Shown piece by piece: positions 1 to 40,484 of a stretch of DNA of 40,484 nt. This DNA comes from Candidatus Poseidoniales archaeon (lineage in GTDB: Archaea; Thermoplasmatota; Poseidoniia; Poseidoniales; Thalassarchaeaceae): the NCBI GenBank assembly GCA_028821675.1, contig JAPKFG010000004.1, positions 1 through 40,484 of the forward strand, in the 5' to 3' direction. The position numbers and the translations under genes are program-made. The notes beneath the pieces are model-generated. The model made no database searches, had not been told where the DNA came from, and saw nothing but the letters and a program-made list of their open reading frames with translations. Position 1 is the stretch's first letter. Each line of letters starts with the position of its first letter.

Positions 1-2034
1 AGTCAGAACGATGGACATTCATTCAAGCGCTCCGTGAACTTCACGGGAACTGCTCATGATGGTACATGGGCTGGAATTTATGCTTCAGATGAATTAGCTC
101 GCTGGGACCAACAGGGCGCGGTTGAGCAGGTCCAGGTCAAGGACCCCTACACTAGCGATTGGATTGACATGCGACTAGCAGTTGACAACAGCAATTCTGA
201 TGGCGAAGTAACCTACAACAACCATCCTTACAGTCACTGGTATTTCGAGTATGATATGAGCGATCAGCCCGAAGGCGATTATACATTTGAATTCCGTTCA
301 TATGATGGTGTTACAGAATCGCAAATCGTTACACGGACGGTGAAACTGAACACTGAGCCACCCACCATTTGGGTCGATGGTCCAGCATCTGGCACTGTCA
401 TCGATGATGGAATCATTCACTTCACGGGTCGCGCTTCAGATGCCTACAGTGGTATTTTCGGCAGTGACATCCAACGAATCTGGTTTGAAGTCGATGGACC
501 TATCAATTTCGATGGAGTGCCCTACTACAACAAGTTCGACAAACCCGCTGGTACCGCTTGGTCTGCTGATTGGTCCGTTGGGCACCTTCTTTCAGGAACA
601 TACACCGTGAACGTCTGGGCCAGTGATTCCGCTTTCTGCACGAATTCTGCTGATGAATGTACACCGGTCGTACTGACACTTGAGGTTGACAATGACAACG
701 CAATCCCTGTTGTTCAACTTCTCACACCGTTCGATCTACAAACGATTGAGGCGAGTGAAGACACTCTACTGAGTGGCGTCGCGCGCGATACGGATGGCAC
801 GGTCACAAAGGTGGAGATTGTCATCAAGGATCCTCAGGCAGGTTTCCTAGAAATGCCAGAAGGTGAACATTCGTTGGTTCAGGATATTGCGGCCAATGGT
901 GGATGGGCAACCTCGTGGGATACGACTAATTTGGTCCACAATTATCACTATATTATCGAAGTTCGTTCGTTTGATGGATTCCAGTACAGTGATGCTGCAT
1001 CGATTGAAATCATCATCGATAACCCTCCAAATCAAGACAACACACGGCCCACATTCAATTCGACATCGTGGCCCGATTCGGCGACCATCTTCTGTGAAGA
1101 GACTGGAGCCTCACAGAATCGATGTGGCAATGGTTATTTCATCGACTTGACCCAATTCTTCTCTGATGTTGATGCGGGTGATAGCCTGTCTTACTACGTA
1201 TATGACAACCCTGACATGTTTGAGGATGATTATCATGCCGAAGTCGTCTTAATTAGCGGAGATGGAATTGCCAATTACAACCCAATGTCAATGTCGTTTT
1301 ACGAACCTGATATGGCCGATTGGTCTCTCGCCGCTGTAGTTTTCGAAGTTCGAGATAATGCTGATAGCAGAGTATACTCTGCTACTCTCGATTTAGATGT
1401 AGTCGGTGTATCGTTTACCTCGGAATGTGACGGAATCATGGTCGGTGGCGAAGAATTCGTCGAAGGATGCGATGGTCAGATTAGTCAATCTGATACCCTG
1501 ATCTACCGCGGAAACGGAAGACCCACAGTCAGTGTGATTGGAGAGACGGGAGCTGGTTTGCGTCTTGGTAGCACTGCTGTCGGTGAAGATGGTACGTGGA
1601 TGATGGAGATTCCGGGTAATCGTTTGGACAAAGGTGGCAACACCGTCGTCTTCGAATATGGTAGCATTGGACAACCACTGAATGAGGATTCTGAAATCGT
1701 CGTAGAAGGCGGTCTCGATGAGGGTTCAGGCATTTTCATGTGGATACTGATGGTTGTTGGTGCTCTGGTTGTTCTCGGAGTATTGGGTGCAGTCTTCGTA
1801 TTCTTCTTTGTGGAATTCGAAGATGAGTACGATGAGGACCTTGATGAGGCTTCGGCTGAAGAGGTTGATCCGTATGCATGGGCCAAGGAACGTCAGCAAC
1901 AGGATGCTGCCTCCGCTGTAGTCGAACAGGTGGCTCAACCTGCCGTTCAACAGGAAGCCACTCCAGCTGTATCCGGCTACCCTGGTTGGAAGTGGGACGC
2001 AGGGCAGAACAAGTGGATTCCGGACAATGAGTGA
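1..2034 (+). CDS. Large surface protein with Ig-like repeats, C-terminal TM helix and short cytoplasmic tail (5' partial; continues upstream of window)
   Basis: Frame 1 is open from base 1 (SQNDGHSFKRSVNFTGTAHDG...), so the listed start at 34 (GTG) is not a true start. Beta-rich repeats of the type 'TYTVNVWASDS', hydrophobic helix 'GIFMWILMVVGALVVLGVLGAVFVFFFV', acidic tail ending GYPGWKWDAGQNKWIPDNE. Confidence 0.85.
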   Translation, partial: SQNDGHSFKRSVNFTGTAHDGTWAGIYASDELARWDQQGAVEQVQVKDPYTSDWIDMRLAVDNSNSDGEVTYNNHPYSHWYFEYDMSDQPEGDYTFEFRSYDGVTESQIVTRTVKLNTEPPTIWVDGPASGTVIDDGIIHFTGRASDAYSGIFGSDIQRIWFEVDGPINFDGVPYYNKFDKPAGTAWSADWSVGHLLSGTYTVNVWASDSAFCTNSADECTPVVLTLEVDNDNAIPVVQLLTPFDLQTIEASEDTLLSGVARDTDGTVTKVEIVIKDPQAGFLEMPEGEHSLVQDIAANGGWATSWDTTNLVHNYHYIIEVRSFDGFQYSDAASIEIIIDNPPNQDNTRPTFNSTSWPDSATIFCEETGASQNRCGNGYFIDLTQFFSDVDAGDSLSYYVYDNPDMFEDDYHAEVVLISGDGIANYNPMSMSFYEPDMADWSLAAVVFEVRDNADSRVYSATLDLDVVGVSFTSECDGIMVGGEEFVEGCDGQISQSDTLIYRGNGRPTVSVIGETGAGLRLGSTAVGEDGTWMMEIPGNRLDKGGNTVVFEYGSIGQPLNEDSEIVVEGGLDEGSGIFMWILMVVGALVVLGVLGAVFVFFFVEFEDEYDEDLDEASAEEVDPYAWAKERQQQDAASAVVEQVAQPAVQQEATPAVSGYPGWKWDAGQNKWIPDNE

Positions 2035-2129
2035 TAGAGGACACTCCGGACTTGGTCATTGGGTCAGGTTGGGGGTGTTCACATCAGTATCAAAAAGGGA
2101 TGCGTATCAATCGATATGGAGTGGTCAGC

Positions 2130-4652
2130 ATGAGTCATCCCAAACCCGGAGTTCAAGAGCGCATCATGCTGCATCTACGCGACTATGCTGATTACACCGA
2201 TTCTGTTGAGGTTCCATTTGCACTTTCACAGATGGGAATTGCCAATGCGGTTGCCATTGCGCGTAGCAATGTACCTCGTGCAATTGCCGGATTGAAGGAT
2301 GCAAATCATTTGATTGAGCGACAAGCCCACGTTGCCGGAGTTAGTCGGAAGCGCAAGGCGTATTTCCTCACTGATTCGGGCATGGTTCAAGCAGAAGAAA
2401 CATGGAAGCGTCTCTCTGAGCACCCGGTTCGTCTTGTCGACAAAGACGGTGTGACACACACAACCACACTGGCTGGTTCAATCGACATTGCGACATTCCC
2501 ACTTCGAGCAGTGGATGTTCTTCGATACATGGATGATTTGGGGATGCTAGATCTCCGCACTCTTAACGAAGAATTGATTCAGCGCGATCTGGACAAGCAC
2601 GTCGAGAAACAACTCGTCATATCGTTGGGTGATTTGCCGCGCACTCGTGCCTTCTTTGGCCGTGAAACTGAACTGGACAATTTCTGTGCACTTATCGATG
2701 CGCGCTCCTCTTGTCTGTTGGTTCCTGGCATTGCTGGAATCGGAAAAACCGCACTCGCTGGCAAGGTCATCGAGCAATACACACATCGTCGAAATTTACT
2801 CTACCATCGTTGTCAGGATTGGGAAGGCAGTCATGCGTTCTTGGAAGCCTGTGCTGAATGGTTGTCGACTATCGGTGATGATGATTTATCCGACTATATC
2901 CATGCCACATCAGTCCCACAACCCTCCGTGGCTGTCAATCTCATCATCGGTGCATTGGAAGAAATTCCATCACTAATCGTCATCGACGACTTGCACAAGG
3001 TGAATGACGAGGCACTGTACGCCATCATTCGTGGTTTGTCTCAGCGTATGGGGGATGTCCAAGAATGTGGTTTGGTCATGTTCAGTCGCTCGTTCCGAGC
3101 CGTTGTTCCTCTGAAGGATGCTGAAGGCAACATTTCGGCACTGGTGCTGCCATTGGAAGGATTGGACCAATCTGCAAGTCGGCATTTGCTCACGTCGATG
3201 CCTGACATCGATATGTCGGCCTTCCTTCACATTTACACGCTCTCTCGGGGACACCCCCTCATTCTCCAACTGATTAATCGCGGTTCGGTTGGTTCAACCT
3301 TCCACGACTCATTGGAAACTTTCGTTGACGAGGAGATTTTCAGTCGACTTTCTGGTGCCGAAAAGCGGGTTCTTGGTGCCATCGCAATCTATCGCGAGCC
3401 GATGCCATTGGAGGCACTTTCCAATCATGAGATTGAGACGGATTTACTCGGGGATCTAGTCGAAAAGGGATTGGCACGCCAAGTCGATAGCGAAAATTAT
3501 GACGTTCACGATTTAGTTCGTGAATTCTTGCTTCGAACATTTGATGAGTCGACAGCAACCGCTCTACACGGAGCAGCATGTAATTGGTACCGCGTGCGTC
3601 GTGATGCACCAGAACAACAGTTGGAATACATCTACCATCTTGTGAATTCTGGCGATACGGATTCGTTAGGAGGAGTTCTTGATGAAAACGGTCGCTCTTT
3701 GGTTCGCAGTGGCCACATGGAATTGCTACCACTTCTGCTGGAACTTGAAGGTTCACAATTTGAACCGGGTACATGGGCGACTGTTCTTGAGATGCGAGGC
3801 GACATCCTGTCCCTCCAGGGTCGATGGGATGATGCTGAAGCCGAATACGAATCTGCTCTGCCGTTGGTGGAGAAACAGAAGATGCGTGAAATGCAAGGGC
3901 GATTATTGTCTAGCAAAGCGGATTTGGCCCTGCAGAGGGGGGAATCTGATGTTGCGTTAGAGTTGCATCGTCAGGCCCTTGAACTGTTCATCGATACTGG
4001 CGATGCCAAAGGCGCAGCCCGTACGTACAACAACATGGGGTACATTTTCCGTCAACTCAAGGATACCAAGCGTGCCCTCGAGGTCTATGACAACGTCGAG
4101 GAATTGCTTGAAACTGAATCGGATCCTGAACTCCTTGATGTCCGCATCAAGTTGGCCTCAGCCTTCCTTGAAATGGGAGAGATTGACCGTGCACGTGCGC
4201 ACGCCTTGTCCTCATACGAAGAAACCGAGAACTCAGATAATATCGCCCTACACGCCCTTTCTCGTACCGTCCTAGGTAGGTTTTATGCTCGAACAGGTGA
4301 TGCTGATCTCGCCCTTCACCACTATTCAGAAGCGTTGGAACAGATGGCAGAAGAGACAGACCAGCGCAGCGCCGTTGAAATCACCATCCTGTTAGGTGAG
4401 GCGCTTTCTGACGCTGGACGCCCTGAAGAGGCAGTAGGGCATTATCTGGATGGTTTGGCCATGGCTGAAGCCAACGATTTCCGCCCACTCATCGGCGAAT
4501 TGTTGGCGCGCCTAGGTGCGGCCGCCCCTGAGAAGTCTGAACGAATGAACTACCTTCAACGCGCCTTGACTGTTTTCCGTGAACTAGGAGCTAGTGGACG
4601 TATGAGCGATGTACAAGGCCAGATGCATCGCGCCATCATGGGCAGCCATTAG
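2130..4652 (+). CDS. STAND-type P-loop ATPase with N-terminal winged-helix-like domain and C-terminal TPR repeats
   Basis: ORF 2031-4652; ATG at 2130 (MSHPKPGVQERIMLHL) is the likelier start. Walker A 'GIAGIGKTALAGK', Walker B 'SLIVIDDLHK', TPR-like helices (e.g. 'AARTYNNMGYIFRQLKDTKRALEVYDNVEELL'). Confidence 0.85.
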   Translation: MSHPKPGVQERIMLHLRDYADYTDSVEVPFALSQMGIANAVAIARSNVPRAIAGLKDANHLIERQAHVAGVSRKRKAYFLTDSGMVQAEETWKRLSEHPVRLVDKDGVTHTTTLAGSIDIATFPLRAVDVLRYMDDLGMLDLRTLNEELIQRDLDKHVEKQLVISLGDLPRTRAFFGRETELDNFCALIDARSSCLLVPGIAGIGKTALAGKVIEQYTHRRNLLYHRCQDWEGSHAFLEACAEWLSTIGDDDLSDYIHATSVPQPSVAVNLIIGALEEIPSLIVIDDLHKVNDEALYAIIRGLSQRMGDVQECGLVMFSRSFRAVVPLKDAEGNISALVLPLEGLDQSASRHLLTSMPDIDMSAFLHIYTLSRGHPLILQLINRGSVGSTFHDSLETFVDEEIFSRLSGAEKRVLGAIAIYREPMPLEALSNHEIETDLLGDLVEKGLARQVDSENYDVHDLVREFLLRTFDESTATALHGAACNWYRVRRDAPEQQLEYIYHLVNSGDTDSLGGVLDENGRSLVRSGHMELLPLLLELEGSQFEPGTWATVLEMRGDILSLQGRWDDAEAEYESALPLVEKQKMREMQGRLLSSKADLALQRGESDVALELHRQALELFIDTGDAKGAARTYNNMGYIFRQLKDTKRALEVYDNVEELLETESDPELLDVRIKLASAFLEMGEIDRARAHALSSYEETENSDNIALHALSRTVLGRFYARTGDADLALHHYSEALEQMAEETDQRSAVEITILLGEALSDAGRPEEAVGHYLDGLAMAEANDFRPLIGELLARLGAAAPEKSERMNYLQRALTVFRELGASGRMSDVQGQMHRAIMGSH

Positions 4653-5122
4653 AATCCAGGTTGCTCGACTTGAATCGTCACTTGGCCTGAATCCAAAACA
4701 ACCCATATTGTTTCGACACCTGCGAGATTAACGACTCCTGAATGATTGGTCGCTGCAGCCCCTGAAATAGGCTGACTTGTACGGTATACCTGTTCACCAT
4801 CCGAAAGGTGTACAGCATCATCAGTCAACCACATCTCAAGATTGAGTCCGATTGCCGATGACAAATGTAATTCTACAGGTTCAGCATAGCGTGCATTCCC
4901 ATCCAATCGTGCGGCTTCATCAGCTCGTTCAACGGCGGCACTCACTGATAGTAGATTTTCTTCCAATGCCTCTTCAGTCCAGCGATTCTGTGTGGAAACT
5001 TCGAGATCCCATACCCATATTGAAAATGTAGAAAGGAACATGAGTCCAAGCAGGAATGTGAATACATAACCAATCTCTGTGGCCGCCGCCGACTCGTCCT
5101 CAACAAAATTACGAGGCATCAT
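4649..5122 (-). CDS. Archaeal type IV pilin-like / pseudopilin-like membrane protein (small)
   Basis: MMPRNFVEDESAAATEIGYVFTFLLGLMFLSTFSIWVWDLEVSTQ...: acidic residues before a single N-terminal hydrophobic helix. Start overlaps the stop of the upstream gene (TAATG). The longer ORF to 5287 is out-of-frame overlap. Confidence 0.7.
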   Translation of the reverse strand: MMPRNFVEDESAAATEIGYVFTFLLGLMFLSTFSIWVWDLEVSTQNRWTEEALEENLLSVSAAVERADEAARLDGNARYAEPVELHLSSAIGLNLEMWLTDDAVHLSDGEQVYRTSQPISGAAATNHSGVVNLAGVETIWVVLDSGQVTIQVEQPGF

Positions 5123-7422
5123 TAGTAACCCCCCAGAGAGGTTTGGCTGGTCAGACTGGCCACTTGTAGATTGAACAATACAGATTCCCCTCCAGCATGG
5201 TATACGACTTCCGGTATCGTCGGCGATGTTTGTACCCATCCAACGTAATCGGTCAACATCTCCAACTGACCAGGGAAGGCCATCCAATCAGACGAATATT
5301 CAACCTCGGCTGCGCTTTCGGCTGCGATTGCAATCGCATATGGCCCATCCCATCCACGACGTACCTGATGTGCATTCATGGTCACAACTTGTTCTCGAAC
5401 ATCTAGGGTCAGTGTGATATCCATTTCAGTTGAACCTCCAACAGAATTCATGGTTGGCATGGCTACTGGAACGGTCGCAGCGAGTCGTGGTCCAGGACCC
5501 TCACGTGAAGGAGGGGGGACCAGGACATCAGCTTTGTACTCTGGATGATTTGTTCCGACAAAACCGCCTCTGGTTAAGATTTGAAGGTTAGTAACACTGG
5601 AATCGAAAGTATATGTTAGGCGTGGTAGATGAAGCGCCCATGCCGAACCTATTGTGGCATGCGTCTCATCACCAACAGCACCACGTATGGAGAGTTGTAA
5701 ACCAAAGAAATGCTCCCCCTCTTGCCAAGCGTTTCGAATATCACTGATCTTCCAATTATCCACAGATGTCCAGGGGAGTTCAATCTGTATCCAACCAGAC
5801 GCCCGAATTCCAACGGTGACACAACGTTCCGCACCATCTTCCAGAATTTCGGTTGAACCATTGTCACCCGTGGATGTATAGGTTCTGAGAATGCCAACAC
5901 TGGTCTCCAGTGAAATAGTTCCGATATGGGTGTTGTCCAACGTTATCACAGTCGCCGGTTGGCTGTGATTAGTTTGACCATTGGAATTGCTGGTTGCCCA
6001 CGACACCATGGGTGCAGCAGATTGCAGAATAAGTTCGGTCGACCCAAGTGCGGGCGCCTCAGCATTACCTCCACTGGTTGGGGCTTCAAACTTCCAATTC
6101 GAGCCGGATAGTCGTCCCGTATCAGTTGCTGGTGTCAGCGACAAACTTCCTGGCCGCCAACCGGCCGCATGGGTGGCAGTATCCCCTACAGTTTGTGTAT
6201 CCAAGAGCCATTCCACATGGATTGGCTCTCCTCCTTCAATCCATGATAGTTGATTTGCATCCCATGGGATTCGAATGTTGGAGTAGCTACTGATTGCGTA
6301 GTACAGACTGCCAATTTTTGCTGTAGTTGGCACGTTGTTCGGGTTGTGAATTAGTAATGACCCATCCATTGCAGGTGGCCGGAAATGCACCCCTGTCCAC
6401 GAACCAGTGCGGTCAGGCCACGCAATCGCTCCAGGCCCACTCCCATCGAGTTCCACCGCATCTCCCCAATGGAGAACTAAGCGTGCGTTGCTGGATGTTC
6501 TAACGACCAGTTGTTCTGCCTGTGAAACCGTAATTTCTCCTTGCCATGTGTGAATTGTGTCACTTTCATCTGAAGGAGATTGAGCGACAGAAATTGACGA
6601 CGATGCTCCACTACCTTCTGTTTCCCCAACCTCCCATTCAAGTGTAAATGGTGAATCAGATTCAAGGTAAACAGAATGAGTGTTTGCAATCAGCGGGATA
6701 GTCCAACTTCGCCCCTCATCGGAACCCGGTGCTGGTTGATCGGGAGTGGCGAGGAATGCGCCGCCCGCTCCTCGCCACATGACGACTCGCAGCGGCATCT
6801 CACTGTGAATCCACGCTTCACCATCCGTGGCACTAATCCCGGCCTGTGTCCACACCTCATCTGTGGCAATGATTTGCTGTATGGTCGTCTCATCATGTTC
6901 AAAACTCAGTTCGTTTGCACCGAGCAAGGTCGTCAGAGTATTGAGTGGTGTGGCTGAAATTGTTCCGTCCAGTATTGGGATTCGGTAATGATTCAACGAT
7001 TCTGCTGAAGCATGTAGATTCGTGGCACAGATGCTTTCAATGCGATGTTCCGCGTGCCTTATTCGCATCGAATCGTCGAGGTCGAGTACACCCTCCAGCC
7101 GCAATGTACTGTCAGGTTGGTGTGTGGCACTGTACCAAGTTCCACCTTCCAATAGTTGCCACCCCAATGTCCCAGTATGCGGTCGAATGGTCATTCTAGC
7201 CGCATCCCCCGGGGTGCCTGATTCACTCAACCGCTCGGTCTCAGATGCTAGATCTTCCATCTGACCTACCATGTTTTCTCGTTCTACAGCACCGTGCAAT
7301 TCGTCGATGACGGGCATCACCGTCACCATCATGCCAGAGATGATTGAAATCACTCCTGCGAAGAGCAACACGGTCGCAATCGCTGCCGAAACCGCCTCCT
7401 CCTCAAGTTCGCGTCTCATCAT
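5122..7422 (-). CDS. Large archaeal pilin-like protein with N-terminal hydrophobic helix (DUF7289-like architecture)
   Basis: MMRRELEEEAVSAAIATVLLFAGVISIISGMMVTVMPVIDEL... then a 700-aa beta-rich ectodomain. ATGA overlap with the upstream gene. Confidence 0.75.
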   Translation of the reverse strand: MMRRELEEEAVSAAIATVLLFAGVISIISGMMVTVMPVIDELHGAVERENMVGQMEDLASETERLSESGTPGDAARMTIRPHTGTLGWQLLEGGTWYSATHQPDSTLRLEGVLDLDDSMRIRHAEHRIESICATNLHASAESLNHYRIPILDGTISATPLNTLTTLLGANELSFEHDETTIQQIIATDEVWTQAGISATDGEAWIHSEMPLRVVMWRGAGGAFLATPDQPAPGSDEGRSWTIPLIANTHSVYLESDSPFTLEWEVGETEGSGASSSISVAQSPSDESDTIHTWQGEITVSQAEQLVVRTSSNARLVLHWGDAVELDGSGPGAIAWPDRTGSWTGVHFRPPAMDGSLLIHNPNNVPTTAKIGSLYYAISSYSNIRIPWDANQLSWIEGGEPIHVEWLLDTQTVGDTATHAAGWRPGSLSLTPATDTGRLSGSNWKFEAPTSGGNAEAPALGSTELILQSAAPMVSWATSNSNGQTNHSQPATVITLDNTHIGTISLETSVGILRTYTSTGDNGSTEILEDGAERCVTVGIRASGWIQIELPWTSVDNWKISDIRNAWQEGEHFFGLQLSIRGAVGDETHATIGSAWALHLPRLTYTFDSSVTNLQILTRGGFVGTNHPEYKADVLVPPPSREGPGPRLAATVPVAMPTMNSVGGSTEMDITLTLDVREQVVTMNAHQVRRGWDGPYAIAIAAESAAEVEYSSDWMAFPGQLEMLTDYVGWVQTSPTIPEVVYHAGGESVLFNLQVASLTSQTSLGGY

Positions 7423-8453
7423 TGGACCACAACCTGTTGGAGGATGACATCCAGATGGAAATCACTTGTTGTGGGGTGAAGTGTCAACCCCTCAACCCCA
7501 GAGAGCCTCCCATCGGGCCCAAATCCGACATATTCACTGGAATCTCCTGTTGCACGATGAAGGTCGAACGAATCGGTCCACTGACGCAAGTATCTAGATT
7601 CTGGATTGTCCAATCCTGTGAATTCAGGTAGTAGTTTCAGATTTCTGGCCTGATCGTTGAAGAAGGCAATCACCCCTCGGCTTTCCAAATCCAACGACAC
7701 ATCGGAGTTGCGCTGCATTCCTTCGATGTCGACATCAATTAGCACGAGACTGACGCGCAGACCTCCATCCAATGTCTGATCATGATGAAGTCGAGGATAA
7801 CTGCGAACATCGATTGGTTGATTCGGAAGTTGTTCGATTCGAGCCCCGTTGACGAGATTGATTTGAAAAGTACCTTCTGTGAGGGGGGTTCGTAGCTGAA
7901 CTCCATCCAATGGAGTTTGAATCCAACGGTGGATGGTTTGATTCATGTCATTCAGAACATCAACGCTAATCCACTCTTGCATACTCAGATTCGTTGTGAG
8001 TTCTCCTTGCCCCTCGCTCAAGTCCCATTGTTCGGAACCGACACTGGTTTGGATGGCCACCGAAGAAGCCGTCTCATTCAATGAATTCACATGGATGATT
8101 CCATTGTCGAGGGAAACTGACACCCGGTCATGGCCTGCAAGATCGGCACTGATTTGCCATATCTCTGCATTTCGAAGCGGTTCTATTGTGTCAAAGATGT
8201 GTTGACTGTTAACCACAATCCCTGTCCCAGCCGGCGATTCCGCGACCACTAACAAACGATCATTGAATTGCGTTGCAGCAACGCTTCCTGCCGCCCAATC
8301 CCGGTTGTCTGTCAAATCTTCCATGAAGGGTTGCATGACGATAATTACACCCGACATTGTCGAGATGACCATAGCCAACAACATCGTCACCCCCATGATT
8401 TCGGAAACCGCTCGCTCATCTGCCGATTGCCAGGTGGCGGCGGAGGGGCGCAT
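7419..8453 (-). CDS. Archaeal type IV pilin-like protein
   Basis: N-terminus SADERAVSEIMGVTMLLAMVISTMSGVIIVMQPF matches the class III signal/pilin pattern (charged residues, A/G-V-S-E, then hydrophobic H-domain). First gene of a translationally overlapped trio. Confidence 0.75.
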   Translation of the reverse strand: MRPSAATWQSADERAVSEIMGVTMLLAMVISTMSGVIIVMQPFMEDLTDNRDWAAGSVAATQFNDRLLVVAESPAGTGIVVNSQHIFDTIEPLRNAEIWQISADLAGHDRVSVSLDNGIIHVNSLNETASSVAIQTSVGSEQWDLSEGQGELTTNLSMQEWISVDVLNDMNQTIHRWIQTPLDGVQLRTPLTEGTFQINLVNGARIEQLPNQPIDVRSYPRLHHDQTLDGGLRVSLVLIDVDIEGMQRNSDVSLDLESRGVIAFFNDQARNLKLLPEFTGLDNPESRYLRQWTDSFDLHRATGDSSEYVGFGPDGRLSGVEGLTLHPTTSDFHLDVILQQVVVQ

Positions 8454-8491
8454 GGACCGAGATACCGCCGTATGTTCTTAGCCATTCTCAT

Positions 8492-8512
8492 TTCACCTCA
8501 TACTGAGGTGAA
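8492..8512. repeat. Perfect inverted repeat, 9-bp arms, 3-nt loop (TTCACCTCA-TAC-TGAGGTGAA)
   Basis: Read directly; lies between the MBL gene stop (8517) and the pilin start (8453). Confidence 0.85.
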
Positions 8513-8516
8513 GATT

Positions 8517-9317
8517 TCAACGCGACAGGATCTCTGCTTCCGCCTGCCCGAGCCAGTGGCTGAATTCCGGTCCATTCTGCGTTGAGACTCGCAAATCTCC
8601 TGACCAATTTTCATTCTGAAACAACACTTCGCTTTCGGCGAGATGTGGGGCATTGTTTTTCTCGGAGAGATGACACAGAACAACACTTTTTGTTTGAGGA
8701 CCTAATATTTCCGCCAACAAGTCTGCAGTTTGCCGATTAGAAAGGTGTCCGCCTCGTCCCGATATTCGTGCTTTGAGATGTGCAGGATACGGACCTAGAG
8801 TCAACCGTTTTGCATCATAATTTGACTCGATTGAGATGTGTGCGCAACCCTTGAGATGTTGAATCAACTCCTCTGTCGGTTCACCCAAATCAGTCACTAC
8901 GGCGGCCCGGCCATTTGAGCCCGAATTGATGATGAATCCGACGTTATCCGCACCATCGTGTGGAATTGGCACAGGTAGTACCGACAAATCCGGCGAAATC
9001 TGCATGCGTTCAAGGGCCTCAAAGATACGGCATTGATTGATTGGATCGAATCCAAGTTGCGCACATGTCGTGAAGTTCGCGAACAATTGTGCCCCATGAC
9101 GTTTTTGGAAAATCCGAGCTCCTTGAACATGATCTGAGTGGTGGTGACTGAGAAGGATGGCATTTATTGACTTTGGATCAACTCCAATTTGTGCTAAACG
9201 ATGCTCCATCTGGCGTCCGCTGAACCCGCAATCGATGAGCACTTTCGACTCCTCTGTTTGCAGCAGCGTCGCATTGCCGCGGCTGCCCGAACCAAGGTGT
9301 GTAATCTCGAGTGTCAT
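8517..9317 (-). CDS. MBL-fold metallohydrolase, YycJ/WalJ-like
   Basis: MTLEITHLGSGSRGNATLLQTEESKVLIDCGFSGRQMEHRL...ILLSHHHSDHVQGARIF: HxHxDH metal motif and SGSxGN start typical of YycJ-like proteins. The ORF extension to 9737 runs over the divergent promoter region and is rejected. Confidence 0.88.
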   Translation of the reverse strand: MTLEITHLGSGSRGNATLLQTEESKVLIDCGFSGRQMEHRLAQIGVDPKSINAILLSHHHSDHVQGARIFQKRHGAQLFANFTTCAQLGFDPINQCRIFEALERMQISPDLSVLPVPIPHDGADNVGFIINSGSNGRAAVVTDLGEPTEELIQHLKGCAHISIESNYDAKRLTLGPYPAHLKARISGRGGHLSNRQTADLLAEILGPQTKSVVLCHLSEKNNAPHLAESEVLFQNENWSGDLRVSTQNGPEFSHWLGQAEAEILSR

Positions 9318-9566
9318 CCTAACCTTAGGGACGGCCGACCGTACACCCCTTGAATGAAGCGCTTCATGATGGAATAAGAAGGCCATTTTAGATACCCTAG
9401 AAAAACGCCGAACGGTAATTTTTTTCAAGGTGATATTATCTATTTCACCGTCCCAAATCCAACTATTTCGATAGAAATACCTGACATTCCGTCCGAACGA
9501 CGCTCCATCAGCATCATAAGCGTGAGAGCGGGGATGCGGCTGTGGGTATAACCCACAGGTGAGCCC
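9318..9566. promoter_or_regulatory. Divergent intergenic region, AT-rich core
   Basis: About 250 bp between divergent starts at 9317(-) and 9567(+); AT-rich block 'taatttttttcaaggtgatattatctatttcacc' around 9416-9449 with a small dyad GGTGA...TCACC. Exact TATA/BRE not assigned. Confidence 0.45.
9540..9558. repeat. Perfect inverted repeat, 8-bp arms, 3-nt loop (CTGTGGGT-ATA-ACCCACAG)
   Basis: Read directly; ends 8 nt before ATG at 9567. Confidence 0.88.
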
Positions 9567-12500
9567 ATGCGTCGAAAGCAAACTGCGCTCTTGATTACGG
9601 TCCTTATTCTCGGCTCGATGATTTTCGTCAGTCAAATTCGTCCCAGTAGCCCGGTTCAATCGGTTCACCCTGGCGACACTACAGGCGAAGGCCCCCCGAT
9701 TACAGACCGAGACAAGGATGGAATGCCTGATCTTCACGAGGAAGCTTTCAGTGAATCCGTGTTTCTGGATTTAGGAGACCGTTCCCGAACGATTCCCGGT
9801 TTAGATCCGGATAACGGAACGGACAATCAGAGTGATCACGATTATGATGGCCTGACCGCGTTGATGGAATATTGTTGGCCTTACAGTTTGGATTCATGTT
9901 TCACTAACAACCGGACTGGCCTTCCAGGCAAACCTTCGGAAATTTCTGAGACTGGTTTGCGCTGGTATCTTGATCCGCGATCTGCTGACACCGATGGCGA
10001 TGGTTTGCCAGATGGATTTGAGGTTGCGATGTGTATGTCGAAAACCGGATATGAAAACGTTTCACACGTATGGAATTGCGATGCATTCGATCCACTGAAC
10101 AGCAGTGATGGCCTGATTGATAGTGACAGATGCCGCGATCTCACATTAGGCTGCGGTGATGGCTTCGATGTTGATCGAAATGGTATTATTGAACCGCACG
10201 AGTACTATACGAATGCCGAGGAATATATGTACGGCGCACCTGAAAATTGGGTCACTGAATTCGATGGTCTTCGGTGTTCTGGTGACTCGGATGACATTCC
10301 ACCTCTGGTCAATCCTTGCCGTACAGAAGAGACGCGTCCGACAGGTGAATCTGGCTGGCTTGGCACGGATCCTCTAGACAATGATACCGACTATTATCGC
10401 TGGGTTGGCAATCCCGGTCAAGCACTTGGTCAGACTCAGAAAGGCGATGGTATCGTTGATGGATGGGAGATTTACTTCCAACTCGACCCTCTCAACAGCA
10501 GTGACGCACTAATTGACAGTGATTGGGATGGCTGGGATTTCAATCGGGATGGGGCCATCTCCCCCGACACCTCAAGTTCGACGCTCGATCTAGGTGAGGT
10601 GTTCAGCAATCTAGAGGAGTACACCGTCTATCGTGATGATGGCAATTGGGTCACGGCTGGTGTCAAACACGCCCCTCTCGGCGTTGCAAGTCAAACGGTG
10701 ACCACATTTGATCAAGGCACAACGCCGAGTTTATTGCATCATAATGCGCATTCAATCTTCTCGGATGATAGCCATGGGCTGATCTATGTTGGGACCATGC
10801 GCGGCGTTACCGTCATGAACCCTTCAATGAATTATTCCAATCACTTTGAGTTGCCTTCAGGGGTTGATTTACTCGATTTGTATATGTGGTCAGATGGCGG
10901 TGATGATGGTGTTCTTCTTTTGTCTACGACTTCGGGTCTCATGACCCTTGCCCTAGATGTCGATGGTCAAATCTCATCCGTGGTCGATGACATTGAAACT
11001 GAAGCCCTGAATCTGATGGTGCCTATTCAGACCGGTAGTGGTGGGCAATCCATCCTGCTCGGCTTTGGTGCGGACCAGAGCGTTTGGCGCGTCACCCTTG
11101 ATTCACAAGGCCTCATCAGTTCTCCGACCACAGTCGTGCAACTCACGGCAGCCCTTCAACAGCAAGAGAATGCGACTGTAGAGACTGCAGTACATGTTGT
11201 TCTACCCAGTGAAGGCCCCCGTTTATTCGTGGGAACTGATCGCGGCTTACTGATGGCCAACAGTTCCGATTTTGTTGGCGGCTTCGAGTCAACTTGGATT
11301 TTTGATATCAGCAATGCCGAGGATTTCGTGATGCCAGCCGATGCCATTGATTCAGCCTTGGCCGCTCGCGTACAGACGCTATTTGTCGACGGCCCCCGTG
11401 ATGCCAACGGGGATATCACCAGTCCACAGACTCTCTGGGTCGGGACCCGGGGTGGTGTTCACCAATTCGATTTGATTGTCGGTCCATCGACCCCCCTTGG
11501 TGCATTTTCGTACGATCGAATGAACAATGAAGAAGAATTCACCGCCAATGATGTTCTTTCGATATTACCGCTAGGTGACGAGGTGATTATCGGTTCTCAG
11601 TGGGGCTCGTGGGCTCTTGATGCAGACCACACTCGTTCTTCTGGAGTGGAACCCGATCACACTCGAATTCCCGGACGCATTGTCGACATGACGGTGTTGG
11701 ATATTGACGGCCAACCCTTCTTGTTCGCAGCGTTAGATCCAGGTATCTACGCCAACATGGTTCTAATCGATCCATTATCGAATGATTCCGATGCGGATGG
11801 AATGCCAGATGGTTGGGAATTCATATTTGGATTAGATCCAACAAATCCCTTTGATCGCGATGATGATCCCGATGCCGATGGCGTAAATTTAAATCCGGAC
11901 GACAACGAATATTTCGATCGAAGTTGGTCCAATCTCGACGAGTTCCGCTATGTTGCGACTTCTGAGCAGGGATGGAACAGTACTGACCCCCAATTGTCCG
12001 ACACGGATGGGGACGGCTTGTTGGATGGCGAGGAATATTGGGGATTCTTCCTCGAAAAGACGAATTTCACCTGCCATTACCTCAATGGTGAATACCTGTG
12101 TGATGAACCAACAGGACAAGCCGCTCGTACAACTTACATCACCGGTTGGTCAGATTCTGGCGCTGGTGGCGGCACAGACCGCAGCATCGATCCGACGAAT
12201 ATCGATACAGACCAAGATGGAATGCCGGATGGTTGGGAAATCCAATATCGCCGTTGGATAGGACAGACATTCCATGGCGGAAACGATTGGTCTCTAGATC
12301 CCACAGATCCTACGGATGCGTTTGATGACGCGGATGGAGATGGTCTGACGAATATCTGCGAATATCAATGGCAACAAATTCGCCTTTTCGTCCTCGAACA
12401 AGGTCTGTACACACACAATGAAACTGCAGAAGGGGCTGCGGGCTGGGTCGACACAGACCCCAACCTCGCTGATTCTGATGGTGATGGCCTCCCTGATGGC

Positions 12501-15272
12501 TGGGAAGCCCGATACACCTGTTCCTGGTCCTCTGCTCAAGAGGGTTTGAATCCACTGAATGGTTCTGATGCAGGGAACAATCCTGATGGTGATGGATATG
12601 ACGTGAATCACGATGGTATCTTGCAACCAGATGAGATGTTGACCAATTGGATGGAGTATTACATGTCATCCTTAATCATGCTAGGGGATGTCGACCAAAA
12701 TGGCAATCCATTGCCAATAACCACATCACTGTTCAACGATTCATGGAATGGCTCGGCGACCGAGCCGTTCGGCTTCTATGTGACACAGGAAGTCATTGAC
12801 GACCAACCCCTTGCCCCTCAGGGGGACCAAGGCACCAGCGATCCATTGAGTCGTGACACTGATCAAGATGGCATGCCCGATGGTTGGGAGGTGTACTTCG
12901 CTCGCTGGGATGTGTACAATGATGGCTGGACGCTGAATCCGGTCATGGAGTTAGATTCCCTCGGTGATCCTGATGGGGATGGGATGACCAATTGGGAAGA
13001 ATACAATTCAATCGGTTCAAATTACACAGAGACAAACCCGGACCAATCCAGTCCTCAGTACTACGTTTTCGGCGTGGCAGGGATAGCCTCAATTCAAGTT
13101 TGGAATGAAGCTGGTTCGATGACACCATTTGGTGCCTTCATTACTCCGGAACAGATTGCCATTGGCGGGCGCACGTGCGATCCAAACAACCCAGACACAG
13201 ATGGAGACGGTATGTATGACGGAATTGAACTACTCTTCACGCAATGGAATCAGAGTGATATGGTTTGGACTCTGAATCCAATGGTTGCTGGTGATGGTCA
13301 TTATGATGCAGATCATGATGCCTTGACTGATTTACAAGAATTGAATCTGACCGTACAGAACCCTGTCAATGGCGGCTTATCGCCACCCGATGCTCCACGG
13401 ATGTGGGAAGAGGCCATTGCGATAAATGAGAATGCATTCTTGCAACGAATCAATTCGATGCTATTCGCCAAGGGCAATCGAGCAATGATTGCAGCTGAAC
13501 AATATCTTGATTGGCGCAGCAGTCCGGAAATCCCCCCTCCCCCTCTTTTGTCGACGATTATCGGCATCACAGATCCAACCAACAATGATTCAGACAATGA
13601 TCAGATGATTGATGGCTATGAGTACTGGTTTACCGAATGGGATTTGGATGGCAACCATTGGGAGATGAACCCTCTCACTTCAGCAGATGTTGATTTCGAT
13701 TCTGACAATGATTCGTGGGATTGCAACGGTGATGGGGTAATCGACGACAATGAATCCTATGACAATCTTGCCGAATATCAGGCTCGAATCTATGGTAACT
13801 ACGACCAACGTTTCACCGTGCCACCCGAGTTCGGTCTGGTCAGTTACGGGCGCGACATGATGAATGCTCACCAGGAAGAGACTGGAATGACTGAATTCCA
13901 AGCCCGCGGTCTTCTTTACGATCTTTTCGTCGCAAAGGATGTGATGAGCAGCGAGAGAATGCTGCGCATCAATGACGCATATTCAGACAATTGGAATTTG
14001 AGTCTTTGGGGAATCTCGGATCCAACTCACGCCGATTCTGACGGTGATACGATGCCAGATGGTTGGGAATTCTGTTATTCCATTTACACCGAGACTCTAC
14101 CTATGAACAGCTGGCGTTGGAGTTTGAATCCCGTGAATCCCCTCGATGTGGATTACGATCCCGATGCGGATGGATGGTTTGACCGTACTTCAGGAGATAT
14201 ACCAGCCGAGCAAGGTTCGTGGGACTCACGAACATTCACACCCTATGATTCAAGTCAGCAGCTTTCCCCTGGAAACAGCCCCCTATTCTTTACCAATATT
14301 CAAGAGTGGGAATTCGGAACACTACCAATCTCCAACGATACCGATGGAGATGCCATTCAGAAGGTTCGAGAAGAATCGAATGGAGTGACAACCGGGTATG
14401 ATTATTCATGGACACTCAGCGATGGCCGTGAGGTGTACAAGTTCGGTACCAATCCCATTGACGACGATACGGACGGTGACATGCTTCCAGACTGGTGGGA
14501 GCACGATACTGGATGGAACGAATCCAATGACAATTGGTCCTCATTCCTTCACATCAAGGTTGTCTGGGAGGATTTCGGAGCAACCAAGAAACCTCTGAAT
14601 GTTTCCGGGATGGATTTGGCACGCCCTAACATGGAATGGACTTGGGCCACCTTCGACCCACGCGACCCCACAGATTCCACCGCAGATCCCGACAATGATG
14701 GTGGCTGGGATTGCTCCGGGCCAACCTGCATTTACATCCCGTACAATAACTTCCAGGAATTTTATGGAAATACCACTTTGGCGAGTGCCACTCAGGTTCG
14801 AGGTTCACCGTTACTTTACCAAGGTGAACAAATTATGGAATGGTGGCAATTGCGTGGATATCTGTTGCAGACGGGTACGCCGAACGACATCTATGCCAAT
14901 TATTTCCGCATGTATCGAATCAACACAACCGATGACCTGTATGCCAACGTACTCTACGACAACGATATCGATTACATGCTTCTCGACCCGACCGATGATG
15001 TCTCTATCTGTAGAGGTGATTGGACTGACGATTGGGAACGACGTTGGGGTACTTTTGACCGATTCCCCAACATTGGCCAAGGTGAGTATGTATGGGGTTG
15101 GTGGAACCTCGATATCGATGGGGACAACATCGCTGATGGAACGGATCCAATCAACTACGATACTGATGGTGATTGGCTGAATGATTGGTTTGAGATTGAT
15201 GACGATATGGTTGATGGTGTTCGCGGAAATGGCGGCTCCCCCATCCGATATGACGATCGCACAACCACATGA
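9567..15272 (+). CDS. Giant secreted protein with thrombospondin type 3-like (DxDxDGxxDGWE) calcium-binding repeats
   Basis: Signal-like N-terminus MRRKQTALLITVLILGSMIFVSQI; repeated 'DTDQDGMPDGWE', 'DSDGDGLPDGWE', 'DADGMPDGWE', 'DGDTMPDGWE'; no obvious C-terminal TM. Confidence 0.88.
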   Translation: MRRKQTALLITVLILGSMIFVSQIRPSSPVQSVHPGDTTGEGPPITDRDKDGMPDLHEEAFSESVFLDLGDRSRTIPGLDPDNGTDNQSDHDYDGLTALMEYCWPYSLDSCFTNNRTGLPGKPSEISETGLRWYLDPRSADTDGDGLPDGFEVAMCMSKTGYENVSHVWNCDAFDPLNSSDGLIDSDRCRDLTLGCGDGFDVDRNGIIEPHEYYTNAEEYMYGAPENWVTEFDGLRCSGDSDDIPPLVNPCRTEETRPTGESGWLGTDPLDNDTDYYRWVGNPGQALGQTQKGDGIVDGWEIYFQLDPLNSSDALIDSDWDGWDFNRDGAISPDTSSSTLDLGEVFSNLEEYTVYRDDGNWVTAGVKHAPLGVASQTVTTFDQGTTPSLLHHNAHSIFSDDSHGLIYVGTMRGVTVMNPSMNYSNHFELPSGVDLLDLYMWSDGGDDGVLLLSTTSGLMTLALDVDGQISSVVDDIETEALNLMVPIQTGSGGQSILLGFGADQSVWRVTLDSQGLISSPTTVVQLTAALQQQENATVETAVHVVLPSEGPRLFVGTDRGLLMANSSDFVGGFESTWIFDISNAEDFVMPADAIDSALAARVQTLFVDGPRDANGDITSPQTLWVGTRGGVHQFDLIVGPSTPLGAFSYDRMNNEEEFTANDVLSILPLGDEVIIGSQWGSWALDADHTRSSGVEPDHTRIPGRIVDMTVLDIDGQPFLFAALDPGIYANMVLIDPLSNDSDADGMPDGWEFIFGLDPTNPFDRDDDPDADGVNLNPDDNEYFDRSWSNLDEFRYVATSEQGWNSTDPQLSDTDGDGLLDGEEYWGFFLEKTNFTCHYLNGEYLCDEPTGQAARTTYITGWSDSGAGGGTDRSIDPTNIDTDQDGMPDGWEIQYRRWIGQTFHGGNDWSLDPTDPTDAFDDADGDGLTNICEYQWQQIRLFVLEQGLYTHNETAEGAAGWVDTDPNLADSDGDGLPDGWEARYTCSWSSAQEGLNPLNGSDAGNNPDGDGYDVNHDGILQPDEMLTNWMEYYMSSLIMLGDVDQNGNPLPITTSLFNDSWNGSATEPFGFYVTQEVIDDQPLAPQGDQGTSDPLSRDTDQDGMPDGWEVYFARWDVYNDGWTLNPVMELDSLGDPDGDGMTNWEEYNSIGSNYTETNPDQSSPQYYVFGVAGIASIQVWNEAGSMTPFGAFITPEQIAIGGRTCDPNNPDTDGDGMYDGIELLFTQWNQSDMVWTLNPMVAGDGHYDADHDALTDLQELNLTVQNPVNGGLSPPDAPRMWEEAIAINENAFLQRINSMLFAKGNRAMIAAEQYLDWRSSPEIPPPPLLSTIIGITDPTNNDSDNDQMIDGYEYWFTEWDLDGNHWEMNPLTSADVDFDSDNDSWDCNGDGVIDDNESYDNLAEYQARIYGNYDQRFTVPPEFGLVSYGRDMMNAHQEETGMTEFQARGLLYDLFVAKDVMSSERMLRINDAYSDNWNLSLWGISDPTHADSDGDTMPDGWEFCYSIYTETLPMNSWRWSLNPVNPLDVDYDPDADGWFDRTSGDIPAEQGSWDSRTFTPYDSSQQLSPGNSPLFFTNIQEWEFGTLPISNDTDGDAIQKVREESNGVTTGYDYSWTLSDGREVYKFGTNPIDDDTDGDMLPDWWEHDTGWNESNDNWSSFLHIKVVWEDFGATKKPLNVSGMDLARPNMEWTWATFDPRDPTDSTADPDNDGGWDCSGPTCIYIPYNNFQEFYGNTTLASATQVRGSPLLYQGEQIMEWWQLRGYLLQTGTPNDIYANYFRMYRINTTDDLYANVLYDNDIDYMLLDPTDDVSICRGDWTDDWERRWGTFDRFPNIGQGEYVWGWWNLDIDGDNIADGTDPINYDTDGDWLNDWFEIDDDMVDGVRGNGGSPIRYDDRTTT

Positions 15273-15281
15273 TTTCAATCC

Positions 15282-15312
15282 CGGGTCACGGCCCCTTAAG
15301 GGGCCTGACCCG
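15282..15312. repeat. Strong intergenic inverted repeat (CGGGTCA-c-GGCCCC-TTAA-GGGGCC-TGACCCG)
   Basis: 13 paired positions with one bulged C around a 16-nt perfect palindrome GGCCCCTTAAGGGGCC; no T-tract follows on the + strand. Confidence 0.85.
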
Positions 15313-15350
15313 TGGGGAAGAGTTTGATAGGATAGACCGAGGTCGATTCT

Positions 15351-18300
15351 TTGCGGGGCGGGATTGTGAATACTGAAAAGCGGCCCATTCTGAAGAGTGT
15401 CACGCTACTCGCATTGTTCCTAGTATCTTTGTTTGCTGCCGCCATTCAACCACCCATTGAACCAATTCTCGACATCGAAGTGGTCGATTCGACCAGTGGC
15501 GGAGCCCGTCACCTGTACACCTTTGCTGATGGTTCATCTGAGGCTATCGCCCTCTATCAGTCCGGCACCCCTGCTCGTAACATTCAGGTGACAATGCCAC
15601 GGGGCGCTGAAGTCACAGGAGCAGAGGTAACGATTTCAGGAGCTTCAGCAACGGGTTGGAATAGCATTTCTGACACAACTCGAGCCGATTGGTCAGAAGG
15701 TACCCCGATTTTAATTGATACAAGAGGCGATTCGATTACGCTGTCACCCAAGGACACTCAAAATTGGTTTGAACCCCATGATTATGATTCAAATCCTTCG
15801 TCGGCAAACGCTTGGTATGACAACACCTCTTATTCCATTCGACAACCACATACAACAAATGTCAGCGAGACTCGTTTCACTTCTCAACTTTCCTTGCCCT
15901 CAGGAACCACTGCAACTTACAATGGCGCAGCGTTTGTGTATCGAAACATGATTTTCGCATCGACATGGGATTCCAATTTACTCAAGAACACAGTCAAGGT
16001 ATTGTTCCCGAACAATGGGACACAGATGACCTCTGGTCCAAACAATCAGCCACTTCGTCCTGATTTGGATATCGGAACGTGTTCGGTACCGTCTCTTGCA
16101 AGTTCATGGCAAGCCTATGGTTGGCGAGATTGGGCCATAACCGATGATGAACGTGCATTCGGAATCTTATCGGCATATAGGAGCCAAAACGCTGTACAGT
16201 ATCATCGAATCATAGAATGGGATATTCGTCATCCTCTGGCTTGGAAGTGTATTTCTTCCTACGATGTCAGTAGTGGAGGGTATGGTGATTACACCGCCAT
16301 TTCATACGATCGAACACGCGATAGTATCTGGGTCAACCATGGAGTTCGTAAATCCGTGATTCAGTATGAGTTCGATGGCGCAGGGGGATTTGAGCGTAAC
16401 AGCACTGATTTCTACACTTATTTCATGTCGAGTGGCCAAGTTCGTGGTATGTCTGTCCACGGCGATATTTTCTGGTTTAGAACCTATCAAACTTGGAACT
16501 CAGATCACTTGGAGTGCTTTGCAGTTACGGGTTCACCTGGAAGCGTGCTAACCAAGCAAACTGGCTCAACCTCGGTTCCAGCCAATGGATATGGACTCCA
16601 TTATGATGGCCAACGATTGAATACACTGGATCACTATTCATGGACTCAAGGGCAGCGCTACCGGGAATATGGCAGCGGTATATCTTACCTAATTACCGCC
16701 CAACCTGGAACTTCAACTTGGGTTAGTGAGATCATGGAAGTCGACGAAGCCATCGTTGCTGCCAATATGGAGGTCTCTTGGACGACCAGTGCTGCCGGTG
16801 ACCGTGTCGAATACTGGATTAGTGCTGATGGTGGAACGCACTGGGTCTCTGTAACAAACAATGAGACAGTCCACTTCGATTATCCTGGAACCGAACTGAA
16901 ATGGAAAGTACAGTTGGTTGGGACAACCGCCGTATCATGGTGGGTTTCCATCGATTATGCTTCCGAGTATGAATCTGCAGGAGAATGGGAGTCACCCACA
17001 TTGTCGACAGGCACCCAGGTCGGGCGAATGCGTGCGACATGGACTACCGACGTACCTTCTGGAACTAACACTGCAGTGTGGGTGTCCAACGACGAAGGCC
17101 AATCTTGGGTATCGGCTGAAAACGATGTAGAGATTGATTGGGGTACAGATGTCGGAAACAAACTGATTTACAAGATTGGCCTAAACACCAGCGATTCCAC
17201 AATCACCCCCTCGTTAGATGAGTTCACCTTGCACTACGAAGAAGGATATCCAAGTGGTGTCAGAATCGATATCGGCGATGATGGAACCGATGAATACGTT
17301 GGCACAGGTGGATTACAGGATCCGATTGTGGTGACAGGTCAATCTCTTGTGGAGGCTCTCAACAATGAGATTCCACAGAATGGCGAAGGTTCTGTCAACA
17401 TCACATTCACAATTCGTGCAGCTAGCCCAGGTCGGGTCCGTCTTTCAGATCTCGACATCACCTATCGTTATCGCACGCGGGTGATTGACACATCCATAGA
17501 TGGTGGGATGCTGGTTCCCGATGGGACCAATCGAATCCTCGTGACTCAGATTGCAATCGGTGATGATGCCACGCTTCTGCAACAAGTCGATTTGACGCTG
17601 CAATCCAGCCATGGTGCTGACCCACTCCTGCGTTGGCAGGTCGGCGATTCCTGTACTGAAGAAGCAGATGGTGACAACATCGTCATGTTCGATGCTGGAA
17701 ACTGCACTTCAGTCTCTACGGCGGAAGACCTTGTCAGTATCCGCATGCCGATTCAAGCGGAGTGGGGGTGGGATGATGAATCTTCGACAGAAGTGAATAT
17801 CAGCGTCACAGACGATATCGGCTTGGCTGTCAATAATTACGAAACCGAGAATCTCAATTTGCGTGTTGAGAATGACATACAATTGCTCGATATGATGGCA
17901 ATCGACGAGTCTGGTCGAGAACTCTTAGCTTACGACTGGATGCGAGGTGGAACCAACCTCACCTTCAGTGGCACCATTGCCTTTGAAGGTACGACATTGT
18001 CACCCCAAGCGGGCCAATTCAACCTTGAGTTATCGGGGGAGAATCTTACTCAAGATGGGGAGCCGATGGGTGATGGGGCAGAGATTTTCATGTTGGAAGC
18101 CAATCCTGCATACGGGCAGTACTACATGACATTCCAAACGCCCATACAATCTAGTCAAGGTGGAATGTTATTCCAATTATCTGCGATTTCTCTACACAAT
18201 GGTTCCAATTATGTAAATCCGAATTTCAATACCATGCGAATAGTTCTAGATGGAAATAGTCCATTGGTCATGGATGCGACACCTGAAGATGGAATCGAAG

Positions 18301-20882
18301 TCCACGCGGGCTCACAATCCATCAGCATCGTTGTGGAAGATTCGGTTGATCCGCCCACTGAGATCACCCTTCACTTCTGGATCGAAGCCCAAGATGATTT
18401 GAATTACAATCTCGTTCCAGATGCCGATGAGTATCGCACTTCACTACTTCGTTCCCCTGAACACTTACCTGGTGGACTCAATGTCTTTAGTGGAATCATC
18501 GACGATAGTACGAACGATCATGGGGAGAAGGTTTCGTTCTATGTCAGTGGCACAGATCAGCAAAACAATGTCCTCGCCAGAGGCGGTGGCCCGGTCTGCC
18601 CAGATGTCCCCACGCCCTGCGGTATCGGTTCGCTTATCACCCCTGACTGGGATGCTGATTTGGTGACCTATTCGATTCGTGAGGAATTTTCACCCCTCAT
18701 TGAGACCGTGAATTCTACTCTATTGGGTCATGATGGCGAATCTCCCCTCCATCCTGGGACCGAGTACATCGCTCGGTTGTTGATTGGGGACGGGAATGGT
18801 TGGCAAGACATCCAATCTGTCCACATATCATTGATTCAGGATTTTAGCGATGAACGTGCTTCTATTTGGGCCAATTTCACACGACCTGAGGATGGGCACG
18901 TTATGCATCTTGAATCAGGAAGCACTGCGGTTGCTGTTTCCAATCTCTATAGTTCATCCTCAACAGAACCAACCAACAATAGCATCCTCTATCTCGACAT
19001 TCGCTTCCAACTCACATGGTGGTTCCCAGAGGAATTCGACACCAATGGCGAGACAACCTTCGTCCCGATTGTCAAGGTCATCGATTGGCCTTGTGATCTC
19101 AACACCGATGTGCCTTGTCACGAAGATGCCGGAGGTTTGGGTTATGATGAATGGAGCCTAGACAATGATTTGAGATTCGACATGGTAACGGGCCACTTCA
19201 CAGCCACGGATTTGGCTACGGGTCGTAATTTGTACCGTCCTGGCGAGGATCCAGAATTGATTGCTGCCGGGCAAGTGGTACGCGTATCTGGTCGAATTCT
19301 TTTCAGTGAAGATTCAACTCCTGCCCCAGAAGGTGCTTTCGATATCGTGGTCGGGGATTTGGAGCGTTCGTGGTCCGCAGTACCCCGGGAAGGAGGTGAT
19401 TTCACTCTCGACATCCTTGTTCCAAACGTTAGAAGCGGTGGTCTCGATATGTACGCAGGACTTGAGAATCTCCCCGGATTGGCAGACGATACAACTGAAC
19501 AGCAACCTCGAATTCAATTGGTGGTCGATGGAACACCCCCCGAAATTCGTTCTATCGGACCGGATGGTGACGTTCGATTGAGTGATGCCAATCAGTTACC
19601 GGTCAGCCTGCATGTGTCAGACGAACATGGCTTTGATACAGATCGACCGGCTGAGATACATTGGAAGATTCGAGCGGGTACAAGTGAAATTTCAAGGGGC
19701 AATCAACCCTTCCAGCAAGGCACCCCAATTGGAGCCGATTGGAGTTGGGAAGGTCTCATGGATTTGACCGATTCCGGCTCTATTGAATTGCTGCCTGGGT
19801 ACATGGTAGATGTTTGGATTACAGGTTCGGATGAGGCAGGGAATCCCTATTTGGCTGAGAATAACACCGAGAACACCCCTCTGGTTCAATGGAGATTAAT
19901 TAGAATTGGTCCAGAGATTGATCTCCGCGGAGAACATACCGAGATCACATGGGCCAATCCCTCACCAGTCGGTGGCGAAGTCGCGGTGTTGTCTATTAAC
20001 GGCGTCAATAACAATGACGAATCGGGGGAAATTACCTTTATTCTCATAGAAGAAATGTCGACTGATCAATGGATTGAGGTTACCGACGTTGAAGCCGTTG
20101 TCACTGTCGAATCAATGGCCAATTGGTCAGCCACACTGGAGTTGCCGACCGAGGTTGTAGAAGAGAGCGAGATTCATAGATACCAACTCATTGCCCGTGA
20201 CCGACATATCGACATTGATTGGGTTACAATCGAACCGCTGGAGATTAAACCTCACACGGCACGTGATGGAGAAGCATTATCACAGCAGATTGATCAATCA
20301 AAGGGTTTGTTCGTCCTGTACATCATTGCCGTCGCATCACTCTGTTTTGGAGTTTCGATGTTGGTTCTTTACCGTCGCGAGAAACAGATGAAAATTGATG
20401 AAGAAGCAAGTTTGCTTGAACAATCGGAAATTATTGATATTGCTGAAAACACGGTGGCCCCTCCACCTGGATTTGACAATGCGCCACCTCCGGCCACAGT
20501 TTCCACACCACCCGGATTCGATAACATACCACCCCCCAACACTGTTGCTCCTCCATTCAGTACCGAACCATCCACCCCAACCGAACCGCCCCCTCCAACC
20601 GAACCCAACATTCATCTGGACTTCAGCGACAATGTATTCTCTCAAGTACTCCGTACTTTTGGAATCCGTAACAGCACCTCATTCCTTGCATTTGCCGGTC
20701 AATATGATGAGGATGGCAATGGATACTTGCGTCAGAGCGAATTGGAACAAGCTGCCGGTCAATATGTTGCAGGTGGTCACAATGAGATGATTACAACCAC
20801 CGGATATACTGATGAACAATTGCTCTCTAGTGGTTGGACTCAAGAGCAAATTGACACCGCTCGTGCTAACGGTCAAATCTGA
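15351..20882 (+). CDS. Giant type I membrane surface protein with proline-rich cytoplasmic linker, EF-hand-like loop and UBA-like C-terminus
   Basis: N-terminal hydrophobic helix 'SVTLLALFLVSLFAAAI'; beta-rich ectodomain; TM 'GLFVLYIIAVASLCFGVSMLVLYRR'; tail with two PPGFDN repeats, 'DEDGNGYLRQSELEQAA', 'GYTDEQLLSSGWTQEQIDTARANGQI'. Start ambiguous (TTG 15351 or GTG 15366). Confidence 0.85.
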   Translation: MRGGIVNTEKRPILKSVTLLALFLVSLFAAAIQPPIEPILDIEVVDSTSGGARHLYTFADGSSEAIALYQSGTPARNIQVTMPRGAEVTGAEVTISGASATGWNSISDTTRADWSEGTPILIDTRGDSITLSPKDTQNWFEPHDYDSNPSSANAWYDNTSYSIRQPHTTNVSETRFTSQLSLPSGTTATYNGAAFVYRNMIFASTWDSNLLKNTVKVLFPNNGTQMTSGPNNQPLRPDLDIGTCSVPSLASSWQAYGWRDWAITDDERAFGILSAYRSQNAVQYHRIIEWDIRHPLAWKCISSYDVSSGGYGDYTAISYDRTRDSIWVNHGVRKSVIQYEFDGAGGFERNSTDFYTYFMSSGQVRGMSVHGDIFWFRTYQTWNSDHLECFAVTGSPGSVLTKQTGSTSVPANGYGLHYDGQRLNTLDHYSWTQGQRYREYGSGISYLITAQPGTSTWVSEIMEVDEAIVAANMEVSWTTSAAGDRVEYWISADGGTHWVSVTNNETVHFDYPGTELKWKVQLVGTTAVSWWVSIDYASEYESAGEWESPTLSTGTQVGRMRATWTTDVPSGTNTAVWVSNDEGQSWVSAENDVEIDWGTDVGNKLIYKIGLNTSDSTITPSLDEFTLHYEEGYPSGVRIDIGDDGTDEYVGTGGLQDPIVVTGQSLVEALNNEIPQNGEGSVNITFTIRAASPGRVRLSDLDITYRYRTRVIDTSIDGGMLVPDGTNRILVTQIAIGDDATLLQQVDLTLQSSHGADPLLRWQVGDSCTEEADGDNIVMFDAGNCTSVSTAEDLVSIRMPIQAEWGWDDESSTEVNISVTDDIGLAVNNYETENLNLRVENDIQLLDMMAIDESGRELLAYDWMRGGTNLTFSGTIAFEGTTLSPQAGQFNLELSGENLTQDGEPMGDGAEIFMLEANPAYGQYYMTFQTPIQSSQGGMLFQLSAISLHNGSNYVNPNFNTMRIVLDGNSPLVMDATPEDGIEVHAGSQSISIVVEDSVDPPTEITLHFWIEAQDDLNYNLVPDADEYRTSLLRSPEHLPGGLNVFSGIIDDSTNDHGEKVSFYVSGTDQQNNVLARGGGPVCPDVPTPCGIGSLITPDWDADLVTYSIREEFSPLIETVNSTLLGHDGESPLHPGTEYIARLLIGDGNGWQDIQSVHISLIQDFSDERASIWANFTRPEDGHVMHLESGSTAVAVSNLYSSSSTEPTNNSILYLDIRFQLTWWFPEEFDTNGETTFVPIVKVIDWPCDLNTDVPCHEDAGGLGYDEWSLDNDLRFDMVTGHFTATDLATGRNLYRPGEDPELIAAGQVVRVSGRILFSEDSTPAPEGAFDIVVGDLERSWSAVPREGGDFTLDILVPNVRSGGLDMYAGLENLPGLADDTTEQQPRIQLVVDGTPPEIRSIGPDGDVRLSDANQLPVSLHVSDEHGFDTDRPAEIHWKIRAGTSEISRGNQPFQQGTPIGADWSWEGLMDLTDSGSIELLPGYMVDVWITGSDEAGNPYLAENNTENTPLVQWRLIRIGPEIDLRGEHTEITWANPSPVGGEVAVLSINGVNNNDESGEITFILIEEMSTDQWIEVTDVEAVVTVESMANWSATLELPTEVVEESEIHRYQLIARDRHIDIDWVTIEPLEIKPHTARDGEALSQQIDQSKGLFVLYIIAVASLCFGVSMLVLYRREKQMKIDEEASLLEQSEIIDIAENTVAPPPGFDNAPPPATVSTPPGFDNIPPPNTVAPPFSTEPSTPTEPPPPTEPNIHLDFSDNVFSQVLRTFGIRNSTSFLAFAGQYDEDGNGYLRQSELEQAAGQYVAGGHNEMITTTGYTDEQLLSSGWTQEQIDTARANGQI
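20451..20540 (+). repeat. In-frame 45-bp tandem repeat, 2 copies (15 aa: TVAPPPGFDNAPPPA / TVSTPPGFDNIPPPN), plus a partial third
   Basis: Copies at 20451-20495 and 20496-20540, partial copy ACTGTTGCTCCTCC from 20541. Confidence 0.8.
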
Positions 20883-20899
20883 TCAGGGGAGGCCGACTC

Positions 20900-21379
20900 A
20901 TGACTGAGGATTTACCACGAATACCCATACCTGATTCCCATTCAGATCCCACAGAGAAGATGGTGTTCTTGCAAGAGCAATTGGTTAATTTCCTGCGGCA
21001 ATATTCTATGCCATTAATCGAAGTGTCCCTCGTCTTTTCAAAATACACGCGACAATTGACTGAAGCACTTACTTCTGAGGCTGAAGTCCAAGGTGAAACA
21101 TTGCCTGACATATTGGCAGAACCTTGGCCATTGTTGGGTGATCAGGAACCCTTGAATGCATCCGGCCCAGGTTTGGAAACTGTTCTTGAGAACCTCGATG
21201 ATGATCGAATGGATATTCTCGATACAATTTTGCGTTCAGCGATTACAGCAACCGAAATGACATTGGCGGACGCACTAATGCAATTGCGTCAATGGGAACA
21301 CCTAACCCGCAACCAATTGGCCGATTCCAAAGGTGCAGGTCAACTGTTTTCGCCACTTGAAATCCCTGAGGATTGGTAA
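20900..21379 (+). CDS. Hypothetical helical protein (159 aa)
   Basis: ATG follows 'aggggagg' after a 17-nt gap from the previous stop; no domain recognised. Confidence 0.65.
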   Translation: MTEDLPRIPIPDSHSDPTEKMVFLQEQLVNFLRQYSMPLIEVSLVFSKYTRQLTEALTSEAEVQGETLPDILAEPWPLLGDQEPLNASGPGLETVLENLDDDRMDILDTILRSAITATEMTLADALMQLRQWEHLTRNQLADSKGAGQLFSPLEIPEDW

Positions 21380-21760
21380 TCAGAGCAGGAATTCCAGTGT
21401 CCGACGATGATTTGCAGCCTCAGAGACTGAAATCATCGCGACTCGATAAGCATCGAAGATGGACCATGCCCAGAGTACAGGCCACAGAATGAGTGTCAGT
21501 ACCAAGGGGAGTTGCAGCAACATCCAATCGAATCCTTTCTGATGCTGACGGTTGAAGTGCTGTCCCAAGAATAGGAAAGGAATTGCAGCCAACGCTCCAG
21601 CAATGAGGGGTTTGAGTGAACCCCAAGCACCTACGCCAGCCGTCAATTCATTCCAAATGAGCCGGATTGCACCGAGGACATCTCGTGTTCGCCCCAACGC
21701 TGTTGGGCCAGCAGAACTGGCGGGTAAGGAGACCACAAGATCATCTTCATCATCACTCAT
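21380..21760 (-). CDS. Small predicted membrane protein
   Basis: Acidic N-terminus MSDDEDDLVVSLP; hydrophobic segments 'LIAGALAAIPFLFLG' and 'MLLQLPLVLTLILWPVLWAWSIF'. Confidence 0.65.
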   Translation of the reverse strand: MSDDEDDLVVSLPASSAGPTALGRTRDVLGAIRLIWNELTAGVGAWGSLKPLIAGALAAIPFLFLGQHFNRQHQKGFDWMLLQLPLVLTLILWPVLWAWSIFDAYRVAMISVSEAANHRRTLEFLL

Positions 21761-21828
21761 CGCTCTGCCTCACCTGTTGCCTGCTTGTCCATCTTGTTCA
21801 ATGCTATGCATCCCTAGCGTCTCTATTC

Positions 21829-22407
21829 TCACCATCCACCTGGCCGTTGAGCAATCTGGTTGGAACTTCCGATGACTCGATACCATTGTAGGGCCACGAG
21901 GATATCCATAATCACAATCCCCCACAACACATAGTGAAATGGAATGCCTGATCGAGTGATTATACTGGTATCATCTGCAGTGAATTGAATGGCAATAATA
22001 GCGGTCAGCACCGCAGCGATGACAATGGTCCACATTCTACGTTTTCGAGCGAACATGCTCTGTTCCTCAAAGGTCTCTGGCAATATGCGCATTCCTAGGA
22101 CAACTCGAAGCCAGACGGGCAACAGACGACGGAAATTGTTGAGAGATTGCGAACATATCCAAAGGCCGAACCCAGACCCGATTAGAATACCTGTCCTCAT
22201 TGTGAATCCTCCATCATCCATGGCATCGAGGACGGCTGTAATGAAGGCGGTAGCGCCAGCCGCATAGGTTAGAGCATCAGCTAGAATGAGACTCCCATCT
22301 GCACCATCGCGTCCGGATTGATCTTCAAAGCGCCCGAGACTGTCGCGGTGGGCTCGAAGTTCCAATTCATCCTCGTCCATGTCCGTGTTGGCAGATGCCA
22401 CACCCAT
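21829..22407 (-). CDS. Predicted multi-pass membrane protein
   Basis: Start at 22407 (MGVASANTDMDEDELELRAHRDS...) preferred, since ORF extension overlaps the divergent pcp gene; several hydrophobic helices. Confidence 0.65.
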   Translation of the reverse strand: MGVASANTDMDEDELELRAHRDSLGRFEDQSGRDGADGSLILADALTYAAGATAFITAVLDAMDDGGFTMRTGILIGSGFGLWICSQSLNNFRRLLPVWLRVVLGMRILPETFEEQSMFARKRRMWTIVIAAVLTAIIAIQFTADDTSIITRSGIPFHYVLWGIVIMDILVALQWYRVIGSSNQIAQRPGGW

Positions 22408-22442
22408 AATTGCTATGTTTGCCAATGGGGTCTTTAGCCGCA

Positions 22443-23081
22443 ATGAAGGCCCAAATCTGGTTGACGGGATTCGAACCGTTCGGCCATCACGCCGAAAACC
22501 CCTCACAACAATTGGTCGAACGTCTCCTCAATACAACCCGGACACATCATTTCGTTGAGGCCACTGTTCATGCATTGGGATCTGTCTCGGTCGAGATGAC
22601 ATTTTCAGGAATGATACTCTCTGTCGATGAAGCGGGAAGCCGCCAGAGTGTCGAACATTTGACCGACATTGATGCTGTCGTTCATGTTGGTTTACATGAA
22701 AATACGGAGAAAGTACAACTTGAAATGAGTGCATCAAATGAGAATCATTTTCGGATTGCTGATAATAGTGGCCGGCAGATTTCCAGAGCATCCATCATTG
22801 AATCTGGTGATTCACAGTTACACACTACAGTGGCTCGTGATATTATTGAAAGTGCATTTTCAAGCAATGATGACGTAATCATAAGCGATGATTGCGGTCG
22901 GTTTGTTTGCAACGAGACCTATTATCGGACATTGCACTCAATCAATGCACAGGAGTTTCAATCAAGAGGGAGGGAATTGCCAGCCATTTTTGTACATATT
23001 CCTTCTTTCAATCATGTCTCCGCAGAAGTGCAGTTAGAAATTCTGTGTGAACTGTGTGCTCACATCGTAATGGCACTCTAG
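22443..23081 (+). CDS. pcp: Pyroglutamyl-peptidase I-like cysteine peptidase (C15)
   Basis: MKAQIWLTGFEPFGHHAENPSQ, catalytic region 'ISDDCGRFVCNETYY', 'AIFVHIPSFN'. Confidence 0.88.
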   Translation: MKAQIWLTGFEPFGHHAENPSQQLVERLLNTTRTHHFVEATVHALGSVSVEMTFSGMILSVDEAGSRQSVEHLTDIDAVVHVGLHENTEKVQLEMSASNENHFRIADNSGRQISRASIIESGDSQLHTTVARDIIESAFSSNDDVIISDDCGRFVCNETYYRTLHSINAQEFQSRGRELPAIFVHIPSFNHVSAEVQLEILCELCAHIVMAL

Positions 23082-23602
23082 TCATCGGTTTGGATGGTAC
23101 TTCGACCCTTCTTATCGAACCATTCGGTCACACTACCGTCGGAACGCATACTCAATTCATCGCCCACAGTACGGGGAATCTCCTGCCTTCCCGAATGCCA
23201 AGTCGCTTCTTGCAACCAATCGACCAGATCTTCAGATTCAAGTATCACTTCGATGATTCCACCGATGGTTCGTTCGGTCTCCAACACGAATGCAACTTTT
23301 CGTGACAATGCTGCCTGTCTGGAAATCAGGAACGATGTAGAAGTTGCTTGTAGATTCAATGACATTGCATCCAGTGCAGTGTCAAGGATACGTTGCTCTG
23401 CGAGTAATTCTAGCAAATGATCCGGAGCCAACCCCTCACAGGTGAGTTCCACCGTCTCACGAATTACTGGAAACTCTTCTTCATCTGGTACGTTTTCAAT
23501 AAAAAAGTCAGGAAATATATTCTGCACGGCCTTTACACACACACCTCCAATTTCATGTGGCATCACACGTGTTGAAACGATGACCAGTGGCGCGCGAGTC
23601 AT
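23078..23602 (-). CDS. UPF0201-like (DUF54-type) RNA-binding protein
   Basis: MTRAPLVIVSTRVMPHEIGGVCVKAVQNIFPDFFIENV... resembles the start of UPF0201 proteins. ATG at 23602 preferred over the ORF start 23743. Confidence 0.55.
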   Translation of the reverse strand: MTRAPLVIVSTRVMPHEIGGVCVKAVQNIFPDFFIENVPDEEEFPVIRETVELTCEGLAPDHLLELLAEQRILDTALDAMSLNLQATSTSFLISRQAALSRKVAFVLETERTIGGIIEVILESEDLVDWLQEATWHSGRQEIPRTVGDELSMRSDGSVTEWFDKKGRSTIQTDD

Positions 23603-23686
23603 GGTGAACAGCCTCCGTTGTTCAAAGGCGCTTATTTTCGCTTTCGGGCACGGAACCTTGACACCCCCCTGATGTTGTGCAGATTC

Positions 23687-24733
23687 ATGGAACCCACTTC
23701 TGTGGTCGCCACGGTCATCCCCACGTGGCAGGAAGCCACGCATATCGAGCGTTGCCTTCGAAGTTTTATGGCCCAGACGTACCCCTCACACCTTCATCAG
23801 ATCGTGGTTTTGGATGGCGGTTCTACAGATGGTACAACTGCTATTGTTGAACGTCTTGCGGAGGAGAGTGTAAGTGAAGGAGGGCCGCAAATAACGCTGA
23901 TTGATAACCCCTTCAAATATGTCCCCCATGCGCGAAATATTGCGCTCGAATACCTCGATTCTGGTGTTGAATTCATCCTAGAGATGATTGGCCATGCATG
24001 GGTGCCACCTGACCATCTTGAAGTGCGTTTATCGCGATTCCATTCGATTGAGGCTGAATTGGGTACTCGACTTGGTGGACTTGGTGCTCGGGTTCTTGAA
24101 TCAGATTTGCCACTAGACAATGTTGGAAATTGGATTGAAGCCTCATTGGCCTGTCCACTGGGAGGGTCGGGTCAATTTGCTCGCTTCTCCAAAGACGGTC
24201 CGACGAAAATCCCTCCTTTCACATTGTATCGCCGTCAGGCTGTCGAAGCAGTTGGGGGTTGGAATGAAGGTTTCATCACCACTCAAGACAGTGAAATCAA
24301 TCTACGATTGATTGGCAATGACTGGCCTTTGTGGAGGACAGCGGCGACACATGTCAGAATGGCCAAGCGAACGACGGTGAAACAATGGTGGAGAATGGGC
24401 TACCGCTACGGTTTCTGGCGCATGAAACATGTCATCGACGCAAAATCCAGAATGCGCATCGGTGAGTTCCTGCCGTGGATTGGTCTTGCCATTGTTGCTG
24501 GATTAGCAATCGATGGGCAATCGACGTTTTTTCTGCCTAATTTCCTGTTACCAATCCTAGCCTATCTTTCGACCCTATTTGTGGTTGGAGGCGTCGAAGC
24601 TATGCGTTCAAACGATACTTCGATGATATGGGGTGTCCCTGCTTTGCTAATCCTTCTGCATACTTCATTCAGCATCGGTTTATTGGCCGGTGGATTCCGC
24701 CCCGGGAAGCCCCCCAATGACCGGGCCCTGTAA
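23687..24733 (+). CDS. Family 2 glycosyltransferase with C-terminal TM region
   Basis: VVATVIPTWQEATHIERCLRSFMAQTYPSHLHQIVVLDGGSTDGT; C-terminal hydrophobic helices. Start may be ATG 23672. Confidence 0.88.
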   Translation: MEPTSVVATVIPTWQEATHIERCLRSFMAQTYPSHLHQIVVLDGGSTDGTTAIVERLAEESVSEGGPQITLIDNPFKYVPHARNIALEYLDSGVEFILEMIGHAWVPPDHLEVRLSRFHSIEAELGTRLGGLGARVLESDLPLDNVGNWIEASLACPLGGSGQFARFSKDGPTKIPPFTLYRRQAVEAVGGWNEGFITTQDSEINLRLIGNDWPLWRTAATHVRMAKRTTVKQWWRMGYRYGFWRMKHVIDAKSRMRIGEFLPWIGLAIVAGLAIDGQSTFFLPNFLLPILAYLSTLFVVGGVEAMRSNDTSMIWGVPALLILLHTSFSIGLLAGGFRPGKPPNDRAL

Positions 24734-24782
24734 GGGGTCGCCCAATAGATTCCTTGAAATTAGAGTTAGAGATGGTTGAGTC

Positions 24783-25577
24783 ATGGCGGAGCAGAAGAAT
24801 CAGGTGAATTCTTGGATTCTCTTCGTTTCACCAATCTTCGTTTTCTTGGCGATTTACAAACTTATTCCGGCGATTAAAGAACGACTGATTACCGATTGGA
24901 TTGGTATGCTCATTTATCTGATTGTGGCTGTATTAATCGGATTCTTCTTGTTCCGAAATGCTCGCACGATTCGTGATCATGAATGGCATCGGCGCAAGCA
25001 TATCAAGCGATTACAGAAGGACTACGCTGCCGAGGATAGAGGTGTTTGGTCCAAGGCGGATTTAGCCATGTCTGAACTTGAAGCCGATGCGGTTGGAATC
25101 GAGTCAGGCCTAATGTCTAAGAAGGCGTTGCAACGACTTGATGGCTCCATAGCAGAGTTGTCGGGTGATCGTAAGACTGCCGAAATTGAAAGTGATGATT
25201 CAGACCACGAAAATGTCGCATTGTTTACCGAATCTGAACATGTCAAACGTTCTACTTCCCGGGTCACAGGGGAAAGCGGTCCGGTTGATTCGGTCCAAGG
25301 TGTCACTCACGCGCGTGAAGAGCCGGAGAAAGGCCTGATTGGAGGAGTTCTGGACAAACTGAAGGAAACCGCTGCAACCCAATCGACTCCCGAATCACCC
25401 GCCACTCAAGAATCACCTCCTGCATCTGATGATTGGTATTCTCAAGAGATGCTTGGAGTAGCCACTGCAGGCCCTTCAGGCGTCACATCAACAGTTGTTG
25501 GCAACATCTGTGGCAGTTGTGGTCGCAACAATCCAGAATCAGAATCTTATTGCGAAAATTGTGGAAACAAGCTATGA
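24783..25577 (+). CDS. Membrane protein with two N-terminal TM helices and C-terminal zinc ribbon
   Basis: 'WILFVSPIFVFLAIYKLI', 'WIGMLIYLIVAVLIGFFLFRNA'; C-terminal 'ICGSCGRNNPESESYCENCGNKL'. Confidence 0.8.
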   Translation: MAEQKNQVNSWILFVSPIFVFLAIYKLIPAIKERLITDWIGMLIYLIVAVLIGFFLFRNARTIRDHEWHRRKHIKRLQKDYAAEDRGVWSKADLAMSELEADAVGIESGLMSKKALQRLDGSIAELSGDRKTAEIESDDSDHENVALFTESEHVKRSTSRVTGESGPVDSVQGVTHAREEPEKGLIGGVLDKLKETAATQSTPESPATQESPPASDDWYSQEMLGVATAGPSGVTSTVVGNICGSCGRNNPESESYCENCGNKL

Positions 25578-25637
25578 TTGTCAAACGTCGGGTTGAAGAA
25601 CAGGCGTCAGAACGCGGGAATAGACGGGGACTCGTAG

Positions 25638-26780
25638 ATGGCGGAGAAGCGCGATTATTACGAAATTCTGGAGGTGTCTAAAGATGCCAATGAAGACGAA
25701 CTAAAGAAATCCTTCCGTTCCCTTGCTAGAAAGTATCATCCAGACAAGAATCCAGATGATTCAGACGCTGAGCATTTGTTCAAGGAAGTCCAAGAGGCCT
25801 ATGCCGTTTTGTCGAATCCGGAACAACGACGCCAATACGATATGTTCGGCCATGATTCCCCTGGTGGGTCACCGTTTGGCCCCGGTGGATTCCAAGGTGT
25901 CAACATCAATCTCGATGATTTGTTCGGTGGTGGTGGTGGTGGTTTCGAATCCATCTTCTCCGGAATTTTCGGCGGCGGTCAATCATCCCGTGGCCGACGC
26001 GGAAATGATGTCCTGCTTCGACACAGTATTTCTCTTGAGAATGTGTTCGATGAGGCCGAGATTGAGATTTCTGCCAAACTTTCTACTTCCTGCGAGTCAT
26101 GTGATGGTACCGGCGCCCAAACACCCGAGGATCTCCAGCGTTGCTCCACTTGTGGTGGACAAGGCCGCATCATGCAACAGGTCAGAGTGGGACCTTTTGT
26201 TCAACAAATGGTGTCTGACTGTCCTGATTGTTCTGGCTTGGGAAATACCATTCGAAAGCGCTGTACGACTTGTCGTGGTACAGGTTCGGCCAAGCGTGAG
26301 CAAAAACTTCGCATCACCATCCCTCGCGGTGCTGAAGATGGCCTTCGTCTTCGACACCGTGGCAAAGGTGAACCCATCGCAAATGGTCAATCTGGGGACC
26401 TTTACATTCAGTTAGATATCGAACCTCATGCTTGGTTTGAGCGAGATGGCCCCGATTTGATTATGGCCCTCCCACTTGGTTATCCGGAGATGATGTTGGG
26501 CACACAAGTAGAGTTACCACATATCGATGGTAAACCCATGGTCATCGATGTACCTGCAGGTGCCAAGCCGAGTGAAACTCTGCTTGTCCCCGGGAGAGGT
26601 ATGCCACATCGTCGTGGTCGTGGACGTGGCGATGTCACCATTCTACTGAAACTGCATGTCCCCGAGAAATTCAACAAATCCATGCGCTCTACATTGGAGG
26701 AGATGCGCCCCTCATTCGGATTGCCCATTTCGGGCATCGAAGATGCCGTGCGTCGTGAAGCGCAAGGTCGTCGCAATTGA
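25638..26780 (+). CDS. dnaJ: Chaperone DnaJ (type I)
   Basis: J-domain with HPD ('[39 protein letters not shown]'), Gly/Phe-rich linker, four CxxCxGxG zinc motifs ([32 protein letters not shown]). Confidence 0.97.
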
Positions 26781-28544
26781 TTACTCATCTTCCATGAGAA
26801 GTGCCCGAGCCGGAATCGCTGCCAGAGGCTTTCCTTCTACCAGTCCTGAAAGGTGCAAGTCGAGCCCAATCGCCTTACCTTCCAATTGCAGTCTCAGGAA
26901 TCGTGTGCTGCCGACCTCTAGTGTGTCTAGGAAGATTTCATCACCGTCGTAAAGTGAATTTGGAGATACCTTGGTGATTTGCCATGAAGGGCCACCTGCT
27001 GCTTCAAAGCGAAGAGCAGCCAATTTCCATGGTGCTTGCTCCACATGAATTCCCACCAGTAAACTGCCCGGCCCCATTCGCCAAGCCTTCAGTGTGACCG
27101 AATCGGTGTGATGGGTCAATGTCGCTTCACCCATCTCGGCGACGGTTGCTTTCCACTGCACTTCTTCTAACATTTCCAAAGCACTGATGATTTCATGTTC
27201 GCTACCATCAGTTTCGATTAGTCTGGCCAATCGCCCCCGAAGGCGCTTCAATCGCCCCCGTTCGTGAGCTTGCACCTCATCGGCCAATTTCGTCCCCCGC
27301 AAACTCCACAGAACATATCCCATCGGTGCCAGCATCAATAATCCAATACCGATGTAAAATGGGATGAATTCTTTCCATCGATCAACAATCTCACCTGCTT
27401 CAATGGGTGCATCATCTTCACTGGTGACATTTATTGTTTGTAGAATCAGATGATATCCGTTGGTCCCGATTGCTCCATCTATGCGACTGACCTTGACCAA
27501 GTGATATCCTGGTGTCATGTTGAGGCCCACCGCACTAGTTCCATCTACGACATCCAACGGAGTTAGGAATTCACCTGAGTTGTTCCATGATTGGATTTGC
27601 ACCATAGCATCATCACCTTCGATTGTCGCAATGAGTCGGTGTGTCTCCCACGTTTCTCCTGGTATGAGAATCGGATACACATCGACAGAATCCTGTCCAC
27701 TGAGATTTCCATTCGTCGTCCAGCGTTCATTCTCGATGGCCACCGCCTCGTTATGGAATCTAGTCTCATCGACTGTGTTGGGGCAATCATGCGGACACAA
27801 TTCATCGCCCTCGGATAGGATGGTTTTGTTCAATGACCACACTCCTGTAACCCCCTCTGTTCTTGCCCGGATGGTGAATTCATAATTCTCAAATCGTGAA
27901 TCCACCGCTGGTGTGTGCAAGGTCATGGCCGTAGCATTGTCGTCGAAATCAAGCTCTGCCACCTCTCCACTGGGCAAATGAGTCATGTATCCTACGAATT
28001 CCGTCATTTCCCCGCCAAACCATTGAATCTCAATGTCCGCATTTCCGCCAGTCGAGAAGTAAGTACGATCTCCTTCTGTGTCAGATTCATGGATGTATCC
28101 AGAGGCAGTCAAGTTCCCTAAGACGATTTCGTTATCTGCAGAATTAGAATGGACATAGATTTGATAGGAGTTCGGACTTGTGAAATTGGTATTGGATATC
28201 TCAATCCACATGGTATTCCCAGTTCCACTGAGCAGGAAAGTCATGGAGTCCCCTTCTTCTTCACCGTGAACCGCACCATCTTCACGAACCGTGATTTTCA
28301 GTGGTTCGTCTGCGGATACTAAATGGATGAAATGAACCGCCCCCGTATCATCACCTAGCGTAATGTTGTCGAGATCCTGCGGGTCACTCAATTGACCCTC
28401 ATAGATGAGTGTCGGCGTGTCATCTCCCTCCCAATCCAACACCGGACCGTTAACTGTTCCGACGCTGTTGAGCTGTTCTGCCGGAATCGGTGTTACACTA
28501 ATCAGAATGAGCAACAGTGCGAGAACCACTGCTCGTGTGCGCAT
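26781..28544 (-). CDS. Type I membrane protein with pre-peptidase C-terminal-like ectodomain and about 190-aa cytoplasmic domain
   Basis: Signal-like MRTRAVVLALLLILISVTPIPA; beta-rich ectodomain ('YQIYVHSN'); TM 'FIPFYIGIGLLMLAPMGYVLWSLRG'. Confidence 0.75.
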   Translation of the reverse strand: MRTRAVVLALLLILISVTPIPAEQLNSVGTVNGPVLDWEGDDTPTLIYEGQLSDPQDLDNITLGDDTGAVHFIHLVSADEPLKITVREDGAVHGEEEGDSMTFLLSGTGNTMWIEISNTNFTSPNSYQIYVHSNSADNEIVLGNLTASGYIHESDTEGDRTYFSTGGNADIEIQWFGGEMTEFVGYMTHLPSGEVAELDFDDNATAMTLHTPAVDSRFENYEFTIRARTEGVTGVWSLNKTILSEGDELCPHDCPNTVDETRFHNEAVAIENERWTTNGNLSGQDSVDVYPILIPGETWETHRLIATIEGDDAMVQIQSWNNSGEFLTPLDVVDGTSAVGLNMTPGYHLVKVSRIDGAIGTNGYHLILQTINVTSEDDAPIEAGEIVDRWKEFIPFYIGIGLLMLAPMGYVLWSLRGTKLADEVQAHERGRLKRLRGRLARLIETDGSEHEIISALEMLEEVQWKATVAEMGEATLTHHTDSVTLKAWRMGPGSLLVGIHVEQAPWKLAALRFEAAGGPSWQITKVSPNSLYDGDEIFLDTLEVGSTRFLRLQLEGKAIGLDLHLSGLVEGKPLAAIPARALLMEDE

Positions 28545-28548
28545 GTGC

Positions 28549-28563
28549 CGGGCCTACGGCCCG
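28549..28563. repeat. Perfect inverted repeat, 6-bp arms, 3-nt loop (CGGGCC-TAC-GGCCCG)
   Basis: Read directly; in the 65-bp divergent gap, 4 nt from the minus-strand ATG at 28544. Confidence 0.85.
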
Positions 28564-28609
28564 CCGCCTTTAGAATCATTCAAGTCAAGTGCATTGACAG
28601 CCTCGATTC

Positions 28610-30370
28610 ATGGAGCACAAACCCTTGGCCCGTACGGTGCTGGCCCGTTGGCGCCATGCCCGCATCTTTGGGCTTGGCGATCGTGCTGCACCTGTGGCAT
28701 TTACCCCGGGTCTATGTTTGACCTCCCATGACCCGGAAATTGGCGTAGAGATGGCTCCCTTCACAATCGAACACAACTCCGAAAAATTACCTGCAACACT
28801 GTCGATTTCAGCAAGAGGGGCATGGTCGTATCCCTTTGGAGAGACCGATGTCCCCACATACACGGCTGATGAAGGTCATACATTGCCCCCTAGCCTCCAA
28901 GAAGCGGACTCTGGACTTGGCCAGAGTACGGGTCCACTGTTGCCTGTATCTTGGCAGCGATTGGTCCATGATGCAACTCTTCTAGATGCCAATCTATCAC
29001 CTGAAATCATTGTCATTCAGGATGCGGTTCAACTGGCTGGCCACCCTGGTCGACTGGTGCAAACCATCCACCTCATCCGTGAGAGATTCCCCGCCGCACT
29101 TCTCTGGGCCCCAGGGTTGGGTGGCCCAGACAATTGTGCAATCCTATCGTGGTTCGGCCTCGACCTATTCGATTTGCGACGTTCACAGCAGGCCGCAGCC
29201 CATGGAATTCTGTTGTCCAGAGATGGACCTCGGCACATCGATTCAACCAGTGGAGAATCATCTGAGATGGCAGCCCAACTCTCTGAATGGCGTGCGTCGT
29301 TGGCTGCGACACGGTCCGCAATTCAAACCGGTACCATTCGGGAACTTGTTGAGAAGCAATCTCTCAACAGCCCTCGTTTAGTCGAACATCTTCGGCGACA
29401 TGACGCTCAGTTGTCCGGTTCAGCGCCACTTTCAATGCATGTCGATAAGGGTCAAAGATTACGTTGTCACAGTTCAGTGAGTCGTGCAGATCCTCTTGTT
29501 CAAGATTGGATTCATCGCATTGAGAATGAGTACATGCCTGACGAAATTCAGCGCCAGACACTGGTGTTGTTGCCGTGCTCTGCCCGCAAACCTTACTCCG
29601 CCAGTCAGAGCCATCGTTTCTTTCGCTCTGCCATTCGCAATCGTAGAATTCATCAAGTCATCGTCACCAGTCCACTCGGTCTGGTTCCTCGTGAATTGGA
29701 AGAACAGTGGCCTGCTGCCCATTATGACATTCCAGTGACTGGGGATTGGGACGATGATGAATTGGCAACCATTCGACGAATGGTGACGGCATTGGTTGAG
29801 CGAGTCGGTTACAAGACCGTCATCAACCATTCTGGAATTGACTTTGAGATTGAGACGATTGACACTCGACCCGAGGGCGTGGGTGCCTCATCCAAAGCTG
29901 CCTGTGATGTTCTTAGAGAAGCCATCGAATCCATCGAAGGCGAGCCCATGCGAGAAAAGACATTCCTTCGTCACGCATTTGCATCCCTGAGCCGCTGGCA
30001 ATATGGGACGGATGCTTGGATGGAAGGATTGCGCGTTGGTGGTAAGCCTCCACGGTGGATGCTTCTGAAAGACAAACAGCAAATGGCGCAATGGCATCCT
30101 GATTCAGGCCGGTTCTCATTCACCAAGTCCATTCTACCAATCCTTCGTGAAACAGGTACACTTCGTGAGATAGAAATCGGCGGAGATGAACCCTGGAAAG
30201 GCGATATTTTCCCTCATATGGTCATTTCAGCCCCGGAAGACCTGAAAATTGGCGAAGAAATCCTCATCATTCGTGATGGGAAATTGCTTGGTTCGGCTCG
30301 CTGCAAGGCTGCCGGGTGGGAATGGAAGTGTGGTGCAGGGCGACTCGCAAGATCCCAACATCGTCTTTAG
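28610..30370 (+). CDS. arcS: Archaeosine synthase alpha-like (ArcS / TgtA2 family) with C-terminal PUA-like domain
   Basis: 'LVLLPCSARKPYSASQSHRFFRSAIRNRRIHQVIVTSPLGLVPRELEEQWPAAHYDIPVTGDWDDDE' is characteristic; C-terminal 'GEEILIIRDGKLLGSARCKAAGWE' PUA-like. Confidence 0.82.
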   Translation: MEHKPLARTVLARWRHARIFGLGDRAAPVAFTPGLCLTSHDPEIGVEMAPFTIEHNSEKLPATLSISARGAWSYPFGETDVPTYTADEGHTLPPSLQEADSGLGQSTGPLLPVSWQRLVHDATLLDANLSPEIIVIQDAVQLAGHPGRLVQTIHLIRERFPAALLWAPGLGGPDNCAILSWFGLDLFDLRRSQQAAAHGILLSRDGPRHIDSTSGESSEMAAQLSEWRASLAATRSAIQTGTIRELVEKQSLNSPRLVEHLRRHDAQLSGSAPLSMHVDKGQRLRCHSSVSRADPLVQDWIHRIENEYMPDEIQRQTLVLLPCSARKPYSASQSHRFFRSAIRNRRIHQVIVTSPLGLVPRELEEQWPAAHYDIPVTGDWDDDELATIRRMVTALVERVGYKTVINHSGIDFEIETIDTRPEGVGASSKAACDVLREAIESIEGEPMREKTFLRHAFASLSRWQYGTDAWMEGLRVGGKPPRWMLLKDKQQMAQWHPDSGRFSFTKSILPILRETGTLREIEIGGDEPWKGDIFPHMVISAPEDLKIGEEILIIRDGKLLGSARCKAAGWEWKCGAGRLARSQHRL

Positions 30371-30401
30371 AGCCAATGAGCCATAGTTGGGGGGTGTTAA
30401 A

Positions 30402-30420
30402 TACCGCCCATAGGGCGGTA
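30402..30420. repeat. Perfect inverted repeat, 8-bp arms, 3-nt loop (TACCGCCC-ATA-GGGCGGTA)
   Basis: Read directly; ends 6 nt before ATG at 30427. Confidence 0.9.
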
Positions 30421-30426
30421 GGATGT

Positions 30427-33400
30427 ATGGCCACTGCCTATCGAACGAACCACCTGAGCACCACTCTCGTCATGCTGATGATTCTCTCAGCATTGGCGCC
30501 AATGATGGCTCCACACACTGGAATCGAAGTTGTATCTGATGATGACACGCATCCAAATGCACTCAAACAGGTCGATCGAACAATGGAAACCGGAGGTCGA
30601 GCACCTTGCTCTGCCGTACAGAGTGACGGCGGAACTGCGGGAGATGCTGGAAATACCACAGCTACTGCCAAATCACAAGGTTCTGACCCCACTGTGACCA
30701 ATATGGATGGTTGTGTTGACACCACTGATGAACAGGATTGGTATTCAATGCAGGTTTCTGCGGGAAAAGATATCGTTGTTGTATTGCGTGATTTTGGTGA
30801 TGGTACAAACACAGATTTCGATTTGTTACTCGCAGATAGCACCGGTGGAAACCAACAAACTGGTACAGGTTATGTCGATTTATCCATGACCTATGCGGCA
30901 ACTGAGCGTGTTGAATTCACAACTAATTCATCCACAGCAGGTATGTTTTACATTCAGGTTTGGCAATATGCTGGAGATGGGAATTACAAAGTTGACATTT
31001 GGGTAAATACCTCTGTTCCAAAGCCCGATCTTGCTGTGAATTCAATCAGTGGACCCGCGAGCGCAATGGCTGGCGACACGGTCAATGTCACGTACACAGT
31101 AGAGAATTATGGCCCCGGCGACACTAACTCAACAAATCCGTATGATGTCGTGTTTATTCTATCTACAGACGACACTTATGATTGGGGGGATATAATCGTG
31201 GATAGCCATGTTACAGGACCTTACCTTGCAGCAGGAACCAATTCAGTCGAGAGCGCTCAGTTAACCATTCCCGCTGATATAGACAGCGACGATTATCACT
31301 GGATTGTATGGCCAGATGGCTGGGGCAATGTGACAGAGGCCGATGATCTCAACAACAACAACGCCAGTTCTGCAGTGACCACAATTTCGGGAATGCCTTG
31401 TCCGAATGTGGATGATGCATCAACGGGTGCCGATGTCGGAGAAGTCGAAGCAGATGCATATGACTTGGGTACAAATTTCACCGGCACAATCACTGGTTGT
31501 GTTTCCGGTGGAGACAAGGGTGATATGTACATGCTATCCATGGGACGCGGACAAAACATCACAGCCGTCCTCACGGCTGACAACTGGGATGCAGATCTCG
31601 ACCTCGATTTGTGGAACACCTCATCTCTTGACATCGATTCAAGCCTTTCCGGAAACAGCAATGAGACTGTGAGTACAGAAGGAACTGATGCCGATGGCGC
31701 TGCAGACACCTATTACATCAACGTCTCACAATTTTCTGGTCTCGCAAATTACACACTACAGATTTGGACCAATGGTACCATCTACGTGCCTCCTTATGAC
31801 TGCGGAATCCCTTCAGATTGGGGTCAATCCAATGCAGATGCCGGCGACAGCCGTGTCACCGCAATGAGTATCGGTGAAAACCCAGAAGCAAACGGTATGG
31901 GTTGTCTGGATATTGAAGATATGGCGGATGCTTACGGCTTCTCCCTCTCGGGCATGCATGGCATGACGGTGGAGTTAGAGTCCCACGATGGTGAAAATAT
32001 GCACCTGCAACTGTTCGATGGAAGCGATGATACGTTGGTCAGCGAGATGTATTCGACCAACGGTTCAGCGATGGCCGACACGACTGGATTGGATACAAGT
32101 GATCTCAATGGTGGCTACTATGTCATCATCAACGCGCACGAGGCAGAGGGTTGGTACAACCTCTCCTTCACACCGATTGAACCACCTCTGCCGAACCTTG
32201 TGGCCATCGCAGTCAACTGTCCAGTGAGTGGTCGAAGCACCGGAGAGCAGGTTTTCTTCGGCGTAGACATCAGTAGCGATGATGGCCCGATGGATGCCGC
32301 ATTCGCATGGCAAATGAGTTTGGTCGATGAAAATGGAACTGAAGTCATGGTCCTACTCCAAGACGCATATTCAGATGCACTTGATGGCAACGATGGAATC
32401 ATCATCACTGATGGAGACCTAGTTCTATTGGACAGCGCAACAATTTCTTCAGGAAACTACACCTGTGTATTGACCGTAGATGGCGGGGATGTCATTATCG
32501 AGTCCAATGAGACTGACAATACACTGACATCCGCAGCGTTTGAAATCATCAATTATGATGAATTGTTTGCGGATGACCTTGATCGCGACGGCGTACTCAA
32601 TGATGACGATGCTTGTCCAAACACACCTGGTGACTCGACGATGGACCGCCTCGGTTGCCAAGATGCAGATGGTGATGGATATTCCAACGGTGGAGACGTT
32701 TTCATTTACGAAGATACCCAGTGGAACGATACTGATGGTGATGGCTTCGGTGACAACAACGGGCCCAATGACTACAATGGCGACGACTGTCCAAATGAGC
32801 CCGGCATCATGTCTGGAACCAACGGAACGGGTTGTCCGCTTTGGGTTCCTGACACAGATGGTGACGGAATCAGTGACCAGAACGACGCATGTCCTGGGAC
32901 TGAAGCAGGAATTTCTGTTGATGCTCTTGGCTGCCCACTCGTGCTTGCGGATGATGACGATGACGGCGTCCCAAATCTGTTTGATTTGTTGTGCCCGAAC
33001 ACACCTGCTGGCACACAGGTCGGTATCCTGGGTTGTATCGATTCTGATGGCGATGGAATCGATGATTTTGCAGACCACTGTCTGAACACACCAGTGGGTG
33101 CTGAAATTGATGAGACGGGCTGTTCTACAGAAGAAATCCCGGTTGAACCTACAGGAGATCCCGCTAATCCAGGCACACCAGATACTGGTGGAGATGGTGA
33201 CCAATCAGGCGATACTGAGGGTGCAAGTGGTGACGAAACTGATCTGATGCTCTACATCATGATTGCAGCAGGAATTGTACTCCTGCTTGTTGTGATTCTC
33301 GGCCTCACTCTAGTTCTACGCTCGGGTGGCAAAGGTGGTGACCCCACAGAGCAAGCTTGGGCGACCGCAATCACTCCTGAGCAGCAGGCATACGAGCAAC

Positions 33401-33468
33401 AGTTGATTGGAATGGGATACACTGCTGAACAGGCTAGAGCCTACGCGAGTCAGTACTTCCAGAATTGA
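30427..33468 (+). CDS. Surface protein with PPC-like and CARDB-like domains, thrombospondin type 3 repeats, TM helix and UBA-like C-terminus
   Basis: MATAYRTNHLSTTLVMLMILSALAPMMA signal; 'KPDLAVNSISGPASAMAGDTVNVTYTVENYGPGDT' CARDB-like; 'DTDGDGISDQNDACPGT' TSP3; TM 'LMLYIMIAAGIVLLLVVILGLTLVL'; tail 'QQAYEQQLIGMGYTAEQARAYASQYFQN'. ORF start 30316 rejected because it overlaps arcS. Confidence 0.88.
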   Translation: MATAYRTNHLSTTLVMLMILSALAPMMAPHTGIEVVSDDDTHPNALKQVDRTMETGGRAPCSAVQSDGGTAGDAGNTTATAKSQGSDPTVTNMDGCVDTTDEQDWYSMQVSAGKDIVVVLRDFGDGTNTDFDLLLADSTGGNQQTGTGYVDLSMTYAATERVEFTTNSSTAGMFYIQVWQYAGDGNYKVDIWVNTSVPKPDLAVNSISGPASAMAGDTVNVTYTVENYGPGDTNSTNPYDVVFILSTDDTYDWGDIIVDSHVTGPYLAAGTNSVESAQLTIPADIDSDDYHWIVWPDGWGNVTEADDLNNNNASSAVTTISGMPCPNVDDASTGADVGEVEADAYDLGTNFTGTITGCVSGGDKGDMYMLSMGRGQNITAVLTADNWDADLDLDLWNTSSLDIDSSLSGNSNETVSTEGTDADGAADTYYINVSQFSGLANYTLQIWTNGTIYVPPYDCGIPSDWGQSNADAGDSRVTAMSIGENPEANGMGCLDIEDMADAYGFSLSGMHGMTVELESHDGENMHLQLFDGSDDTLVSEMYSTNGSAMADTTGLDTSDLNGGYYVIINAHEAEGWYNLSFTPIEPPLPNLVAIAVNCPVSGRSTGEQVFFGVDISSDDGPMDAAFAWQMSLVDENGTEVMVLLQDAYSDALDGNDGIIITDGDLVLLDSATISSGNYTCVLTVDGGDVIIESNETDNTLTSAAFEIINYDELFADDLDRDGVLNDDDACPNTPGDSTMDRLGCQDADGDGYSNGGDVFIYEDTQWNDTDGDGFGDNNGPNDYNGDDCPNEPGIMSGTNGTGCPLWVPDTDGDGISDQNDACPGTEAGISVDALGCPLVLADDDDDGVPNLFDLLCPNTPAGTQVGILGCIDSDGDGIDDFADHCLNTPVGAEIDETGCSTEEIPVEPTGDPANPGTPDTGGDGDQSGDTEGASGDETDLMLYIMIAAGIVLLLVVILGLTLVLRSGGKGGDPTEQAWATAITPEQQAYEQQLIGMGYTAEQARAYASQYFQN

Positions 33469-33470
33469 GT

Positions 33471-33483
33471 GTAAGGGCCTTAC
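33471..33483. repeat. Short inverted repeat GTAAGG-G-CCTTAC immediately after a stop codon
   Basis: 6-bp arms, 1-nt centre, 2 nt after TGA at 33466-33468. Confidence 0.6.
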
Positions 33484-33504
33484 CAAGATGACGACGGAGG
33501 ATAA

Positions 33505-33521
33505 TCCCCCCGTAGGGGGGA
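33505..33521. repeat. Perfect inverted repeat, 7-bp arms, 3-nt loop (TCCCCCC-GTA-GGGGGGA)
   Basis: Read directly; in the rps15 5' intergenic region. Confidence 0.85.
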
Positions 33522-33595
33522 ATTTCCAGTTCAACTCATAGCGGAGCGGTTATGAAGGGGCAGCAGGTCGGCGGGACACTCGAGGTGCTCTATAC

Positions 33596-34051
33596 ATGGC
33601 TCGCATGCACAGTCCAGGTCGCGGAAAGAGCGGTTCAACCAAGCCCCTTGTCGACAAGGCACCTGAGTGGTCAAACACCGATCCCAAAGCCGTGACTGCA
33701 CTAATCCTTTCTCTAGCTGAAGATGGACACAACACTGCCACTATTGGCACCATTCTCCGCGATCAGCACGCGGTCCCCGATGCCCGCCTCGTTGTCGGTA
33801 AGAGAATCGGCCAGGTTCTCGCTGAAAATGATATTACACCTCAGTATCCAGAAGATATGATGAGTTTGATGCGCCGCGCGCTTCGCCTCATCAATCACCT
33901 AGAATCAAATCGTAAGGACCTCCACAATTCACGTCAACTTGAGTTGACAGAGAGCAAGATCCGCCGCCTCTCTCGCTACTACCAAGGCCATGGCCTACTC
34001 GACACAGAATGGGCATACAAGCGTGATCAACTCCGCCTCATGGTGGAGTAA
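33596..34051 (+). CDS. rps15: 30S ribosomal protein uS15, archaeal type
   Basis: MARMHSPGRGKSGSTKP...; C-terminal 'HLESNRKDLHNSRQLELTESKIRRLSRYYQ' is the S15 core. Confidence 0.95.
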   Translation: MARMHSPGRGKSGSTKPLVDKAPEWSNTDPKAVTALILSLAEDGHNTATIGTILRDQHAVPDARLVVGKRIGQVLAENDITPQYPEDMMSLMRRALRLINHLESNRKDLHNSRQLELTESKIRRLSRYYQGHGLLDTEWAYKRDQLRLMVE

Positions 34052-34112
34052 TCAACTCCTGCCGTTGTGGTCAGGTCTTTGAACCGTAAGGGGAACCACA
34101 ACTCCGCCCCCC

Positions 34113-34979
34113 ATGTCACTACTTGACCTTCCAGCCTTCGCGACAGCCGCACCCGTGTTGCGTGAGGCAGCCCTCAAATTGCGAACGTCAGAGTCTTCTC
34201 TTACCATCGCTGCTCCGTTGAACGAGTCTGGTATCTTCGCCTCTGCCTTACTCGAAGCTGCACTGTTGGATGCCGGAATCCCCTACCAACGACGTTTACG
34301 GGAGAATGTGGAAGCTGCGAATGGCCCGAGCATTGTGATTGATTCAGCCCCGGTTTCTCAACTGCAATCTATTGTAACAGAACCTTTGTGCATCCATCTT
34401 GCACCGCTTGAAGTCGAGGCTCTGGTCGCTAGTGGGGGGGATTCTCGTAGGGGTATTCTCTCTCCAGTGGCCCTTGCTGCTGGACTAGGCAATTCGATTG
34501 CTCCTTCGGGGTCGATGTCACGTCTACTAATGCCTTGGGTCTTGGCTGGAAATTGGCTTTCCAGCGGTCTTGAGCATACCTACGATCCCGTGTATACTGT
34601 TCTTCGCGATTATCTATCGAATGAAGGATACATTCGGGTCGTGCCGATGCCCGAAGTCCCGGATGTTCACCCCGATAGTTTGCCGGGAATCGATTCGGTC
34701 GCACTTGGTGCTGTTCGTGATCGTTGGGGGCAACTCGATCTTGAAGGACGCGCTCAATCCCTGTCACATTTAATGAAACCATTGTTGGATGCGGAGTTGC
34801 CTTCAACTGCCCGTCTTGAGGAACTGGGTTGGCATCGCATTATGGCTGCTGGATGGGAGCGAGATTTGGCCAGTCAATTGTCTGGTTTCACCAAGTCATG
34901 GCGAGACAATACATCTGGCCGGCGCAGGCAAGCGAGTGACACCATCGATAGTCTGCTGCGAACCGGTCAGATGCCCTAA
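34113..34979 (+). CDS. Possible degenerate DHH/RecJ-like (GAN/Cdc45-like) protein
   Basis: N-terminal 'SSLTIAAPLNESGIFASALLEAALLDAGIPYQRRL' fits the strand-loop-helix layout of a DHH motif I region ('HxDADG...SAAIL...L...G') but lacks the acidic residues; directly downstream of rps15, where archaea often encode RecJ-like proteins. Confidence 0.45.
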   Translation: MSLLDLPAFATAAPVLREAALKLRTSESSLTIAAPLNESGIFASALLEAALLDAGIPYQRRLRENVEAANGPSIVIDSAPVSQLQSIVTEPLCIHLAPLEVEALVASGGDSRRGILSPVALAAGLGNSIAPSGSMSRLLMPWVLAGNWLSSGLEHTYDPVYTVLRDYLSNEGYIRVVPMPEVPDVHPDSLPGIDSVALGAVRDRWGQLDLEGRAQSLSHLMKPLLDAELPSTARLEELGWHRIMAAGWERDLASQLSGFTKSWRDNTSGRRRQASDTIDSLLRTGQMP

Positions 34980-37039
34980 CCTTCAATTCGCAGATTTCGA
35001 CCACATCCGCCGCATGGAATTCGCACCGGGCGTTCGGTTGTTTCAACTGGGTTAGATGTATTACAAGCGGGGCAATCCACAGTTGGAATATCTCTCGACA
35101 ATGCTTTTTCATAATCCTCTGAAAGAGACTCATCTCCAAGTACCCAATCGTTCTCATGTCGTGGGGAGATAATGGCCAAGGGCATCATCAGTACTGCGCA
35201 TGCGGTGGCGATTCCCATGACGAATGTTGGGGGTAAAGCGGAAAGTGCGTACACATAACTCATCATTCCTGTAAAGGCAATTGAAGAGATCCCCACAATC
35301 CATCTTGAACGATTTACTGTCAATCGAAGTCCCATTACAATTCCAGATACAAGCAACAATATTGTGGAAAGCAAGGTCACGAATGGGGAAAAAAGCGCAC
35401 TTCCAGCCACTGCATATTCGACCTCAAATTTGTCATTGTCTGAAATCCCATCAATCTCGATTGTGACTACTTCTGCTAAACCGACTCGATAGTGCGTCAC
35501 AGTCATGTCTGCTGGAATATCTTCCTTCATGACACTATACAGTCCAGAAAACGCACTCGTGGTCAGTTTGACATTCAAATCTACTGAGGGATCCCCATTC
35601 ATCGTCCAAATTCCATTTCCGAGTTGGGGTCTAATGAAATCGGAAATGAGCATAAGTCGCTCTTGTCCAGTCAATGCTAGGACAACATCAATTCGGATTC
35701 GCATTGGTGCATCATCAATCCCTGTGACCCCCATGAGGTCAATCATGACCTCGGGATTCATATCGAACAAATCGGCCTCAAACAAACCATCAGGGTTGAG
35801 TGCTAAACCCGTATTTCCCAAGAACAACTCAAGATTTCGTGTACTACTGTCAATGTGAGTCAATAGTGCTTCTTTTTCCACGTCATCGACTTTGCCGTTT
35901 TCTCTCAGAGTAGAGGCCCCTGTGAATCCTTGAATCTGGGTGAATAAATGATCTGAGGGCAACGAGGAATTGCCAATGTTGTCCATCCCCCAACGCAACC
36001 AGGATGCCATGGAACCTTCAATTTCCAATTCAACAGTACGCGTAATGTGTGTTCCATCATATTTCACATCAATGTCGACATCCAATCGACTGCTAACCGC
36101 TCTTGCCGGTTCCCCGAAGTGATAACTTTGGGTTCCTCCTCCGTCTTCAAATGTGATTTCATGATTTCTTCCGGTTGTTATGGGTATGTCGCCTCCATTC
36201 AACCAAATAGACAGATTAATCTGATAATTTCCATCTGATGGATTTGACCCTGGATTCCAGACAAACGGAACTTCGACGCCTCCAGATACGATGCTCGGTG
36301 AACGAACATCTGAAATGACGATGCCACCAATTTTGAACTCAAATTCTTCCAATGAAGACCACATTCGTTCGCCAAAGCCCGATTTCAAAATCACGGGGAA
36401 GAAGACCTCTTCTCCGACCACCAATGCATTCGGCATTTCGATTGTTACCAACGGAAGGGTTGCACGTAAGGCACTCCCCGTATCCTCGCCCCACATGAAC
36501 CGAATAGATGACTGATCACCCGGTTGTGTGAACATGACACTCCTCACCGCAAAAGTCACCTCAATTACATCGTTCATACTGATTGCAACCTGAGGAATTT
36601 CGATGTCTATTCCGACAAGATCCGATCCGGACATGAATGCCCCCGGTGTGCCACTTTCTGCTGTGTAGAGATTATTTCCAATCAACACATCAACGGTTGC
36701 ATTGGCATACATTCCTGCCGCATTCTCGACTTCATAGGCGATGTTGAATCTCCACGTAGACTCTGGCATCGTCGCACTTTCTTTCCATACAATGCTCCAT
36801 TTTGCAATCTCTTCAACGCCTTGTACAGATTGGCCGACTTCCTTTTCGTTGATTCCGACCAATTCATTCTCAAACGGCGTCATCGTCGCATTGTTGTTCT
36901 CCCCTATGAGAAAGAGTTCGAACTCACTTGGACCACAGCATACGATTTCAGCCGTTGCAGAAGGTACACTGAGTGGAATCATGGCCGCTAGTAACAGAAT
37001 CATGAGCCCGAAAGCACTGCGAGACTGGCCAGCCTGCAT
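34976..37039 (-). CDS. Exported multi-TM surface protein with C-terminal cytoplasmic zinc ribbon
   Basis: Signal 'FGLMILLLAAMIPLSVPSATA'; ectodomain; TM helices 'LFSPFVTLLSTILLLVSGIVMGL' etc.; C-terminal 'CPACNTSNPVETTERPVRIPCGGCGRNLRIEG'. Confidence 0.8.
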   Translation of the reverse strand: MQAGQSRSAFGLMILLLAAMIPLSVPSATAEIVCCGPSEFELFLIGENNNATMTPFENELVGINEKEVGQSVQGVEEIAKWSIVWKESATMPESTWRFNIAYEVENAAGMYANATVDVLIGNNLYTAESGTPGAFMSGSDLVGIDIEIPQVAISMNDVIEVTFAVRSVMFTQPGDQSSIRFMWGEDTGSALRATLPLVTIEMPNALVVGEEVFFPVILKSGFGERMWSSLEEFEFKIGGIVISDVRSPSIVSGGVEVPFVWNPGSNPSDGNYQINLSIWLNGGDIPITTGRNHEITFEDGGGTQSYHFGEPARAVSSRLDVDIDVKYDGTHITRTVELEIEGSMASWLRWGMDNIGNSSLPSDHLFTQIQGFTGASTLRENGKVDDVEKEALLTHIDSSTRNLELFLGNTGLALNPDGLFEADLFDMNPEVMIDLMGVTGIDDAPMRIRIDVVLALTGQERLMLISDFIRPQLGNGIWTMNGDPSVDLNVKLTTSAFSGLYSVMKEDIPADMTVTHYRVGLAEVVTIEIDGISDNDKFEVEYAVAGSALFSPFVTLLSTILLLVSGIVMGLRLTVNRSRWIVGISSIAFTGMMSYVYALSALPPTFVMGIATACAVLMMPLAIISPRHENDWVLGDESLSEDYEKALSRDIPTVDCPACNTSNPVETTERPVRIPCGGCGRNLRIEG

Positions 37040-37075
37040 GGCAGGGCGACCGTGAGATTCGACTTGAACTTCACG

Positions 37076-37089
37076 TACGCGCGCGCGTA
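37076..37089. repeat. 14-bp perfect palindrome TACGCGCGCGCGTA
   Basis: Read directly; between the gltX stop (37094) and the surface gene start (37039), both minus strand. Confidence 0.8.
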
Positions 37090-37093
37090 GGAT

Positions 37094-38818
37094 TTAACCA
37101 TGCAATCGAACGAGACGTCGGGCCCCGTTTTCTTCAATGCCCTCAAGAATCGCGAAACCCATCCGTTCAAGTTGGACAACGGTTCCATCAGGGAATTCAT
37201 TCACCTCTAGCAATCCTTTCGCCGACACCAGTTCACCATCTTCTTCAAGCAATAAAACAGCAGGCTGTGCCATATTTGTTGGAATCCAATGGACGATGGG
37301 TGTGTTGTCTTGACGGGCGATTTGCAACACTTCCCCTTCGCCTTTGTCGTTCAGTTGAATGTCCGCGAAATCTTTCAAACGAATTTTGTTTGTACTGAAA
37401 TCATCCGCAGCGATGTTCACTTCTAATACGTCGGAATCCAATGTCCATGTCCGAACGCCTTTATCTGGATGTTCCGGGTGAATAGGTAGGGTTACATTTG
37501 CTGGAACATCGACATCAGTTGTCTTGAGCACGATGGTTCGTGGTGCGCGAACAAATGACAACCGAGGAGCTTCCGCATCGACAGCCTTTGCGTTCAGACT
37601 GTTCAGTGTCGCCATGGGAACCGCGATATCCTTCTGAGTCAATCCGAGATCAATCCAGAACTTCCGCATAGCCTTGGCATCATACCCCCTACGTCGCAAC
37701 GCTCTGAGCGTTGGCAATCTAGGGTCATCCCAACCCGAGTATTGCCCATTTGCAATGTCTGATTTCATCTGAGACGTACTGAAACTACCGAACTCATGCA
37801 CTTTGACACGCCCCCAGTACATTGTTTCAGGATAGGTCCAACCGAACTTTTCATACAGCAAGGTCTGCTTTCGTGTCGAGTCCATCAAGTCCTTTCCTCG
37901 GACGATATGGGTCACTCCTTGGAGGTGATCCTCCACAGCACTTTGGAAATCAAGCAATGGCCAGACTTTGTATCTGTCACCGACCAATGGATGATTGGCG
38001 TGTTGAATTCGTAAAGCCGGCCAATCTCGAAGAGCCGGATTTGGCAATGTCATATCGGTCTTGATTCGAACTACAGCGCCACCGGGCTGAATGGTACCAT
38101 CATTCATCTGGGCCCACAAGTCGATGTTCTCTTCCGTTGATCGATTTCGACAGGAACATTCAGTTTTTGAGATTCTGAATTCTTTGAACGCATCACTAGA
38201 GCATTGGCATACATAGGCATGATTTTCAGACAAGGCCTTGGTTGCATATTCGAGGTAGACCTCCATTCTGTCAGAGGCTCTGAGTATCCGATCTGGAGCC
38301 CGCCCTGACAGCCAGGTGAAATCTTCTTCAATCAGGGCATAAGCTTCCGGGTCGGGTCGTTTTACCACAGCGTCAGTGTCGTCAAATCGAAGAATGACTT
38401 CACCATCATACATTCGGGCTAATTCAGCGTTGATGACGACTCCCCTCGCGTGACCAAATGATAGTGGCCCATTGGGATTGGGTGCAAACCGAAGAACGAC
38501 TTTCCCCACCTCAGCATTTGGCAAGGGGGGTAGGCCCTCTCGTCGTTCCTTGACCTTCTTCTCTAATACATCGGGAGATTCATCTTCTAGAATCGTGCGA
38601 ATATACTCCAATCCTTTCTCTACAGCCAATGAATTGGCTTCAGCAACTTGACTGGCAATGAATCCAGTCAACTCTTGTGCCCGAGAGCGCAAATCAGGAT
38701 TTTCCCCCATCACTCTCCCCATGACAGAGCCGACCTGACCCTGTCCATCATACTCGAGTGCGTTCTGTAGAGCGTACTTGCGCAGTAGTGCAACCACCTC
38801 CGGCTCGAGTTCGCCCAT
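37094..38818 (-). CDS. gltX: Glutamyl-tRNA synthetase, archaeal/eukaryotic type
   Basis: 'VLRFAPNPNGPLSFGHARGVVINAELARMYDGEVILRFDDTD', 'FGSFSTSQMKSDIANGQYSGWDDPRLPTLRALRRRGY'. Confidence 0.95.
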   Translation of the reverse strand: MGELEPEVVALLRKYALQNALEYDGQGQVGSVMGRVMGENPDLRSRAQELTGFIASQVAEANSLAVEKGLEYIRTILEDESPDVLEKKVKERREGLPPLPNAEVGKVVLRFAPNPNGPLSFGHARGVVINAELARMYDGEVILRFDDTDAVVKRPDPEAYALIEEDFTWLSGRAPDRILRASDRMEVYLEYATKALSENHAYVCQCSSDAFKEFRISKTECSCRNRSTEENIDLWAQMNDGTIQPGGAVVRIKTDMTLPNPALRDWPALRIQHANHPLVGDRYKVWPLLDFQSAVEDHLQGVTHIVRGKDLMDSTRKQTLLYEKFGWTYPETMYWGRVKVHEFGSFSTSQMKSDIANGQYSGWDDPRLPTLRALRRRGYDAKAMRKFWIDLGLTQKDIAVPMATLNSLNAKAVDAEAPRLSFVRAPRTIVLKTTDVDVPANVTLPIHPEHPDKGVRTWTLDSDVLEVNIAADDFSTNKIRLKDFADIQLNDKGEGEVLQIARQDNTPIVHWIPTNMAQPAVLLLEEDGELVSAKGLLEVNEFPDGTVVQLERMGFAILEGIEENGARRLVRLHG

Positions 38819-38826
38819 AGGGCGAA
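38810..38826. repeat. Perfect inverted repeat, 7-bp arms, 3-nt loop (TTCGCCC-ATA-GGGCGAA), overlapping the gltX start codon
   Basis: Read directly; the minus-strand ATG occupies 38818-38816, i.e. part of the loop plus the first base of one arm. Confidence 0.85.
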
Positions 38827-38859
38827 ACCGCTCATAGACCGTTTTTGAACATGCGGGGT

Positions 38860-39600
38860 TCAGAACAGGGTACGCTGCGCGTTGGGCGGGGCATTCGAAT
38901 CGACCGGCCTTAGTGGAGGTGGTTCATTGTACGCCTGTTGCCACGCATTCTTGACGGTCATCCAACCCCATCGAAGACAATCGTGTGGGACTTTACCCTC
39001 AATCAGTCTTGGTATGGCTGCAATTGTCCCTGGGTCGGAGGGGTATCCTGACCCTAAATCGATGCCAATCTCAGATGAAAGTGTGTGGACAGATTGATCG
39101 CGGGCGACCTTGGCCAGAATCGATGCTCCAGCGACCGCCAAGCAATGTAAATCAGCTCCATGTCTACTGTCCATCAACCAACCTTCCCACGGCCAATCAT
39201 TGATGCGACTGGCGACATTGTTCCCAAATCTCCCCGCATCTACATCACAAGCATCCAATTGGAGCACACCCCCTCCATCTACCTGCAATTTTCGAGCTAG
39301 GGATGCGAACAGATTGACTTCGTGATCATTGAGGTTGGTCATGGCCATTGCGCGGTCTATTTCAGCAGGTTGGGATATGTACAATTCAATTTTCCATTCG
39401 CGTTCTTCCGCCTGTTCCCGAATCCAACTATCAAGTTCTTCTCGTTTTGATTTTGAGAGCAATTTTGAATCTGTCACTCCAGCATCATGCAGTAAGGGTA
39501 GGTCCACTTCAGGTAGACAAAGTGCTCCGACAACCAAGGGACCAATCACGGGCCCTCTGCCGGCTTCATCAATCCCGATTCGCCACATACTATCCCTCAC
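38860..39600 (-). CDS. rnhB: Ribonuclease HII
   Basis: 'WRIGIDEAGRGPVIGPLVVGALCLPEVDLPLLHDAGVTDSKLLSKSKREEL', 'VDGGGVLQLDACDVDAGRFG', 'ASILAKVARDQ'. Start GTG 39600 (overlaps upstream TGA) or ATG 39588. Confidence 0.95.
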   Translation of the reverse strand: MRDSMWRIGIDEAGRGPVIGPLVVGALCLPEVDLPLLHDAGVTDSKLLSKSKREELDSWIREQAEEREWKIELYISQPAEIDRAMAMTNLNDHEVNLFASLARKLQVDGGGVLQLDACDVDAGRFGNNVASRINDWPWEGWLMDSRHGADLHCLAVAGASILAKVARDQSVHTLSSEIGIDLGSGYPSDPGTIAAIPRLIEGKVPHDCLRWGWMTVKNAWQQAYNEPPPLRPVDSNAPPNAQRTLF

Positions 39601-40484
39601 AGATCGAGATCGATATCATCATCTGTTGCATTGTTATTCGATTGTGGCACCTCTTTACGCGCATGACGAATGGTTCGACCTGTCACCGATTCGGCCGGAG
39701 ACAATGCTTCATTGGCTTCGTGGGGCTCAGATACATCGAGTAATTCTTCAGTCAAACTCTCTATCGCTTCATAGTCGGCCTTTTCATCATGATGCTCGAA
39801 AACAGTGTGGGCTGCTTCCACGACATCATCGGAAGGAGTTGGGCGTTCTTGTTTCGCTTGCGATCTCATCTGGAAAGCCAATTTGAACGCTCCTGCATCC
39901 ATTTCCGGGCTGGGGGAAATTTCTGGCATCTCGACATTCTTCTCGCTGAATTTCCCCATCCAATCACCGACCTTCTCGGGTTCTTGATGTCTTGCAGCAA
40001 TCATTTCGTCCCATTCAGAATCCCTTCTTTGACGATATACGACTGCGCGGTGCAGAACAACAGCACCCACCATGGTCACAATGATTGAGATTAGAATTTG
40101 ATTCCAGTCATTCCAGTATGACTGGACACTGTCGACAAATTCATCCCATGCACTTTCCTCTTCGATGTTCTCTGGAGGCCAATATTCGGCGAGTATTTCG
40201 TATTCAGTACGATTTGTGAAAATGATGTTGGGTTCAAGCATACTCCGTATCTCAACAGTAATTGTCGCCGTTCGATTCAATTCTTGATTGCTAGGCAATT
40301 GCATCCAGGCTCTGAAAGTCACAGTGGCGTTGGGAGCGATGTCATGGAGGATGAAATGATTGGGTGTCCATTCGCCAATCTCCCAATCACTTGAAAATGG
40401 AGGGATCAATCCATATTCGGCGAAAATATTTGTTGATAATGTGACATCCAACCCATCGTCTGCATTGCCGATGTTTCTGAGTGT
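39597..40484 (-). CDS. Surface/membrane protein with Ig/CARDB-like ectodomain, TM helix and acidic cytoplasmic tail (5' partial)
   Basis: Listed start is a TTG at 40451; the frame stays open to the window edge (TLRNIGNADDGLDVTLSTNIFAEYG...). TM 'ILISIIVTMVGAVVLHRAVVY'. Confidence 0.75.
   Translation of the reverse strand, partial: TLRNIGNADDGLDVTLSTNIFAEYGLIPPFSSDWEIGEWTPNHFILHDIAPNATVTFRAWMQLPSNQELNRTATITVEIRSMLEPNIIFTNRTEYEILAEYWPPENIEEESAWDEFVDSVQSYWNDWNQILISIIVTMVGAVVLHRAVVYRQRRDSEWDEMIAARHQEPEKVGDWMGKFSEKNVEMPEISPSPEMDAGAFKLAFQMRSQAKQERPTPSDDVVEAAHTVFEHHDEKADYEAIESLTEELLDVSEPHEANEALSPAESVTGRTIRHARKEVPQSNNNATDDDIDLDL

Follow-up and report, generated by a model that had tools for sequence, protein, structure and literature searches.

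The closest described counterparts of the inverted repeats (IRs) analyzed here are the promoter hairpins of phage N4. Their extrusion at physiological supercoiling requires a C:G closing pair and a loop with a 5' G and a 3' A, and the identity of the non-conserved stem bases was found to be extraneous (PMC4496689). Like the IRs described below, the early promoters of the N4 virion RNA polymerase carry a small DNA stem and a 3-nt loop with C:G closure, a 5' purine and a 3' A. N4, however, has three such promoters in one phage, with partly conserved stems, constant placement with respect to the start site and one dedicated polymerase, whereas here there are dozens of copies per archaeal genome, with arms unrelated between loci, variable spacing to the start codon and, unlike N4, a T-centred loop. 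REP/BIME elements are likewise short extragenic palindromes present in many copies per genome, and the REP core carries GTAG. Their palindrome sequence is common to the copies, whereas here the arms differ at each locus and the REP-associated Y1 transposase (PF01797) was found in 0/17 genomes; a REP/RAYT origin was rejected on both grounds. Intrinsic terminators also place a GC-rich stem in intergenic DNA; the IRs here, unlike terminators, have no downstream T-run, are missing from convergent gaps and are present in divergent ones. Perfect IRs have been described as statistically enriched close to gene starts, both for cruciform-capable IRs of E. coli (PMC6060812) and in a genome-wide IR survey (PMC13155455). 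In their accessible portions, both papers present heterogeneous IRs, including those of E. coli promoters and 5'-UTRs, and describe no common loop rule; the survey, as outlined there, set its arm length above nine bp, so that most of the 6-9 bp arms seen here would escape it. In the open-access literature searched, we found no description of the present IR class.

The window, by which we mean the whole stretch of 40,484 nucleotides analyzed, belongs to an archaeal genome of 1.62 Mb in 142 contigs. Its genes include archaeal-type rpS15, GltX, RNase HII and DnaJ, and by rpS15 its nearest named relatives are MAGs of Ca. Thalassarchaeaceae (Marine Group II, Poseidoniales); CM001443 (MG-II) represents the sister family. 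The first-pass annotation had listed six perfect triloop IRs, and all six are present with the arms and loops that it gave. The IR TTCACCTCA-GTA-TGAGGTGAA (8492..8512, minus strand) lies between the stop codon (8517) of a metallo-beta-lactamase-fold gene and the ATG of the gene at 7419-8453(-). The IR CTGTGGGT-ATA-ACCCACAG (9540..9558, plus strand) occupies a divergent gap and ends 8 nt 5' of the ATG of a 1901-aa gene, 9567-15272(+), whose product is probably secreted, as judged from its hydrophobic N-terminus. These two sites are atypical because they are closed by A:T and T:A, respectively, without a C:G pair, and orthologues of neither were recovered among the relatives compared. CGGGCC-GTA-GGCCCG (28549..28563, minus strand) is found in a divergent gap, 4 nt 5' of the ATG of 26781-28544(-); its arms are kept in 4/6 relatives' orthologues, with GTA or GGA as the loop. 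Six nt 5' of the ATG (30427) of a CARDB-domain protein gene is TACCGCCC-ATA-GGGCGGTA (30402..30420, plus strand), with arms kept in 5/7 relatives' orthologues (loop ATA or AGA) and degraded in 2. TCCCCCC-GTA-GGGGGGA (33505..33521, plus strand) precedes the rpS15 ATG (33596) by 74 nt. Finally, TTCGCCC-ATA-GGGCGAA (38810..38826) overlaps the ATG (38818) of the glutamyl-tRNA synthetase gene 37094-38818(-); it is conserved in 11/12 same-genus sequences, and its right arm doubles as Gly-Glu codons.

Two further dyads named by the annotation were also confirmed, namely the loop-less TACGCGCGCGCGTA (37076-37089), flanked by the minus-strand genes 34976-37039 and 37094-38818, and the dyad at 15282-15312, whose core is the TTAA-centred perfect palindrome GGCCCCTTAAGGGGCC (15290..15305). 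All six IRs lie between genes or across a start codon, as had been claimed, with the caveat that the 9540 IR also falls within the longest possible ORF of the adjoining minus-strand gene (GTG start at 9737); choosing the ATG at 9386 as the start of this neighbor keeps the IR intergenic. The list comprised only cases with RTA/TAY loops and left out 19 other triloop IRs of the window, most of them coding. The triloop IR AATCAATC-TAC-GATTGATT (24295-24313) lies deep within a gene and is without conservation.

Triloop IRs form a class that exceeds chance expectation by far. The window contains 25 perfect triloop IRs with arms of at least 6 bp versus 12.7 +/- 3.3 in dinucleotide shuffles, and the excess is concentrated in C-closed RTA loops (5 versus 0.12 shuffled, and 3 versus about 0 in gene gaps). 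When 668 kb from this genome were scanned for perfect IRs with arms of at least 7 bp, their number peaked at a loop of 3 nt (141 versus 51-92 at other lengths). RTA/TAY loops account for 47 of these 141, nearly the entire excess, and trinucleotides of this kind constitute 3.6% of the sequence; C occupies the closing position (-1) in 41 of the 47 and position -2 in 31. The null-model set comprised 1.41 Mb from four same-genus species, with ORF-based gene calls and a coding fraction of 0.95, and the 534 gaps analyzed were each at least 20 bp long; start positions carry errors because the gene calls are mechanical. For arms of at least 6 bp, these gaps hold 140 triloop IRs versus 19.1 shuffled, 91 C-closed R-N-A triloops versus 0.88, and 71 perfect IRs with a C:G-closed RTA loop versus 0.18 (maximum of 2 in 60 shuffles). 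Three is the outlier among loop lengths (145 versus 12-58 at the others).

The loops follow the rule C-[R-N-A]-G. Among C-closed gap loops GTA is the commonest (51), and A at loop position 1 is also frequent; the others are ATA (23), GAA (8), TAA (6), AAA (5), GCA (3), AGA (2) and GGA (2), with hardly any more. A TA-containing loop had been proposed as the common element: the triloop stands, and what is shared is specifically the C-closed R-N-A core, together with some cases of a smaller second form, CC-TTAA-GG. This second form also has unrelated arms and includes six gap palindromes across the four species, at 15290-15305 in the window and at L032 4419 and 15947, L089 1454, L112 11094 and L151 15235. 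No GNRA or UNCG tetraloop class was found among the gap IRs. The proposal that arms are unrelated and geometry alone is shared is correct in that shape is conserved over arm sequence, and slightly too strong in that the innermost positions are biased toward CC...GG. Because this inner CC...GG alone is shared and a common half-site is absent, the IRs are not copies of one operator, and because arms differ at each locus they are not a dispersed repeat, both as originally stated. At L083 448-513 we observed a tandem pair, GGCATCCC-ATA-GGGATGCC and CAGGACC-ATA-GGTCCTG, with centres 49 bp apart.

The IRs are placed in gene 5' flanks, the location first suggested for them. The 91 C-closed R-N-A IRs are distributed over codirectional (64) and divergent (27) gaps, with none in convergent gaps, where about 6.8 would be expected (30 gaps, 4,101 bp; Poisson p about 0.001). 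It follows from this absence that they are not terminators, in agreement with the annotation; intrinsic terminators were further rejected for want of downstream T enrichment, and no T-run or fixed AT-rich element was found flanking the IRs. Among codirectional cases in the four species, 37 have R-N-A on the sense strand and 27 on the antisense strand, and over distinct sites in all same-genus DNA the ratio is a neutral 46:42. Spacing to the start codon varies from about -10 to >300 nt; some hairpins are 0-10 nt from the start codon or have arms resembling a Shine-Dalgarno sequence, and several sites apparently precede the likely promoter or come right behind the upstream stop codon. A motif search in 540 upstream sequences from the four species revealed TTSAA, preceded by CG at a distance of about 7 nt, as an element that is common ~40 nt 5' of start codons and is a candidate promoter box of Poseidoniales; the EM motif resembles no clear TATA/BRE. 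Start sites of MG-II have been published, in a study whose main text gives no MG-II promoter motif (PMC5069720). A fixed promoter spacing was rejected, since hairpins occur on either side of TTSAA at variable distance, with a modest peak at 16-25 nt.

At orthologous loci, the hairpin of each locus is conserved amid drifting flanks. Arms are 87-100% identical versus 36-56% for flanks at three loci; arm sequences differ between loci and remain Watson-Crick within each. The rpS15 hairpin is present in 16/16 same-genus sequences, with loops GTA/GAA/TTT, and is absent from other genera; pairwise identity is 87% and 92% for the left and right arms versus 41% and 51% for the flanks. The compensatory arm changes in orthologues for which the annotation had suggested a test do exist, at rpS15 (TCCCTCC/GGAGGGA, TCCTCCC/GGGAGGA and GCCCCCC/GGGGGGC) and at a UDP-sugar-dehydrogenase-like locus. 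The rpS15 changes include compensation at two inner pairs and the replacement of the outer T:A by G:C, the outer pair being unpaired in several species. The UDP-sugar-dehydrogenase-like locus shows one compensatory G:C to A:T change and is weak evidence for arm-only selection because its 3' flank shows 98% conservation as well. At a putative NADH-dehydrogenase-like locus, GAACACC...GGTGTTC is found in 15/15 sequences (arms 100%, flanks 39% and 56%) around TAC, TAT, TTC or TAA, and at an RFC-like locus GACCATAC...GTATGGTC is kept in 16/16. The middle loop base varies among orthologues (GTA/GAA, ATA/ACA, GTA/GGA, ATA/AGA) and R-N-A is nearly always kept. Comparison with a shuffled null and with orthologous loci had been put forward as the check on the original claim; it was carried out, and the claim survived.

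The class has a limited taxonomic distribution. Genomes of all 17 species of the genus contain 39-79 copies of CCCRTAGGG each, versus 12-40 of the reversed control, and most other genera have no such excess. In the sister family, one genus (G030, G035, G058) has 38-46 copies versus 4-7 for the control; there, 21/30 cores have arms of at least 6 bp, none is in a convergent gap, and among 17 codirectional cases the RTA strand is sense in 15 and antisense in 2. Elsewhere in Thalassarchaeaceae we observed single conserved cases, CGGCGCC-RTA-GGCGCCG and TCGGGCC-TAC-GGCCCGA. An excess of C-closed R-N-A triloops was not found in 150 kb of E. coli.

We assign the six window sites, two of them as atypical members, to a clade-specific class with 6-12 bp arms and a C:G-closed R-N-A triloop in gene 5' flanks. 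The data presented here establish that the class exists, together with its loop rule, its placement, its strict complementarity and the retention of each locus's hairpin amid drifting flanks. The explanation that we prefer, and to which we give about an even chance, is that these IRs are promoter-proximal DNA minihairpins (cruciforms) that respond to supercoiling or are recognized by a structure-specific protein. Negative supercoiling, for example that left behind RNA polymerase at promoters, would extrude the repeat as a small stable cruciform. Such a minihairpin could alter promoter access directly, as a supercoil-responsive switch, or a structure-specific protein may read the C-RTA-G loop and bind it, with a predicted effect on expression in both cases. 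Each locus would have its own arms because arms need only pair, and these would stay frozen because single changes break a pair. Kimura's compensatory model leads one to expect frozen stems in a large population when no neutral wobble intermediate is available, and the arms fit that expectation. Complementarity is strict: inner stems are interrupted in just 2/134, and the first stem breaks (GT 14, AC 10, other 62) show no wobble preference. We infer that selection acts on DNA instead of mRNA, which is favored in this genus because the IRs are strand-neutral, lack a G-U preference and have triloops rather than stable RNA tetraloops. The nearness of the loop rule to the extrusion requirement of the N4 hairpins also speaks for DNA. 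Loop energies from ViennaRNA are uninformative between DNA and RNA, since all relevant triloops score alike and the DNA parameters make no distinction among triloops. Counting against DNA minihairpins are the 15/17 sense bias in the second genus, unneeded by a purely symmetric DNA element although it could come from a factor reading one strand, and the lack of fixed spacing to start codon or TTSAA; frozen arms could instead mean that arm sequence itself matters. A broader and somewhat doubtful proposal is that these loci form a genome-wide, sequence-independent archaeal DNA-hairpin code, with N4-like R-N-A cruciforms at dozens of promoters per genome, each with its own arms, whose reader would be supercoiling alone or a putative protein specific for the loop or the structure.

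The annotation had offered both a 5'-UTR RNA hairpin and a DNA-level site; our evidence leans toward DNA, and the 15:2 sense ratio in the second genus (combined p=0.014) keeps RNA alive. Possible, though with appreciably less than an even chance, are 5'-UTR or intercistronic RNA hairpins controlling mRNA stability, processing or translation, as the location 5' of genes and not in convergent gaps would allow; the sites closest to start codons or with arms like Shine-Dalgarno sequences agree with this, as do internal mismatches in the few interrupted stems (GT 3-4, AC 0). Against such hairpins speak the unbiased orientation in this genus, G-U breaks that are no commoner than other mismatches, arms that do not drift via G-U intermediates, the non-GNRA/UNCG loops and the sites apparently ahead of promoters or right behind an upstream stop codon, and the window has no Rfam match at the gathering threshold. 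We consider it unlikely that the IRs are operators for one dimeric DNA-binding protein or for several, with half-sites symmetric by chance and a C-RTA-G centre. The common CC-RTA-GG core, the strong conservation of orthologous sites and the promoter-proximal position on both sides of TTSAA would suit operators, whereas no arm motif past the core is evident over about 130 distinct sites, self-complementarity is perfect over 6-12 bp at each locus, and the changes at rpS15 and the UDP-sugar-dehydrogenase-like locus are compensatory rather than one-sided. Perfect symmetry with unrelated arms and a patchy distribution could also be produced by mutation (template switching that perfects quasi-palindromes) or be left by palindromic mobile elements; this we consider very improbable given that orthologous hairpins are retained as flanks saturate, that the loop rule is specific, that convergent gaps are avoided and that the transposase is missing. 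To some explanation outside these four we assign the smallest probability.

Differing arms with a near-constant triloop at dozens of gene fronts suggest that folded DNA shape, not sequence, helps control genes. If selection does keep promoter DNA hairpins regardless of their arms, a cellular organism would offer an unusual example of genome-wide regulation by shape instead of sequence, and the in vivo relevance of small cruciforms, an old question, would become directly testable. The IR class is also a handle on gene control in Poseidoniales, which are abundant uncultivated marine archaea, and wobble avoidance, frozen complementary arms and a fixed loop rule are a general means to separate DNA-level from RNA-level palindromes.

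A secreted-protein regulon was rejected as weak (odds ratio 1.5, p=0.08); genes downstream of hairpins are longer (median 428 versus 338 codons, p=0.003). Between hairpin and ATG, the rpS15 leader (33541-33595, AGCGGAGCGGTTATGAAGGGG...GGTCGGCGGGAC) shows strong conservation within the genus and can be recognized across Poseidoniales (GCGGAGYGRTTAAGAAGGGG); it may be a promoter or a leader RNA of rpS15. Conserved strings resembling it, such as CGGTTAAAGAGGGG...AAGTCGCCGG and CTCATATAGGGGGAGCAGGTCGGCGG, recur ~20-40 bp downstream of hairpins, as at L005 3703 and L115 8323, with similar ones in L076, L136 and L145.
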